Notes under the pieces: generated by a model
Databases searched by the model: none
The model's input: the letters and a program-made list of their open reading frames with translations, nothing else
Told to the model about the DNA's origin: nothing
Made by a program: the position numbers and the translations under genes
DNA from: Sinohyriopsis cumingii
Lineage: Eukaryota > Mollusca > Bivalvia > Unionida > Unionidae
Length of the DNA stretch: 64,000 nt
Assembly: GCA_028554795.2 (NCBI GenBank)
Contig: CM068839.1
Span: 10,877,220 to 10,941,219 of the forward strand
Direction: 5' to 3'
Shown: positions 1 to 64,000 of the stretch, in pieces
Layout of the letters: every line of letters begins with the position of its first letter
How positions within the stretch are numbered: position 1 is the first letter of the stretch

Positions 1-6
1 ATAATT

Positions 7-515
7 ATGGATCTATATTGTGTGAAGTGTAAGGCACGAACCCCTACAAACGACATAACAACCATTACAACAAAAAATAACAGACAAGCACTTTCTGGTA
101 AGTGTACGCGATGTGGCACAAAAAAATTTAGATTTCAAAAAAAAAGCCTGACAAAGTCAGCGGAGGTGACATCGCAGCAACCCTCGGACGACTTCCAGGT
201 ACCCCTTGGGCTAAATATCCCGGAGAAAAGCATCTCCCAGGATACAATTACTGCGGTCCAGGGACACGACTAGATATCAGACTTGATGAACAATCTAAAC
301 CAAAACCGGGAGAGTATCCGATAAACGCTATCGACGCAGCGTGTCACATACATGATGTTGCTTATCGAAGTAAAGATCTACAAGACAGGCATATCGCGGA
401 TGTGAAATTAATTCATGCACTAAGCGCCATAAAAAATAAATCATTTAAGGAGTCACTCGCTAATTGGTTAGTAAGATCAGCGATGAAATCTAAATTAGCA
501 TTAGGCGCTGGATAA
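7..515 (+). pseudogene. Phospholipase A2 protein with N-terminal zinc ribbon, frameshifted
   Basis: Homologue of the intact gene at 58070-58570. The first frame gives an N-terminal zinc-ribbon-like part with two CxxC pairs. It then passes through a run of nine A (137-145), after which homology continues in another frame to a TAA at 513-515. The second part carries the parvovirus VP1-type PLA2 signature: the calcium loop YNYCGPGT and the catalytic HDVAY. Such enzymes cleave membrane phospholipids during endosomal escape of virions in parvoviruses; use here is inferred. The run contains A AAA AAA in the phase that would allow a -1 slip. A programmed shift is therefore possible, but the sister copy needs none, so a slippage mutation is likelier. 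ATG is preceded by ATAATT. Confidence 0.8.
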
Positions 516-524
516 TTAATAACA

Positions 525-1496
525 ATGGAAGCGATTTATTATTCCCCAATCGGATACTGGAGAGGTAACTCAGCAATTAATAAACTCGCCAGCGCAGCAA
601 AAGTAACACGCAAGGTTGCCAAAAAATGGCTGTCAAAACAAGCAATATGGCAAATCTACTTACCACCACCTCGACAAATCAACTTTGCACATTTTGATGT
701 TAGTACCCCCAATGAAGTTCATCAGGCTGACATACTATTCCTGCCTCATGATACTGTCCGTAGAAAAACATACAAATACGCGCTAACAGTAGTTGATGTT
801 GCTAGTAGATACAAAGAAGCAGAACCGTTAGCGACTAAAACAGCCGCTGAAGTCGCCTCTGCGTTTAAACGAATTTATCAGCGAGGACCTCTAAGCTGGC
901 CCCGATTATTACAAGTTGATCCTGGCAAGGAATTTCAGGGCGCGGTATCATCACTGACAAAGCAGCATAACGTTGTTATACGACGAGGGCATACTGAAAT
1001 TCATCGGGATCAGGCAATTGTTGAGCGATTTAATAGAACACTCGCTGAGAGATTATTCGGATACCAGTACGCGAGGGAATTCATTTACGATACGAGATCT
1101 CGTGAATGGGTTGCAAGACTGCCAAACGTGATAGCCGCACTGAATAATGAAATTACCAGAACAACAAACATGAGACCTGTAAATGCAATCACAAAAAAAT
1201 ATATACCCCGCGTCAGTGAACGTGTTTCAACGCAGCCAACGACGCTAGCGTCCCCACTGCTGGGTAATGTCACCGTTAGGTATTTATACGAACCCGGCGA
1301 ACTCGAAGGAGGAAAAAAAAGGGCAACTGATCCTATATGGAGCGTTACAACACATAAGATATCTAGCATAACCAGATCAACTGGGAGAAACGCAATCTAC
1401 AGATTAGATTCAACTGCTCCTCAGCGTGGATTCACACGCGAGCAACTTCAGGTGATTCCCACGGATACACAATTACCACCTCGATCACTTAAATAA
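525..1496 (+). CDS. Retroviral-like (rve) integrase of element A
   Basis: A 323-residue DDE integrase. Catalytic acidic residues are visible at D69 (HQADIL), D132 (QVDPGKEF) and E167 (IVERFNR). After the core comes a C-terminal domain with a YLYEPGELEGG region and an IYRLDS...RGFTREQL motif, the usual position of the DNA or chromatin-binding part in Polinton integrases. No clear chromodomain is seen. It should insert the linear viral genome into host DNA. It starts 9 bp after the PLA2 stop and its 3' end overlaps that of the convergent polymerase gene by 8 bp. It is closely related to 58573-59544, differing mainly by a short indel before the C-terminal domain. The frame is intact. Confidence 0.93.
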   Translation: MEAIYYSPIGYWRGNSAINKLASAAKVTRKVAKKWLSKQAIWQIYLPPPRQINFAHFDVSTPNEVHQADILFLPHDTVRRKTYKYALTVVDVASRYKEAEPLATKTAAEVASAFKRIYQRGPLSWPRLLQVDPGKEFQGAVSSLTKQHNVVIRRGHTEIHRDQAIVERFNRTLAERLFGYQYAREFIYDTRSREWVARLPNVIAALNNEITRTTNMRPVNAITKKYIPRVSERVSTQPTTLASPLLGNVTVRYLYEPGELEGGKKRATDPIWSVTTHKISSITRSTGRNAIYRLDSTAPQRGFTREQLQVIPTDTQLPPRSLK

Positions 1497-4400
1497 CTGC
1501 AGCAACACCTCTGCGTCGATTACACTCAAGACAGGTCAGCATTACATTTTTACGCGTATGACCGAGATTGCTGTCTATTCTATCCACGGTAAATTGTCTT
1601 GGGTCGTTTTTCGGATACTGCCATAATAATAAACAATTACAACTCGCACAGTGATTATTCTGACGCTCACGTAACGACAACACAGCGTTGATATCCAGGT
1701 TAAACTCTCTATTATTTTTCTTATCGCTTTGTCGGTAACTGTCTAATTTTTTTCTTATTTGATCTTTTTGCGTTAACTCAACAACGGCTGACTTCGTTGA
1801 CGTATCTAATACAATTCTTCGTAACTGAGCCATCTTTCTTACTCTGGACACGGCTAAATAAACTAAATTTGACCATTCGATGCGGTCATCAACGATCCAA
1901 ACAGTTGTATCAGAAATAGTTAATCCTTGTGCTGAATGAATCGTCATAGCATATCCTAGTGTCCACGGTGATTTATTTATTGCTAATGCATCTTCGACCG
2001 CATCGACGTTAACTGTTACTATATCATTCAATACTAAATTTTGTTTCTCTGGTTTTCCGGGAATATCAACATCAATATTCTGCAATCGTGTATCATCTGG
2101 TCTATAACATAACGGCACTTCCAACGTTGGAAATTTCTGCCGCTGTAACTGAAATAGTCGCCGCTGAAGTGTATCTCTGACTGATTTTCTACTTGCAACA
2201 ATTAAATCATCTGGTTTCCACGCCGTTAAAAAGTTATCAAATGAAGTCTCTGGAATTATTTCACGCATTATTTCACATTGGACTTTATTGGTTTGTAGCC
2301 TAATTAGTTTTTTAAACTCCTTTAATGTGTCATCAAGCGCTCTGATGTCATCACGCATTTCCTCGTAATAATCAACAAACCCTCTCAACCATTCGTGGGG
2401 AGATTCGCCGACAAATGGTGGTGGTTGACCATGATCGCCGCACATCACAACTGCGGTATTTTTCGTTAACAACAACGTCAGGAACCGTTGTAATGTATCC
2501 AGCGGCACAGTGTCTATTTCATCCCAGATGATTTTCTCCGGGATATACTTCGTTCCCATTCGCTCAGGAGTCCATGTACCGCCGCTGTATTTGAAAAAGC
2601 CGTGATAAGTGCAGGCCTTTACTCCGCGTTGTATCATTTCTCTGGCAAGTCTGTGTGTTGGTGTTAGCACGACCAAATCAGAACCGGGGAATAGTTCGAT
2701 TGCACGAGTTGTCTTACCACAGCCTCCAGGTCCGTTCAAATAAACTGTTCTGTGTCTAGCAATTGGATCGTACACAGAAGGCAACGACAAAGTTGTCCAC
2801 GACAAGGTTGTTGATTTACGATATTCATCTTTAATTTCAACATCAGCTGATTCACAGTACGCGTGCAACTCTTCCTTTTTTACTCGCCATGTTCCCCATT
2901 GATCATCCGATGTTGGTAAATCTAACGCTGTTAAATCGTCTTCGTTAATATAAAACGAATCTGTTGCAACCCTTACCGCGAAGGGAACTCTATTCACCAT
3001 CGACAATAAATTTATAGAAACATAAGCCAGCATAGAGGATCTCAAATGAGTGTACTGAGCTGAATCACCGTCGATATAACTAACAACTGTTCCTAATCGT
3101 TTTCCAGGCATCCCCGGCAATGATATTATTATATCCTCGCGGCTACAAAATGTATCTTTCGCAGTAGTATCAGCGATAATGAAATTTAATTCTTCTTCAT
3201 CCATAATTAATCGACTGTGATGTCGTTTATGATCATATGCTCCACCTTGAGTAAATTTACCTATCAATCTTCGGCCGAGATCTTTACAGTTGAGCTCATC
3301 ATGTTTATACGCCAGTGTGCGTAATTCTTCTTCAGACGCTGTAGGATAATTTAATTTTAAGTCAGAATAACACGCAGTATCAGTTGGAGTTGGTAACCAA
3401 ACTGAGGTTTGTTTTGAGTAACAAATAATCCCCTCACTGACAACAACAGATGTTAGTATTGTTTTGTCAACCATAAACCGCAACAACGGAAACGGCACCC
3501 ACTTCCTTTCGTGGAAATGTCTGCCAAACCAAGCATAATTAATAGGATGTAACCGTGTTGCAAATTCGAACGATTCCACGCGAGCAAATCCAGTCAGGTC
3601 AAAATCAGGTAAAGGTCCGTTAATAGCTACTCTTGTCATTAAATTTGTGGGATGTCCAAATCGTTTAAAGTATTCAGCGCATTCGCCATAGCCAAGAAAA
3701 CTTCCTGGATAGCACGCAATCATATCCACCGATACCATATTATCACTAACAAATACACTATTCCATAAACCGCCGTGTCCGTATTCGATGCAACTCTGCT
3801 GAACATTCTCGAGAAAACTCTTCATGGTTGGTTTCCAATTATTTTTTTGTCGTGCTATATGTGCGGCAACACTTGGAACAGTAAAACAATTAGTTAGTAA
3901 TTGATCAACTTGCTCAGTTGAATATTTTTCTGTGAGCGCTTTCATTTCATTTTGTAACTCCGCAGTTCTATATATTTCTCCGTTCGGGGTCACGAACTGG
4001 TCATAATCACCAACTTCAGAACTTCTAAACAACCATACCGATACCGGATCGGTTTTACTCATTTGATAAATACAATCAAACATACCCGCGGAATAATACC
4101 TTATAACACGATCGCGTGGAAATATTTTAACTGATTCCGTCCAGGCGTGGCTGTTATGATCAATAATTGTTATTGAAGCTCCACTACGGTTGTATTTCGA
4201 TTTATACAATTCCTCGCCTGTTAGCGATAATACCGTTATAGGAAATCTTAATAATTTTTCTAGCGCGGCAACATCCTTAATTGACGCCCCTGTATCTTTG
4301 ACTCGATTAGCCCATGTTGTTATTTTATTTTTTCTGATCTCAGTTAGACCATTTCCACGTGCTGCGTTTTTAAAATGTTCCATTACTCGCTCAGCTACAC

Positions 4401-4935
4401 AATTTAACATTACTGATGTTTTCATTGGCGTGAGTTTATCTACACTTGGTTTCTTTATCGGATATATTCCGTAAACGACTGCAGTTACTGGATACGATCT
4501 GGCGTAATACGGTATATCAACCCCCGTCAACATTCCTGGTCTAGAATTATTGCTCAACAAAATAGTTTTCCTTTTAATGTCAAGGATAGGATCATTTTTA
4601 TCACGGATAATCCACGTGTCATCGTCGTTTTCGTTGACCACTTTGACAATAAATTTTATCTGTATGAAATATCTTCTATCGTCGAGATACCCAATTATGT
4701 TACGCGCGATTGTATCGTTCATGGTAGCATCAATGATAACGCTCGCGTCGGGGATAATTTTATATGTCGACCACACATGTGCGGCACCATCACGACGAAA
4801 CTCTTCCTTGGCATTCTTGATAACACCAAGCAGTTCCTTTAACTCTCTTCGTCGTGGATCAGCGGTTAACCGGTCAAGATCGAATCGAGAACCTGATACG
4901 GGTTTTATTCTGGATAGTCTTTCAAATTCCTCCAT
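1489..4935 (-). CDS. Family B-like DNA polymerase / SF1 helicase / HNH fusion protein
   Basis: A 1148-residue open frame starting at the ATG matched by the element C homologue (MEEF/MNEF). Residues 1-390 are unassigned. A polymerase core follows, with motif A-like VSVDMIACYP (D404), a GRRLIGKFTQGG stretch near 554-565 in the motif B position, and motif C VATDSFY (D659). A superfamily 1 helicase comes next: Walker A GPGGCGKTT (735-743), Walker B IIWDE (802-806), GDHGQPP (833-839), TIHSAQGLT (998-1006) and AVSRVR (1028-1033). The C terminus is an HNH-like zinc nuclease fold (CASC at 1096, TVDRIDS, NVMLTCLECNRRR to 1142). I see no clear proofreading exonuclease motifs. It probably replicates the element. 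Convergent with the integrase and divergent from the zinc gene. Confidence 0.85.
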   Translation of the reverse strand: MEEFERLSRIKPVSGSRFDLDRLTADPRRRELKELLGVIKNAKEEFRRDGAAHVWSTYKIIPDASVIIDATMNDTIARNIIGYLDDRRYFIQIKFIVKVVNENDDDTWIIRDKNDPILDIKRKTILLSNNSRPGMLTGVDIPYYARSYPVTAVVYGIYPIKKPSVDKLTPMKTSVMLNCVAERVMEHFKNAARGNGLTEIRKNKITTWANRVKDTGASIKDVAALEKLLRFPITVLSLTGEELYKSKYNRSGASITIIDHNSHAWTESVKIFPRDRVIRYYSAGMFDCIYQMSKTDPVSVWLFRSSEVGDYDQFVTPNGEIYRTAELQNEMKALTEKYSTEQVDQLLTNCFTVPSVAAHIARQKNNWKPTMKSFLENVQQSCIEYGHGGLWNSVFVSDNMVSVDMIACYPGSFLGYGECAEYFKRFGHPTNLMTRVAINGPLPDFDLTGFARVESFEFATRLHPINYAWFGRHFHERKWVPFPLLRFMVDKTILTSVVVSEGIICYSKQTSVWLPTPTDTACYSDLKLNYPTASEEELRTLAYKHDELNCKDLGRRLIGKFTQGGAYDHKRHHSRLIMDEEELNFIIADTTAKDTFCSREDIIISLPGMPGKRLGTVVSYIDGDSAQYTHLRSSMLAYVSINLLSMVNRVPFAVRVATDSFYINEDDLTALDLPTSDDQWGTWRVKKEELHAYCESADVEIKDEYRKSTTLSWTTLSLPSVYDPIARHRTVYLNGPGGCGKTTRAIELFPGSDLVVLTPTHRLAREMIQRGVKACTYHGFFKYSGGTWTPERMGTKYIPEKIIWDEIDTVPLDTLQRFLTLLLTKNTAVVMCGDHGQPPPFVGESPHEWLRGFVDYYEEMRDDIRALDDTLKEFKKLIRLQTNKVQCEIMREIIPETSFDNFLTAWKPDDLIVASRKSVRDTLQRRLFQLQRQKFPTLEVPLCYRPDDTRLQNIDVDIPGKPEKQNLVLNDIVTVNVDAVEDALAINKSPWTLGYAMTIHSAQGLTISDTTVWIVDDRIEWSNLVYLAVSRVRKMAQLRRIVLDTSTKSAVVELTQKDQIRKKLDSYRQSDKKNNREFNLDINAVLSLRERQNNHCASCNCLLLWQYPKNDPRQFTVDRIDSNLGHTRKNVMLTCLECNRRRGVAAVI

Positions 4936-4981
4936 ATTATAATTAAGACAAGTATTTAAATAGACAAAAATATTATATATA
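4936..4981. promoter_or_regulatory. Compact divergent promoter between polymerase and zinc genes
   Basis: Only 46 bp separate the two start codons. The spacer is almost pure A/T and carries TATAATTAA, a central ACAAGTATTTAAATAGA and ATTATATATA next to the rightward ATG. The matching spacer in element C (63062-63109) has the same length and keeps ACAARTATTTAAATA, although the flanking genes are clearly diverged. Conservation between diverged copies supports a regulatory role; the bound factor is unknown. Confidence 0.6.
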
Positions 4982-5302
4982 ATGAACGGAAACTCAAAGA
5001 GTTTCTCTGGAAATGCAAAGCATTTCTCATGCAAGTGGATTAAACTAAATTCATCAGCGCCGTGTAGCAGACGTTGCAGAGGCGAATACTGTGGACAACA
5101 TGCTCAACAGGTCCGCGGTGGGAGTCTAGGACCGATACCGTGTATCAGATGCGGCATTGGAGTACGAGGAAAAACGCAATTATGTTCAGCGTGTGGGGGG
5201 AAACGCTATCGAGAACTAAAACGGTATTATGATAAAAAAAATCCAGACTCGAACACTCTCTCGGAGCGTGATTACATAAATAAGTTTTCAGACAAATTAT
5301 GA
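4982..5302 (+). CDS. Small zinc-ribbon protein with hairpin-encoded N-terminal insert
   Basis: A 106-residue Cys-rich basic protein. Cysteine pairs follow the pattern C..RRCRGEYC, then PIPCIRC, then LCSACGG, and lead into KRYRELKRYYDKK. Relatives lie at 63110-63409 and 56962-57342. Compared with them, this copy has about 14 extra residues right after MN (NSKSFSGNAKHFS region), encoded exactly by two tandem hairpin repeats at 4988-5028. The rest aligns without gaps, so the hairpins look like an in-frame insertion that the gene survived. It could be a DNA- or RNA-binding regulator; the function is not known. Confidence 0.75.
   Translation: MNGNSKSFSGNAKHFSCKWIKLNSSAPCSRRCRGEYCGQHAQQVRGGSLGPIPCIRCGIGVRGKTQLCSACGGKRYRELKRYYDKKNPDSNTLSERDYINKFSDKL
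4988..5028. repeat. Two tandem hairpin repeats inside a coding region
   Basis: The units are GGAAACTCAAAGAGTTTCTC (4988-5007) and GGAAATGCAAAGCATTTCTC (5009-5028). Each has perfect 7-bp arms around an AAA loop, with fixed outer bases GGAA...TTCTC and covarying arm tips (ACTC/GAGT versus ATGC/GCAT). They belong to a family scattered through element A. Confidence 0.85.
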
Positions 5303-5330
5303 ATTAGACAAATGATTTGCTTATAGTATA

Positions 5331-5882
5331 ATGAATCAAGAATTCGTCCCCGAACAAGAATTTGTTCCTCATCCAACTATTCCAAATTATGAGGCAAACC
5401 GAGATGGCATAGTGAGAAACTACAGGCTGAGGAAACAAGTTGGTACAGTTGATAATGCTGGTTATTTAAGATTTACTGCCACGTGCTCAAAGAGGTATTT
5501 ATGTCATCGTTTTATTTACGAATGTTTCTTTGGAGTGATCCCTAAGGGTTTTGTCATTGATCACATTAACGGTAACATACTTGATAACTCTATAAACAAT
5601 CTTCGCGTGGTCACTCAGAGCAAGAACTGCCTACTGGGTAACACAGGGCGTTGTAAAACAGTTGCAAGAAGAGCTATTAAATCTATAAACGCAATTACAG
5701 GTGTATTCCAGTCAATAAACGCCGCCGGTAGGTATTTCGGTATTTGTTCACCTGTTGTACAGCGTGTCGCAGATGGGATCTACAAAACAGCATTTTCAAA
5801 GAAGCTCAAACAGAAGATTTCATTCTGTTATATAACTCTTATCGCTGACACAAACGACGATAACTCCTCCACGAGTGTGTAA
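5331..5882 (+). CDS. Free-standing HNH endonuclease of the phage homing type
   Basis: A 183-residue protein. The N terminus has a NUMOD4-like start (VPHPTIPNYEANRDGIVR). The HNH core reads YLCHRFIYE...VIDHINGN...NLRVVT (HNH_3 type). A C-terminal IENR/NUMOD1-like helix-turn-helix (SINAAGRYFG...VQRVADG...TAFSKK) would bind DNA. Such proteins are typical of phage and organelle homing endonucleases and also occur in large DNA viruses. The collinear homologue is 63420-63917. The N terminus here has a short duplication, QEFVPEQEFVP, absent in the other copy. ATG is preceded by TATA. Possible roles are homing, genome end processing or replication initiation; none is shown by the sequence. Confidence 0.85.
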   Translation: MNQEFVPEQEFVPHPTIPNYEANRDGIVRNYRLRKQVGTVDNAGYLRFTATCSKRYLCHRFIYECFFGVIPKGFVIDHINGNILDNSINNLRVVTQSKNCLLGNTGRCKTVARRAIKSINAITGVFQSINAAGRYFGICSPVVQRVADGIYKTAFSKKLKQKISFCYITLIADTNDDNSSTSV

Positions 5883-6841
5883 CGCTTTGCAGAGTTGTCG
5901 TTGGGTCAGAGGATTTGCTCCCCCTAAGAAAGCCACCTTGATAAAATATTTTATCGAGTTCATAACATGTAATCATTTATTTACCGTAGAATATATATTT
6001 TTTTACAAACAATATCCTCGTTTTACTGAATATATCCGACTGTTTTGCTCTTCTGTGCTTGTTATATGACCGCGCTTAAGAAAACATACAATTAAAATAT
6101 TTTAAACAAGTCCCGCCCACTGCTAGAGCGAATTTCCAACTCGCAAGTAACAGTTGGGTTATATACGAAATCGCTCCCTAAGACCTTTGGGTCGATCGAA
6201 AGTCAGCAGCGCAAGCAAAACCATAAATTAAATCCGCCAATGGCGGGTGTTTTTACACCATCCAATGGTCGATTCAATGGATGGTTTTGCTCTGCTGCTG
6301 ACCGTAGAAAATGACCCACCTGTGTATGTTTGTGTCGTCATAGGATAAGGTCTTAGGATAAGATTACATGTTCATTGTGCCTTTGCCTGCTATGACACTC
6401 GAATCAGAGGTTAAAGGTTGTTCTGTGTTGTATCGTCCCTCCCGAGCTTCTAGACCGTTATTTGACGATCTAGAAGTTCCTCATGGGGTGAGTGACCCCC
6501 AAAAATAAACAGATAGATGGATGCATAAAGCTCTACGTCACCTGGGTGCCCACCAATAGAAACATTCAGAAAGAGTGTTGGCCAAAAATAAACGGTAACA
6601 TGAGGTGCCTAAGGGAAAAATCACAACACGAAGGTCTAATATAAGACCAAGAAAAAAAAATCCTAACAAAGGACTCATGAAAGAACCGTAGGCCGGTGAA
6701 GAGTACCCAGTAAGTGATAACCGCTCATCATCTATCTGTTTATTTTTGTTTTTGGTGATGCTAGCACGAGAAACTCTTCGAGTTTCCACGCTCATGCAAA
6801 GCATTTTTCATGCATTTAAAAATATAAAAATATATAATAAT
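5883..6841. other. Intergenic region with inverted repeats in element A
   Basis: No convincing gene. A perfect palindrome GATAAAATATTTTATC lies at 5940-5955. An imperfect inverted repeat, GTCAGCAGC...AGCAAAACCAT against ATGGTTTTGCT...GCTGCTGAC, spans about 6203-6304. A further ~20 bp inverted repeat (AAAAATAAACAGATAGATG at 6501 and its complement near 6730-6750) bounds about 250 bp and looks like a small foldback element. Two hairpin repeats follow at 6767-6788 and 6791-6813, just before the next gene. This is the only long noncoding gap in A and is a candidate origin or control region. Confidence 0.55.
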
Positions 6842-7258
6842 ATGAATCACGAAAATATAAATACCATACTTGTTGAAATTAAAGAATTACAACAGCGAGG
6901 TTTTAATATTTTACTAGACACTGAAACAATTATGTCAGATTTTGAATCCTTGAATGAGCTATCACAATCGGGGAAGAACAATCTCCCCGCGTGTTATAGG
7001 TTCATTAAGGGTTTGCAAGATCGCATTTACAGATCACTTGCCGGGATAACTGAAAATCAGGTATCTGAATTTATTCCACTGTGCCGTGCAGTTGAGAAGA
7101 TTCGTCTTGTATTGTCAAGCGAGTATGAGACTCGAAAATTAATTAGCACCAGGGTGAGACGGTTAAAAGGTTATATAAAGAATCTAGACACGGAAATGCC
7201 TTGCATTTCTGACGAAAATACTAGTATTTGTGACTACGAGGCCGACAAGGAAGTATAA
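6842..7258 (+). CDS. Unknown helical protein of element A
   Basis: 138 residues from an ATG preceded by ATATATAATAAT, the start context of the neighbouring genes. The sequence (NTILVEIKELQQRGFNILLD and so on) is rich in Leu, Glu, Ile and Arg and predicted by eye to be mostly alpha helical with a possible coiled coil near the start. It has an acidic tail (CDYEADKEV). No enzyme motif is visible. The upstream 80 bp hold two hairpin repeats. It sits between the replication genes and the convergent capsid cluster. I do not recognise the family. Confidence 0.6.
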   Translation: MNHENINTILVEIKELQQRGFNILLDTETIMSDFESLNELSQSGKNNLPACYRFIKGLQDRIYRSLAGITENQVSEFIPLCRAVEKIRLVLSSEYETRKLISTRVRRLKGYIKNLDTEMPCISDENTSICDYEADKEV

Positions 7259-7480
7259 ACCGCATAGCGTGTGACTCACAGCACAAAGTGAAAGTAGAAC
7301 CTGAGAAACGCTAGCCCCCCCGCTTAAGTGTAAAGCACATTTCCACGGGTAAAAAAAAGTGTATTATTTTTTTTGCCCGGGCGATGCTAGCATCGCCAGA
7401 AACTCAAAGCATTTCTCTGGAAGTCCAAAGGACTTCTCAAGGGCGTTTTCAGATTTGAAAATGTTTTACATGAGAAGTCC
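7259..7480. repeat. Gap with a cluster of hairpin repeats
   Basis: Contains the perfect palindrome GCGATGCTAGCATCGC (7381-7396). Next comes a hybrid unit with mismatched arms (GAAACTC AAA GCATTTC, about 7399-7415), then GGAAGTCCAAAGGACTTCTC (about 7419-7438). A further unit with AAGTCC...GACTT arms overlaps the end of the next gene (about 7472-7490). The hybrid unit suggests recombination between two subtypes. Confidence 0.75.
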
Positions 7481-7771
7481 TTAGACTTCCAGGATTTGCT
7501 CGAGCGTTTCAACATCAATACAACAATGAGAATAGTTCATAATCTGTTCTCGTTGACACCAAGCTGTGATCATATGATTTTGCTGTAGCTGTGTTAATTG
7601 TGACGACGTTAACAAGAAGTCTTCGTCACCATACACGTCAATAACTATTTTAACGGGGAAATACTGTCCCGAGAAACTCCTTGAGTTTCCAAATGCGGTT
7701 TTTATTGCCTCGTGAAGAATTTGCTTATCATGAATATGAACTCGTGCGTGAATGTATTCACATTGATACAT
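7481..7771 (-). CDS. Small unknown protein with a hairpin-derived segment
   Basis: 96 residues from the ATG at 7771, preceded by TATA. The middle contains GNSRSFSG, nearly the same peptide as the hairpin-encoded insert of the zinc protein at 4982; here it is encoded by the hairpin at about 7671-7691. The last codons also run into a hairpin (about 7472-7490). The remaining sequence (VKIVIDVYGDEDFLL) looks like a small alpha/beta domain. No known motif. Two hairpins inside one short gene make it a good test of whether they are tolerated in protein. Confidence 0.5.
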   Translation of the reverse strand: MYQCEYIHARVHIHDKQILHEAIKTAFGNSRSFSGQYFPVKIVIDVYGDEDFLLTSSQLTQLQQNHMITAWCQREQIMNYSHCCIDVETLEQILEV

Positions 7772-7967
7772 TATACACAACCGTTTTTTTTAAATGCGCG
7801 CCTGCGTGCTAAGCACTCGCACGAGAAACTCTTCGAGTTTCCAACGATGCTGGTTTTGATGGGGTATTTGCACGCGATGACGAAAGTGGACCACTGCAGA
7901 AAAAAAACTATTATTATGGATCCGTTGACTTGTCCTTGTCCTCGAAGAGTTTCTCATGCAGAGCATT
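7772..7967. repeat. Hairpin-rich spacer, with a doubtful short reading frame
   Basis: Contains GTGCTAAGCAC followed by CGAGAAACTCTTCGAGTTTCC (about 7806-7842), and CGAAGAGTTTCTCATGCAGAGCATTTT (about 7941-7970) next to the end of the penton-like gene. An ATG at 7916 preceded by ATTATT opens 41 codons rightward to 8041, overlapping the capsid gene antisense. It may be the start of a gene truncated by a hairpin, or nothing. Confidence 0.45.
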
Positions 7968-9379
7968 TTAGGACTTCACCAGTAAGTTCACGGAGACAGT
8001 CTCGCCACGCAGGTCCAACAAATCCCCCCGTTGGTCGGTGAGTTTAAAATTTATCGTTGACAACCACGGATTATTACACCGCAGATAGACCACATTGATT
8101 GGTTCTTGCACAATCAGAAAACCAGGGGGGTCTTTTGGTGTGAACGTATACAGAATAAACCCCTGCGTCGCCGTAGTATTATCTGATGCGCTGTAACTGC
8201 CATCGATGACGTCACATACAAGATTGACCGCGATAACATCTGTGATATTTACGATCCCGGGTGAGATGTGTCTGCCATCGGATGCTGTACTGTTGTCGTG
8301 TCTTAAAATAACAGGTTGTGGTTTTGTTCGCGTGTACGTGGCAGAAATATCTTCGAAAGATTCCGCGACAAGATCAGAGACCGATTTTCTCAGCGAGTGC
8401 GCGTTATATCCAGGAAGTTTAAAATCTGGAATATCCTTCACCGGAATACCAAATCGGGCTGCAAACTCCGATCTTTTTTGGTTTCCATAATCATCTTTGT
8501 AATCCAGTAGATTCTGAATTATTTTTTGATTTATAATTTCCATCGCGGATGCGAGTTTGTTTAGTTTTTCTATGGCTGTGATAATTTTATCGCGCGAACT
8601 TGTTAAATCAGAAATATAATCTTGAAAATATACTCGCAACAGTTCTAGCTGTTGTTTATGTGCTTGTTTGATCGGATTAAAAAAATGAGCTTCTATATCT
8701 TCTATAAGGTAAAGACGGTATCCCCCCCCCCCGTGAAAGCTGCCCCTATATCAAAGGGGGGATTTGGTTTTGTAAACCAGGCTTCTCCTGATTGTAATTG
8801 ATCTGAAAATAATAAATAATTGCCGTACACGAGGTCGTGTAGTTCTTGTTTATCGGTCATAAAATCCGATTTTTTAGGTTTTGGTGGACCCGGTTCGACC
8901 TCGGGTCGTTTTTGTGGCCATCCTAATACGGTCCGAATTGAGCTGTTGTAAATATCCACGGCGTATCCCGGTGTTGAGATTTCAATGACCGCAGACAGCG
9001 TTGGTTCGTGCGCGGTCACAGATATTATGGCTTCCTTGCCGGTGATTCGTTTTATTTGGCGTTGTATCTCATTGTTGATTTCTTCGATCTGATAACTCCC
9101 AGTGGGTAGCGTAATTGTATCCCAGTCGAATTCGTCAGAGTCGGCTTTGGTTTTCCACGAAAACACAAACGAATTATTTGGCTGCAGATCACCAAATGAT
9201 GCCGCTCTGACATTAGGCCAGCTGTGATACGCACTGAGCTTCGACAACGCGATTTCGTTCACCCGAATTGGAGTTCGAAAATTAATGCTGAATTCTGGTG
9301 TCGTCGAGGACACTGAGATCATTGTGGTCCTTACCGGTGTTGTGTTTGTGACTATTTGCTGAAGCAGTTCTATTGACAT
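7968..9379 (-). pseudogene. Penton-like minor capsid protein broken at a C11 tract
   Basis: Two adjoining frames appear to be one gene. The first (9379 down to 8702, 225 codons) has strands and a LPTGSYQIEEINNEI...SSIRTVLGW pattern. This parallels the IPPGYYFSGQHL...ELFDMLGG region of the element B minor capsid protein. The second (down to 7968) ends in WLSTINFKLTDQRGDLLDLRGE, parallel to the C-terminal strands of B (LDTVNIAIKGDLGQNIPF). The first frame stops at 8702-8704. The second frame has no ATG near its apparent start and is open back through the run of eleven C at 8722-8732. A length change in that run therefore separates them. Consequence: a truncated penton unless slippage restores the frame. 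Confidence 0.65.
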
Positions 9380-9842
9380 TATTTATTTGTTTAGTTTTCA
9401 AATAGTCATTGTACGCATCTGACATTAGTTTGAATTCAGAATCTGATATCAACGCAGCATCGCTACTTTGCACGTCTAACGATGATGATATCAGCGATGA
9501 TAATTTCTGATATGCGGTCGTGGCTGTATTTAATTTTGTCGTGTAATCGTGTAATTTTGTGTTAGCACACGAGGATATTTTTTTTGCTATGATGCCGAAA
9601 ACTCCTGCCGCGGTAGTGGTCGTACAAACAGAGATTGTGGCCGCGACTGCAATTACCGGAGTGACCGCTGATAGTATTACTCCCGCGGATGCAACAACGG
9701 CAGATACTGAATAAACCATAATGTCTAACACTGTTATGCGTCTGCGGTATTTTTTTACCTTTCGACTGGTTACTTCGATGACAGTTTTTAACTCAGATTG
9801 CCACTCACGGACTTGATTGTATCTATACGCGGATGCTTCCAT
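9282..9842 (-). CDS. Membrane protein of the capsid cluster
   Basis: 186 residues from the ATG at 9842, preceded by GTAATA. A basic N-terminal helix (SRKVKKYRRRITV) precedes a long hydrophobic stretch (VYSVSAVVASAGVILSAV... to GVFGIIA) that could form two membrane spans. A helical C-terminal half follows. The final ~32 residues overlap the start of the penton-like gene by 98 bp and look unlike the rest. A stop TAA lies in a neighbouring frame just before the next ATG, so a late frameshift may have extended the protein. It sits between the fibre and penton genes, suggesting a virion or membrane-interaction role (inference). Confidence 0.55.
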   Translation of the reverse strand: MEASAYRYNQVREWQSELKTVIEVTSRKVKKYRRRITVLDIMVYSVSAVVASAGVILSAVTPVIAVAATISVCTTTTAAGVFGIIAKKISSCANTKLHDYTTKLNTATTAYQKLSSLISSSLDVQSSDAALISDSEFKLMSDAYNDYLKTKQINNVNRTASANSHKHNTGKDHNDLSVLDDTRIQH

Positions 9843-9864
9843 TATTACTTTACCCGGTGACCAA

Positions 9865-10827
9865 TTAAGGTGTTTCGGCGACAAATTCCAGACAATACCA
9901 GTAATTGACTGTGGCTAATCCTTCCGGATTTTCGGCTTCCAGCGTAAAAGTTTCTTCGGTTCTTTTGTTTATCACCACAGACGCAACTCGGGAAAACTTG
10001 CTAGTTAAATCATGTCTGGTAGATATCTTAAATTCTACAGCAGAGAGTACTGTCAGTCTGTATATTCCAGTAACATCTGCAGTATGTGTAATAGTCTTGT
10101 TTTGTTGTGACCATGTTTCCCTTCCTGATTTTATCGTACACACAAGGTTTTTTGGGGTTACTCCGGCAGGAATTTTAATTAAATTAAATTTTTCCATTAT
10201 CTGCGGAATTCCATTTACTACGTTATCTAATGTTTCCTTAATTTCGGTGAGTTTCATACTGACGGCATTAGGTTTCCCGAAGAACTCATCTACGGTGTTA
10301 AAAACGTTTCTGCGAAGTCTTCCAAACTGGGTCACATGAACATCATACTCAGCTCGTAACGTGGATAATTTGGTATCTATGACGCTGTCGGCTGTGTCCA
10401 CATACTGTTTGTTTGCTGCATCGTCGTTCGAGGCTGGATCTCTGAGTACGGTTATTTTGTTTCCATTCATGCTGAGTTCGCCTGTCATCGTGTCACCGGC
10501 TTTTTTCACACATTTATCAACACCTTTATCAATACTGTCTTTGATGCTTGCGATTGATATGTTCGAGTCCTTGATCCGGCCGCCATCACTAAATGCAACG
10601 AAGTTATCCTTGGTAGCTCCAAGAACTCTGCGAATTATATCATTCCACTTAATGTTGCTCGTTCTTAGTTTTCCCTGCTTGTCCTGAAAAATAGCAACTT
10701 CATCTGGGTCAACTCCAGCTATATTCAAAAGATTATCGACTTCATCTCGGGTCGCATATTTTGAGAGATCAGCATCTGTGCTTGGTTTGACTTTTCTTGT
10801 GAAAGGTCTTCCGTAAATATCCACCAT
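9865..10827 (-). CDS. Fibre-like protein with phage tail-fibre motif
   Basis: 320 residues, ATG preceded by AAGAATA. Residues about 109-144 carry the motif familiar from phage tail fibres: KKAGDTMTGELSMNGNKI then LRDPASNDDAANKQYVD. Before it lies a heptad-poor region with DGGRIKDSNISI. After it comes a helical segment (TKLSTLRAEYDVHVTQFGRLRRNVF) that could trimerise. The C-terminal ~100 residues are beta-rich with YRLTVLSAVEFKIS and would be the receptor-binding end. In phages this motif marks homotrimeric fibres. Its position next to penton-like and capsid genes supports a vertex fibre, as in adenoviruses. The frame is intact. Fibre identity is an inference from the motif and context. Confidence 0.7.
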   Translation of the reverse strand: MVDIYGRPFTRKVKPSTDADLSKYATRDEVDNLLNIAGVDPDEVAIFQDKQGKLRTSNIKWNDIIRRVLGATKDNFVAFSDGGRIKDSNISIASIKDSIDKGVDKCVKKAGDTMTGELSMNGNKITVLRDPASNDDAANKQYVDTADSVIDTKLSTLRAEYDVHVTQFGRLRRNVFNTVDEFFGKPNAVSMKLTEIKETLDNVVNGIPQIMEKFNLIKIPAGVTPKNLVCTIKSGRETWSQQNKTITHTADVTGIYRLTVLSAVEFKISTRHDLTSKFSRVASVVINKRTEETFTLEAENPEGLATVNYWYCLEFVAETP

Positions 10828-10866
10828 TATTCTTATTGCTGTTTTTCAAATGCGAGCATGAAAATG

Positions 10867-11337
10867 CTAAGCATTTCTCGATGCGGTATATTCATACACT
10901 ACTCGATGCGGAGGAGTTGCTGGATTTCTTGAGATTGCATCAAGAACATTTAAAACCTCGTTTCCACAAATGGGCGGATCAACTAATGTTTGTGTTGGTA
11001 GCGTCGACTGCCACACTGGAATATTAAAAAATCTGCTGTTGAGAGTGCGAGGCACTCCGCGGACATACTTGAGAAACTCAACTGGCGGTGCTAAACCGTA
11101 CGAATCAAAATAGATAATTCCACGTGGATCGATCGCGTAAGCAACCCAGTGAGTTCCAGGACCGTCTTTGTTGTCGAGATTGATAATGCCAGTTTCTGGA
11201 TTATTTGGTCGTTGCGGTAATTGATCTCGCATGAATACACCTCTGAAATGTTTTATACGCAATTTTTTAACAGCATCGAGTAAATCAAAATTAGAAGCTG
11301 GAAGCGTCAACGGCGTTAGAATTTTTTTGGATACCAT
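10867..11337 (-). CDS. Adenain-like (C48) cysteine protease of element A
   Basis: 156 residues. The active-site order matches adenovirus protease: H63 in GTHWVAY, D78 in YFDSYG, Q116 and C124 in ICGNE. The Gln-Cys spacing is one longer than in element B (Q96, C103), and the usual CGQYC is CGNEV. It should mature the capsid and core proteins; plausible GG-type cleavage sites are seen in the 325-residue protein at 13670-14647. The start overlaps the end of the upstream gene by 22 bp, without the AATAAT leader of the other genes. The stop lies at a hairpin repeat (about 10855-10885) that may have trimmed the C terminus. Confidence 0.85.
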   Translation of the reverse strand: MVSKKILTPLTLPASNFDLLDAVKKLRIKHFRGVFMRDQLPQRPNNPETGIINLDNKDGPGTHWVAYAIDPRGIIYFDSYGLAPPVEFLKYVRGVPRTLNSRFFNIPVWQSTLPTQTLVDPPICGNEVLNVLDAISRNPATPPHRVVYEYTASRNA

Positions 11338-11774
11338 GATGCGGGAGTTCCCGGTAGTCTTAGCCCTGATCCGCGAGCGGATCTCCCCTTTTTTTTCTTA
11401 TACCCGTGTCCGGTTGCTTTCTTTAGTGCCATTCCAGCTGCGGTTCCAACTGCACCAAGTGCTGCTGCCTTTGCTACGGCTGGTGCTGCCGCGGCAATCA
11501 ACGCCGGTATTGCTGCGAGAAGAGGAAATATTCCACCGGTTTTGGTCATGTCCTTGATAGCTGCAGCAGAGAAATTAAGTCGGACACCGGTTTTTGCTGT
11601 TAGTGCCTTATTAAAATGTTTAATCTGAGTATTAGTCAACGACAATTTGTTTGGACCACCAACAAGTTGATCTCGTTTTAGTGTTATTGATGTCCCGCAC
11701 GTGCTTGCGTTTTTCGATTGCAATTTTTTCGTTTGACCGGAAGTCAAGGTGACATTAACATGACTGTATGACAT
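11316..11774 (-). CDS. Core or membrane-active protein with hydrophobic Ala-rich segment
   Basis: 152 residues, ATG preceded by ATATA. The N-terminal half reads VNVTLTSGQTKKLQSK...GVRLNFSAAAIKDM. It leads into TGGIFPLLAAIPALIAAAAP, followed by an Ala/Gly-rich hydrophobic stretch and a basic Gly tail (GYKKKKGRSARGSGLRLPG). The same logic, a QRGGIVPLLLGPILKG motif near the C terminus, appears in the element B protein at 24215-24601. Adintovirus papers compare proteins of this type with adenovirus core protein X. A role in core or membrane penetration is inferred from that analogy. Lies directly between the capsid and protease genes. Confidence 0.6.
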   Translation of the reverse strand: MSYSHVNVTLTSGQTKKLQSKNASTCGTSITLKRDQLVGGPNKLSLTNTQIKHFNKALTAKTGVRLNFSAAAIKDMTKTGGIFPLLAAIPALIAAAAPAVAKAAALGAVGTAAGMALKKATGHGYKKKKGRSARGSGLRLPGTPASWYPKKF

Positions 11775-11799
11775 TATATTTCAGAAACTAATCTAATTG

Positions 11800-13140
11800 T
11801 TACATATTTTCTACTGGAGCGTCAATAACTCTCATTCGTCCGCCAACACCTTCAAGCAGCATGGCTTTATCGGAGAGTATGACAGCGACAGCTCTAAAAC
11901 CACCAGCGGGAACACCTACACGAGCTCGGAAATGTAGGTCGACAACAGATTGTTTAACCAGATCAAGATGTTCCAGCGAAAAGTAATAAATCGGATATAA
12001 ACTCATAAAGTCTCGCTGTGATATTTGCAGGCCAGTGTCTACATTAAGGTCGCGCCCCATAAATGACATCAGACGATGATACGCGCGTGCGACACGATGA
12101 TGTTCGAAATCTATTAATATATCCTCAGATGGCTCCTGATGCCCATTTATTCTCAACGAAACTTCAGAAACTCCAAGTGTATCAAATACCATTGGAGTTC
12201 TTTCCTGATTATCTATTCTAGCACGGTATTGAAATGCAATGAAAATATGTCGTGGTGCTGATACTCCTTGTTGCGATGATATATGCCATGTAAACAACCC
12301 GCCGTGATCACCCTGAATAACGTCCGTGGTTGTTGTTTTCCAGGATAGCAGTGATTTACCGCCCGTGTCCATAAAAGACAACAGTCGTTGTTCTTCGGTG
12401 ATTGACGGAGACAACACTGGCATCCACAACCACAGTTTAGTTAGTATTATTTGACCAGCGGCAACAGCAGCATCTCGCCAGATAGCGTCATTATCATCAG
12501 GTTTTCGCACAAGTACAACTGTGTGTTTGGCACCGAATATGACCTTGTGGACATCTCTGCAAAATCCAAAGATATGAGACAATGGAATCACACCTGAGAA
12601 CTCTTCATCTCCACTTAACATCGATCTACGTGTTGCAAAACCCAAATTAAAATTTTCGTTCATCGATGCAACTTCGGTACCACCAGCATTCATTGTTACA
12701 TTCCTGTTCTCGGGGCTGTCGGTTATATCCTTTGCAAACATCATTGATGGTCCGGCTGATCTGGTGTAATCATCCGAGTATCTCGCCAACCCGAGAATTG
12801 TTGTGGCAACGTCGACGTTATCATGAATTGTTTCAATTTCTTTTCCATCTATCATATAAATAGCGGATTTAAATAACGCCATGATCCCGTTGTTAACAAA
12901 TCCAACTCGGTCGCCGATTCCGTAGTTAGTGTTATCATTCTTTAAAAGCCTACCTTCAACTTCGATGAAGGCCTCAGCGGGCAAGAAGTATCTACTTGTA
13001 TCCTGGACCTGTAGTTCAATTCTTCCGCGTTGGTTAGGATCACGTGCTTCATAAGAATAATATTGAAAATCACGTACAGAATCATCTTTAAGTACTGGTT
13101 TGGACATATCAAACGCGTCATTGGATTTTCGTGCAAACAT
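11800..13140 (-). CDS. Major capsid protein (double jelly-roll type) of element A
   Basis: 446 residues from the ATG at 13140, which follows AATAATAATA; a longer upstream frame starts with GTG and is not used here. The N-terminal part (IELQVQDTSRYFLPAEAFIEVEGRL then NGIMALFKSAIYMIDGKEIE) matches in order the start of the element B capsid protein (YIDLNSSYLYLKVKIL then NFMHSLFSGVDLYLNNK), the typical opening of Polinton double-jelly-roll capsids. A long beta-rich body follows, ending in DLHFRARVGVP. It would form the pseudo-hexameric capsomers. The frame is intact. It is flanked by the pVI-like and core-like proteins as in B, which supports the assignment more than primary sequence does. Confidence 0.8.
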   Translation of the reverse strand: MFARKSNDAFDMSKPVLKDDSVRDFQYYSYEARDPNQRGRIELQVQDTSRYFLPAEAFIEVEGRLLKNDNTNYGIGDRVGFVNNGIMALFKSAIYMIDGKEIETIHDNVDVATTILGLARYSDDYTRSAGPSMMFAKDITDSPENRNVTMNAGGTEVASMNENFNLGFATRRSMLSGDEEFSGVIPLSHIFGFCRDVHKVIFGAKHTVVLVRKPDDNDAIWRDAAVAAGQIILTKLWLWMPVLSPSITEEQRLLSFMDTGGKSLLSWKTTTTDVIQGDHGGLFTWHISSQQGVSAPRHIFIAFQYRARIDNQERTPMVFDTLGVSEVSLRINGHQEPSEDILIDFEHHRVARAYHRLMSFMGRDLNVDTGLQISQRDFMSLYPIYYFSLEHLDLVKQSVVDLHFRARVGVPAGGFRAVAVILSDKAMLLEGVGGRMRVIDAPVENM

Positions 13141-13177
13141 TATTATTATTTGTGATGGTCTAATTAAAATGTTATCG

Positions 13178-13636
13178 TCACCGGAAACCACTACCAGCTA
13201 TCAAATTAGCAGTTACACTATCTTGCAACGCTTTGGAGGTAATTCCTGCTGTTGCGATCTCAGCTAATTTCTGATTTACGGCCTTATTTACTACGCTACT
13301 AACATTTGCCGGCATAGCTTCAGTGGATGGTAGTTTTACTGGCACCAACCTCTCGACTGGGTTTTTTTTTCGTATCAGCTGTGCTAGTCGATCCTTGATT
13401 GATTGAAATGCTTTCCCGGCAAGACTACCAACAGTGCCAATGGCTTTATCCTTGACAACATCAGCGGCTTTCATCGCGAATTGTTTTGCTAACGGTCCAG
13501 CTTTCGGAGCGATTCTTGTGACTAAATCCCTAACAACATCACCGACTCCATCTCCGTAAACAACCTCGTATACTGGTAATCGTGAGTTTACTACTCTGAC
13601 ACTTCTTGGTCTGCGAAAAGAATCGTGTAGTATCAT
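13178..13636 (-). CDS. pVI-like minor capsid or core protein
   Basis: 152 residues. Begins RRPRSVRVVNSRLPVYEVVYGDGVGDVVRDLV, then an amphipathic Ala/Lys helix (APKAGPLAKQFAMKAADVVKDKA). The element B gene in the same place, directly upstream of the capsid gene, has the same plan: VYRGVA...GHGLGDMLKSAFRSVAPVLKP. Both resemble adenovirus protein VI in position and amphipathic helix; sequence identity is low, so this is a positional call. A 37 bp gap separates it from the capsid ATG. ATG is preceded by TAAATAAA. Confidence 0.55.
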   Translation of the reverse strand: MILHDSFRRPRSVRVVNSRLPVYEVVYGDGVGDVVRDLVTRIAPKAGPLAKQFAMKAADVVKDKAIGTVGSLAGKAFQSIKDRLAQLIRKKNPVERLVPVKLPSTEAMPANVSSVVNKAVNQKLAEIATAGITSKALQDSVTANLIAGSGFR

Positions 13637-13669
13637 TTTATTTAATTATTGTTTCTCTAACTAAATTTA

Positions 13670-14647
13670 CTAGTCGCTGTGGTAACCATCCGTGAGTTCA
13701 TCAATGAACCCCCGGTAGATGCCGATATCCATGATGCCACGCTGAAATAGTCTCTGACAGATATCTGCGGCTTCATTTATAATTTCCGGAGAGTTGTTTC
13801 CGGCACGTCTTCCTCCGATGAGAACTTCCAACCGTGATACGTCATTGACGATATTATCAGGGCAAGTAATGTGACCACCAAGACCACTACCTGTAGCTCC
13901 AAAGAGGCCAAGATCTCCGAGAACATCACTGCCTTCATCTGGACGCTTCTCTGGTGGCGGTGAATAGGGAGGAGGAGATCCTTGTTGTCTACTTTTGTCA
14001 ATTTTCTTCATTGCGCCTATAAGTGCTGAAAATTTTGAATCGTTAGATTTAACCGTTTTCTTGTCGTAGTATATACGATACACCCACTTAACAAAATTGT
14101 AATCAGCCGTGGACTTATATTTCTTGTTTAAAACTTTTTCTTTGTTGCGTAAACCCCCTAATATCAATTCAGGTAATTTTTCTTCTGGCGTATTTTTAAG
14201 GAATTTAATAAAACCCGGATCAAATCTCGCAGTTAGTTCAACAATTTCCTTTGCTGGTTGGGGTGTAGCAGCTTCGGAGACTTCAGCGACTTCAGCGACG
14301 GGTGGAGGCTGAGCTGCAACTATCTCAGCCGGAAGATCTTGTAAAATCTTTTTTGTTTGCTTCGTTCTTTTTGCTATTTTTTGAGTCAACGGGATAATAC
14401 CCAACTTTTCTCTCTCCTCCTCTTTAATATCGCCCCATATTGCCTTTTCAGCGGCTGTTGCGGCTTTTTTTGTAGCTGTTGTAACGGGCTTAAATAATTC
14501 TTCCGCGCCAGCTGCAAATTCGATTTTTGCTTCTTGTCTTGCTTGTAATTTTTCTCTGACACTATCACGGACAGGAATAAATTTTTTAATTGCTTCGAGT
14601 CGTTCTCGTGCTAGTCTAGTAGTAAGTGCTTCTCCGATATTTGCCAT
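13670..14647 (-). CDS. Virion-like protein with PPPY late-domain motif
   Basis: 325 residues, first gene of the leftward capsid cluster, ATG preceded by AATAAAT. Residues 1-110 are helical and Ala/Lys/Glu-rich. 111-135 is Pro/Ala-rich. Around 138-166 is a conserved-looking TARFDPGFIKFLKNTPEEKLPE. PPPY at 225-228 within GSPPPYSPPPEKRP is a canonical WW-domain ligand, as used by adenovirus protein VI and retroviral Gag to recruit Nedd4 ligases. A Gly-rich GSGLGG at 253-258 is a plausible adenain cleavage site. A compact C-terminal helical domain ends the protein. Its exact virion role is inferred. Confidence 0.6.
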   Translation of the reverse strand: MANIGEALTTRLARERLEAIKKFIPVRDSVREKLQARQEAKIEFAAGAEELFKPVTTATKKAATAAEKAIWGDIKEEEREKLGIIPLTQKIAKRTKQTKKILQDLPAEIVAAQPPPVAEVAEVSEAATPQPAKEIVELTARFDPGFIKFLKNTPEEKLPELILGGLRNKEKVLNKKYKSTADYNFVKWVYRIYYDKKTVKSNDSKFSALIGAMKKIDKSRQQGSPPPYSPPPEKRPDEGSDVLGDLGLFGATGSGLGGHITCPDNIVNDVSRLEVLIGGRRAGNNSPEIINEAADICQRLFQRGIMDIGIYRGFIDELTDGYHSD

Positions 14648-14673
14648 TATTTATTTGTCCATGATTTAATTCT

Positions 14674-14985
14674 CCCGAGCAGCAGCACACAGGGGGCTGG
14701 ACCGATCATGGATTTTTCAATAACGACCCCGCCACGGAAACTGTTTCAGATTTATTGAAGTAACCCAAGTTGCCAACGGAAAAGTATTGCATCCCTGGGG
14801 AAATTCGAAAAATTTCTCGAGGAGAGACTCTCCGAATTTTCAGGGACATTTTTTTTTGTCTCGTTTTCTGAATAAAAGTGTTATTTCGTCGAAATAACGC
14901 TTCTATCGGGAATAGTTTCCGTGGAAGGGGTATCTCGGAAAAGTATTTTGTAGGATTCGCCCTCCCTGCTGCTGCACACCCATGC
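14674..14985. repeat. Inverted-repeat block at right end of element A
   Basis: Outer arms are GAGCAGCAGCACAC (from 14675) against GCTGCTGCACAC-type sequence near 14967-14980. Middle arms are CCACGGAAACT (about 14732) against AGTTTCCGTGG (about 14926). A near-perfect palindrome GTTATTTCGTCGAAATAAC lies at about 14880-14898. A hairpin repeat with GAAATT arms lies at about 14802-14821. No gene is seen. It may be a terminal foldback structure of A, since the last gene ends 30 bp away. Confidence 0.5.
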
Positions 14986-15295
14986 GTGCGCGCGTAAACA
15001 CACACACACACACACTTGTATTTGGTGGATATAGAGGATTTGATTACGGAACCGTACCGAGGGCATTTGTTATGGCGATTTTGAAGTGAAAAGAAGTACA
15101 GTTTCTGGAAGTAAATTTATAGTAAATGGTGACTTATCGAGGAGGGAACTGTGTGATTAATTCAAAGGAAAATGAACTTTCGCAATGTTAGCAAGGACGC
15201 ACACGTTTACACAAATAATTTGTACAATCCATTAAAATTAAGGACATATAGCATTGACTACAACATGGAAACTGTAGAAAATGTGTCGTCAAGAA
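14986..15295. other. Host-like spacer between elements A and B
   Basis: About 310 bp with a CA microsatellite (about 14998-15014) and no gene I can support. It ends at the target duplication of element B. Confidence 0.5.
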
Positions 15296-15301
15296 CACCT
15301 G
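15296..15301. repeat. Left target-site duplication CACCTG
   Basis: CACCTG directly precedes the left terminal repeat (starting AATAGTAAATGGGG). The same six bases follow the right repeat at 33221-33226. Confidence 0.85.
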
Positions 15302-15648
15302 AATAGTAAATGGGGATACCCTAGCCTCAATGGGAATTAGCATTACAGAGACCCCTGGGACACTCTAGCCTCAATGGAAATTTAACATGGAGAAAAATCG
15401 TGGGCCACTCTAGCCTCAAGGGGAATTTAACATGGGAAATAGTCTTGGGCTACTCTAGCCTCAAGGGGAATTGAACATGGAGAAAAAACCCTGGGACCAC
15501 TCTAGCCTCAAGGGGAATTGAACATGGGATTTTTTTTTTTAATTTTTTTTAAATTTAAATTTAAATTTAAATTTAAAAAAGGGGTAGGCAATTGAATAAA
15601 GTCATTCTCTTTTCGAGAAATATGGCTGGCCCTGAAAAGGGCCTTTGG
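15302..15648 (+). repeat. Left terminal inverted repeat of element B
   Basis: 347 bp matching the complement of 32876-33220 almost base for base. The outer part holds about five degenerate copies of a ~55 bp unit built on CTCTAGCCTCAAGGGGAATT and GAACATGG. Then come a poly-T/AAATTT tract, the motif AGGCAATTGAATAAAG, and at the inner end a complete histone-type 3' stem-loop with its downstream element, oriented for the leftward gene next to it. Confidence 0.92.
15628..15643 (-). terminator. Histone-mRNA-type 3' stem-loop (gene 1, inside TIR)
   Basis: On the minus strand GGCCCTTTTCAGGGCC: 6 bp stem, TTTC loop, preceded by CCAAA. It is followed by AGCCA and, 13 nt on, GAAAAGAGAATG as a purine-rich U7-type downstream element. 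It lies 25 bp after the stop of the gene at 15669. Confidence 0.8.
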
Positions 15649-15668
15649 TTTTTCTTCTTCTTCTGCTT

Positions 15669-15998
15669 CTAATTTCTTCTTTTTCTCAACCAATTTCTTA
15701 TTTTCTCTCCTACACTCTTTCTCTTCTTTTCTTTCTTTTTTTTCTCCTCCTCTTCTTTCTTCTTCTCTTCCTCCTCTTCTTTCTTCCTCTTCTCATTTTC
15801 TTCTTCTTTTTCAATTTTTTCGTTCCATTTGCGTATTCTTATCCTTTCCTCTTCATCCTCCTTCTCCTCCTTTATCTCTTTCATTACACCACTTATCTTA
15901 TCCTTTACCTTTCTTAAGTTATTAATTTCCATCTTTACACGATGGGGACTATAGGAATAGTGGTCTTCAACGAGTCTTATTAACATCTGCTCCATCAT
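15669..15998 (-). CDS. Left-arm gene 1: charged coiled-coil protein
   Basis: 109 residues from the ATG at 15998. An N-terminal helical part (MEQMLIRLVEDHYSYSPHRVKMEINNLRKV) leads into a very long Glu/Lys coiled coil and a basic tail (EKIRNWLRKRRN). An upstream ATG at 16058 fits the promoter distance better, but that frame meets TAG at 16023-16025. The copy may therefore be 5' damaged and use the internal ATG. The mirrored homologue in D (44317-44847) shares position, tail pattern and 3' stem-loop. TATA (CTATAAG) and the shared upstream module lie at 16096-16140. Function unknown; the basic tail suggests nucleic acid binding. Confidence 0.55.
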   Translation of the reverse strand: MMEQMLIRLVEDHYSYSPHRVKMEINNLRKVKDKISGVMKEIKEEKEDEEERIRIRKWNEKIEKEEENEKRKKEEEEEKKKEEEEKKKKEKKRKSVGEKIRNWLRKRRN

Positions 15999-16095
15999 TC
16001 CTAAATTGTCCAAAACGTCTTGCTATGTTTGCATTTTGTCAATTTGGTTAGAAGCCATCTTCTTTGTAGAATGGTTTGAACGACGAATACTGTGG

Positions 16096-16140
16096 GTTCT
16101 TATAGTGAAAGCGCGGACGTGATGGAAAACATCCCCCTAA
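16096..16140 (-). promoter_or_regulatory. Shared promoter module (gene 1)
   Basis: Read on the minus strand: TTAGGGGGATGTTTTCC, then ATCACGTCCGCGC, then TTTCACTATAAG as the TATA box. The same block precedes genes 2 and 3 and the D copies. A second, TATA-less half copy (CACGTCCGCAC type) lies at about 16179-16206. Confidence 0.75.
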
Positions 16141-16199
16141 AACATAAAATTGATATTACCTAGATCATGACCTAACATCGTGCGGACGTGAAAGAAAAC

Positions 16200-16587
16200 A
16201 TCCCCTACTTTTCTCATTTCATATAATATACTATCCACATAAGTGAAGCAACAACAAACAAACCCCAAATCTACTATTTACACACGCAAATCATTAAAAC
16301 AGAATCCATAATCTACTATCCACACAATCGTACGTGAGCAGTTACAAAACCCAAACTATACTCTCCACATACGCTAAGAAACAATAAACAAAATCCATAA
16401 TCTACTATCCACACAATCGTACGTGAGCGGTTACAAAACCCAAACTATACTCTTCACATACGCTAAGAAACAATAAAGAAACCCATAATCTACCATTCAC
16501 ACAAACTTACGTGAGCAGTTACAAACACAAACACATACCCTCGCACTATGAAAAAAGAGTTAGTGTTTATAATCACACTACTCTACC

Positions 16588-16618
<31 letters not shown>

Positions 16619-16620
16619 GC
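16200..16620. repeat. Tandem repeats and CA tract between left-arm genes 1 and 2
   Basis: Degenerate repeats with AATCTACTATCCACAC and CGTACGTGAGC cores. One ~89 bp unit is duplicated nearly exactly at about 16308 and 16397. They are followed by a CA microsatellite (16590-16613). The mirrored region of D (43600-44160) holds diverged copies of the same repeats. No gene seen. Confidence 0.7.
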
Positions 16621-16655
16621 AAATCGATAGTTATTTCTTTTCTAGAGTATTGGGT

Positions 16656-16671
16656 AGCCCTGAAAAGGGCT
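16656..16671 (-). terminator. Histone-mRNA-type 3' stem-loop (gene 2)
   Basis: Minus strand AGCCCTTTTCAGGGCT followed immediately by ACCCA, the canonical histone cleavage context, then CTCTAGAAAAGAAAT as downstream element. Confidence 0.82.
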
Positions 16672-16699
16672 GTTTTTTTTTAACTCCAGATGCAACTAT

Positions 16700-17011
16700 C
16701 TAATGATTGCACCTTCCTGGCCTGGCGCCACACACGCATCTTCTTCCCCAGTCTCCTTTCACCTTTCTTCTGGGGAGCGAAGAGGGAGGATGATTCGCTT
16801 CAGCACCCCAATCCTCTGTCTCGGGAATATTGAACGACATCCTCTCTTCTCTTTTCTTTTCCTCCTCTTCCCTCTGTCTTCTCTCCTCCTCTTCCTTCTT
16901 TATTCTTTCTTCTTCTATTATAGCCTCCGCAGCCAGTTCATTTACCAGGCGCCTGACATATTCCAGATGTATCTGGAGTTCAAGAAGTTTGCTTATTCTC
17001 CTACTATTCAT
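16700..17011 (-). CDS. Left-arm gene 2: coiled-coil protein with CVCG tail
   Basis: 103 residues from the ATG at 17011. Starts with a helical SRRISKLLELQIHLEYVRRL, passes through a Glu/Arg-rich coiled coil, then NIPETEDWGAEA and a cysteine-bearing end, RRCVCGARPGRC. The D copy (42974-43500) conserves the N-terminal helix, the ETEDWGAEA box and the cysteine tail but has a longer Pro/Gln middle. The conserved blocks imply selection on protein. TATA (AATTTATAG) and the shared module lie at 17061-17115, and a histone-type stem-loop ends the gene. Family not recognised. Confidence 0.65.
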   Translation of the reverse strand: MNSRRISKLLELQIHLEYVRRLVNELAAEAIIEEERIKKEEEERRQREEEEKKREERMSFNIPETEDWGAEANHPPSSLPRRKVKGDWGRRCVCGARPGRCNH

Positions 17012-17060
17012 TCTTGTGTTGATCAATCAACAAGGGTAGCTAGACTGCCGAAGGAGTTTC

Positions 17061-17115
17061 AATTTATAGTGAAAGCGCGTACGTGAAGGAAAACATCCCC
17101 CTAAAAACATAAAAT
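17061..17115 (-). promoter_or_regulatory. Shared promoter module (gene 2)
   Basis: Minus strand: TTTTAGGGGGATGTTTTCC, TTCACGTACGCGC, TTTCACTATAAATT. It matches the gene 1 module over about 60 bp, including the upstream ATTTTATGTTTT. A degenerate half copy lies at about 17153-17175. Confidence 0.75.
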
Positions 17116-17470
17116 TGATCTTACCTAGATCATGACCAAAAAAAAAACAACAACGCGCGGACCTAAAAGAAACACTCACTCACTTTTTTATTCTCCCCAT
17201 CACTATTTTAAAAATTTTTATAAATCACTTCAATTGACTATCCACATACTCAAAGCAATCCAATCTAACCCCGAAATCTACACCTCAAACACCAAATAAA
17301 GACATCATTTTAATCTACTATCCACACCAACGTACTTGATCACTTACAAACACACAAACTCACAAACACATACCCTCACATTTTTTAAAAAGAGTTAGTG
17401 TTTATTTTCACACTACTCTACCTACACACATTGGCAAATGGATAGTTATTTCTTTTCTAGAGTATTGGGT

Positions 17471-17486
17471 AGCCCTGAAAAGGGCT
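17471..17486 (-). terminator. Histone-mRNA-type 3' stem-loop (gene 3)
   Basis: Minus strand AGCCCTTTTCAGGGCT then ACCCA and CTCTAGAAAAGAAAT, as for gene 2. The surrounding ~60 bp nearly match 16620-16680, so the 3' end cassette has been duplicated as a unit. Confidence 0.82.
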
Positions 17487-17512
17487 GTTTTTTTGTTTGC
17501 TATGGCAATCTT

Positions 17513-17875
17513 TTAGTTTCTAAGAATGCGATGTCCTCTGAGGATAGACTTTCTGGCGATAGGTCTGCTTCTTCGGAAAGAGAAGAAGAACTCTTTGGTG
17601 TCGATACGACAATCGGCAAAGCCTCTGTCAGCTTCAGGTTCTTGTTGCTGCTGTTGTTGTTGTTGCTGCTGTTGCTGCTGTCTCTGAAGTCTGTACTTCT
17701 CTGTCCATTCTTCTTTTTCCCTGTTCATTTCTTCTCTGAAAAGCTCTTCTATCAGGTCTTCAGTGATTTTTAACATTCTCACATTCTCTATTTCTTCTGG
17801 CTTCGGTATCAGACTGTGTCTGACCCTATGCAAATTCACGTAGGCTTCGTTGAGCTTAGCTAGTTTGGAACACAT
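17513..17875 (-). CDS. Left-arm gene 3: helical protein with poly-Gln tract
   Basis: 120 residues from the ATG at 17875. A conserved helical head (KLAKLNEAYVNLHRV...PKPEEIENVRMLKITEDLIEELFREE) is followed by a coiled coil and a CAG/CAA-encoded run of about 15 Gln. The tail is DRGFADCRIDTKEF with an RRSRP region. The D copy (42239-42577) keeps all of these but only a short interrupted Gln stretch, so the Gln run is an expanded microsatellite. The head is the best conserved part between copies. Promoter module at 17929-17968. Function unknown. Confidence 0.7.
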   Translation of the reverse strand: MCSKLAKLNEAYVNLHRVRHSLIPKPEEIENVRMLKITEDLIEELFREEMNREKEEWTEKYRLQRQQQQQQQQQQQQQEPEADRGFADCRIDTKEFFFSFRRSRPIARKSILRGHRILRN

Positions 17876-17928
17876 CTTCTTAGGAGGATGAGTCGACAAT
17901 GGATGGTTAGACTGGAAACAAACCGGTT

Positions 17929-17968
17929 CTTAAAGTTAAAGCGCGGACGTGAAGGAAAACATTTCCCA
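17929..17968 (-). promoter_or_regulatory. Shared promoter module (gene 3)
   Basis: Minus strand GGGAAATGTTTTCC, TTCACGTCCGCGC, TTTAACTTTAAG. The module is intact, but the TATA position reads TTTAAG. Confidence 0.65.
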
Positions 17969-18212
17969 CACGGTTTTCGAGTCGCAATGTCCAGTGAGTG
18001 TCATGAGAGGGATAGTAAGAAGTCAAAGAGCATCAATCCAACATTCTTATAGCTAAACAAAAGACAAAGGCATTTTTTTCAAAACACAACATTTTTATTC
18101 AAAAATCACTTAACACTAACCAACAACAACTCTAACATTTTTAACAATGATCCAACACTATAACATCAAACAATTTTTTCAAATCACCAACATTTTTTTC
18201 TCAATTCACAAT
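17969..18212. other. Spacer with poly(A) signal for the leftward structural genes
   Basis: AT-rich, with ATTTTTATTC at about 18087-18096 giving AATAAA on the minus strand downstream of the protease gene. The structural genes thus appear to use ordinary polyadenylation, unlike the left-arm genes. No further gene seen. Confidence 0.55.
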
Positions 18213-18764
18213 CTACTTTAAACAGGGCTGACAACGTTGTGAATGAAATTGTGATTTCCACTGTTGGAAATCATTAGGCCATTGATGGACACTACGTTTC
18301 CTAGCTTGAGACAAAAGATAAGCATAATGGTCACAAAACCATCGATCTACTTTCACATCATTTCCTGAAGAAGAACGAGGATCAAAATGAGTCACTAAAT
18401 GTTCTAAGGAATAGCCCAGGCTTCGATGATGCAGAAAATACACGCAATATTGTCCACACACCAAGGAATATGTGCCTTGTAATTTCACATTATTGAATCG
18501 GGTGGTCTGAGCATTTCTTCTCATAAAGTCGATGATATCGTCTTCCAAAGGGGGCAATCCGTACGAATCGAAATATTCCACACATCCTTCTTGAGGAAAG
18601 TAGACGGCTACCCAGTGGGTTCCTGGGAGATGACTGTCGTCCGTGTTGATGACGTAAGCTTGATGGTCTTGAGGTTTGCGATGAGGGAGTTCATCTTTAG
18701 CACAGACGACAGGATTCCAAGAAGCCGTATACGAACTGTGGTAATAAAGTTCCCAGGTATCCAT
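18213..18764 (-). CDS. Adenain-like (C48) cysteine protease of element B
   Basis: 183 residues. Active-site order H50 (GTHWVAV), D66 (EYFDSYG), Q96, C103 (LVCGQYC) is as in adenovirus protease. It should cleave capsid precursors during maturation. Intact frame, last gene of the leftward structural set. A ~90% identical but broken copy lies at 38948-39466 in element D. The C-terminal extension after DRWFCDHYAYLLS is basic (RKRSVHQWPNDFQQWKSQF). Confidence 0.93.
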   Translation of the reverse strand: MDTWELYYHSSYTASWNPVVCAKDELPHRKPQDHQAYVINTDDSHLPGTHWVAVYFPQEGCVEYFDSYGLPPLEDDIIDFMRRNAQTTRFNNVKLQGTYSLVCGQYCVYFLHHRSLGYSLEHLVTHFDPRSSSGNDVKVDRWFCDHYAYLLSQARKRSVHQWPNDFQQWKSQFHSQRCQPCLK

Positions 18765-18797
18765 TGATTTGTGTGTGTTTTTTTTTCTTTTTCTTCT

Positions 18798-19283
18798 TCA
18801 CAGGTAATAATAAGTCGTCAATTCGATCCTGACTTTTTGCTTGAAAATGTCTGACGAATAAACGGTTATTCGTTCTGTTTCCTCACTCTGATTCAGGAGA
18901 GCTTCGATACGATGGATCTCTTGAGTGGTTAATGGTGGACAAGAATGTTTACGCAAGTCTTTATACCACTGATGCAACACGTCTTTGTTCGAGATGAGAC
19001 TCCAAGCTTCGTCCAGATACTCGTCCAATTTTTCTTCTTGACTCAACATCAGGCATTTATCGTGTTGAATTTGACTGGGATGATCGTTTTGACATCCATA
19101 GCAATTTTTCTTGATCAATTCCGTCATTTTGTCGACCAAGTGTTTGGCAAAACAGGAGACTAAATGGGCTTCTTGTTCTGGCCATCTTGACTTCATCATG
19201 ATCACTTCTTCTTTTTCCACGGTCTCCTCACATTTCATGTCCAAAGTTTCTCCACTAGGTAAAGAGGGATAACAGTCTTCCAT
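18798..19283 (-). CDS. Conserved Polinton-associated Cys/His protein
   Basis: 161 residues with an acidic start and helical body. The centre carries KKNCYGCQNDHPSQIQHDKC, a plausible zinc site (Cys, Cys, His, His, Cys), and further helices follow. Proteins with this CxxC-x-HPSQ-x-H-x-C pattern are familiar to me as unnamed neighbours of protease or capsid genes in animal Polinton-like sequences. No enzymatic motif is visible. It lies 5 bp from the capsid gene and 33 bp from the protease. Confidence 0.6.
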   Translation of the reverse strand: MEDCYPSLPSGETLDMKCEETVEKEEVIMMKSRWPEQEAHLVSCFAKHLVDKMTELIKKNCYGCQNDHPSQIQHDKCLMLSQEEKLDEYLDEAWSLISNKDVLHQWYKDLRKHSCPPLTTQEIHRIEALLNQSEETERITVYSSDIFKQKVRIELTTYYYL

Positions 19284-19288
19284 GGTTT

Positions 19289-20602
19289 CTAGTAATCTAG
19301 GATGACTTCTCTGAAACCGTTGATTTCTATTGTATTATCGAATTCTGCATACAGGATGACGTTCACCGTTTCATCAGGGTCTCGGTCTTTAAACTGAATT
19401 TCCACACGAATCTGGCCGGATTTTATAGGGTGGAAATGTCCCTCGTCGCTGCCTTGGTCTGGAGTGAAATCGAAAGCCCACAAAGCATAGCCTCCTGCAT
19501 AATCTTCGTACGTAATGCCGTGACTGGTGTTGGTTCCTAACTGTCCGGTGGCTTCGTACAGGGATAAGTACGATCTCAAGTAATTCTCCTTGGTAAAGTC
19601 AGGTTCGAAAGGTCGGGTACACAAGGTCTTGCCATCGCGACTGACTTCGATTTTGGACACGCCAAAGTGTTGAAAGTAGAAAGGATTTTTTTCGGCAGCT
19701 CCGTTGAAGGTTGTATTCTCGACGATACCAACGATCAAACGTTTGGGTAACTGTCCTTGGAACAGATGATCTTCGATCATGGATCGCTGTCCCTTGGGAA
19801 TGGTGAAGGTTTTCACTTCCACGCGTCGTATGGGATACTTGGCAGTCGTTCTGCTCAACGTCTGACTGATGTCGTTTCCCACTTTAGGTAACACTTCCAC
19901 ACGGCGTACGTAGAGTCTGGCTTCTTGGATTTTGGTTTTGTAACCGTCACTATCAGCCATCAAATGGAAAGCGGCACTGCTACGATTCAGTCTCAGGCGG
20001 ACATCCACCCCGTTCAGCAAATACTTTTCTTGCAACCACATGTCCAAATGCAAACGATCCATCAGTTCTAAATTTGTGTCGACTCCCGTGATTCTCTTTC
20101 TTCGTTCTACAAATCCATCATTGTTGTCTTTCTTTTCATCAGTTTCCAATATTTCAAACTTGGTAGGTTCGTCAGCTTCCCATACCACACAGGCATTGAG
20201 ATGAGTGTTCTTGGCATCTATTCCGTACGTCAAGAGATTTTCCAGGTAGGCACGATAAGGGTAAGTATCCATGCTGCTACTGACCAGTTTGTTATTCAAG
20301 TACAAGTCCACTCCACTGAACAAGGAATGCATGAAATTGTTGACGGGAGCTACTGCTTCATCGTCTATAGGACTTCCAGTCTTATCTAGAATTTTGACTT
20401 TCAGGTACAAGTAACTGCTATTCAGATCGATGTAATCTTCGGGCTGTCCTTTGATTTCAAACTCGATGGGAGCGGAATCGGTCAGTGAGGAGACGGGGTG
20501 AAATTCCACCCATTGGGATTCTTGCATCGTCATCATCGTGGGGGGCATGGCAAACAGGTCCAGTTCCGTCTTGGAACAAGCGCAAGATTCTCGGTGCATC
20601 AT
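19289..20602 (-). CDS. Major capsid protein (double jelly-roll) of element B
   Basis: 437 residues, two adjacent ATG codons. After a short leader comes FEIKGQPEDYIDLNSSYLYL then NFMHSLFSGVDLYLNNKLV, the characteristic opening of Polinton/adintovirus capsid proteins. A DTYPYRAYLENLLTYG segment and a second beta domain follow (RLIVGIVENTTFNG, YEDYAGGYALWAFDFTPD, RVEIQFKDRDPDETVNVILY). It forms pseudo-hexameric capsomers. Intact frame. Followed by the HPSQ protein and preceded by the pVI-like gene. Confidence 0.92.
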   Translation of the reverse strand: MMHRESCACSKTELDLFAMPPTMMTMQESQWVEFHPVSSLTDSAPIEFEIKGQPEDYIDLNSSYLYLKVKILDKTGSPIDDEAVAPVNNFMHSLFSGVDLYLNNKLVSSSMDTYPYRAYLENLLTYGIDAKNTHLNACVVWEADEPTKFEILETDEKKDNNDGFVERRKRITGVDTNLELMDRLHLDMWLQEKYLLNGVDVRLRLNRSSAAFHLMADSDGYKTKIQEARLYVRRVEVLPKVGNDISQTLSRTTAKYPIRRVEVKTFTIPKGQRSMIEDHLFQGQLPKRLIVGIVENTTFNGAAEKNPFYFQHFGVSKIEVSRDGKTLCTRPFEPDFTKENYLRSYLSLYEATGQLGTNTSHGITYEDYAGGYALWAFDFTPDQGSDEGHFHPIKSGQIRVEIQFKDRDPDETVNVILYAEFDNTIEINGFREVILDY

Positions 20603-20618
20603 TTTTTTGTCTCTTTTC

Positions 20619-21035
20619 TCAATAATCGAAAACGTCTAAGTCTCGAACGGTTCTTCTTTTCTTGGCCTTTCTCGCTTGAAGTCTGGTGAAAGGGTGTTTT
20701 CTTCGTCGTCTCTTTCTGCCTTGTCCTTGCTGAATGCCTGACTCGGTAGCGTGCAGGGCATTTATAGGTGTCTCTCGTTGGCCTAAAATGTCTTTGCCCG
20801 TTTGCAGCAAGATATTTTTGCCTGCCCTCATGAAGGCTTCTTTAGGGTTTTGTTTGTCGATGATGACATTTTGGAGAAATTCTTTGCCTTGCGTCAGTGC
20901 CGCATCTTTCAAGGCGTGCAATCCGCGTGTCACCATCGGTTTCAACACCGGGGCCACCGAACGAAAGGCCGATTTTAACATGTCTCCTAAGCCGTGTCCT
21001 CGCTGTCGAGCAACCCCTCGGTACACTGGATACAT
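20619..21035 (-). CDS. pVI/core-like basic minor capsid protein
   Basis: 138 residues. N-terminal VYRGVARQRGHGLGDMLKSAF leads into an amphipathic helix. The C-terminal third is strongly basic (QGRKRRRRKHPFTRLQARKAKKRRTV), fitting DNA binding in the core. Its place between penton and capsid genes matches the adenovirus pVI-like slot and its counterpart in element A (13178-13636). The label rests on position, size and amphipathic helix, not on clear homology. Confidence 0.6.
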   Translation of the reverse strand: MYPVYRGVARQRGHGLGDMLKSAFRSVAPVLKPMVTRGLHALKDAALTQGKEFLQNVIIDKQNPKEAFMRAGKNILLQTGKDILGQRETPINALHATESGIQQGQGRKRRRRKHPFTRLQARKAKKRRTVRDLDVFDY

Positions 21036-21042
21036 GACTTAC

Positions 21043-21972
21043 TTACGAGTCGTGAGAGAACCGTTTTCGAAAATGGAGTTTCACCTTGACTTTTCCTTTG
21101 GTGAATGGAATATTTTGTCCCAAATCTCCTTTTATAGCAATGTTGACCGTGTCCAAATACGACTTGCTGACCGGCAAATAGTGAGGATGGACAAATTCGC
21201 GGTGGACGTTGTAATTGTTTCCACCTTCCTCGTCAGCGCCCGTGGCAGAATCTACTTTGAAAGGAATGACACGCAGTAACGGTACGGAGGTGTGTCCCAC
21301 CACGTTGTACTCCACCACATCGGAATACACGAACATCAAATTCAGTCCTTGGTTCAGTTCTACCGGGGTACGAAATAACTTGCTAAAAGACTCGTTGTCG
21401 TAAACGATGGGTAATTCGTTTTTCTTGAGCATGGCCTTTCTCATGTCCATGTCTCCGCCCAACATGTCAAACAATTCAGGACAAAATAAAATGGACACGA
21501 TTTTACTTCGTTCAAATTTCATCAAGAAGCGACGAGCTGCTTTGTGGTACTCCATGGTGACACTTTTGTTGACATGCTCCAAAGCTTTCAGAAACACGAC
21601 ATTAAACCTGGAGGCTATGGTGCTGACCAAATGTTGACCACTAAAATAATAGCCTGGGGGAATGAACAAGTGATAGGTGGTGGACTTTTGATTTTGTGTA
21701 CGGGTTTTCTTGTCATACTTGACATTGCTATCCATCCACTGTTGCATTTGCTCGTCATGAACTTCCACATCAAAAAAATTTTGATTGGGAAGGACATTGA
21801 GGACTTGGGTCGGGTGAATCATTTCTACTAAAGCCACTTCCCAATGGGCTTCGTGATCTAACTGGATGGCCTGAGGTAATTTGGCCGTGTAACAGCACAA
21901 CGTGTTCTTGGGAAACACCTCCATGGAACTGTCACTGGGTAAAGTTAAGTAAAATTGGTTTTGGTGACTCAT
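21043..21972 (-). CDS. Penton / minor capsid protein of element B
   Basis: 309 residues. Starts FYLTLPSDSSMEVFPKNTL then CYTAKLPQAIQLDHEAHWEVAL, the usual opening of the Polinton minor capsid (single jelly-roll, vertex) protein. IPPGYYFSGQHLVSTIASRF and ELFDMLGG follow, and the closing strands are LDTVNIAIKGDLGQ and KVKVKLHFRKR. Its ATG overlaps the stop of the membrane-protein gene as ATGA, suggesting shared transcripts with reinitiation or closely packed promoters. Intact. Confidence 0.85.
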   Translation of the reverse strand: MSHQNQFYLTLPSDSSMEVFPKNTLCCYTAKLPQAIQLDHEAHWEVALVEMIHPTQVLNVLPNQNFFDVEVHDEQMQQWMDSNVKYDKKTRTQNQKSTTYHLFIPPGYYFSGQHLVSTIASRFNVVFLKALEHVNKSVTMEYHKAARRFLMKFERSKIVSILFCPELFDMLGGDMDMRKAMLKKNELPIVYDNESFSKLFRTPVELNQGLNLMFVYSDVVEYNVVGHTSVPLLRVIPFKVDSATGADEEGGNNYNVHREFVHPHYLPVSKSYLDTVNIAIKGDLGQNIPFTKGKVKVKLHFRKRFSHDS

Positions 21973-22385
21973 AATTCCAGAGTTATGTGGCTGTCCGAGG
22001 GGTTACTGGACGTCAGAGGCGTGTCTCCGTCTAAAATGGGGTTCTGGTTGTGGTTGAAGTGGTGACTGGCACTGGCACTGGACACAAGGTTCCCGGGGTT
22101 CCCGTTCGAGGTGAATTTCAGGGAGGGATTAGGAAGCAGGTAACCGATGCAACTGCTCAATAAAATGCTCCACAATTGTTTGTCTCCTTGTTGCAAACTC
22201 AAATTGGCGATGGCTGCCCCGATGACACAATACACCACGAAGATTTGGCAGAAAAAGACGATTTGCGTTTTAGGCACACGTTCTCCACACCACACCCACA
22301 AGGGTTGTTTTTGTAAATCTTGCACAGAAGAACTAGGTGAAGGAGGAGTGGTCGACGTAGCTCCGTCTGCTGTGTGAAAGGGCAT
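21969..22385 (-). CDS. Small conserved membrane protein
   Basis: 138 residues from the ATG at 22385. After a Ser/Pro-rich start, TQIVFFCQIFVVYCVIGAAIANLSL forms a clear membrane span. KQLWSILLSSCIGYLLPNPSL is a second hydrophobic segment with a motif I associate with Polinton/adintovirus membrane proteins. The C terminus is polar, Ser/Asn-rich. It overlaps the penton gene by ATGA and starts 5 bp after the integrase stop. A role in the virion membrane or entry is possible, not shown. Confidence 0.7.
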   Translation of the reverse strand: MPFHTADGATSTTPPSPSSSVQDLQKQPLWVWCGERVPKTQIVFFCQIFVVYCVIGAAIANLSLQQGDKQLWSILLSSCIGYLLPNPSLKFTSNGNPGNLVSSASASHHFNHNQNPILDGDTPLTSSNPSDSHITLEL

Positions 22386-22390
22386 GATGG

Positions 22391-23500
22391 TCACTTCTTT
22401 TTATAGTCGATGACTTGCGAAGCGTCGAACAAAGAATCAAAACTGGGTGGATATCCTTTCCAACGTACTTTGACTTCTTTGACACGTCGTTTGCCCACTT
22501 TACGGGTTCTGCGTTCGAGAATGCTTTCGATGTCGTACACGTCGTCTTCTTTTTTGGTGACAGGTTGTAACTCGGGCAAATAAAACGTTCCTTTGAGCAC
22601 TTCTCCGTTCATGTCTTCCAATTTATAGACGGCAGGATGACGGCCATGCACTCGTCCAGTGACGCGAAACAATTCGGTCGTCCAGTTAGGTAAGTAACCT
22701 TTGTCGAAAGTGCGTTTGGTTTTGCCAATGCGCACCCAATCTCCTACGGCCAACACTCCACTTTTCTTGGGGACAGCTCTCGTCGGGGACGTACCAAACA
22801 GACGCTCAAACACCAACACTTCGTTGTCGGGAGTCACGTCTTGCGGGGCACGTCCGATGCTTCGATGGTAAGATTGGTTGTACGCTTGCACCAGGTGCGG
22901 TAAGATGTCGATGTACTTCAGAGTGTGGTGATGCGTAAAATATTTCCACATGCGCTCTTTCAAAGTGCGTTGAAAACGTTCCACGATGCTGGCTTTGGTT
23001 TCGGGATTCTCGGTGGTAAAAAAATGAATGTCACGTTTCTTTAATTCTTTTTGGAAAGCTTGGTTCAGAAATTCGGTGGCTTTGTCCGTTTGCCATCGAA
23101 GAGGGTGACGACCGCTTTGTTTCAACACCCGTTGCAGGGCTCGCACTAACTCGCTGCTCGATTTGGAAGTCAAGGGCACGACCCAGGCAAATTTGGAAAA
23201 GACGTCGATGACACAAAACAAATATTTGTAGCCACGATTGTAGCTGGCCAAATGAGAGACATCGGCTAAATCGGCTTGCCATTGATGATCGATGCCTTCC
23301 ACTCGGGTGCGACTTCTGGCAAGCTTGCGTCGAATGGGTTTGTGTAAAGTGTAGGTAGCTTGTTCTTGTAACCATCTTTGCACTTGAGGTAAACGGAGAC
23401 TTTTCAGTCGAGTTTTGGCAGCACGATACAATTTTTGAACTCCTGCGTAACCTGCAGGATGGGAGGGATCGTAGTAAATGCTGGCTAAGACTTTTTCCAT
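22391..23500 (-). CDS. Chromodomain rve integrase of element B
   Basis: 369 residues from the ATG at 23500. N-terminal helical zinc-binding-like region, then a DDE core with D77 (WQADLAD), D139 (QTDKATEF) and E174 (SIVERFQR). The C-terminal chromodomain reads YDIESILERRTRKVGKRRVKEVKVRWKGY (only part quoted), ending SLFDASQVI. The chromodomain would read histone methyl-lysine and steer integration. Matches the 6 bp target duplication seen at the ends. Intact. Confidence 0.95.
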   Translation of the reverse strand: MEKVLASIYYDPSHPAGYAGVQKLYRAAKTRLKSLRLPQVQRWLQEQATYTLHKPIRRKLARSRTRVEGIDHQWQADLADVSHLASYNRGYKYLFCVIDVFSKFAWVVPLTSKSSSELVRALQRVLKQSGRHPLRWQTDKATEFLNQAFQKELKKRDIHFFTTENPETKASIVERFQRTLKERMWKYFTHHHTLKYIDILPHLVQAYNQSYHRSIGRAPQDVTPDNEVLVFERLFGTSPTRAVPKKSGVLAVGDWVRIGKTKRTFDKGYLPNWTTELFRVTGRVHGRHPAVYKLEDMNGEVLKGTFYLPELQPVTKKEDDVYDIESILERRTRKVGKRRVKEVKVRWKGYPPSFDSLFDASQVIDYKKK

Positions 23501-23523
23501 TTTTTTTTGTGTTGGTTGGTGTG

Positions 23524-24165
23524 TTAATAAGACACCCACTCTTGGAGGATGCTACTCTTTTTCTCTTGGGGTACTTTCTTGGATTGCAATGCTTTGCGTG
23601 TGCGGCCGGCAATAGGTGTTGATGAGGAGGATGTCTGAGCGGGGGATATCGGTTCTTGTTTCACTTCTGTCTTCACTTCTGTCTTCACTTTCTTTTTCTC
23701 TTGTGATGAAGAAGGGGTGGCCATTATCTTTTTAATCCATCCAATTCTGGAGGTAGGTGGTGTTGTTAACTTGCGTACTTTTTCTGGTGGAGTTTGAAAC
23801 CCTTCTTCTTCTTCTCCTTTTTCTGTCTTGGTCACTGGTACTGGTGGTACTGGTACTGGTACTGGTACTGGTGATGGTGCTGGACTTTTCATCAAGGTCT
23901 TAAAATCTTTTAGAGTGGGTAGAGCTGTTTCGTCTAAAGCTTTCTGGTGAAAGAGTTGCAGTCGTTGCAAGAGTTGACCGTACTTTTGCGATTTTTCTGT
24001 TTCGGACAAATCTTGGCGATCCATCAAGGACTGCAATTCGTGTTGTAACTGGGACATTTCGCTCAAATTGGGATTGGGAGGTAAATGCGGGGTGCGTTGT
24101 TCTTGCCACCGATGGTATTCCATCCATCGTTTGTAAGGCACTAAAGCTAGTTTTCGTCCTTCCAT
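23524..24165 (-). CDS. Unknown Pro-rich protein with KLALVP start
   Basis: 213 residues. Starts MEGRKLALVPYKRWMEYHRW, a motif I have seen at the start of unnamed Polinton proteins. A helical region (SQLQHELQSLMDRQDLSETEKSQKYGQLLQRL) follows, then a Pro-Val dipeptide repeat, an acidic patch, and a Lys-rich tail ending LQEWVSY. A KTEVKTEVKQEP repeat is a possible SUMO-type site. No enzyme motif. Intact; function unknown. Confidence 0.55.
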   Translation of the reverse strand: MEGRKLALVPYKRWMEYHRWQEQRTPHLPPNPNLSEMSQLQHELQSLMDRQDLSETEKSQKYGQLLQRLQLFHQKALDETALPTLKDFKTLMKSPAPSPVPVPVPVPPVPVTKTEKGEEEEGFQTPPEKVRKLTTPPTSRIGWIKKIMATPSSSQEKKKVKTEVKTEVKQEPISPAQTSSSSTPIAGRTRKALQSKKVPQEKKSSILQEWVSY

Positions 24166-24214
24166 GGGGTTGTCAGGGGTCGATTCTGAGATCTTGGGAC
24201 TTCCGAAGGCCTTT

Positions 24215-24601
24215 TTATCTTGCTCCCACTAGTCCTCCCAACATGGTTCCCAAGACTCCTTTCAGTATGGGGCCTAACAAGAGAGGCACGATGCCTCCAC
24301 GTTGGACCAACATCTTCTTTTTTTGACGAATGGGAATTTTCTTTTGAACCATTTGGCGAAGAACGTGACAATGTTTGCCTAAGCATTGTTTCTGGTGTTT
24401 GGACAAAGGGATCGTGCCTTTCAAAACGTTCAAACAACATTCGCACACGGTATCGATGACCTCTTTGGAGGCCGTTTGAATGAGTTTTTTTCGTATGGGT
24501 GGAGAAGCTTTGGACAGGACAGATAACATGTCCCCATGTTTGGCTAAACGTGGTGGCAGTCCTTTCCTTTTCTTTCCTTGGGGTTTTCTGGAGGGTGACA
24601 T
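24215..24601 (-). CDS. Core protein X-like membrane-active protein
   Basis: 128 residues from the ATG at 24601; a TATA box (CAGTATAAAA on the minus strand, about 24659-24668) lies 60 bp upstream. A helical repeat-like region (LSKASPPIRKKLIQTASKEVIDTVCECCLNVLKG) precedes LRQMVQKKIPIRQKKKMLV and ends in QRGGIVPLLLGPILKGVLG with a Gly-rich hydrophobic tail. This C-terminal motif is widespread in adintovirus-like elements and has been likened to adenovirus protein X. It would be a virion core or membrane-disrupting peptide source (inference). Confidence 0.65.
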   Translation of the reverse strand: MSPSRKPQGKKRKGLPPRLAKHGDMLSVLSKASPPIRKKLIQTASKEVIDTVCECCLNVLKGTIPLSKHQKQCLGKHCHVLRQMVQKKIPIRQKKKMLVQRGGIVPLLLGPILKGVLGTMLGGLVGAR

Positions 24602-24660
24602 CTTTGAATCTTCAGGAGCACCAAAAAAAACATGATACCCTACTCGGTCACAGGCCTTTT

Positions 24661-25598
24661 TTATACTGGAACGCGTCGCCACTGATTGTCTTGACGTCGT
24701 ATCAGTTTGAGGACAGGCATGACACGTCGTGCAGGGGTACGTAACGGACTAAATCGAGCCAGTTCTTGCTTGGACAAATCCAGTAAACTTTGTAACATAC
24801 CCGATCTTTCATGGACTTTGATTTTGGGAGAAGGTACTTTGTGAGCAGCAGCCACTGCCACTAAATTGGAGGGTCCTGCCACTGGGGAAGTTCTTTTGGG
24901 GGTCATCAACGGAGAAGTTCTTGGTGTGATCAACGTCTCCAAGTACTCTTCAGTTCCTGGTGTCATTAACGGAGAAGTGGACAAACGTGAGGATGCCGGA
25001 GACGCAGTCACTGCCGTGGCAGATCGTGGTTTGCGAGTGTAAGGTTGCGTCCTGGCCGAAGTGCCAATCTTGCGACTAGTTTTCTTCTGTGGACTTTTCT
25101 TTTTCTGGGGACTTTTTTCTGTTTCTTTTTCTGGGGGTTTCTTTTCTTTTTCCGGGGTGGTGGTGGTGTCTGGTAAGAGGAGGGTCCTGCCACTGGAGAA
25201 GTTCTCCTTGGGGACCTGGTCTTTTTCTTCTTGGGGCTTCGTTGGACTTTTGTCTTGGGTATAACTTTGGGGGCATTAGGATCCCATCTTAAGAGTGAGC
25301 GAATGATGACCCGTCCTAGAGTACCGCTCCCTCCAGGTTTCAAAATGATTTGTTTTTTGGTTTGAGTGTCGGCCAGTTGGACCAAAGCGACTTTGTTTCG
25401 ATCGAAAAAGCGTTTGGTTTGATGAGGAATCTGAATGATTCCTTGGAGTAATTGACGTGCCGTCACCGTGAACCATCGTAAGACTTCTTTGAGACTAGCT
25501 TCTAAGACACGAGCTCGTGTTTGTGGATTTTTTTCTCGACTGATGCCATGCAAGGCACGAATCAATTTGACGGGAAGATGCGACTGAAGGGACGTCAT
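24661..25598 (-). pseudogene. Basic Pro-rich protein, probably one gene with a frameshift
   Basis: The ATG at 25598 opens LQSHLPVKLIRALHGISREKN, then NKVALVQLADTQTKK and ILKPGGSGTLGRVIIRSLLRW, followed by a Lys/Pro-rich tail ending at 25008. A second frame overlaps, has no ATG of its own near 25011, stays open back through the basic region to about 25.2 kb, and runs on to 24661. Both halves contain RTSPVAGPS. I infer one ~310-residue gene whose frame changed near the GGT repeats at about 25155-25170. TATAAAAA lies at about 25638-25647 on the minus strand. The basic content suggests a core DNA-binding protein. The alternative is two overlapping genes. Confidence 0.5.
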
Positions 25599-25639
25599 GT
25601 TCACACTGTGTGAGACAGACTAAAAAGGGTTTGAGGTTT

Positions 25640-26395
25640 TTATAGATTTTTTGATGGGGAGTGAAATGAAGTCGAGGACGGAGACGTGTACAGGGCAGGC
25701 CCTCCGTCTTGGCACCAGTGGTGAAACAAGTGGGTACGAAATCGCAAATCCTCGGGGGTCGTAGGTTTCAAATCGACGAGTAAATAGGCGTGTGGCGTTT
25801 GAGTGGCATCGTCGTACGCCTGAGTCAGCCAAGGCGTTCCTAACTGTTTGGCTAAGACTTGCACTTGCGATTTATCTCGAGGGCTTTTAAACAAGACCAC
25901 GTAATGAGCATTGAGACTGATGGTGCGATGGGTTTTACTTTGTTGAAACAAATTTTGGGTGATGTAAACGACACTGGCATTACGGTGATGCCCTTTGCGC
26001 GTGAACCACAGTTTAATTTCTTCTTCGTCTTCTCCTAACATGTCGTCGAAAATGACCAAATGGGTTTGACGGGAGTCAGAGACGAAGCCGTCGTCTTCTT
26101 TAGGAATGCCTTCCACAAGCACGATGGAATCGCCTTGACTTTCTCGCAAGAGGCTGTACGCCGATTGCCACTCTTTTTAACACCACACGATCCGTTGAGG
26201 TGGCCGATCGATCAAATGATGTTTATGTTCGATCAAACGTTTGACGAATTCGGTTTTGCCTGAACCGCTAGGTCCAGCAATGAGCATGTTAAAGGGATGG
26301 CGAAGATACAAAGCCTCCCAACTGGCACGATCTAAGTGTTCGTCGATGACTTTGACAGTAGAGGAAGAGGGAGCAGAGACAGCAGAGGTAGCCAT
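25640..26395 (-). pseudogene. A32-like genome packaging ATPase with internal stop codon
   Basis: From the ATG at 26395: Walker A in LIAGPSGSGKTEF, then RIVWC and a TAA at 26177-26179. The same frame goes on for 170 more codons with Walker B (HLVIFDDML), the sensor-like VVYITQNLF and the C-terminal region. The two parts are in the same frame, so a single nonsense change divides an otherwise complete ~250-residue FtsK/HerA-type ATPase. The enzyme drives DNA into capsids. The product is expected to be truncated soon after Walker A. TATA (GTATATAAAC) lies about 50 bp upstream. An intact but distant relative is at 57392-58057. Confidence 0.85.
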
Positions 26396-26483
26396 TGTGT
26401 GAGAAATGTCACTTGTGACACGAAAAACAAACAAGACAAGAGTTTATATACTTTTTCAGAACACGTTTATTGAATGTTTTTTT

Positions 26484-26830
26484 TTAAACATGAATACGAA
26501 AGACAAAAATACATAAAAGCCAAAGGCTTAAGTACAAGGATAAAAGGCACATGATAACCATGAACGTGGAATAAAAACAAGTGTCTGTACAACATGTTTT
26601 GGGTAATGTTCTAACCAGTTCTGTAGTAGGGGGTAAGGTCACACAAGTGTCCTCCCGAAAGGGTCTTTCAGGCCTGTCCACGACAGTCCCGTCCTGGGTG
26701 ACGGGTTCTTCTGGCACCGTCACTAACACGGGTTGAAAAGTAACTTTTTTCCTTGAATAACTCTCGTGCATACTGGGCCACCTCTTGGGTCCAAGCCAAA
26801 CCAATCTGGTTTCTTCTTCGTCAACGACAT
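26484..26830 (-). CDS. Small protein with C-terminal membrane anchor, start uncertain
   Basis: The long frame ends in CFYSTFMVIMCLLSLYLSLW and more hydrophobic residues, a clear membrane anchor, after a Pro-rich acidic domain with several Thr-Val repeats. It has no suitable ATG near its beginning. The first ATG after the TATA box (TATATAAAAAGG, about 26880-26891) lies at 26830 in another frame, and that frame stops at 26723-26725. The run of six T at about 26745-26750 is a likely frameshift site. So this may be a broken gene. AATAAA on the minus strand follows at about 26464. Function unknown. Confidence 0.5.
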
Positions 26831-26856
26831 GGTAAGTTACTTCAATGAACAATGAA

Positions 26857-29800
26857 CTATCGATCTTGCCTAGGGTTCCTTTTTATATACAGACCAATAC
26901 CGACGTGACCGTACGGCAACGTAAAGTGATTGGGAAGTCGCACTCGCTTCTGGTATACAATTTGATAGACCTTTTCCAAGGGTCGACTGACGATGTGGTG
27001 AGTGGGTAAACGTACAATCTTGTTCGGTTGATAGGTGGTCATTTTAAAGTTTCCATCCTCTCCCGATTGCAAGGCTTCTTTCAATACCCCAAAGTTGACC
27101 ACTCGACTGGTACGATGATTCAGAGTCAGTCCTTTCACTTTGCACGTCGTGTGCACTTCTCCTTGTTCGTCCCGGGATTCGTAGCCGTAATTTTTGGGGC
27201 CGCCACTGACGAAACTTAGAATCTTGTCGTCGGGATGCTCGTCTGTCCAGGCTCCTAAACGGTCTCCTTCGATGTCAGGGTGATGTTGAATCGGGTGATG
27301 GATGTAAATGCAACTGTCCGTGTCAAAGTACAGGACGCGTTCTTCTAACAGTTCTAAAGCTTCGAACAATTTTAAGCGAGCATGAGCTGTCACGTAAGCC
27401 GCAATGATGACATTTCCAAAAGGGTCGTCTTGTACAAAGTCCAGATCTTCTTCGTAATTGACCAAGATCAAATCCTCTCGAACGACGTCCACGTGTTTCA
27501 TGTATTTGGTTTTGTCGTGAATCATCTGGAAGTAGCGGGAAGGTTCTGTCAAATATTCCGTCTTGGGTAAACACGGTCGTTGTGCCATTTTACCCCACAA
27601 GCAATTTAACATCACTTTGGCAAACGATCGCCTGCCTTCGTTTTTTCAATGTGGTCTAAAGAGATGCCTTCTTGTTCGTAGTATTTCTCTTTGAATTGTA
27701 TTTGGTCTTCGGGAGTGTGACACCAGGAAGGATAGCCGCTGGCTTCTTGTTTCAGTTTCAAAAAGGCATCCACGTAGTCGGCGAAAATGCCTTTCTGAGT
27801 AGGGTCACCCTTGTGGTACTGTTGTGTCTTGGGAAAGTGGCAAATTTCGTACACTTCTAACAGTTGGTATCCCATGTCCAGAGCTTTGAACAATTCCACG
27901 CTGACCCAGGTTCCCGTCAAGGCCCGTTCTTCCTGGCTGTGATGGCAAGGTTGGTCCTGGTTGCACGTTTCGGCACAAGTACGGCACAAGGGAAGCATCA
28001 GTTTGCCTTGACAATGGTGAGGTAAGACGGGATGGTATAGGTTCGTGGGAGGCAAAACTTTACACTTGATCAAGCCTTCGTATTGTCGAATGTTTTTCAG
28101 GTCGATGTGTTCCGTCAGCAATTGCGGGTGCCCTACGGGAAAGCGACAATATTTGCACACGTAGGGATACAGCGAACACACGTCCAAGTATTTGATTTCT
28201 TCTCCTTTCTCTTCGTCGGCTTGGTACAGCAAACAGGTGGCATTGGTCCTTCCTCCGTACAAACTATCCCTCGGGTTCAACGGGTCCATGAACTGGTAAC
28301 TTTCCACGAGGCGTTTAAACTCGGGATCGGTTTTCAAACGGTGATCGTACTCGTGTTCCCACATTTCCACCACTTGGTATCCTTGCTGTTCTAACTTTAG
28401 GCGTCGCTGACAAGTGTCCTGGTACAAGTCTTCCATGGTTCGTTGCAAAAACTGATTTTTTAGTGTCACGGTCAGGGTAACAGACGGGACATCCATGAAA
28501 TAAGCAACCGTTAAACTCGTACACGATCTTGGGGTTTTCTATGTCCCAGCCATCGACCGAATACGTTCCGATGGTTTTTTCGCCTCCTCCGTTGCGTGCA
28601 TGCTGAATCCATTTGTCTTCCTTGTCGCACAAGTAATGTAACCAGCGTAGGGCTTTGACCGAGTATTGACGCTTGACATAGTGGGTCGTTTGAGGGCTGA
28701 TGACAGCCACGGTGTTTTCAGGAATGAATCGTTGTCGGTACACTAAGGAACACGCTTTGGCAATGGTGCAAGCTTCTTTCAAAGGATCGACCCCTCCGTG
28801 TTCCATGAACAGTTCTCGAAATTTTCCACAGCAACGCCGTAAAATGTCCACGTCGGAACGACAATACTTTAGCATTTCTTCCTGAAAGTCGAAAGGGTCC
28901 GAGGCGTGAGCCTGGTACCAAGCGTAGAAAGCTTCTCGTTGTTCGGTACGCATGTTGTCGGGGTCGTAATAGTGAGCCTCAGGCAAATGGGGTAGAACGG
29001 CATGTTGATTGGCTTCCGTATTGAAAAAGTGTGGTAAGTACCCTTTAGCCATTTCTGTCATTCCAAACGTTTTAGGCATTCGACTCAAAGGCATGGCCAA
29101 ATAGCTCATCGAATCTTTAAACTGTACTTGTCCCACTTGCATGAAAATGATTTTACCTCCGTTCAAAGTGACTTTAGGACGCTCGGTGCCTTGTTCCGTA
29201 TAGTACATCAAAAGAAACTGTCCATCGTATCCGGAGAAATTGTGAGCCATCACCGTGGCATGACGATGACAATCTCCGTAACGTTCGATGTCCTCTTGGC
29301 TCCACGTCTTGTCGATGGGGTCTAAGACCCATCGGGCAAAATCGGCTAACGTGTTCGGTCCCCGAAAGATTTTTTCACGCCCTCCAGGAATCTTGCTGCA
29401 GTGAGGGCAATGACTGAAGATAGGTTCTTGAATGCACTTCTCGCACGCTCGATGAGCCACGCAGAAATTAGGAATGTGAATGCCGGTCTCTTGCATGCAT
29501 TCGAAATCGAAAAAGATGAAATTGCCTTTCTTCTTGTGACCGTCCTCTTCCTCTGGTGGGGGTTGGTATTTTTGCACGTAACATTCGTGTTCCAAGTCCA
29601 CAATGTGGTGACAAATGTGACATTTTTTCTTTCCTCGACATACGTGTGCCTTGGTACTATTGGTACGTATGCCTTGTCCACACGTACGGCACAATCTCAG
29701 GAGTTGACAAGCACATTTCTTCTGTGAACCTTGTGTTTTCAAATGTTGCTGGTAACAGGTAGGGGTGACAAACGTGCGCAGACAAGTTGAACAAGGCACT

Positions 29801-30924
29801 GGTTCTTCGCTCAGACAGGGTGGAGAGGCCAAACATCCTGGGCATTTCCATCCACAAGACTTGTGTTGCTCTCGATTGTTATAACCATAATCACATTTCT
29901 CACAATAATAACCGTATCCCAGGAATCCAGTGATACTGGTAATGGTATCGAAATGTTCATCGTGATAATAGACATGAATGTATTTTCCGTCCTTAAAATC
30001 TTGGCCTCGAAACAGCAGAGACCCACGCATTTCTTGAGGGTGCACTTTCAAGGTGTAGCGTGGAGCTAGGGCATCTTGCAATTTTTGCATCTCAGGAATG
30101 CCACAGGGTGTGTCTTTGGACAGGCCAGCTTGTTGCAACAGGAGTTCTGCTTCGTTTCGTTGTTTGGCTCGGTCCGATTGTCGAATAGTTTTCCAGGCTC
30201 TTTTCCATTCTGTCGTGTCGTTCTTGTTGGCATAGGTTCGTCCCACCACGATGGCTCGAGCTAAACACATCTGGTCTTGAGGGTTGTTAATTCGGACGAG
30301 ACTTGTTTTGGTGTTGCGAAGGTCGTCCACCAATAACATCTTTTTGCGTCCAGTCCCTTGAGGAGGAGAGACGTGGGCCATTTTCAGTGTGGCTTTACCA
30401 TCGGTGATGTCAAACTGGTCATTAGATTGTTGTACGTGTTGAATCTTGTCCATGACTTTGGAAGGGGTTAGTTCTGCGGGTCTGCTAAACTCGATCCAAA
30501 CAGGGGATTTCAAACCGTCGTGATCTATGGATAGTGTCAAGCGATCGTCTTCTTTGGCTTGACATTGTCGCTTAAGTGCGGTGAGCAAAGAATCCCACAT
30601 CTCGGTGATAAACCCTTCTGCTTTCTCTAAGGGTACGTCGGACTTGAAATCTTTAAACTTCACCGTGTATTTGTAAGCCGTGGTTCTAAATTTTCTAGAG
30701 GAGCGCTTTTCCGTCTCTCGAATGGAATAGTACTTTTCAGGGTTGACACAGGGTGGTGAACTTGGTTTAGAGGGTTCTGATTCTGGTTCACTCATGTCCT
30801 CTTCAAAATCACTGGCATGAATTTGTGCCAAGATTTCAGCCCTGGTACGAGGCGATAGATCACGTTTCTGCCTCTTACTTCCTTCTTCTTATTCTTTCTT
30901 CTCGAATGAATAGGATCGTTTCAT
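26857..30924 (-). pseudogene. Protein-primed family B DNA polymerase, multiply broken
   Basis: Three consecutive frames cover a typical Polinton polymerase of about 1350 residues. The first has Cys-rich zinc motifs, exonuclease motifs FIFFDFECM, AHNFSGYDGQF and YCRSDVDIL, and EFNGCLFHGCPVCYP. The second has polymerase motif A (YLDVCSLYPYV). The third has the motif B end (LNCLWGK) and motif C YFDTDSCIY. The frame changes near 28.49 kb and again near 27.61 kb. The longest frame has no ATG at its apparent 5' end. An ATG at 30924 sits correctly after a TATA box, but its frame has TAA at 30889-30891. It replicated the element by protein priming; this copy should be inactive. Confidence 0.88.
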
Positions 30925-31059
30925 CTTGAGTGAAAAACGTCAAATGACTAAAGTTTAAACACCATAGACTAATTTATAGTCATGACAAACCAGCGTATAT
31001 AAAAGGGTGTGTGTCTTGTCCTTTCACTATTCATTTCACTCTCAAACCGAGCACAACGA
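30925..31059. promoter_or_regulatory. Divergent promoter of polymerase and zinc-knuckle genes
   Basis: CTATAAATTAG on the minus strand (about 30970-30980) serves the polymerase, and CGTATATAAAAGGG on the plus strand (about 30993-31006) serves the rightward gene. Each lies 45-65 bp from its ATG. Confidence 0.65.
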
Positions 31060-31550
31060 TGGAAGAGACTACCCAGATGGAACGTTTCGTCAGAGCTTTG
31101 CGAGGGGTCATTAGAAAATTCTCTTCAGACCAGCCTACGGACTACTCTCCTTCCTTTCGAGATAAAAGTCAGGATACTTGCTATATCTGTCAGAAGAAAG
31201 GGCATTGGTCTTCAGAGTGTCCAGACCGTCAAAAAAGAAAAAAAACAGGGGCTAAAAAAGACAAAAGTCAAGATACCTGTTATTATTGTAAAGAAAAAGG
31301 ACATTGGTCTCCAGATTGCCCAAAAAAGAAACAAGAGGAGTCAGAAGAAAAGAAGGATTCTTCAGAAGAAGAGAGGGATTCTTCGGAAGAAGAGAGGGAT
31401 TCTTCGAAAGAAGAGAGGGATTCTTCAGAGGAAGAAGAGGAAGAAAGAAGACAATTCTATTTAAAAGAGGCAAAGAAACAGGAGAAGAAAAGAAGAAGGG
31501 AAGAAAATGAGGAAAAAACGGTGAAGAAATTCAAAAAACAGAGAGACTAA
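31060..31550 (+). CDS. Zinc-knuckle (CCHC) nucleic-acid-binding protein
   Basis: 163 residues from the ATG at 31060, about 55 bp after a strong TATA box. Two zinc knuckles, CYICQKKGHWSSEC and CYYCKEKGHWSPDC, are each preceded by DKSQDT, so this is a duplicated module. A run of about four DSSEEER heptapeptides (21 bp repeats, about 31356-31440) follows, then a Lys/Glu-rich tail (KKQEKKRRREE). It probably binds single-stranded nucleic acid like retroviral nucleocapsid proteins; the acidic Ser repeats are likely phosphorylation targets. ATTAAA at about 31581 can act as poly(A) signal. Intact. Confidence 0.75.
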
Positions 31551-31799
31551 ACAAGGAGAAAGAAGAAGTCAATGAACTTTTAATTAAAGTGTTCTGTTGT
31601 GAATTGTGAATTGGATTGTAACTATGGAGAAAAGAATACATTAATGATATAAGGTAAGTGTCTTTGAGTTTTGATTTTAAAATAAGAAGCTACACTCACG
31701 CACTCATACACAGACACGTACTATAAGGGAAAAATGGGTGGGGTTTATTTTTGAGTTATTGGCAAATTGAAATTGTATTTCTTTTCGAGAAATGTGGGT
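31551..31799. other. Short AT-rich gap between convergent genes
   Basis: Poly(A) signal of the zinc-knuckle gene, then AT-rich sequence. Its right end holds CTTTTCGAG (about 31780-31789), the purine-rich downstream element (minus strand CTCGAAAAG) of the stem-loop at 31800. Confidence 0.5.
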
Positions 31800-31815
31800 G
31801 GCCCTGAAAAGGGCC
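31800..31815 (-). terminator. Histone-mRNA-type 3' stem-loop (Gln-rich gene)
   Basis: Minus strand GGCCCTTTTCAGGGCC followed by ACCCA and TTTCTCGAAAAGAAAT. It lies about 28 bp after the stop at 31843. Confidence 0.82.
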
Positions 31816-31842
31816 TTTTTTCTTTATGGTGTAGGAGTGAGT

Positions 31843-32403
31843 TTAACCAATCAACTTTAACTGCCTTAAGCCTTTGCCACGGCCAAGGCCTACTTCTGAT
31901 GATTGGGTTGAAATCACTAAGGGTGGTACGATAGGCTTAGTCACAGGGTTGGCGTGTTTAGCTCGGGAAGGTCGTATTCTCTTCGGTCGTGATAAAGAAG
32001 TCTGATACATTTGTTTCAGACTTCTTAACTCCGCTAAAATGTCCAACAGTACCGTAGCCGTTTGATTTTCACCCTCTTGTTTCTTTGCTGCTACTTCTTC
32101 TTGCTGTTGTTGCTGTTGTTTTTTTCTTACCTCTTCTTGTTACTGTTGCTGTTGCTGTAGGAGAAAAGCTTGTTCCGCTTCCTTTTGTCGTTGCATAAAT
32201 TTCTCCAATTCTTCTTTCTGTCTCTGTCTAAAATTCTCCACTTGCGGTAATGAAGAATGAGACGAAGGTTCCGGAACAAATTCTTGCGAGGTAAGAAAAT
32301 CCACAAAATCCCAATGTACCTCTTCTGAAAGTAAGTCCGGGTTCCCTTGGGCGGTCTCCCCTGCTGGTGCACCCCAATGGATCGTTTTCTGAATTTCCGT
32401 CAT
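31843..32403 (-). pseudogene. Gln-rich right-arm gene with an in-frame TAA
   Basis: From the ATG at 32403: TEIQKTIHWGAPAGE...FVDFLTSQEFVPEPSS, then a Gln/Glu coiled coil that stops at TAA 32140-32142 inside a CAA/CAG tract. The same frame continues at once with more Gln, then LDILAELRSLKQMYQ and a basic tail to 31843, where a histone-type stem-loop follows. A CAA to TAA change explains the break; readthrough or suppression cannot be excluded. TATATAGA lies at about 32450-32457 upstream on the minus strand. It belongs with the stem-loop gene set although its upstream region lacks the CACGTCCGCGC module. Confidence 0.55.
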
Positions 32404-32622
32404 GTTGAATCACTGTCGCATAGATTGACTGCACACAAGCGCTAGCGAATCTATATAGACCAACTGACGTCACAGACTAATCTCTTCGGATTGGATGCGG
32501 GCTGACTGAATTTTGTAACGCGTGTTTGGATTGGTGAATGAACTCAATCCGTTTCAATCCTACCTCTACCTATAAATAAGCGCAGTTCAGTGCATTGATT
32601 CACTTGTTCTCGTCGCTTCAAG

Positions 32623-32856
32623 ATGTGGACCGATGTGCAATCTTCTACGCTTGTGTCTTCCATGATGTTCCGGACGGACATACCCATGTATGTCCGATCC
32701 AAGTGGACCGTTGTCCACAGGACAAACACCAGCCTGTGGATACGTAGGATCTACGTAGAAAGACAAGGATGCCTCAAAAGAGTCCTGATTTACGGTCCTA
32801 CAGTGAAACGCAGCCTAAGGACAAGAAGAAGACCAATGCGGTGCCCTTTATGTTAA
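32623..32856 (+). CDS. Small basic right-arm gene ending in a stem-loop inside the TIR
   Basis: 77 residues. CTATAAATAAG (32569-32579) lies about 30 bp before CAGTTCAGTG, an initiator-like context, and the ATG follows at 32623: a textbook core promoter. Several ATTGG/CCAAT boxes lie at 32490-32550. The protein (MFRTDIPMYVRSKWTVVHRTN...VKRSLRTRRRPMRCPLC) is Arg-rich with no acidic cluster, resembling a small core or DNA-condensing protein; this is only composition. The stop is 24 bp before a perfect histone-type stem-loop in the right terminal repeat. Confidence 0.55.
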   Translation: MWTDVQSSTLVSSMMFRTDIPMYVRSKWTVVHRTNTSLWIRRIYVERQGCLKRVLIYGPTVKRSLRTRRRPMRCPLC

Positions 32857-32875
32857 TGGATACATTAACATAAAC

Positions 32876-33220
32876 CCAAAGGCCCTTTTCAGGGCCAGCC
32901 ATATTTCTCGAAAAGAGAATGACTTTATTCAATTGCCTACCCCTTTTTTAAATTTAAATTTAAATTTAAATTTAAAAAAAAATAAAAAAAAAATCCCATG
33001 TTCAATTCCCCTTGAGGCTAGAGTGGCCCAGGGTTTTTTCTCCATGTTCAATTCCCCTTGAGATTAGAGTAGCCCAAGACTATTTCCCATGTTAAATTCC
33101 CCTTGAGGCTAGAGTGGCCCACGATTTTTCTCCATGTTAAATTTCCATTGAGGCTAGAGTGTCCCAGTGGTCTCTGTAATGCTAATTCCCATTGAGGCTA
33201 GGGTATCCCCATTTACTGCT
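32876..33220 (-). repeat. Right terminal inverted repeat of element B
   Basis: 345 bp, complement of 15302-15648 with a few substitutions and length changes in the poly-T/A tract. Ends CCCCATTTACTGCT before the target duplication. The outermost three bases differ between the two ends (AAT versus AGC on the inward strand). Confidence 0.92.
32881..32896 (+). terminator. Histone-mRNA-type 3' stem-loop (right arm, inside TIR)
   Basis: GGCCCTTTTCAGGGCC preceded by ACCCAAA and followed by AGCCA and TTTCTCGAAAAGAGAATG. It is the inverted copy of 15628-15643. Confidence 0.82.
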
Positions 33221-33226
33221 CACCTG
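33221..33226. repeat. Right target-site duplication CACCTG
   Basis: Matches 15296-15301 exactly. Confidence 0.85.
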
Positions 33227-33848
33227 GGCCTCCCATTATCTTGCAGAATGAAAATGCGGAGAAACGTTATGAAGCTGTACACGAACGTTTCATGCTCGGA
33301 GACTGTCCTCGTACGTAATTGTGGTTCGTACTTTCATCCCAGACAGATCTTTAACCGTTTCCAGATTCAATTGACGATAACATTATGAGTATCCCTTCCC
33401 GATGCAATTCATCAGTCGTTAATTATGAATTGTTACTTCATACAGCAATGTGGCAGCCTGGTGATTCCATTCAGTTCATAAATGTATTTGGACGGAAGCA
33501 CATGACGGAGTTTGTAAAGAAGCTCATGTATCAAAACGTGCATTTATTGCTTAGCCAGTCTATTCCACAAAATCTGAAACCATCGTATAATTTACGAAAT
33601 CTTAAGCGTTTTTAAATGCATTATTAACGAGCCTGATTTATTTGGATTCTATTATTATTTTCCTAGTAGTTACTCCATAGCTTGTTTGTTAAATTTTACC
33701 TAAGAATTTAACCCACTCTTATATATTGGTGGTCTCTACTATGCTTTAAGTGAAAGACAATAATAATTTCAAAAATCATAAAGACTGTGGACAATCACGC
33801 ATCATCGTCGAAGAGGAAATTTTCATAAACACAGAATGAACTACAAAT
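33227..33848. other. Spacer between elements B and D
   Basis: About 620 bp. One 76-codon frame (33385-33615) starts with ATG and ends SYNLRNLKRF, but I see no motif, no promoter and no homologue in the window. I do not call a gene. Confidence 0.4.
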
Positions 33849-33983
33849 AGTATAGTGGGATCCATTAGCGACAATGGGAAAATACATTACGCACACACAC
33901 ACACACACGGAACGTTTAGCGACTATACTTTTTAGATCACCCTGGGAATGTTTAGCGACAAGGGGAATTTAACATGGGGTGAG
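33849..33983 (+). repeat. Remnant of left terminal repeat of element D
   Basis: Two degenerate units of the B-type terminal repeat (TTAGCGACAATGGGAA...; CCCTGGGAATGTTTAGCGACAAGG then GGAATTTAACATGG), interrupted by an AC microsatellite at about 33893-33909. Confidence 0.55.
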
Positions 33984-36900
33984 GTGACGTCACGGTACTG
34001 GACATTGGCAACAATGTGGCAAAGGTTTGACCTGAATACGCGCTACTGTAGGTAAAGACAAATACAGTAGAGACATAGACATATAGAACACATACATATA
34101 TTGATGAACATCAATCCATCACACTGTTACGTATATCTGATTTAATTCATATTTATTTTACTTTAATTGTTTGTCAGTTTTAAAAATTTTATTCTATTAC
34201 AGGCTATTATAATGTAAAATTATTCACTAGAGATGATACTTTTTCAGAAAATTGTTTGACCTTGACTGTTAGTTTATAAACACCAGGTGTTGATCTAAAT
34301 TCTGACATTGTTTCAGAACTTTTAGCTACTTTCATAAACAAGTTCTATTTTATTTTAAAATGATTGGCTGTTTCCAAGGTCATGATGGGATTACATTTAA
34401 GATGTAAACAATTTTTTTTCTTGGAGTAAAAATGATTGGTTTTCGTCAGGGTAATTTTTGGTGTACGTGACGATCACGTGACCCCTCTTCGATTTCGCAA
34501 TTACGGTTTTTCCATTACGCGCATTTGTTAGTTTTAGTAGAGATGCTTTGAGAGAGATTTCTCAGTTTCTGGCTTTTTACACTGATGTCAAGTTATTTTG
34601 TTGTAGCCAGATTTATAGTGTTCTAATTTTCTTCAAATCAGTTGGATTTCAAAAGGATTAATTCTTTTTTCTCTGGAAATATTTTGAGGAGTGCTCAGAA
34701 ATTGTGGAAAGACATTGCTTACAAATTTATTTTAGATTTTCAACACCGGAGTGCTATTATTTGTATTTCTACAAGGAACTGTAGATAAACACATTACTGA
34801 CTACAGCACACGTCATCATCACACATCTTGGATTTACCATCACGATTCCAACTTGAAATTATTAGAACATTTATTACTAGGACTTTTGCAATTTAATTCG
34901 TGGATTGTGGGAAGGAATCTGAACCACATCCCCCATACATTAAATAGACCGTATTCAGTGACGTCAGAATTTCATGTGCACGCATTAGCGCTCGAAGAGT
35001 GTTGTTAATTTAGCCCACAGGTCGTGGGAACATAAGGCTCCATACGACCTGTATGTAAAGGTATATATGAGTGGGAATAGTACTAATATTAGTACCCTTA
35101 CTCGTACCTCGTGGACAGGGTACTAACATGAGCATATACGTGTTAATGGAGCAAACCGGGTGTGATTCACACCCGGCGCTCTTTAAGCCTAATAATAACA
35201 CTTTAAACATATTCCTTGCATATAATCCAATAAATTGAGTAGTCCTCTTATTTAATACCGGAAGTATCGAAAATCATTGTAGAAATAGTTGTAAAATCTC
35301 GTTTACCTTTTTCTAAGCCGGTATTTTCGTTTAGATTGTCCGCCATATTAGTTCAGATAATGATTACTTCCGTTCTCAGCCTCGTTTGTTTGTGTGCCAT
35401 ATAAGGACATTGACGCCTTATTTGGAAACGTAAACAAATCGTAGTAAAAATTTGGCGCCGTTTGAGTCAGAATTTCTGCGCATTAAAAGTAAATACGATT
35501 TATCGGCAACTTTGAAATTCCACCTGGAAGCGATTATTCGCCACTTGATTGATAATAACATAGCGTAGAATATCCAAATATGGTCTGGCAAGCCTTAGGT
35601 AGAAAAGGGGTCACGGCGAGAGTCTCGCGTTATCTGTCATGGCGGACAGGGTGAGGTTAGTGTAACCATGCCAATTTATTTTATCGTGTAAGGGCTTAAT
35701 AAATTCAAAATAAGCCAAATTTCTTTAACAACATGATTATACTTATGTAGTAGATTTCTACACTGTTTGTTTTTCTGACTTTAGTGATGATTTTTTTTTG
35801 CTCCATTACATGATATGGGATCAGTTCGTAGCCTCAACCACAACAAAATCGAGTTGAGGCTACGACATCGTAGCTAGAGTGGGAATAGACCCAACTCACA
35901 CTCATGTTAAAAAGTACCAGTGTGTTCTACTGAGATACCATGTGTCTACCAAGGCAGAATGAAACGTCATTCGCGATTGGTCACAACTATGACGTCACAT
36001 TGGGATACCTGATGTTTTTTAGACGGGTGGAATTTGTTCCACATCTCCATCCTGGTACGAAATGTCTGAGATAGGCAAGGAGGCGAGGGACCCTGCAGAA
36101 GACGCAGGCGCAGAGGGCCCTGAAACGCCAGCTCGTACTTAATCAAATCTAGTCCAGTTTTTTTCTTCTTCTAATGGACAATATAAAATACCAATAATGT
36201 GTAAGCCACCTGTGCAGTTAATCAAATCAAATATAGTAAAACATTTTTTACTATTGTCCAATATTAAAATTCTGCATACTAAGCGTACATAAGTATTCTA
36301 AATGTATTCTACTCGATTTTAGTCAAAGTGACTATTATGAATTTCTATCAATATTAGGTTATAGGTTATAATTTTGAGCGGTCATCAAAAGATCAAATTC
36401 GTTGATTGGTTTTATCGAATTGGGATTCCAAGCCAAAATGAAATCCCTTACGTAATAGGCAGTTTTGGAGCCCAAAGAAGAGCTATTAGGTCCGCAGCCT
36501 GAAGGTTTAGCGGTGGTTATCCGTGTCCCATATCTCTGCCGCCGTTCGTAGTTCCTCATTTGACATAATCAATAAGGGTGGTGAGAGGATATTCCTGGTA
36601 GGTTTTGTCATAATGCTGAGAGAGGAGGCGCTCTGCAAATAACCATTGTTGTCTGCTAGGTTTTTCATTAGTCCTTAATGCTTAATGACCTACAAGCCAT
36701 GTACTGCACAGAGCTAGCAAAGTTTTTAGCCTTGTTACGGCTGGTTAAGGTTTCCTCCATTCCTAATTCTTGATAGCGCTGCACAAGTTTTGTCTCTTCA
36801 TTCTCATCTCCCACTTTCACCGTTTTTCTTCTGCGTTCTGTTCGTCTGTATTCCGGTCTTCTTCCTAGTCTATCTGTGTTGGTGTCTTAGTTTCTGTAGC

Positions 36901-37573
36901 AGCTTCCAATGTGATACGGTCCGATCGAGTTTCCATGTCCTTGAGAATATTCTGCCGAGTAGTAGTCTGGGTAAATATTGTTGTTCTAAGCATTTGTGGA
37001 GCCTGTATCTGGTGTGGGTGTCCATGTATGTTGCCAAAATTACTAGCCGATGTATTGAAGTGGATAGACACCTTGTCTTGAACAGGTTTCCTTCCCTTGA
37101 TACGTTTTCTATTGCTTTTCTTTTAGCTATACCATAGTCTCCCAATCCCTCGATATTCAGGTCTTCGCCCACCGTTCCAGTCCGCAAACTCCAGTTCGAA
37201 GCTTGCTGTTTTCTAAGTGCCTTAATAGCCCTTAGGACTGTTGCAGGAATAACTGCAATAACTGGTAGCCATTTTGGTGCCACGCTTTGCACGCTTTGTG
37301 CTGCAGTATTAGCTTCCACAAATCACGATGTGCTGTTCTGGCTGGTTTCAACGTGAATGATGGCGTGAATGTTTTGTTTGTTTATTTATGCTAGAGTGGC
37401 GTGCGCACAATCGTGCATGTGCTACTGGTAATGCCTGGACAGCAGGCTGTAAATTCTTCCTGGGAAAAGGAATCAGTGTCACATCCCCCAGACGTTAATG
37501 CACTCAAAGTGTGCTGTTAATAAAGCCATCATGTAGCGAAACAAAGTGTTCCAGGCTACCTGAATGATAGGCT
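33984..37573. other. Gene-poor interior of element D with dispersed repeats
   Basis: No gene I can support. Repeats: GAGTGGGAATAGACCCAAC at about 35878 recurs at 37580 and inverted at about 40777. About 36155-36240 (TAATGGACAATATAAAATACCAATA...GCCACCTGTGCA) is an inverted copy of about 41970-42045. About 37430-37510, read on the minus strand, has GGGGGATGTGACAC, recurring at about 40895 and 42080. The G-run followed by TGTGRCAC looks like a polypurine tract plus LTR start, so old LTR elements are likely. A 149-codon minus frame at 36870-37319 lacks an ATG start and known motifs. Confidence 0.45.
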
Positions 37574-38560
37574 GTCATGAGTGGGAGTAGACCCAACATA
37601 CACTCATGTTTCAGTCCGCCTCTCCCAAATTTAGTAGATGAGTGGGAGTAGTACCAGCACGCACCCAGGTATTTCGCTGTAGAGATTTGTTGGTATAATA
37701 TTTATGCTCGCATTGCACGCTATTAAATTGTTGTCCGGCCCAGGCATGAGATGACGTATGGCAGGCAGGCGCCGATCCACCGTAAGATGCTCCTTGCATC
37801 TAGGGTTTTGGCCTTTAAAAAATTTCGTCTTGTACGAATTTTGAATTTTGAATACTGAATTTGAAAAATTGCCGAAAATTTCTTGACATTTCTGAATTTT
37901 TGAAAACCGCTATTTTGTATTTGTTAGTTTAAATGTGGTACCTTAGATGACAGCCATTTGTATGCTATTTACTTTCTGTTTGTCACCTTGTGTGACTGGC
38001 CCTGATGGTCCTGGGCTTAGACCACCTTGTGTGACTGGCCCTGATGGTCCTGGGCTTAGACCACCTTGTGTGACTGGCCCTGATGGTCCTGGGCTTAGAC
38101 CACCTTGTGTGACTGGCCCTGATGGTCCTGGGTTTAGACCACCTTGTGTGACTGGCCCTGATGGTCCTGGGTTTAGACCACCTTGTGTGACTGGCCCTGA
38201 TGGTCCTGGGTTTAGACCACCTTGTGTGACTGGCCCTGATGGTCCTGGGTTTTGGAACATCTTATATGAGCTAAAATGTTGGGATCTTACATAACCTACT
38301 TGATTATTTTCGGGGCCTATTGATCTTGGGGTATGTCAACCTGTAATTATTTGGGATCATAAGTAAATGCAAATTAGTTTTTGGCCGCCCTGTGCAGAGG
38401 GGCCTGATGGTCATAGGGCTTTTGAATACCTTATATAATGCTATTTGGGACCCTAATGTTTCTCTAATCTAGGTATACGTAATCGTCTTGTGTGGCGGGC
38501 ACTGATGGTCATGGGTGTTTGGACCACCTTTTTACATTAAGGTTTTGGCATCAAAAAACT
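37574..38560 (+). repeat. Left arm of a large inverted repeat around the protease pseudogene
   Basis: In order: GAGTGGGAGTAGACCCAAC, an AATTTTGAATTTTGAATA stretch (about 37836-37855), the 39 bp tandem array, and further diverged copies (GGCGGGCACTGATGGTCATGGG). The same blocks occur in reverse order and orientation at 40130-40810. Confidence 0.6.
37986..38258 (+). repeat. Seven tandem copies of a 39 bp unit
   Basis: The unit begins CCTTGTGTGACTGGCCCTG and continues ATGGTCCTGGGCTTAGA (or TTTAGA) CCA. Copies start at 37986, 38025, 38064, 38103, 38142, 38181 and 38220. The first three share GGGCTTAG and the later ones GGGTTTAG. The length is a multiple of 3 and both strands are open (PCVTGPDGPGLRP on the plus strand), but there is no start or promoter context, so I treat it as a minisatellite. 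Confidence 0.9.
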
Positions 38561-38947
38561 TCATAGTGAGGTGGCTGTCATCTTTTCTTTGAGAGATGGT
38601 AGTGTGGTAGGATTATTGGATGAATTAGTTTGCAGGTTAATTGATAGATAGTGGGAAAAGGGTGGGTGGGGGGAGAAATGTAAAAAAAATTGATAGAATT
38701 GTTTGTTGATACTGTTGTTTCGCTAGAACTTTAGCTTAGCTAAGGTCTATGTATGGTGCGTTTTATGAGGAGTTATTGTAGTGATTTTAAGTTTTAATTA
38801 AGTAGAGTTAACGTTGGGGAAGACGGACATCTTTGCTGAATAATCAGGTCCCAGGGTGACGTAACAAAGACATCCGTCTATAGGGTTGAGTCTTATGTTT
38901 TTCCCTATTTAGTAGGTTCTTGATAATTGTTACTCTGTTGGGAGGGA

Positions 38948-39466
38948 TTCGTACACTGCTTCTTGGAATCCTGTCGTGTGTGCGGAAGATGAACTACCTC
39001 ATCGCAAACCTCAAGACCATCAATCTTATGTCATCAACACGGACGACAGTCATCTCCCAGGAACCCACTGGGTAGCCGTCTACTTTCCTCAAGAAGGATG
39101 TGTGGAATATTTCGATTCCTATGGATTGCCTCCTTTGGAAGACGATATCATTGACTTTATGAGAAGAAATGCTCAGACAACACGATTCAATAATGTGAAA
39201 TTACAAGACACAGATTCCATGGTGTGTGGACAATATTGTGTGTATTTTCTACATCAACGCAGTCTGGGATATTCTTTAGAACATTTAGTGACTTATTTTG
39301 ATCGTCATTCTTCTAGAAACGATGAGAAAGTAGATCGTTGGTTTTGTGACCATTATGCTTATCTTTTGTCTTAAGCTAGGAAACGTAGTGTACATCAACG
39401 GCCCAGTGACTTTAAACAGTGGAAATCACAATTTAATTCACAACGTTGTGAACCTTGTCCAAAATA
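38948..39466 (+). pseudogene. Adenain-like protease pseudogene in element D
   Basis: About 90% identical at protein level to the B protease from SYTASWNPVVCA onward. The first ~10 codons are missing at the junction near 38948, and a TAA at 39372-39374 interrupts the frame before the basic C-terminal tail, which is still recognisable up to 39466. Active-site residues (GTHWVAV, YFDSYG, VCGQYC) are unchanged, so the loss is fairly recent or the sequence was copied from a live element. A GAATAAAAAG poly(A) signal follows at about 39549. Confidence 0.9.
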
Positions 39467-40129
39467 GATAGTTAACTGAAAAAATGTTTGTTAGTTGACT
39501 GAATGGTTAATTTTTTTAAAAAATTGTTAATTGTTAGTTGTTAGTTGTTTGAATAAAAAGTTGTGTTTTGAAAAAAATGCGTCTGTCGTTTGTTTGCCAT
39601 GGGTATCATGAACCATGCTCTTTGACTTCTCTCTTTCCCTCACATCAAACTATTTTAGCGTTCCGACTCGAAACCGTGTAGGGATGTTTCCCTTCGCGTC
39701 TGCGCTTTTACCATAAAAGCGGGGGAGTCTCCAGTTTGACTCAGTAGGGACCAACCAGATTAGATGTCCTTGAACCCACTTAGAAGGTTCGAGTAATCGA
39801 CAAGGATAACTATCTGGGACTAAAATAAATCTGATCAATTAACCTCAAATAGGGTACAAAGAAAACATATATTAAAACCTAAAAATAAATAACATACTAA
39901 TAAACAACACGATAAGGAATCAGGATAATTCGATAGGGGCTACCCAGATTAGGAGTCCCTGAACGTCTCTTAAAGATAGGGAACCAGCCAAACAACCCAT
40001 CTCCCTCTCCTCCTATCATAACACTCTCTAACAACATCCAGCTAACAACAAACGTCACTCTACCGAATAACTAACACCACCACCTATGTGACAGCCCCAT
40101 AACATAGTCTTCATACCCGCAATACCCCA
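39467..40129. other. Noncoding sequence after the protease pseudogene
   Basis: The first ~110 bp still resemble the 3' flank of the B protease (TTGTTAGTT-rich sequence and poly(A) signal). The rest has no gene or motif I can name. Confidence 0.45.
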
Positions 40130-40810
40130 AATTAATACGTATAAGGTGGTCTAAAACCCAGACCATCAGGGCCGCCCGCAACACAAGATAGGACCCATGA
40201 CTAGATTATATAAGGTAGTCTAAAAACCCAAAGACTATCAGGTCCGGCAGCACAAGGCTGCAAACAAACAAGAACTAGGCAGTAGGACCCCAAATTAGTA
40301 TATATAAGGTAGTCTAAAAACCCAAAGACTATCAGGTCCGGCAGCACAAGGCTGCAAACTAAACCGAATTAGGAATTGAGACCCCAAATAACCAATTAAC
40401 AATAACCACTACGCTTTTATCAGCAAAACGTGGACCAAAAACCCAATACCAGCAGGGCCCGCCACATCAAGTGGCAACATCACAACCATAGCTGTCAACC
40501 TAGACTCTAAAAAATACAACTCTAACCAGCTCTCTAACAACAACAGCACAGAGTTATTTATTCAAAATTCAAAAAGACGGAATTTAGACCATGTATACCC
40601 TGATGTCTAAAGCACTAACGACCTGTGCCATAGGCCCACCTCCCGAACCTCAGCCTGGCCTACTTTACCACGAACAGACACCAAAACCATACGTGCAGTG
40701 CACGCCCTAACAAGCAGCAAAGCGACCGTAGGCTGGGTCCATTCCCTCTAGTCGCAAAATCATAGCAACTGAAAAACGAGTGTGTGTTGGGTCCAATCCC
40801 ACTCATCTTG
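40130..40810 (-). repeat. Right arm of the large inverted repeat
   Basis: Complement of units seen at 37574-38560: GGTGGTCTAAAACCCAGACCATCAGG and two ~100 bp direct copies with AAAGACTATCAGGTCCGGCAG (at about 40230 and 40325). Then come TATTCAAAATTCAAAAAGACG (about 40558) and TGTGTGTTGGGTCCAATCCC (about 40780). Confidence 0.6.
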
Positions 40811-41254
40811 GCCCTACACTCAGATCGACAGGCACTCAATGGTGCCTCGATCTGACGGCCAAATTAATAAGTGTTCTGTGAACACATTAAAACCTGGGGG
40901 AAGCGGCACTATACCTCCTCCTAGGAAAAATCAAAAAAACACGTGTGGTGGCATTAACCAGTGGTAAATGTCCAAGTTCGACGCACACCACTTTAATTAT
41001 AGACAACAACAACAAGTCTGACCATCGCGAAAGCAGACCCAGTTATCACGTGACCCCAGCGTTACGACTCAACAATTAAACGACCTACAGCAGTCTATCT
41101 CTCCTACTATTAAAACACAAGGGGTCAGGATAGAGAATAAGACTGCCCATACAAATACGGACCACGAGCCGTTAGTAACTCAACAACACCTTGCTGAAAA
41201 ATCGACCAAGCTAAACAAGATATTGCTACAACGATATTCAGCAAAATCGAGGCA
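40811..41254. repeat. LTR-like repeat copy
   Basis: About 40863-40995 (GTGTTCTGTGAACACATTAAAACC, GGGGGAAGCGGCAC, CACCACTTTAAT) is a diverged direct copy of 42050-42180. No gene seen. Confidence 0.45.
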
Positions 41255-41700
41255 ATGCTGCAAGACGAACCCCAAGAAGTTGAAACTTCCACGCTGGCAG
41301 CGAACCTAGAGGTATCATCATCTAGCGGCGAAGAAGCTGAAGAAGCTAAGCCAACTGAACCGAGAGATACAAAGAAAGACACAAAATACCGGAAAATGGG
41401 ATGGGATCTGCAACTGATGATATCAAAAAGGCGGGACATTACATCAGTGCAGTCCAATACATTAATTGGCGCTAATTGGATACCCCGAAACCACGACCGG
41501 CACAATGGCACTATATAGTTAGAATGTTGAGTCAATTCTATTATGAAGCCTACTCAGCATATTCACTTCACCAGCTGTCCATAGCGGCTAGACACATCGC
41601 ATCACTCCATGGTTATGCCTTTCCTGACACACTTAAAGAAGAAAACAGGACAGCGCAGTTATACAGGGAAGCGGAAGACAAACGGGGAACGTTTGCCTAA
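41255..41700 (+). pseudogene. Stem-loop gene 4 of element D, frameshifted
   Basis: Two overlapping frames. One (from 41255) reads MLQDEPQEVETSTLAANLEVSSSSGEEAEEAKPTE (first part), acidic and Ser-rich, and stops at 41518. The other, open from about 41476, reads PRPAQWHYIVRMLSQFYYEAYSAYSLHQL and ends at 41700, 6 bp before a histone-type stem-loop. A single frameshift near 41480 would join them. There is no counterpart in B's left arm. The assignment to the stem-loop gene family rests on the 3' signal only. Confidence 0.4.
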
Positions 41701-41706
41701 ACAAAA

Positions 41707-41722
41707 AGCCCTTTTTAGGGCT
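41707..41722 (+). terminator. Histone-type 3' stem-loop variant (gene 4)
   Basis: AGCCCTTTTTAGGGCT: same 6 bp stem, loop TTTT instead of TTTC. It is followed by CCTAAATTGCC, with no clear purine-rich downstream element. Confidence 0.5.
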
Positions 41723-42195
41723 CCTAAATTGCCTTTTACTTATAGGGAACCATTTTGGCTTGGTATCCCTCCATGACAAAACTTTATTCACACTAATCCG
41801 ATCCATTGGACCACCGCAAATTCTTTAAGCCTTTACAACCTAACAGTTACTAAACTTTTATATGTTGCTTAGACATATAGTTAAATGGGGCTATTAGGGC
41901 AAATGTTATGTACACTAAGTACTAGTATTAGATAGACCATTAGGAAATAGGAAAATTATTAGACTTGGATGATTTGAACTAATTGCACAGGTGGCTAACA
42001 CACTATTGGTATTTTTTATTGTCCATTAGTAAAACTGGACTTCTAGAATTAAAAAGTACTTCTGTGAGTACGTTAAAGCTTGGGGGATGTGGCACTTTTC
42101 CTTCCCAGGAGTAATTAAAAATCACGCTATGCGTGAACTAACTAGTGATACATGTTCTTAACGAACGAACATCACTTTAATCCAAGTCAGTCAGT
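41723..42195. repeat. LTR-like repeat up to the gene 3 junction
   Basis: Contains the inverted partner of 36155-36240 (about 41970-42045) and GGGGGATGTGGCAC (about 42078-42092). Homology with B starts sharply at about 42200, within (GTCA)n, so the promoter module of gene 3 has been replaced here. Confidence 0.5.
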
Positions 42196-42238
42196 CAGTC
42201 AGTCTGACCATCCATTGTTGACTCATCCTCCTACGAAG

Positions 42239-42577
42239 ATGTGCTCAAGACTAGCCAAGTTGAACGAAGCTTACGTGAATTTGCATCGGATCATGACAAG
42301 TCTGATACCGAGACCTGAAGAGATAGACAATGTTAGAATGTTGAAAGTCACTGAAGACCTGATAGAAGAGCTCTTCAGAGAAGAAATCAAGAAGGAGAAA
42401 GAAGAATGGACGGAGAAGTACAGACTTCAGAAGCAGCAAAGAGAGCAGCAGGAACAAGATAGAGGTTTTGTCGACTGCCGTGTCGACACCAAAGAGTTCT
42501 CCTTCTCATTCCGAAGAAGCAGATCCTATCCTGTAGGAAAGCCTGTCGCCAGACAAACCCACAATCTTAGATCATAA
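42239..42577 (+). CDS. Arm gene 3 copy in element D
   Basis: 112 residues, mirrored homologue of 17513-17875. The head (RLAKLNEAYVNLHRI...RPEEIDNVRMLKVTEDLIEELFREE) differs only by conservative changes. The Gln tract is short and mixed (KQQREQQEQ), and the tail keeps DRGFVDCRVDTKEF with RRSRS. The open frame in an otherwise decayed element suggests selection or recent exchange. The upstream module is lost at the ~42200 junction; the histone-type stem-loop is kept. Confidence 0.65.
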   Translation: MCSRLAKLNEAYVNLHRIMTSLIPRPEEIDNVRMLKVTEDLIEELFREEIKKEKEEWTEKYRLQKQQREQQEQDRGFVDCRVDTKEFSFSFRRSRSYPVGKPVARQTHNLRS

Positions 42578-42615
42578 AAGATTGCCATAGCTCCTCGTTC
42601 ACACAAAAAAACCAC

Positions 42616-42631
42616 AGCCCTTTTCAGGGCT
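42616..42631 (+). terminator. Histone-mRNA-type 3' stem-loop (D gene 3)
   Basis: AGCCCTTTTCAGGGCT followed by ACCCA and CTCTATACAAGAAAT, a slightly altered downstream element. Confidence 0.8.
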
Positions 42632-42884
42632 ACCCAATACTCTATACAAGAAATACACATTCAATTGCCAATGGTACGTTAGTTAGTTAGAAAAAAAATA
42701 GAAGTGCGTCTATAAGCACATTATTTCTTTATCTTGGTTAGAAAGTGTGACTCTAAGCCCTTCGTTTCCGTCGCTTATCAAAAATTTTAAAATATTGATT
42801 GTCAATACAAAAAAGTGAGTGAGTGTTTCTTTTAGGTCCGCGCGTTTTTGGTGATAATATGGATAATGTAAGTTTTGGTATTAG

Positions 42885-42925
42885 GGGATGTTTTCCTTCA
42901 CGTCCGTGCTTAAAGTATTTATAGG
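42885..42925 (+). promoter_or_regulatory. Shared promoter module (D gene 2)
   Basis: TTAGGGGATGTTTTCC, TTCACGTCCGTGC, then TAAAGTATTTATAGG as TATA box, 45-50 bp before the ATG at 42974. A degenerate half copy (TAGGTCCGCGCG) lies at about 42834-42846. Confidence 0.75.
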
Positions 42926-42973
42926 AAACACTCGTCAGTCTGGCTACCCATTGTCAACAAGACATCAGTGAAA

Positions 42974-43500
42974 ATGAGTAGCAGAATCACAAAACTGTTG
43001 GAACTCCAGATGCACCTGGAATACGCCAGGCGCCTCCTGGACGAGCTGGCTATGGAGGCTGTAGCAGAGAAAGCCAGGATAGAGGAAGAGGAGGAGAAGA
43101 GGAAAAAGAAAGAAGAGGAGGAAAACAAAAGATCTATCCTGCCTCACGTAATTATGAGGCCTATGTGTGAGGCGAAGCCATTGCTACCTCCAGAGCCAAT
43201 ACCAGTGCCACAACCACAACGTCAACAACAACAACCACAACCAGTACAAAGACTAGTGGTTAACCAGAGAGAAAACTGGGAGGAGCTAGAGAGAGAACGG
43301 GAACAAACTCAAGGACAACATCCTAGACTACGGGATAGAAGAAGAAGACAGAGGGAAATCTTCCGAATCCCAGAAACTGAAGATTGGGGTGCTGAGGCTG
43401 ACCATGATCCTCTGCACTCCCATCTGCTACAGTTAACTGGGATAATGACTTGAGCAGGAGATGTGTTTGCGGTGCTAGACCTGGGAGATGCCATCACTAA
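42974..43500 (+). pseudogene. Arm gene 2 copy in element D, late frameshift
   Basis: From the ATG at 42974: SSRITKLLELQMHLEYARRL matches the B gene 2 head. A coiled coil and a longer Pro/Gln-rich middle follow, then RIPETEDWGAEA. The frame then stops at 43451-43453, while the conserved end RRCVCGARPGRC is found in another frame up to TAA 43498-43500. A small indel after the WGAEA box has therefore removed the cysteine tail. The rest is open (159 codons). Confidence 0.7.
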
Positions 43501-43528
43501 CAGGTGCATGTGGAGTTAAAAAAACCCA

Positions 43529-43542
43529 GCCCTTTTCAGGGC
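43529..43542 (+). terminator. Histone-mRNA-type 3' stem-loop (D gene 2)
   Basis: GCCCTTTTCAGGGC (outer A-T pair lost to A-A), preceded by AACCCA, followed by AAACCAAAGCTCTAGAAAAGAAAC; the purine-rich downstream element is intact. Confidence 0.78.
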
Positions 43543-43599
43543 AAACCAAAGCTCTAGAAAAGAAACACTATTCAATTTGCCAATTGTATGAGTGTGGAG

Positions 43600-44160
43600 T
43601 ATTGTGATTATAAACACTCACTCCTTTCCTGGTGTAATTGTGTGTGTGTTTGTATGAGCTCAAGTTCGTTTGTGTGGATAGTAGATTATTGGGTTTTGTA
43701 AGCGTTCACGTACGTTTGTGTAGATAGTAGAGTGTGTGGATTTTTAACCTTCCCTTCTGTGTGGATGGTATGTTTGGGTTTTGTTTTTGCTTCTTCGTGT
43801 GTGGGGATAGTATAATTTGGTTTGATTTGTTGGCTTCTTCGCGTGCGTGGATAGTATATTTTGGTTATGTTTCTGCTTCTCGGCGTGTGTGGATAGTATA
43901 TTTGGGTTTGATTTTGCTTCTTAACGTGTGTGGATAGGATATTTTGGGTTTGTTATGCTTCTCGGCGTGTGTGGATAGTATATTTTGGTTATGTTTCTGG
44001 TTCTTGGCGTGTGTGGATAGTAGATTATGGTTATCTTTGTTTGCTTCTTCGCGTGTGTGGATAGTAGATTTTGGGGTTTTATGCTTCTCGGCGTGTGTGG
44101 ATAGTATATTTTGGTTAATTATTTGTCTCCTCACCTCTGTGTGGATAGTAGATAACATGA
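43600..44160 (+). repeat. Degenerate tandem repeats between D genes 2 and 1
   Basis: About ten copies of a ~50-60 bp unit with GTGTGTGGATAGTATATTTTGG and GCTTCTCGGC cores (first core shown in part). This is the diverged, mirrored counterpart of 16200-16550 in B. Confidence 0.75.
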
Positions 44161-44172
44161 GAAGAGAAAAAA

Positions 44173-44214
44173 TAGGGGATGTTTTCCTTCACGTCCGTGC
44201 TTGACAAATATAAA
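44173..44214 (+). promoter_or_regulatory. Shared promoter module (D gene 1)
   Basis: ATAGGGGATGTTTTCC, TTCACGTCCGTGC, TTGACAAATATAAAC; TATA box about 30 bp before an initiator-like TCATTCGC. Confidence 0.75.
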
Positions 44215-44316
44215 CTCAAGTGTCTGTCATTCGCGCCATTCTACGGAATAACCAAAAAGAAGATGGTGGCAGTGACGGAGTTGTTTAATAATTTGGTAAA
44301 TATATATTATTGATTA

Positions 44317-44847
44317 ATGGATGCTACCTATGTAGTGAAAAGGTTAGAACAAGAATGGAAGTTACCAGAGTGCATGGACTATGCTAATAGCCTAAACGTA
44401 GCCAAAGACCTGGTAGAAGGGATGTTAGAAGAGGAGGAAGAGAGGTTGAGAGGTTTGATTAATCCCCCCTATGGCATAGTGAGAAGCTTAAAGCAATCAC
44501 TTGACAATGTAAGCAAAGTCAGGTGCCTTCTGGAAGATATGTTGTATGGGACAGAGTGGTCTTATGTGAAGAGGGGTCTGGACAGGCTGAAGAAAGGAGA
44601 TGAATTAATGAGGAAAGTGATGGAGGTATAGGTGAAGAAGATAAAAGAAAAATGGTCAAAAGAAAGAAAGGAAGAAGAGAATATAAAGAAGAAATTGAAC
44701 TTTGAGCAACTAAATCAGAACTTGATGAAGGTATAAGACAAGTTTAGAGCGACTGGTCATCCAGACTGGATGCCGGACACGGAAAAGAAGAAGAAGAAAG
44801 GAATCATTGAAAAAGTCAGGCAATGGCCTAAGAAGTGGAGGAAATAG
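44317..44847 (+). pseudogene. Arm gene 1 copy in element D, two stop codons
   Basis: The ATG at 44317 opens DATYVVKRLEQEWKLPECMD and a helical, charged protein. The frame meets TAG at 44629-44631 and TAA at 44734-44736 but otherwise runs to TAG 44845-44847, ending EKVRQWPKKWRK, like the EKIRNWLRKRRN tail of B gene 1. A histone-type stem-loop follows 23 bp later. The N-terminal half shows little similarity to B gene 1, so either they diverged fast or the heads were exchanged. Confidence 0.6.
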
Positions 44848-44870
44848 AAGAAGAAGAAGAAGAACCCAAA

Positions 44871-44886
44871 GGCCCTTTTCAGGGCC
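44871..44886 (+). terminator. Histone-mRNA-type 3' stem-loop (D gene 1)
   Basis: GGCCCTTTTCAGGGCC preceded by ACCCAAA and followed by CCTCATAGGCCTCGAAAAGAAACG. Confidence 0.82.
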
Positions 44887-45712
44887 CCTCATAGGCCTCG
44901 AAAAGAAACGACTTTCTTGCCTCCCCCAAAAAAATTATTTTTTAAATGTTGTATAAGTGTTTGTCTCTTGTCTGTGTTCTCTCTGTACACCCGGCTCTTT
45001 TGCTCAGTCCTGTGACGTCACCTTCCCCTAGTTGCTACATTGTTACAAATCTTCCCTACCGTGACATCAGACGCTATCTTTCCCTTGTCCCTACAGGTCC
45101 AATACTTTTTTGTCCCTGTATAGTCCCACCCATGTTAAAATTTCCCATGTTAAATTTCCCATTGTCCCTATATCGTCGTCGGCGGGGGGGGGGGGGGACT
45201 GTAATGTATTCTTCCATTGTCCATATAAATCTTGTCCCTATATCGTCCCGGGTGGATGGGTGTCTGTAATGCATTTTCCCATTATCCCACTATCGTCCCA
45301 CTTCACTACTATTGTTAAAGCTACATTAAAAATCCAAATCACACACAGACATACACATATACAGTCCCAATCCATTGTCACTATACATCCCTATGTTCAA
45401 TTCCCCTTGTCCCTATACATTCCCAATCCATTGTCACTATACATCCCTATATTCAATTCCCCTTGTCCCTATACAGTCCCAATTCATTGTTACTCTACAT
45501 TCCTATGCTCAATTCCCCTTGTTCCTATACAGTCCCAATCCATTCAATTTCCCTTGTCGATATACAGGCTCAACCTATTTTAATCTTTCCCCTATCCCTA
45601 GAGTTTATAAAAAAAATTCCCCATGTTAAATTCCCATTGATATTCTCACCAACTTTGATATACCAATTTTTAGCGCTGAAGTCCCATTGTCGCTAAAGTG
45701 ACCCACCTTACT
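44887..45712 (-). repeat. Right terminal repeat region of element D
   Basis: Starts with GACTTTCTTGCCTCCCCC, parallel to GACTTTATTCAATTGCCTACCCC in B's terminal repeat. It contains TTCCCATGTTAAATTTCCC-type units, a G13 run (about 45185-45197) and three to four copies of a 56 bp unit (CCAATCCATTGTCACTATAC, about 45366-45560). It ends GTCGCTAAAGTGACCCACCTTACT. Unit size and composition mirror the B terminal repeat, though the sequence is heavily diverged. Confidence 0.6.
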
Positions 45713-45718
45713 ACTAAT

Positions 45719-47774
45719 TAATCATTTTTCAAGTACACGACATGATAGAAAAAGCTAAGACATAACAGAACAGACAGATGTAGGTCAGTTTCCTCCCTCT
45801 GTAAAACATTCAAAGTTGTCGACATGTTTAGCGATTGCCCAGTGGAAAACTGATGTCCTAGACAAACATTAAAAAACATGCGTACCTCGATTAATAATTA
45901 TCTGAATATTTAGTCTGTCCTCAAAGAGAAATATTAGCTTATGTTTTTTACGATATAGATCTCACTTGCCATGTACACCATTACCTTGATTTGTACAACA
46001 TTTAAGTACAAAATACAGATATACATAACATCTGATCACGGAGAAAATGCGACAAACAATACAAATTAAATATAGATAAACATCATTCAAACGTGAATCT
46101 TTGGTGTTGGCAAGCTTACAGTCCAATTCGGTCTGTACGAGACGATACACCCATTTCTCGATTGCCACCTAATTTCAGTTTGAAATCAACACACATCAAT
46201 GCTCGATTTATCCATTGTTTTCAAACATGATTATGGTTGCGTTGAGAGTTAGACTCGCTACTTAAACAATTTTATCACTATATTTAGCCAAGTGTGTTTC
46301 CTAAAAACATATGTCCTTTTGTCGCAGACTGAGAAAGGCATATAATACTTTAAAGGTGACAGAATATCAAATAGTAACAGTTCAAGTAAATTCAGTCACT
46401 AATAATTTGCGGAATTCATGTGGAAACTAATTTAAAAAAGTTAATACTTTAAGCTTACTTTTTGTTCTTTGAGGTTCGTTTTAATTGATGGCGCTTTCTT
46501 ATTGATTAAATAAATGTATATCACAGGGTCCACAGTCTTGACACACTGAAAGATTTCGTTCATCGATTGATCGATGTGGCAATAGCATTTTTCTCTTATT
46601 GATATATTTAATTATCTCGTTATGAAATTTCAAAAATCGAGAGAGAGAGAGAAGTGAAATGTGCCCAAATATGGAAATACTGATTTGAATAACATACATA
46701 AAAGCAGGTATATTTCCTAAATGGGAAAGAAAGTATGTCTAAAAGTGATGTCGCCAGTGTGGCACAGCATTTTTCTCTTACTGATATATTTATTTATCTT
46801 ATTATGAAATAAAAAATAAATACATTTATTACTTGATCGGTGAAAAGTTTACACTGAAAAAGAAATAATAATAAATAGCTTTATATGAAAATTTTCCACT
46901 TATCAGGGATTTAATTTGGTCAATGCATTGCTCCGTGTATTTTAATGACATTCTTTGATGCCTCCTATTATATAGTTGGTTCTTTTGGTTTTGATATTGA
47001 ACTGAATATATCCCTTGCTTTTTCAACAATGGCTGAATCAAATAATTTTATCTTCTCTCATCTGTAGTTTTAACTCTGACACATCCTGGAGGTTATCTAC
47101 GTCAATGACCGAGTTAGACAATTCCTAAAAACTTAACATCATGTTACAAAACGAAGCTTAGTAGGCCATCCAAGTATACATTGTTAACTGTTTACCAAGC
47201 GTACATGAATTATATTCAGTGAACTCTATTACTGCCTTGTCTTCTAAATTCTGTGGCCAGTCTGAATAGGGCAGATAATGTACAATCTCATTTTACTCAA
47301 ACGAGATATAATAAATGTTCTGCAAACACATTTACTAAATAATTTTCATCCAAAACGCTTTTTATCTCATTAAATAATTTTGTTTCTTCCAAATTTCATT
47401 AAATTTGAATAAAGATCGCTAATAACTAATTGTTGATTTTTTATTAAAAAAATATTTTTTGTTCACATTCATCAGCTTTGTGTTCTTCATAGACTCTGTC
47501 GTTGTCGCTTGGCAACAATGTTTGTCCTACACGGACACTGCCATTATGCTTTACAGAATATATTTGTCACTCTCAGACACTCTGTCGATGAAATCATCCT
47601 TTTAATATTTTACGATATGCTTAATATTTACTGGATTATCAATTACAGTTTTATGAGTTACATAGTTAACCCGTCTTTTATTTCTTTTTTTTTTAAATCG
47701 ACCTTTGCTTACTGTTTGCTTCCATCAGTGTCCCTCCGTACATCAACAGACTTTATACTTTTCTTATTTTCCGG

Positions 47775-47845
<71 letters not shown>

Positions 47846-48252
47846 CTTGTTTGGATACCTAAATGGAGATGGTATATCAAATTCTGTTATGATTTTGTAA
47901 TAAGCAATCGAGGATTTCTGAAAGGCTTCCCTCTCCTCCTCAATGCACGGTCCTATCCTTCGATATATCGCGGTCTTATTGAGGAGTACCGCAATATTTA
48001 CTATGGTATACCACAATTATATTAGGGGATAACAATTTAATATTCTGAGACATGGACCTTATACTATTCTGAAGAAAGTGTCTGTCTGTCAATAGTCTGA
48101 TGAATGTCGAGCTCTGATTTATAGCAAAATAACACCATATTATATCCATTGTATTATTTGAAGAAGAAAAAAAGGTATCTTGAGATAAAAGAAAGAAGAA
48201 AATAAATATCAGGGCTCGAAAGAGGATCGCACCCCACCCCACGCGAAAATTA
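45719..48252. other. Host-like noncoding DNA
   Basis: No gene supported. Contains a ~52 bp direct repeat (AGCATTTTTCTCTTA then TGATATATTTA at about 46583 and 46767) and a TA microsatellite at about 47776-47842. AT-rich throughout. Confidence 0.5.
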
Positions 48253-48260
48253 AATGGTTA

Positions 48261-48540
48261 CAGTGCCGGATTATAAAATAAGCAGAGTAGGCATAGGCCC
48301 CACGCCTTTTAGGGGCTCCGCGACAACGGATTAAAATAATATTGATTTGATCTTGAAAGAAAATTACAACCAAGCTTTCTTAAAACTGTTTCCAAAAGAT
48401 AGAGAGAAAAAAAATGAATAAAAGAAACGAAAACTTTACGTTAAAGACTCCTTAATGAAAATAATGTATTAATGTAGGGACTAAGGGCCCCCCAAGATTT
48501 TGACTGCCTTAGGGCCTCCACAGGGTTTAATCTGGGACTG
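48261..48540. mobile_element. Non-autonomous hAT-like element
   Basis: 280 bp with imperfect terminal inverted repeats CAGTGCCGGATT and AATCTGGGACTG (10 of 12 match). Flanks AATGGTTA and AATTGTCA agree at 6 of 8 bases, as a decayed 8 bp target duplication. Interior typical of this repeat type (GGCCCC...GGGGCTCC). Confidence 0.6.
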
Positions 48541-48548
48541 AATTGTCA

Positions 48549-50567
48549 GAATCTTAAAGTAGATGAATTTGCGATGTGTAAATTGTATCTAAACACTGTA
48601 ACTAAAGTGATTTGATTCAGCTACACTATAGTTGACACCCGGTAAAAGATAGTCTGCGAATATTAGAGAGCTTGTTTATTCCATATCACTTGTTGACAAT
48701 AGCCTACAATTCACTAGCTACAACATTGATATAATAAATATGGACGGTAACTTTGAATGGGCAAGATCTTTATCAGAGAGGGCCACGTTCAACTTTACGG
48801 TCTTAAACTTTGTAATACAAAGAAAGCAAAACAAATAAGTGATGTAAAACCAACAAATTATTTATTGCCAATACACGGAAAGGGTACAAGCAAAATGTTG
48901 GCAAAGAACGTGAAAAGGTAAATTCATGTAAAGTTGAATTTGAAAGACAACCACTGAAACGTTTCCAGGAATTAAAAAAAAAACTAGAAGTCTTTTTTTT
49001 TGACTGTGCTTACATCTTGCTTATTTATACATCTTCATTCTTTTCCTGCTGAGACAAGTATCGAATGAGCTTGAATTATTTTCTTATTTGCTTTGACGTC
49101 AGTCAATCAAAGTAATGAAATTATCAGCATTGATTCATTTTACTAGCAATACTTCAAGATATATTCCACTGCTAATTATTTATATTGTGCAAATTATTTA
49201 AAATTATGCATGTGATCGTGCTTTGTATGGCCTGCGTCATTTTGCCATTCTGTTCAATGCACAGTACAAATTACTGTCTGGTTTAAACCTGTTTAATCTG
49301 CTTTAATCTGGTTGAGTGGCAGGGACGCGATAACATTTTGCTTTCAACATAATATGAATGGCCCAGTGTGTCGCGTGACATTTTGCTTTCAATATAATAT
49401 GAATGGCCCAGGGTGTCGCATGACATTTTGCTTTCAATATAATATGAATGGCCCAGGGTGTCGCATGACATTTTGCTTTCAATATAAATATGAATGGCCC
49501 AGGGTGTCGCGTGTACTGACGCTAAAGACAAAACACAAAACATTCGAAGCTATGTATTCAATAAAACTATTCTTAAAAATTATTTTAAATTTTAATTCTT
49601 TCCTAGAACACCCGTATATGATCTATGCATTACCATATCGTCAAATTATTGAAGGTCATGGCCATTTGTGGTAAAATTATGGAGAGTTTTGCATTTGAAT
49701 TACCTGCAGGAGGTGGGTGGACGAGAACAATCAGTCTTCTGGCGGTATTTTAAAGTCGTAACAAATCACAAACGTGCTTTTTGCATTTACGTCTCCGGTT
49801 CTTAGATATTAATGATTATTTATTGATTATGGGAGTAGGTGATGTGAATATATTTCTTAACCCTAGTAATTAGCCTTTTTCTAGCAGTAGACATCATAAT
49901 GCACTACATTCACAAGACATTATAACAGCATGGATTGATTTCATGAAATGAACCCTCCATAATTTCTTAGTATAGAGAATCTCCAGATATTTTTAGATAT
50001 GTGTGTTTAGTAATTTGATATAGAAATAATTCTTTGTATTGAGTGTTTGAGCTGTGTTTTGATTTGAAAGCCGTGAAGTACTAATATTCGGCTCGGAAAG
50101 GCTTACCGATGAATCATGCAAACGTGAAACCAGAGATATAAAGCAAATATAATATTGTTCGAGTTTCGCAATCTGAGGACATTAGTTGATTAGAAATACA
50201 TTACTGTACTATGTTCACGTTTAAGAACCATTCAGTTGACAACGACTGTTGCCTTGAGGTCCTGGCAAATAGGGGAAACATTGAAGTTGTTTGATTTGGG
50301 GGGGGGGGAGATAGAGCCCTTGCTTGTAATAAAATAAATTCCATGAGGTGTGAAATTAGTCAGACATTATGTGAAAATGATTTACATTAAATTAAAGTAT
50401 GATTGTCATGCATGAACGTTAAAACTTAAGATCGGTTACCAAAATTGTCCATCTGCAATGGTTGACGTGATCTAGAATACATTTCTCGTATGAGTTAGTA
50501 CATGAAACTAAAGAAAAGAAACACAGGAGATGTGGCTTTTTTTACTACTGCGAATACAGTTTATTTG

Positions 50568-50651
<84 letters not shown>

Positions 50652-50946
50652 ATACTTTTATGGTCCTCCTGTGTCTGCGTAACAAAGATTCAGGATATAA
50701 CATTATTACTTCTGAACGGTGGTGTGTGGAGGGATTTATCTGGGAAGGAATCTGTTGTATATAAAGCTATGTGGGCAGTAGGAGAAAGTAATATTTTCCA
50801 GAATAAATGAGAGAGGATTCTTTTAAACGTCCTCTTCCTCGATCATAAGATTAAATGACTGGTACCTAAAACGACAAACATCTAAAAATTCATTGGGGTG
50901 AGTCAGCTTATTTTCTTAAGAGGCGGATGATTTATTTGTGCAAGCC

Positions 50947-51033
<87 letters not shown>

Positions 51034-53447
51034 GGGGGGCATATCTGTACTTAAAAGGCCAAAGTACAATGACAATTAAAGTCTGCATTTTAGATGATGC
51101 AAGGAAGAAAATGATTACTACCTATAAATAAACATTTATTTTAAAATTAATTTAATTGATATAATAAAATTATTTGTGCTTTAAATCTGAGGCAAAATAC
51201 TCTTTCAAACTATGTAAGAGCCGACGCCACCCTCCCCCGAAAAGTATTATGGCCGATCTCGAAGAGCATATTGGTACTTGAGAACTTTATGACCCCTTCG
51301 AACTTGGAAAATGAACTCACCCGCCTTATATAAACCAAACGGGCACCTTGAGATATTGTAGGTTGGAAAATTTACTATTTTTCATTTGATACATTTTGTT
51401 TCAGGACAGAGATACATTTTGTTACAGGGCAGGATATGGAAAGCATGGTAAGTGAGTACATGTAGGTATGAAACTGATTTTAACGCAACCCTTGTTTAAA
51501 ATTTCGGGCTTCTAGCAAGTCCTAGAGACATCGCTGTCTGTTTGTCTGTCTGTCTCTCTGAAAATAAATTATAGGCTACTTTCCGATTTGACTAGATCTT
51601 ACTATATTCAGAGCTCATCACTTTCTAAATAGTATGTGTCCAATACCGTTCTCTTCTTCCGCATTGACATTAACTTAACATCTAGAAGTAATCGTATTTC
51701 CAAGAACTTAATTTTAAAGAAAGTACGTTTCAGGAGCGGATCTAGTGTAATGAGATAGGTGAGATGCAGGACTTGTCGTGCTTCACCCCCACCCCCACCC
51801 CAAAAAATAATCCAAAACAAAAGAAACGTTTCCAATAGTACGTTTTCTTTACAGCTTAACGGTTACAGTGGTTTCCACATATACCTGTTTACAACCCTTT
51901 CCAACTTCCCCGGCCATTACTACGTATTGAAACATGCCTGCTGAAAGATAAACCCAGCCGGAGAAAATTACATCCCCACCGATTCACGATAACGTAAATT
52001 TATTCTATTCTTTTCACGTTCCATTTATCATTATTTTCTTAACAGTATTTCAGTGAATACGTATGGCGACAAATATTTAGTTTAGAAAATTTTGCTTCCC
52101 ACCAACCGCACTCTAGAGAATCCACTACGTATGGCACGAAAGGTACAGTCACATCCCTTGACACAGAAGACGTGGGGAACTTGATCCCTCTCGCCCCCTC
52201 CCCAGTCCATCAATGTATTATACATCAGCATGTTCAAGAAACTTTCTTAGATTTAGCACATTGTTGAGGGAATTTGGACGTTGGCAGTGTTGTACATCAT
52301 CAATTCAAGAAAATCTTTCTTAGGTTCAGCACATTATTGAGGGAATTGGGAAATTGGCAGTGGCGTAACTAGGATAGTTTGGCCCCTATGCAGGCCCAAT
52401 GCAAAACTTACCGTTGGGTCCCTGCCAAATCTATAGTGTAAAAAAATAACTCCTCGGCCCTATGTTTTGCATACTCTGGTATCTAGGCCCCTGGACATTG
52501 GGTTTGAACAGCTGTCACTTTGTTTAAGTCAAGTAGAGACACCTCCATTTTGTTTTGACATGTTTTGCCTGCATAATGTGGCAGAGTGAACGAAGCATTG
52601 AAATTTATATCAAAACTATGATTTATTTGAAAATTTAAAAGGATTTTAATTTAAATCTGATACGTTTGAAAAAATTTCATTTTGCTTTTACGATTACATG
52701 TTTTGCACTTAAAAATTTCAGAACTGCTATGGCTTTCGTGCACGAGACTCCAAATAATCTCCACCTGGAGGAAACCACGACGTCAAAATTAATTATGCGT
52801 CATTATGTGTAGGATATCATTAGACAATAGGAAACATTGCTGGAATACTAGCTGAATGGACCTTCCGAAACTTGTAAAAGCATCGTAGCTAAAATAAATT
52901 AGAAGAGAAAAACGCTTGCTGGTATACTGAAAGTTTGACGCACTAGTCAGCAAAATGAGACCGTTATTTGCTTGTACCGGCTACGAACTACATCGGCGAT
53001 TTAAACCTAACGCTCCACTAGTGGAGATGATTTTTGATTGTATCAAATTATTATTGAATGTTTTAAAGACACAAATATACTGTAATTATGTTTCCCAAAA
53101 TAAGGAAGGATGTAAAATTAATCTAACATTACGAGAGAGAGAGAGAGTCAGCGCAAACAATTTGCAAACATTATGTCGTTTGAGGATTTGCGGAAGCAAT
53201 ATGCACACCTCCCCATCCCAGAATATGTATCGTTATTGATAAACAGGATGAGATAAATGTCAAATTAATTTATTGTTTAGTTGTTAAAAATGGAAACAAC
53301 CGTTTGGTTTTGTTTGTTTTTGTTGTTCAGAGAATTGTAAGCTTTCGCGTGTCGGTTGAAAGTGTGTGCGTATAGCACTTAGTTTTATCGACACAGTTCG
53401 ATGGTAACATTGTTAAAATTTTAGTTGTTTGTTTATTCTGTAACCTT

Positions 53448-53481
<34 letters not shown>

Positions 53482-54829
53482 AAAAAATATAAAGTCATAT
53501 CTCAAGTATATGAATAAAAAAATATTTAAAAAATATTTTTAAAAAAATGGTGCGAAAACTCTGGACCTATGTTCATTTGACCTTTGTGTACGAAAATCCA
53601 GTTAAAACTCGGAATTGAAAAAGAAAATTGTTCTCATTATGCAACTTCGATTAGAATAGGGTAGTCTTTCAGTTCGATTAGAATAGGGTAGTCTTTAAGT
53701 TTGATTAGAATAGGGTAGTCTTTAAGTTCGATTAGAATAGGGTAGTCTTTCAGTTCGATTAGAATAGGGTAGTCTTTAAGTTCGATTAGAACAGTGTAGT
53801 CTTTAAGTTTAACGTACATTTCCACACAGTCTGAGAGAGACTTAGCATTCGTCTGTACGGCTTGTAGAATCCCTTTAAAAAGTAGTCAGGTTTTCTTTTT
53901 TTTTTTTTTTTAATATTAGAAGCATTCAAAGATTAAGAAAATACAAGTGATGTTGTAATTTCAGGTGAAGGACTCAAATCGCCCAGCGAAAAGTTTGCCT
54001 TCCTTCGCCGAACTTGTCAGCGACCTAAAACTGAACAGGGTATGAACACACACACACACACACACGCACACGTCAGGACTTGAAGGTTGCTAAAAGAATA
54101 ATGAAAAGGTCTAAGTAACACACACACACACACAGATATAAACGGAGACGTAAATACAGATGGCACATAAGTAAAAAGCTACACAAAAGGATCAACCTTC
54201 ATAGATCTGATTGGATGACAAAGAAGCTGTATAGAAGCCCGGTCGCAGAACACTTCTCCTCCCAATGGCCACACGTTCAGTGACATAACACTTATTGCAA
54301 TTGCTCACAATCCAAACTGGAGTTCCCAAACCAGGAAAGAAAAGGAATCTTACTGGATACGCCGTCTTAGAACATTAAAATCAAGCGGTTTAAACCAAGA
54401 CTAGAAAAAGACAGCCATGCACAAATAAAATTATCTTTTGCAGCCGACAAATTTGCTTTTAAATAATTCTCTAAATTTGCTCAATAGCCTATAATGACCA
54501 CTATAACAATAAATATCCGGGATATAATTTCGCTTACAAAAATTTACATAAAATAACAGATATCGTTATGGCTCATCGATTTCTAGGTCAGTACAAATAT
54601 TTTACAGTATCAGCAACAAGTTGAAATAAACTAGTTGAAATATAATAAAGTTAAAGATTTATTTCCTGTTAAAACAGCCATGTAAAGTTTTGCAAACATA
54701 ACCGTTTTTCTATTTTATTTGTCTTGCCTATGTTTTGTATTTGCCTTTGAACATGATTCATTAAAGAGTTGAAGCGCTCATGCCAGTTAGATATTAGTTT
54801 CGCACTGTTCGTCGTCAGTTTATTGCATA
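48549..54829. other. Host-like noncoding DNA with microsatellites and minisatellites
   Basis: No gene supported. Contents: four copies of a 45 bp repeat (49334-49512, core GAATGGCCCAGGGTGTCGC) and TA microsatellites at about 50570-50642 and 50947-51031. A tandem duplication lies at about 52220-52350 (TTAGCACATTGTTGAGGGAATT). A CAGTGGCGTAACTAGG hAT-type fragment starts at about 52354. There are also GA repeats at 53450-53478, six copies of a 27 bp unit at 53646-53810 (TTAGAATAGGGTAGTC core), and CA tracts at 54043-54068 and 54119-54134. Confidence 0.6.
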
Positions 54830-56142
54830 TATATTTGTATTATGTATAATGCATACTTATTAAAGTTATAGAACAAAAAAGATTAATAAAAAATATAAAA
54901 TAAAAAAATGTAAAACAATTAAATAAAAAAAAAAATTTCTTGATATATTCTTGACAAATCTTAAATACTTTATCAGAGCTCAATTTATATGATAAAAATT
55001 ATTGTGTGCATAACGCTTACTATCAAGTATTTTATAAATAATTAATCATATTATATTGAGAATTAAGTTAGAAATGCATTTTCATTTTTAAAGAATTAGT
55101 AAACTTATTTTTATGATATTAGATTATACTTTTACCAATTAAGTTTTTCTGCAAAGTAGAATAATATAAAAATATTCTTATCTAATAGTAAACATGGGAC
55201 ATAATTCAGAGAAAATAAAATATAAAAAAAACTATTAAAAAAAAATTTTAAAAAAAGAAGAAAAATAAAAACAGAATTAATGAATGTCATATAGTGTTTT
55301 TTTGAATTTAGACCTTTTGGATATATCGTATTAAGACGGTGAATCCAATAGGTTTCCTTTAGCAGACGTTCCATTTCAGAATCAGCTTTAACAATATGTT
55401 GGAAGGAGAAATCTTGCAATGTATGGGAAATTTTGTTAAAATATGCGGCAACATGAGATGAAAATGATTGATCGATATAATTTTTTTATATCTGATCTAT
55501 GTTGGTTCATACGTTTAGATATTTGTTGACTGGTTTGTCCAACATATTGGATGCCACATTTTTTGCATGTTATCAAATAAATAACATTTGATGTTACACA
55601 ATTAGTACCACATCGCATATTAAAAGTTTCATTCTTATTATTACTATTGAAAGAAGTATTTTCATTAATAAATGAGTGTGAACATCTAGGTCTATTACAT
55701 TTAGTTGATGAACCTATTTTATATGATTTTTTAAAATTTAGAATTAGTTAGGAAATCTTTAAGATTTTTAGTCCTTTTATAAGCAGGTGTGGGTTTGCTT
55801 TCGTATAGCGATTTAACACTTGCTTTACATGATAAGTTTAATAAATCCCAATATTTATTGATAATCTTACCTATATTAGGCAAACTTGGATTATATTCAA
55901 TAACAAAAGGAACGCTATCTTCATTTCTCCTTTTGATTTTAAACTGTAAAGATTTAAGCTTTGTAAGAGAAGATACTTTTTGGAAAGCATTATTAATTAT
56001 GTCAATAGGGTAATTTCTGTTTAAAAAATTCTGACCTAACTCTGTCAAAGATGATTTAAAAACAGCGTCATTTTTTAAAATTTATTTATTTATTTATTTT
56101 CTATATCTTTAATAAGTGTGCATTATACATAATACAAATATT
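54830..56142 (-). mobile_element. Penelope-like retroelement fragment bounded by inverted repeats
   Basis: On the minus strand, frames from about 56062 to 55290 give QFKIKRRNEDSVPFVIEYNPSLPNI, NKYWDLL, PTPAYKRTKNLKDFL, then NVIYLITCKKCGIQYVGQT with a GIY-YIG-type nuclease pattern. ETYWIHRLNTIYPKGLNS follows in another frame. This is the linker and endonuclease of a Penelope-like element; the reverse transcriptase is absent. About 43 bp at 54830-54873 (TTGTATTATGTATAATGCA core) recurs inverted at 56101-56142 with few mismatches, like the pseudo-LTRs of this class. Confidence 0.75.
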
Positions 56143-56489
56143 GATAAAACTGTTTATCGCTATTTGGTAATAAATGTTATATATAGTCATCAGTAGAGAT
56201 ATATGTATCTTTAAGATCCAGTTTTATATATTTTTATGTATTAAGATATCATTAATCTTTGCTGTATATGCATTATTATTCGATCCAGAATCAAACACAA
56301 AATTTGTTCTCTGTGCTACGTTTCACTGTCGGACTCTAGTCCAACATACCTATCCGACCTCACCCATGTGTACACACCAGCAATATACTTACGCACCTCT
56401 TCTGTCAGTCGTATACTCATTATTCCCATTATGAAAACAAAGTCATATGGACAGCGTTCTTTTGCATTATTAGGGCTTTAAGTTTGTTC
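56143..56489. other. Spacer between Penelope-like and LINE fragments
   Basis: AT-rich, nothing recognisable. Confidence 0.4.
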
Positions 56490-56645
56490 TTGCAGTCGAA
56501 ATCAGATCCCTTTTCTGTCTCAAACAGAGTGAAACAGGGCTGTGTACTGGCACCAACACTTTTCAGTCTCATGTTCCCAGCCATGTTCACTGATGCCTTC
56601 AGAAATGGTGACATGGGAATCAGCATCAGGTACCGAATGGACTAA
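56490..56645 (+). mobile_element. LINE reverse transcriptase fragment
   Basis: The plus-strand frame reads KSDPFSVSNRVKQGCVLAPT followed by LFSLMFPAMFTDAF and GDMGISIRYRMD, then stop. This is the well-known QGCVLAPTLFS region of LINE reverse transcriptases. It ends where element C-type sequence begins, so C (or its truncated end) may have landed in the LINE. Confidence 0.8.
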
Positions 56646-56703
56646 ATAATGGTTTATTAATAATCCCTGTCTGTTATCCTTGAAACTTGTACTTTGTTAT
56701 TCT

Positions 56704-56957
56704 GAGCAGCAGAGAGGGTGAACAGACCATAGAATTCCGACAAAAACAAATAAAACAAACAAATAAATCATCTCGTAGAAAGGTCCAGATTTTACAAATG
56801 AACTTTCCTTGAGATGTTTATTTTTGCAATGGACGATTGTGCTAATAAAACCTCAGTTCGAAATAGTATCTGAAAAAATAAAGTACTCTACGTGTTTATT
56901 TATTTCTTGTTTATTTTTTTGACGACCAATGTTGGTAGGCACCCTCTCTGCTGCTAT
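56704..56957. repeat. Inverted repeat at the left end of element C
   Basis: AGCAGCAGAGAGGGTG (about 56706-56721) and its exact complement CACCCTCTCTGCTGCT (about 56940-56955) bound about 220 bp of AT-rich, gene-free DNA. Its arms resemble the GCAGCAG arms at 14675 in element A. Confidence 0.65.
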
Positions 56958-56961
56958 TAAT

Positions 56962-57342
56962 TTACCACCATACCAAGTTTGATGAATATTTTTCAACACG
57001 TTCTCGCTGTACTTTCTCCTCATCTGTTTCATCTTCATCTGAATCTTCGGAATTTGTTCTATGTTTCAAGTAATATTCAAGTTCTGATGGTGGTTTTTCT
57101 ATTTTGGGATTTATGTTTTTTCTGTGTTTATAATATATCATCAAACTTGGATATCGATCTCCACCGCAATTTTTACAAATCTGATATAATCCTCTAACGC
57201 CGTTGTTACATCCAACACATCTTCGTGGACCAGCATGAGGATTTTTCTTTATAAGATAATTATGTTTCTTGCAATATTCTCCACGGCACCTTTTGTTGCA
57301 TTTATCTGTTGTTCCTTGACGCAGCCACGCACAGTTGTTCAT
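56962..57342 (-). CDS. Zinc-ribbon protein, left copy of element C
   Basis: 126 residues. Shares NNCAWLRQGTTDKCNKRCRGEYC, then RRCVGCNNGVRGLYQICKNCGG, with the zinc proteins at 4982 and 63110. It adds an acidic tail (SEDSDEDETDEE). The last ~10 codons read through a stretch (ACCACCATACCAAGTTTGAT on the plus strand) that closely matches 57528-57550 inside the ATPase gene. The original C terminus has therefore probably been replaced by a recombination junction. ATG is preceded by TTAATATA. Likely nucleic-acid binding; not recognised as a named family. Confidence 0.7.
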   Translation of the reverse strand: MNNCAWLRQGTTDKCNKRCRGEYCKKHNYLIKKNPHAGPRRCVGCNNGVRGLYQICKNCGGDRYPSLMIYYKHRKNINPKIEKPPSELEYYLKHRTNSEDSDEDETDEEKVQRERVEKYSSNLVWW

Positions 57343-57391
57343 TATATTAATGATATCTATTTAATTAAATTTAATTTTATCATCACCCCTG

Positions 57392-58057
57392 TTACCCAAA
57401 TATTTTATCAATACCCACACAATATCTTGTTCTTGGATCATGTAAATTTATTGTTATAAATCCATGCGGGGTAGCTTGCGCTCGTGAGAAGAAATTTTTG
57501 AATTTAATTATATCCATGTCACCACCACACCAGGTTTGATGAATATTTCGCAACGTGTGTGTGTCTACGCCATTAAACACAACTAAAATGTTGCAGTTGT
57601 CTCTGATCACTTTTGGTATTTGTGTATATCGTTGAGTAACATAGATCACGTCTGTATTTTTATGTCTACCTCGGGAAAATATTCTGGCTGGATTTGATTG
57701 TTTATCTAGCATCACATCGTCGTATACAACTAAATTATTAATAAATCCATCTATGGAATCTACGGATGGTGCTTCATCAATATCGGTTATAAACTCTATA
57801 ACATCATTATCTTCATCCAGTAATCGCGCGTTTTCATTGAAATCTTTAAGTACATCATAACATCGTTGATCATCAACGGATGGTGCTACTAAATATAATT
57901 TATCCCATTTCAACCATCTCATTATCAGATTAAGTAATAATTGCGTCTTACCCGATCCAGATGGTCCTATGATAATCATTCTGATGGAGTTCGGTAGCGC
58001 AGGATGATGCTTAACTGGCTCTCGTTGCCGAGTTGCTGAGAAATCAATTATATCCAT
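57392..58057 (-). CDS. A32-like packaging ATPase of element C
   Basis: 221 residues. Walker A IIGPSGSGKTQ near 31-40, Walker B LVVYDDVM near 109-115, then GRHKNTDVIYVTQRYTQIP as sensor region and a conserved C-terminal NIHQTWCGG...ATPHGFITINL. This is the FtsK/HerA-type enzyme that pumps DNA into double-jelly-roll capsids. Intact. It diverges from the PLA2 gene with only 12 bp between start codons, so both promoters must lie within or upstream of the opposite gene. It implies that element A has the same gene just left of the window. Confidence 0.9.
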   Translation of the reverse strand: MDIIDFSATRQREPVKHHPALPNSIRMIIIGPSGSGKTQLLLNLIMRWLKWDKLYLVAPSVDDQRCYDVLKDFNENARLLDEDNDVIEFITDIDEAPSVDSIDGFINNLVVYDDVMLDKQSNPARIFSRGRHKNTDVIYVTQRYTQIPKVIRDNCNILVVFNGVDTHTLRNIHQTWCGGDMDIIKFKNFFSRAQATPHGFITINLHDPRTRYCVGIDKIFG

Positions 58058-58069
58058 ATATGTTATAAC

Positions 58070-58570
58070 ATGAATTTATATTGTTTACGCTGTAGAGTTA
58101 AAACTCCAACTATTGATTTAGCTACAGTTACAACAAAAAATAAAAAAATAGCGTACGGTGGAAAATGTTCTGTATGCTGTAGAAAGAAATTTTCATTTTT
58201 ACCTAATAAGCGCGGTGGTGATATTGCTAATTTGATGTCAAAGTTTCCAGGTGCTCCATGGGCTAAATACAGCGGGGAAAAACATCTACCAGGATATAAT
58301 TATTGCGGTCCTGGTACCAGACTCGATATCAGGCTCGATAATCAAGATCAACCAAAACCAGGCGAGGAACCAATAAATGCTATTGATCGAGCTTGTCATG
58401 CTCATGATGTAGCTTATAAAAGTCAAAATCTACAAGATAGGCATATTGCAGATGTAAAATTAATTCATTCATTAAATTCTATAAAAAATAAAAATATTAG
58501 AGAATCATTAGCTAATTGGTTAGTAAGATCCTCGATGAAAGGTAAATTAGCGATTGGGGCTGGTAATTAA
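58070..58570 (+). CDS. Phospholipase A2 protein with N-terminal zinc ribbon
   Basis: 166 residues, intact. CxxC pairs at 5/8 and 33/36 form a small zinc ribbon. A parvovirus VP1-type PLA2 domain follows: APWAKYSGEKHLPGYNYCGPGT (calcium loop near 76-83, quoted in parts) and HAHDVAY (catalytic His112-Asp113). The C-terminal helix (SLANWLVRSSMKGKLAIGAG) is like that of VP1 PLA2 proteins. The enzyme would open endosomal membranes after entry; inferred from the parvovirus role. It is followed after 2 bp by the integrase. The zinc-ribbon fusion is not part of the parvovirus protein. Confidence 0.9.
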   Translation: MNLYCLRCRVKTPTIDLATVTTKNKKIAYGGKCSVCCRKKFSFLPNKRGGDIANLMSKFPGAPWAKYSGEKHLPGYNYCGPGTRLDIRLDNQDQPKPGEEPINAIDRACHAHDVAYKSQNLQDRHIADVKLIHSLNSIKNKNIRESLANWLVRSSMKGKLAIGAGN

Positions 58571-58572
58571 TA

Positions 58573-59544
58573 ATGGAATCAATTTATTATTCACCGAGAG
58601 GATACTGGAGAGGCAAAGCAGCAATTGGTAAACTCGCTGATGCAGCATCGGTTAAACATTCTACTGCTAAAGCGTGGTTATCTAAACAAGCAATATGGCA
58701 AATTTATCTACCACGTCCTAAACACATTCAGTACTCGTATTTCGATGTCAGTGTTCCTAATGAAGTTCATCAAGCTGATATTCTGTTTTTACCGCATGAT
58801 ACTGTACGTGGAAAAACGTACAAATACGCGTTAACCGTAGTTGATGTTGCAAGTAGATATAAAGAAGCAGAACCGCTATCGGCGAAAACATCATCTGAAG
58901 TAGCCGATGCGTTTGAACGAATTTATCAACGAGGTGGTCTACGATGGCCACAGCTACTACAAGTTGATCCTGGTAAGGAATTTCTTGGTCCAGTATCATC
59001 GCTGATGAAACAACATAATACCAAAATACGACGAGGTCATACTGCAATTCACCGTGATCAAGCAATTGTTGAGCGATTTAATCGAACACTTGCTGAACGG
59101 TTATTTGGATATCAATACGCGAGGGAATTTATTCAGGATAAGAGATCTCGTGAATGGGTTGCAAGATTACCAATCGTGATAGCTGCATTAAATAATGAAA
59201 TCACACGAACAACCAACATGAAACCCATTAGCGCGGTCACAAAAAAAAATATACCAACACAACGGAAAGATGCTGGAAAACAAAAAATATTAGGTGATGT
59301 CACAGTCAGATATTTATATGAGCCTGGTGAACTTGAAGGTGGTAAAGCGAGAGCGACTGATCCTATTTGGAGTGTTACCACACACAAAATATCTACCGTG
59401 ACAAGATCCACTGGAAGAAATGTAGGCGTTTCCAGACCTGCAATCTACAGATTAGATTCTGCTGCTCCTCAACGTGGATTTACACGTGAACAACTACAAA
59501 TAATTCCCGCGGATACACAACTACCACCGCGATCACTCCGGTGA
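58573..59544 (+). CDS. Retroviral-like (rve) integrase of element C
   Basis: 323 residues with the same catalytic triad as in element A: D69 (HQADIL), D132 (QVDPGKEF), E167 (IVERFNR). The C-terminal domain is YLYEPGELEGGKARAT...IYRLDSAAPQRGFTREQL. Compared with A it lacks a short stretch near residue 240 and has a few extra residues (VGVSRP) before IYRLDS. ATG is preceded by AATTAATA. Intact; convergent with the polymerase gene, 10 bp between stops. Confidence 0.93.
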   Translation: MESIYYSPRGYWRGKAAIGKLADAASVKHSTAKAWLSKQAIWQIYLPRPKHIQYSYFDVSVPNEVHQADILFLPHDTVRGKTYKYALTVVDVASRYKEAEPLSAKTSSEVADAFERIYQRGGLRWPQLLQVDPGKEFLGPVSSLMKQHNTKIRRGHTAIHRDQAIVERFNRTLAERLFGYQYAREFIQDKRSREWVARLPIVIAALNNEITRTTNMKPISAVTKKNIPTQRKDAGKQKILGDVTVRYLYEPGELEGGKARATDPIWSVTTHKISTVTRSTGRNVGVSRPAIYRLDSAAPQRGFTREQLQIIPADTQLPPRSLR

Positions 59545-59554
59545 TTTCGATCAC

Positions 59555-62500
59555 TTAACTAGCGCCAAGGGTGCCTGCACCCCGACGTCGATTACACTCA
59601 AGACAGGTTAACATGGTATTTTCTCGTGTATGACCGCGACTATTATCTTTTCTATCTACGGTAAATTGTCTTGAATCATTACTCGAATACCGCCATAACA
59701 TTATACAATTACAACATGCGCAATGATTGTTCTGCTGCTGTTTTAACTCAATAATAAATTCAACATCAAGATCAAAGTCGCGTTTATTTTTTTTGTCAGA
59801 TTGTTTGTATCCGATTAATTTTTTTCTTATTATATCATCATCGATGATGTTAAATTTATCAACGATTTCAGGAATTATAATTCTACGTAATTGAGATATA
59901 TTTCTGACCCTCGATACCGCTAAATAAACTAAATTTGACCACTCGATGCGATCGTCTATAATCCAGACTCGTGTATCAGAAATAGTTAATCCCTGAGACG
60001 AGTGGATCGTCATAGCGTATCCTAACACCCATGGAGATTTGTCAGCGCGTAATGCATCTTCGACTACACTGATATCAACGGCGACAATATCATTTAATAC
60101 GAGATTCTGTTTCCTTGACTCTGTCAAGGGTCCTGGAATATCAACATTAATATTCTGTTTTCGTGTATCTGATGGTCTATAACACAACGGTACGGGTAGT
60201 TCTGAATATTGTTCTTTATGTAGCTGAAATAACTGTTGTTGTAAAGCGTCTCTGATTATCTTTCTACTTGCTACGATCAAATCGTTGGGTCTCCATGAGT
60301 TCAAAAAATCACTCATTGATGTCTCTGAGATCACTCCACGTATTATTTCACACTGAATTTTGTTTGATTGTAATCTGATTAATTTTTTAAACTCCTTCAA
60401 ATTTGCATCAAGAGCTCTATGATCATCATCTATTTCTTCGTAATAATCAACGAAATTTTTTAACCAATCATGTGGAGATGGTCCAACAAAGGGCGGCGGT
60501 TGACCATGATCGCCACACATTATTATGGCGGTATTTTTCGTCAACAACCAATCAAGAAACATTTTTAATGTATCCAATGAGACCGTGCATATCTCATCCC
60601 AAATAATTATTTTAGGTATATATTTTTCTCCCATCCGTTCAGGAGTCCATGTATCCCCGCGCCACCGAAAGAAACTATGATACGTGCACGATTGTACTTG
60701 CCGCTGTTTCATCTCACGTGCAAGTCTATGTGTGGGTGTCAGCACGATCATATCTGAATTTCTAAAAACATTAATCGTTCGAGTTGTTTTGCCGCATCCA
60801 CCAGGTCCATTGAGATATACTGTCTTATATCTGGTTATTGGATCACTCAACGATGGTGCTTTCGACATTTCTGATATTTTATTACCCTTACGATAAAAAT
60901 CTCTCACTGGAACATCTGCTGATTCTACATAATTGTGTAATAGTTCCTTTTTTATTCTCCACGAACCCCATCGTTCATCATTACTTGTAAATTTCATAAC
61001 AGGTTCTAAATATTTACTTGAAATATAAAACGAATCTGTTGCGACTCTGACTGCGGTCTCAGGAAATCTATTAATCATCGATAATAAATTTATAGAAACA
61101 TAAGCCAACATGGAAGATCTTAGATGAGTATATTGCGGGGATACGTCATTTATGTAACTAACGATCGTACCTAATTTTGTTCCGTCGGATAAATAAACAC
61201 TCTCTCGATTTACAAATGTATTTTTCGCCGTTGTATCAGCGATTATAAAATCGTACTCGGCATCATCTAAAATTAATCGTGCGTGATGTCTTTTATAATC
61301 ATATGCACCACCTTGAGTAAATTTACCTATAATTTTTCTACCGAGATCTTTTGCGGTTTTGAGTTTATTAGGAATATCATCTTCGGAAACTTCAGGATAT
61401 TTTTCCTTAAACTCGCTGATAACTTCAGAATCTGACATGGGCAACCAAACTTTGGTCTGTGCATGATATGATATAATTGCCTCACTGACCACCAACGATG
61501 TCAGTATCGCACAATCTAGCATATATCGCAACAGAACTATAGGTGCCCAACGTTTTTCACAAAAATGTCTGCCAAACCAAACATAACAAATCTTGTGAAG
61601 ATTTTCGTTAAACTCGAACGACTCAATACAGGCGAATCCAGTCAGATCAAAATCAGGTAATGGTCCATTAATTGCCACTCGCGTCATCTCGTTTGTAGGG
61701 TGACCAAATCTTTCAAAGTACGTAGAACAATCTCCGTATCCTAGAAAACTTCCCGGATAACATGCAACCATATCAACCGAAATAACATCATTGTAATTGT
61801 ATTTGGTATTCCATAATCCGCCATGTCCATATTCGACGCAACTTGCGCGTACGTCCTCGAGTAAATCAAATCGTGTTGGTTTCCATGAATTTCGTTCTCT
61901 GGCGAAATGAGCCGCAACAGATGGAACGGTAAAACAATTAGTTAGTAATTTGTCAGTATTTTCCGCGTGCTTGCACTGTAAAAACGTCGCAAGATTTTTC
62001 ATCTCGTCATGGAGGGATTCTGTGCGATATATTTCACCGTTCGGTTTGACAAACTGATCAAATTCACCCTCTTCATTACTTTTGAATAACCATACCGATA
62101 CAGGATCGGTTTTACTTATTTCGTTGATAAAATCAAACATATCTGCCACAGAATTATCTGCCACAGCCATATCTGTGGGGTAAAATCTAACAGTTCGATC
62201 ACGTGGAAATATTGTTACTGCGTTAGTCCATGCGTGCGCGTTATGATCGATAATATTTATTGGAGCTCCTTTCGATTTATATTTCGACTGGTACAGTACT
62301 TCTCCCGTTATTGTTGCTACGGTTATTGGAAATTTTAATATTTTTCCTAACTCAGCAACATCTTTTATTGTAGCACCAGTATCCCTAACTGAATCAGCCC
62401 ACGAGTTTATTTTTTCACGCCTTAAATCAGTTAATCCATTTCCACGCATCGCGTTTGTAAAGTGTTCTATTACTCGTTCAGCCACACAATTTAACCTTGA

Positions 62501-63061
62501 CAAGGTCAAGGATGATAATTTCATCGGCGCTAGTTTATCAACGTTAGGTTTTTTATTTATCTCATAAATTCCATAAATAACCGCTGTTACAGGATACGCT
62601 CGCTCATAATACGGTTTATCAATACCAGTCAATAGACCCGGTCTGGAATTTTTACTTAATATGATAGTTTTATTATTACCAAGGACAGGATCATATTTGT
62701 CACGGATAATCCAACTACCTGTTTCTGTTAATACAATAAATTTTACTCTGAAGAAATATTTTTGATTGCCCTCGTATTCAGCGATGTAGTTAATGATAGT
62801 TGCCGCTCGCTTGTCATTCATTGTAGCGTCCGTGACAGAGTCAGTGTCCTTGACTCCGTTAAGGCGTATAATCTTGAACGTTGACCATGTATGAGATGCA
62901 CCATCCGTGTAAAATTCTTTCTTAGCGTCATGAATTTTCGAGATCAAACTTTTATTTTTCGGATCAACCAGATCTCGTACTGGCAAGTCAGAAGATAATC
63001 TGTCAAGGTTGAATTTATACTTAACAGGCCTAGTTTGGGATAATCTCTCAAACTCGTTCAT
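59555..63061 (-). CDS. Family B-like DNA polymerase / SF1 helicase / HNH fusion of element C
   Basis: 1168 residues from the ATG at 63061. Same order as in A: unassigned N terminus; ISVDMVACYPGSFLGYG (motif A-like); GRKIIGKFTQGGAYD; VRVATDSFYI (motif C); NGPGGCGKTT; IIIWDEICTV; GDHGQPPPF; TIHSSQGLTI; AVSRVR; and a C-terminal HNH with HCACCNC, TVDRKDNSRGHTRENTMLTC and CNRRRG. Conservation of all catalytic residues between diverged copies shows that the three-part fusion is real and maintained. The C terminus is slightly longer (GTLGAS). Confidence 0.86.
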   Translation of the reverse strand: MNEFERLSQTRPVKYKFNLDRLSSDLPVRDLVDPKNKSLISKIHDAKKEFYTDGASHTWSTFKIIRLNGVKDTDSVTDATMNDKRAATIINYIAEYEGNQKYFFRVKFIVLTETGSWIIRDKYDPVLGNNKTIILSKNSRPGLLTGIDKPYYERAYPVTAVIYGIYEINKKPNVDKLAPMKLSSLTLSRLNCVAERVIEHFTNAMRGNGLTDLRREKINSWADSVRDTGATIKDVAELGKILKFPITVATITGEVLYQSKYKSKGAPINIIDHNAHAWTNAVTIFPRDRTVRFYPTDMAVADNSVADMFDFINEISKTDPVSVWLFKSNEEGEFDQFVKPNGEIYRTESLHDEMKNLATFLQCKHAENTDKLLTNCFTVPSVAAHFARERNSWKPTRFDLLEDVRASCVEYGHGGLWNTKYNYNDVISVDMVACYPGSFLGYGDCSTYFERFGHPTNEMTRVAINGPLPDFDLTGFACIESFEFNENLHKICYVWFGRHFCEKRWAPIVLLRYMLDCAILTSLVVSEAIISYHAQTKVWLPMSDSEVISEFKEKYPEVSEDDIPNKLKTAKDLGRKIIGKFTQGGAYDYKRHHARLILDDAEYDFIIADTTAKNTFVNRESVYLSDGTKLGTIVSYINDVSPQYTHLRSSMLAYVSINLLSMINRFPETAVRVATDSFYISSKYLEPVMKFTSNDERWGSWRIKKELLHNYVESADVPVRDFYRKGNKISEMSKAPSLSDPITRYKTVYLNGPGGCGKTTRTINVFRNSDMIVLTPTHRLAREMKQRQVQSCTYHSFFRWRGDTWTPERMGEKYIPKIIIWDEICTVSLDTLKMFLDWLLTKNTAIIMCGDHGQPPPFVGPSPHDWLKNFVDYYEEIDDDHRALDANLKEFKKLIRLQSNKIQCEIIRGVISETSMSDFLNSWRPNDLIVASRKIIRDALQQQLFQLHKEQYSELPVPLCYRPSDTRKQNINVDIPGPLTESRKQNLVLNDIVAVDISVVEDALRADKSPWVLGYAMTIHSSQGLTISDTRVWIIDDRIEWSNLVYLAVSRVRNISQLRRIIIPEIVDKFNIIDDDIIRKKLIGYKQSDKKNKRDFDLDVEFIIELKQQQNNHCACCNCIMLWRYSSNDSRQFTVDRKDNSRGHTRENTMLTCLECNRRRGAGTLGAS

Positions 63062-63109
63062 ATAATTAAAACAAATATTTAAATAAAGAAAATTATATAT
63101 ATATATACA
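63062..63109. promoter_or_regulatory. Divergent promoter of element C, conserved with A
   Basis: 48 bp with TATAATTAAA, ACAAATATTTAAATAAA and ATTATATATATATA; counterpart of 4936-4981. Confidence 0.6.
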
Positions 63110-63409
63110 ATGTCCCAATGTAGATGGTTGATGATCGGCTCAGTAAATCGATGCAACAAATCCTGTAGAAAGGAATTTTGTTGGATGCACTCACAAAACA
63201 TACGACGAGGAAGTCTAGGACCAATACCATGTCTAAGGTGTGGTATTGGAGTACGTGGAAAGACAAAATTATGTGGGAAGTGCGGCGGGAAACGGTTCAG
63301 AGAACTTAAAAGATATTATGACAAAAAAAATAATAGCGGTGAAAACGCTATAAAATCCGTGGAGGATTATATATCAAGATTTCAGACAAACAATGATTTA
63401 AACATATAA
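63110..63409 (+). CDS. Zinc-ribbon protein, right copy of element C
   Basis: 99 residues: QCRWLMIGSVNRCNKSCRKE, IPCLRCGIGVRGKTKLCGKCGG, RFRELKRYYDKK. It matches 4982-5302 closely except that it lacks the hairpin-encoded insert after the start, and so gives the ancestral form. Intact. Confidence 0.75.
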   Translation: MSQCRWLMIGSVNRCNKSCRKEFCWMHSQNIRRGSLGPIPCLRCGIGVRGKTKLCGKCGGKRFRELKRYYDKKNNSGENAIKSVEDYISRFQTNNDLNI

Positions 63410-63419
63410 TATTATTATA

Positions 63420-63917
63420 ATGGAGCAAAATATATTTGTCCCACATCCTGTCATAACAAACTATGAATCAAATATTAATGGTATCATCAGACACTGTAGG
63501 TTAAAAAAACCAGTTGGTAATGTTTCTAATACTGGCTATCTTAGATTTACAGTTGGAAAGAGAAGATATCTATGTCATAGATTTACATACGAGTGTCACA
63601 AGGGTTTGATCAATGACGGTCTTGTTATTGATCATATTGATGGAAATCCTCAAAACAATAATTTATCCAACCTTCGTGTTGTCACTCGAAGCGTGAACTC
63701 TGCATGTGGTAATACAGGAAGATATAAGACAATCGGAAAGAGGGGGGTAATTTCTACAAACATAGAAACCGGTAAAGTAATTATGTTTCAGTCTATGAAC
63801 GCGGCTGCGACATATTTTGATATTAACTCGCGTTCAGTACAAAATGTAGCAGATAATATAACCAGATCTGCTTTCTCGAAAAAATATAAGCAGAAAATTA
63901 CATTTCAGTATCAATAA
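63420..63917 (+). CDS. Free-standing HNH endonuclease of element C
   Basis: 165 residues: NUMOD4-like FVPHPVITNYESNINGIIR, HNH core YLCHRFTYE...VIDHIDGN...NLRVVT, C-terminal IENR-like SMNAAATYFDINSRSVQNVAD. Collinear with 5331-5882 and intact. Because both elements keep it at the same place, it is likely a regular viral gene and not a recent homing insertion. Confidence 0.85.
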   Translation: MEQNIFVPHPVITNYESNINGIIRHCRLKKPVGNVSNTGYLRFTVGKRRYLCHRFTYECHKGLINDGLVIDHIDGNPQNNNLSNLRVVTRSVNSACGNTGRYKTIGKRGVISTNIETGKVIMFQSMNAAATYFDINSRSVQNVADNITRSAFSKKYKQKITFQYQ

Positions 63918-63977
63918 CTATCATCACCACATTATTAACTATCATCACCACATTATTAACTATCATCACCACATTGA
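63915..63977 (+). repeat. Three copies of a 21 bp repeat after the HNH gene
   Basis: TAACTATCATCACCACATTAT repeated three times, overlapping the last codon of the HNH gene. Confidence 0.85.
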
Positions 63978-64000
63978 ATTAATTTTTTTAATTTATGTCA

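Follow-up and report, generated by a model that had tools for sequence, protein, structure and literature searches.

A histone-type 3′ end is taught to be a hallmark of histone genes. The question raised by the locus studied here, a 64,000-nt stretch of the genome of the bivalve Sinohyriopsis cumingii (the window), is whether such ends are also carried, and used, by small genes of two transposing elements, B and D, that lie within it.

Elements B and D are related Polintons

Elements B and D are Polinton (adintovirus-like) elements and relatives of each other (Table 1). Pfam matches in the frames of element B are to DNA_pol_B_2 (4.6e-15 and 3.9e-20) and rve (2.6e-13); the Peptidase_C5 match is weak (E=0.009, short of the cut-off), the packaging ATPase is read solely from a Walker A motif (ORF 26177-26395), and the capsid frame has no Pfam match. 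The capsid gene is provisionally assigned to the Polinton type; it has 973 homologues, and the 120 listed are F54H12.2-like bivalve proteins, one bacterial MAG and proteins termed 'hypothetical'. The terminal repeat arms of element B pair 15300-15495 with 33027-33222 (97%) and 15531-15652 with 32872-32993 (98%). With Polinton/Maverick elements and the Adintoviridae, the elements have in common DNA polymerase B, an rve integrase with a chromodomain-like end, terminal inverted repeats, a weak adenovirus-type protease match and a capsid related to bivalve proteins; unlike the known members, they put histone-type 3′ ends, and partly histone-type promoters, on small genes. None of the nine small frames matched a Pfam histone family at E≤0.1, ORF4 being represented by just the part before its in-frame stop. 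The accessible text of the literature searched, including PMC11071296 and PMC11071308, makes no mention of histone-type ends or promoters in Polintons, and no such stem-loop was found in Polinton-capsid contigs of other hosts (0/4).

Table 1. Features of elements B and D, by position in the window (SL, stem-loop; P1 and P2, promoter motifs)
Feature	Position	Strand	Evidence
Element B
Left terminal inverted repeat, with outward-reading ORF1 SL	15300..15652	.	paired arms
ORF1 histone-type 3′ end: SL 15628-15643 + GAAAAG 13 nt on	15608..15643	-	RF00032 33.9 bits; host model E=5.8e-7
ORF1, small charged gene	15669..15998	-	stop to SL 26 nt
P1 of ORF1, 24 nt identical to host H2B	16110..16133	-	motif comparison
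Second, weaker P1 copy upstream of ORF1, 3 mismatches	16179..16202	-	motif search
ORF2 histone-type 3′ end: SL 16656-16671 + TAGAAAAGA	16636..16671	-	RF00032 31 bits; host model E=2.7e-9
ORF2, small charged gene	16700..17011	-	reading frame
P1 of ORF2	17074..17097	-	motif search
P2 of ORF2, 19 nt identical to host H4 promoter	17154..17172	-	motif comparison
ORF3 histone-type 3′ end: SL 17471-17486 + TAGAAAAGA	17451..17486	-	RF00032 31 bits; host model E=5.5e-10
ORF3, small gene	17513..17875	-	reading frame
P1 of ORF3	17940..17963	-	motif search
Structural/replication block: protease-like, capsid, rve integrase with chromodomain-like end, two-frame DNA polymerase B	18213..30795	-	
ORF4 histone-type 3′ end: SL 31800-31815 + CGAAAAGA	31780..31815	-	RF00032 41.2 bits; host model E=7.6e-11
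ORF4, in-frame stop interrupts this copy	32140..32403	-	reading frame
ORF5, small basic gene	32623..32856	+	reading frame
Right terminal inverted repeat, with outward-reading ORF5 SL	32872..33222	.	paired arms
ORF5 histone-type 3′ end: SL 32881-32896 + CGAAAAGA	32881..32916	+	RF00032 33.9 bits; host model E=8.9e-7
Element D
SL with TTTT loop, without downstream element	41707..41722	+	host model E=0.03; weakest of nine
D ORF3, homologue of ORF3, without P1	42152..42577	+	reading frame
D ORF3 3′ end: SL + decayed downstream element	42616..42651	+	RF00032 28.2 bits; host model E=1.4e-5
P2 of D ORF2	42826..42844	+	motif search
P1 of D ORF2	42887..42910	+	motif search
D ORF2, homologue of ORF2	42974..43453	+	reading frame
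D ORF2 3′ end: SL with broken outer pair + TAGAAAAGA	43528..43563	+	host model E=5.5e-6
P1 of D ORF1	44178..44201	+	motif search
Broken D ORF1 3′ end: SL + CGAAAAGA	44871..44906	+	RF00032 30.2 bits; host model E=3.8e-6

Stem-loops at the ends of the small genes

Exactly nine matches to RGCCCTTTTCAGGGCY are present in the window when up to two mismatches are allowed, against a mean of 0.04 and a maximum of 1 in shuffled windows. A preliminary description of this DNA had claimed nine histone-type SLs, each with a 6-bp stem and a 4-base loop and each oriented with its gene: all are in place (one starting at 43528, where 43529 was given), and the strand of the SL is that of the gene in 9/9. Seven match RGCCCTTTTCAGGGCY exactly; SL 41707 deviates by a T in its loop, confirming the TTTT loop described there, and SL 43528 by its last base. 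In agreement with the claimed stem and loop, an RF00032 search lists seven of the nine at E≤7.2e-4, with SLs 43528 and 41707 absent from its matches at E≤10; the gathering score of 34 is passed by 31776-31820 (41.2 bits), and two SLs fall just under it at 33.9. The nine are not fully independent, because SLs 15628 and 32881 are copies of each other within the terminal inverted repeat of element B.

When 20 fetched loci are added to the nine, the SL lies 22-39 nt past a stop codon on the same strand in 25 of the 29, two of these relying on frames that are 17 and 25 aa long; the remaining four distances are 7, 75, 100 and 144 nt. Copies of ORF4 in L126, L132 and L139 stop 22-28 nt ahead of the SL, and the ORF1 frame of element B begins further in than those of copies L121 and L136. 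No histone SL was found within 400 nt past any listed gene of the structural/replication block of element B.

The host's own histone array (H4, H2B, H2A, H1 and H3), located in the same genome, provides a reference for these 3′ ends. The host H2B SL is GGCCCTTTTCAGGGCC, and the identical 16 nt are found in four of the nine viral SLs. Past the SL of every host gene there is a GAAAAG, at 13 nt in H4, H2B and H3 and at 14 nt in H2A and H1; it lies exactly 13 nt past the SL in 7/9 viral cases, bearing out the earlier report of a GAAAAGA-type purine element on most SLs, with a decayed form at 42616 and no such element downstream of 41707. A covariance model trained on nothing but the five 3′ ends of the host histone genes (the host model) recovers eight viral SLs (E≤1.4e-5); SL 41707 reaches E=0.03, and the next-best match in the window has E=1.3. 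Support is strong for eight SLs, and 41707 is the weak one. This comparison with the host histone genes strongly supports the view, put forward in the preliminary description, that a viral gene set carries histone-mRNA-type 3′ ends.

Might the hairpins instead be DNA structures or generic terminators, involved, for instance, in replication that starts from the terminal repeats? Two of the nine do lie within terminal inverted repeats, and, among the matches listed, IMG/VR contigs often contain the 14-mer on its own, but the other seven are outside the repeats, gene orientation is strict, and the downstream element and its spacing match those of the host. With the host model, moreover, the best of 16 IMG/VR contigs carrying this 14-mer scores 18.3 bits, whereas the eight viral SLs score 38.8-62.5 bits, and we regard this explanation as extremely improbable.

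Promoter motifs shared with host histone genes

Beyond what had been claimed earlier, ORF1-3 have promoter motifs in common with the histone genes of the host. Motif P1 is present in host H2B (no mismatches) and host H1 (one mismatch), the ORF1 copy and the H2B promoter being identical over 24 nt; motif P2 is present without mismatch in host H4, viral ORF2 and D ORF2. With up to four mismatches allowed, P1 is found at seven places in the window, six of them upstream of SL genes and none inside the structural block of element B; neither motif was matched in 10 Markov shuffles each. P1 lies 87-90 nt ahead of the ATG in 29/30 ORF3-anchored loci, and a TATA box stands 47-60 nt ahead of the start codon for 13 of the 29 SLs. 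Among the copies compared, P1 is missing from ORF4, ORF5, D ORF3 and the L129 copy of ORF1.

The promoter match would be uninformative on mimicry if the motif had flowed in reverse, from the element into the host H1, H2B and H4 promoters. P1 cores are found at 36,426 places in the 2.9-Gb genome (reversed control 0), far more commonly than histone genes, as such a flow might predict; against it, P1 and P2 are two different motifs, at different histone genes, with a common core, GTCCGCGC, and we consider reverse flow very unlikely. In animal histone genes the SL and downstream element are an ancestral trait, which also speaks against this direction and implies that the 3′ ends moved from host to element or converged.

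Repetition and conservation across the genome

SL cores number 56,759 in the genome (reversed control 3). P1 sites were compared with SLs across the first 3.08 Mb of C1: of the 58 sites, 47 are accompanied by an SL on their own strand no more than 1.3 kb away and none by one on the other strand, a rotated control giving a mean of 1.1 and a maximum of 6; 11/58 P1 sites have no downstream SL, and 19/100 SLs match neither layout. ORF3 has 27,486 candidate places at first look, and all 150 that were scored matched (150/150), with proteins 98-100% identical. The exact SL is kept in 28/30 ORF3-anchored loci, the window's own included.

The ORF2-5 proteins are under constraint, dN/dS being 0.10-0.34 in 11 comparisons (0.10-0.21 for ORF2 in four, 0.23 for ORF3 between elements B and D, and 0.13-0.15 for ORF5 in three). 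The SL and downstream element are identical at 35-40 of 40 nt in eight copy pairs with coding regions 67-95% identical, an SL constraint that is partly built in because the copies were chosen via an exact SL match or the window; some upstream stretches in the same comparison are up to 94% alike, and gene conversion could mimic constraint on the SL and element.

These data also bear on passive capture, in which host histone gene ends would have been acquired once and spread with the copies, not being used as such. This would fit the 24-nt promoter identity of host H2B and viral ORF1, as well as copies that are numerous and, at the scored ORF3 places, nearly identical in protein. However, the 3′ signals stand on five different gene families at near-fixed spacing, the outer stem pair varies among viral SLs as a matched pair (A-T or G-C), the SL genes are constrained, and the signals persist between ORF2 copies despite near-saturated synonymous change; it is hard to credit that capture was passive, and we give it only a slight chance.

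Poly(A) signals and processing factors

Structural genes had been said to use AATAAA instead of an SL. This contrast is weak and not clean: AWTAAA lies within 400 nt of the stop in 5/17 of the non-SL genes listed for element B, and several SL genes have it too. AWTAAA is found 50-84 nt past the SL in 4/8 window copies examined and 105-113 nt past the stop in 28/30 ORF3 loci; dual or poly(A) 3′ ends are therefore possible, with the SL partly used and most transcripts polyadenylated at the AWTAAA 50-84 nt on, in the way that certain human replication-dependent histone genes behave when cells are not dividing. In the available portion of PMC9756948, human H2AC18 has an SL and purine element alongside a poly(A) signal and can take either end; compared with that gene as described there, the putative viral signal is 50-84 nt past the SL and does not overlap the element. 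Host H4 likewise has AATAAA 21 and 76 nt past its own SL, and therefore the presence of AWTAAA does not exclude SL processing, while ORF2 and three listed element D copies have no AWTAAA within 250 nt. We think it unlikely that ends are dual or mainly polyadenylated.

For U7, RF00066 gave 0 matches with 65 of 801,960 candidates scored, and a pattern search gave 36 matches against 53 in the reversed control, with 0/20 of the candidates fetched from the 36 convincing. The SLBP domain had no match in the genome, in a search that is blind to introns and could miss an intron-split gene.

A proposed histone expression programme on Polinton genes

We propose that a Polinton-type element probably expresses some five small genes in the guise of replication-dependent histone genes, which the host SLBP and U7 machinery would process. 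The proposal starts from what is observed: the sequence architecture, its identity with host signals, its genome-wide repetition and the protein constraint. Each such gene is a short frame, uninterrupted in complete copies, with an SL mostly 22-39 nt past the stop and, 13 nt after the SL, a purine element as in the same animal's histone genes; ORF1-3 are also preceded by the motif found at the H1 and H2B promoters of the host, and ORF2 by the H4 motif. In S phase, host histone-type transcription factors might then switch on the SL genes; host SLBP would attach to the viral SL, U7 snRNP would base-pair with (C)TAGAAAAGA, and CPSF73 would cleave a few nt past the stem. The predicted product is a non-polyadenylated mRNA, stable and translated during host DNA replication.

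These genes resemble metazoan replication-dependent histone genes in having a stem of 6 bp and a loop of 4 nt close behind the stop, a purine element spaced as in the host, frames without interruption and, for ORF1-3, the host histone promoter motif. They differ in being viral, in lacking any Pfam histone match, in lying inside a transposing element and, downstream of some SLs, in having a possible poly(A) signal. Adomavirus 'Histoid' genes, in the accessible part of PMC11071296, are another instance of a virus that has borrowed features of histones, in one case within clam data; what is histone-like there is the protein, whereas in elements B and D it is the gene-expression signals. The accessible part of PMC7786107 names Histone3 (RF00032) motifs in SARS-CoV-2, an RNA virus whose likeness to elements B and D is that a histone-3′-end-like motif is named in a viral genome.

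Host histone 3′ signals and partial promoter signals on the small genes of this very abundant element suggest that its expression is coupled to replication of the host's DNA. We see about even chances for a broader reading, that a Polinton lineage took over the host histone expression programme (the 3′ end, and the promoter for ORF1-3) for non-histone genes, with replication-linked switch-on, and that the elements could even draw SLBP, U7 and histone-locus factors away from histone mRNAs. Such competition is possible because the 56,759 SL cores stand against ~550 host histone SLs (estimated as ~110 array units of five genes). If true, this would be a new route by which a DNA virus or transposon couples its expression to S phase, and tens of thousands of naturally occurring copies would allow the bivalve histone promoter code to be read.

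Results

Histone-type 3' ends and their host counterparts

The preliminary description had reported nine histone-type stem-loops after small genes of element B and its relative, element D, which are Polinton-like, and had proposed histone-type ends for the viral mRNAs. We found the pattern exactly nine times in the window, at the positions given there (shuffle mean 0.04), in 9/9 cases on the strand of the preceding gene, as had also been claimed. An Rfam search of the window with RF00032 recovered seven of them, all at E ≤ 7.2e-4; of these, one passes the curated score and two miss it by 0.1 bit. Those at 43528 and 41707 are absent from the matches listed. Not all nine are independent: those at 15628 and 32881 are one stem-loop carried in both terminal inverted repeats of element B, and those at 42616, 43528 and 44871 come after the element D counterparts of ORF3, ORF2 and ORF1, respectively. 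At 41707 the stem is present without a downstream element, and we therefore downgraded it from an equal member of the set to a doubtful one. Among 29 stem-loops examined, 25 lie 22-39 nt past a stop codon, and in 13 a TATA box lies 47-60 nt 5' of the chosen start.

Searching the 2.9-Gb assembly that contains the window for histone H4 gave 114 matches, mostly at ~8.3-kb spacing on the same contigs. One such host array unit contains H4, H2B, H2A, H1 and H3, and downstream of each gene RF00032 matches with a score that exceeds the curated one. The host H2B stem-loop (GGCCCTTTTCAGGGCC) is letter-identical in viral ORF1, ORF4, ORF5 and D ORF1, and that of host H1 (GGTCCTTTTCAGGACC) carries a matched stem change. 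Downstream of the host stem-loops lies TAGAAAAGA in four genes and CCGAAAAGG in H2A; the purine element GAAAAG is set off from the stem by 13 or 14 nt, and in 7/9 viral copies by exactly 13 nt, as TAGAAAAGA or TCGAAAAGA. A covariance model made from the five host 3' ends only found eight viral stem-loops at E values of 7.6e-11 to 1.4e-5 and that at 41707 at E=0.03, with nothing else in the window below 1.3; on 20 other contigs, four with a related capsid gene and 16 from IMG/VR with the bare 14-mer (part of those fetched), no match was better than E=1.3. That bivalve histone mRNAs end in a stem-loop is described for Lucina pectinata in excerpts of PMC6210712. Stem-loop, spacing and host-matched downstream element are shown for the viral genes.

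Promoter motifs shared with host histone genes

Histone-type promoter motifs on the viral genes are an addition to the preliminary description. Alignment of upstream regions gave P1, GATGTTTTCC(A/T)TCACGTCCGCGCT, which occurs with at most one mismatch upstream of viral ORF1, ORF2 and ORF3 (86-88 nt 5' of the ATG in ORF2 and ORF3), and whose ORF1 form is found 24/24 nt in host H2B and with one mismatch in host H1; a four-mismatch minus-strand match lies between host H2B and H2A. Host H4, viral ORF2 and D ORF2 share a further motif, P2 (TTTCTTTTAGGTCCGCGCG), without any difference. Neither was found at host H2A or H3, and P1 is missing from ORF4, ORF5, D ORF3 and the diverged ORF1 copy L129. At up to four mismatches P1 occurs at seven places in the window, six of them upstream of stem-loop genes on the correct strand, and P2 (up to three mismatches) at three, with zero matches in ten Markov shuffles for each. 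The seventh P1 match (three mismatches, ~2 kb before 41707) has no gene assigned. The divergent ORF4/ORF5 promoter is without a histone motif and has TGACGTCA, GGATTGG and TATA-type boxes.

Further features of the window
Feature	Position	Strand	Remark
Second element type, copies A and E	1489-4935, 59555-63061		protein of 1148-1168 aa in each
DNA polymerase B of element B	27612-30795		two overlapping frames in this copy
45-nt unit arrays (TCCCATGTTCAATTCCCCTTGAGGCTAGAGTGGCCC...)	15300-15530, 33000-33222		within terminal repeats
Tandem repeat, GPSGPVTQGGLN-like units in one frame	37943-38294
Two-zinc-knuckle gene of element B	31059-31550	plus	between polymerase and ORF4
Divergent ORF4/ORF5 promoter	32403-32623
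Seventh P1 match	39683-39706	plus

No histone stem-loop was found at the two copies of the second element type. By Pfam, the protein of its first copy (A) has a helicase region (AAA_19, AAA_30), which by eye is preceded by polymerase-like residues, and the C terminus, also by eye, is HNH-like; an integrase-like frame adjoins the gene.

Copies across the genome

Counts across the assembly were 56,759 for the stem-loop core (3 in the control) and 36,426 for the P1 core (0 in the control). These controls, together with the window shuffles for stem-loop, P1 and P2, led us to reject chance as the source of the signals. With about five stem-loops per element, the core count would correspond to roughly 11,000 element equivalents in the genome. 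We analysed pairing in the first 3.08 Mb of assembly contig C1, using the first 100 stem-loops and 58 of the first 100 P1 sites: a same-strand stem-loop lies within 1.3 kb of 47/58 P1 sites (31 at 408-504 nt, 10 at 642-771 nt) and an opposite-strand one near 0/58, and rotated positions gave a mean of 1.1 and a maximum of 6. Promoter and stem-loop are coupled by strand. Thirty-six of the 100 stem-loops fall into 18 divergent pairs with 1.07-1.10 kb between the partners, as in the ORF4/ORF5 layout; P1 lies upstream of 45 of the remaining 64, and 19 fit neither layout.

Thirty loci were also selected via the ORF3 protein rather than the stem-loop, the window's own copy included. The exact 16-nt stem-loop is present in 28/30, the stem being damaged in the other two, and P1 with at most one mismatch in 29/30; as these loci are close copies, they show persistence, not depth.

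Constraint on the small genes

In eight comparisons between copies picked by an exact stem-loop or from the window, 35-40 of 40 nt of stem-loop plus downstream element are identical, and identity is 67-95% in coding sequence, 68-89% in the next 200 nt and 68-94% in the upstream 170 nt. ORF2-5 are under constraint: pairwise dN/dS, by a simple counting method with synonymous distances partly near saturation, is 0.10-0.21 for ORF2 (n=4), 0.23 for ORF3 (n=1), 0.26-0.34 for ORF4 (n=3) and 0.13-0.15 for ORF5 (n=3). The small proteins have no Pfam match above cut-off, and AlphaFold gives ORF3 two helices (pLDDT 73, pTM 0.36) with no function indicated. Relatives of ORF3 occur at 66-78% identity in other data sets. 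In P0132, an ORF5 relative (79% identity), the frame continues through KPFSGP...LLEN; compared by eye with the window, this extension is no more than suggestive of a translated stem-loop region, whose outermost pair would not match perfectly.

Discussion

In form, the viral signals resemble the ones found on replication-dependent histone genes, but the viral small genes encode no recognisable histone and so fall outside that family. The element itself matches Polintons by polymerase, integrase and terminal repeats, and the evidence for a Polinton-type capsid, protease and ATPase is weaker. Of 973 capsid homologues, the organism-named among the 120 listed are from Mercenaria, Crassostrea, Ostrea, Saccostrea and one bacterial MAG, which makes a bivalve the most likely host. 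Related capsid genes also lie on contigs of four bacterial assemblies (L141, L142, L143 and L144), two of them labelled as tubeworm or mussel symbionts; these contigs are probably contamination from invertebrate hosts. A stem-loop is present in 0/4 of these capsid-related genome_contigs entries, which may not span the gene-end region, and so, as far as partial contigs tell, the trait is not shared by the capsid-bearing group as a whole. No related DNA was found in viral_contigs by capsid, polymerase or ORF3.

We also considered bacterial-type terminators, since IMG/VR has many occurrences of the bare 14-mer (at least 120 stretches). The stricter pattern of stem-loop plus AAAGA was found in five IMG/VR contigs, which by eye show neither GAAAAG at 13 nt past the stem nor an animal-like gene end, and this reading was rejected. 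Among the open-licence literature matches listed, none links Polintons to histone stem-loops, SLBP or U7; none of the looked-up terms was found in PMC11071308, and the listing entry for PMC7786107 names Histone3 motifs in SARS-CoV-2.

A serious rival is that the viral genes have dual 3' ends, stem-loop and poly(A). AWTAAA lies 50-84 nt past the stem-loop in 4/8 window copies examined and is nearly constant in the ORF3 loci (28/30); host H4 also has AATAAA past its stem-loop, and human H2AC18 can use either 3' end, according to a passage of PMC9756948. The preliminary description held that structural genes use AATAAA instead, a division that does not emerge as a clean rule: AWTAAA stands within 400 nt in 5/17 listed non-stem-loop genes of element B. 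The two-zinc-knuckle gene has ATTAAA 32 nt after its stop and no histone stem-loop within 400 nt.

For the host factors, an Rfam search and one pattern search of the assembly for U7 gave nothing above control (the best of 20 fetched candidates scored 21 bits with RF00066, against 34 needed), and two assembly searches for SLBP were empty; such searches could easily miss either. By analogy with established histone mRNA processing, SLBP would bind the viral stem-loop, and host U7, whose 5' end would contain TCTTTTCTAG or TCTTTTCGAG, would pair with the viral downstream element, followed by CPSF73 cleavage just after the stem. The viral mRNA would then be without a poly(A) tail and its expression timed to S phase.
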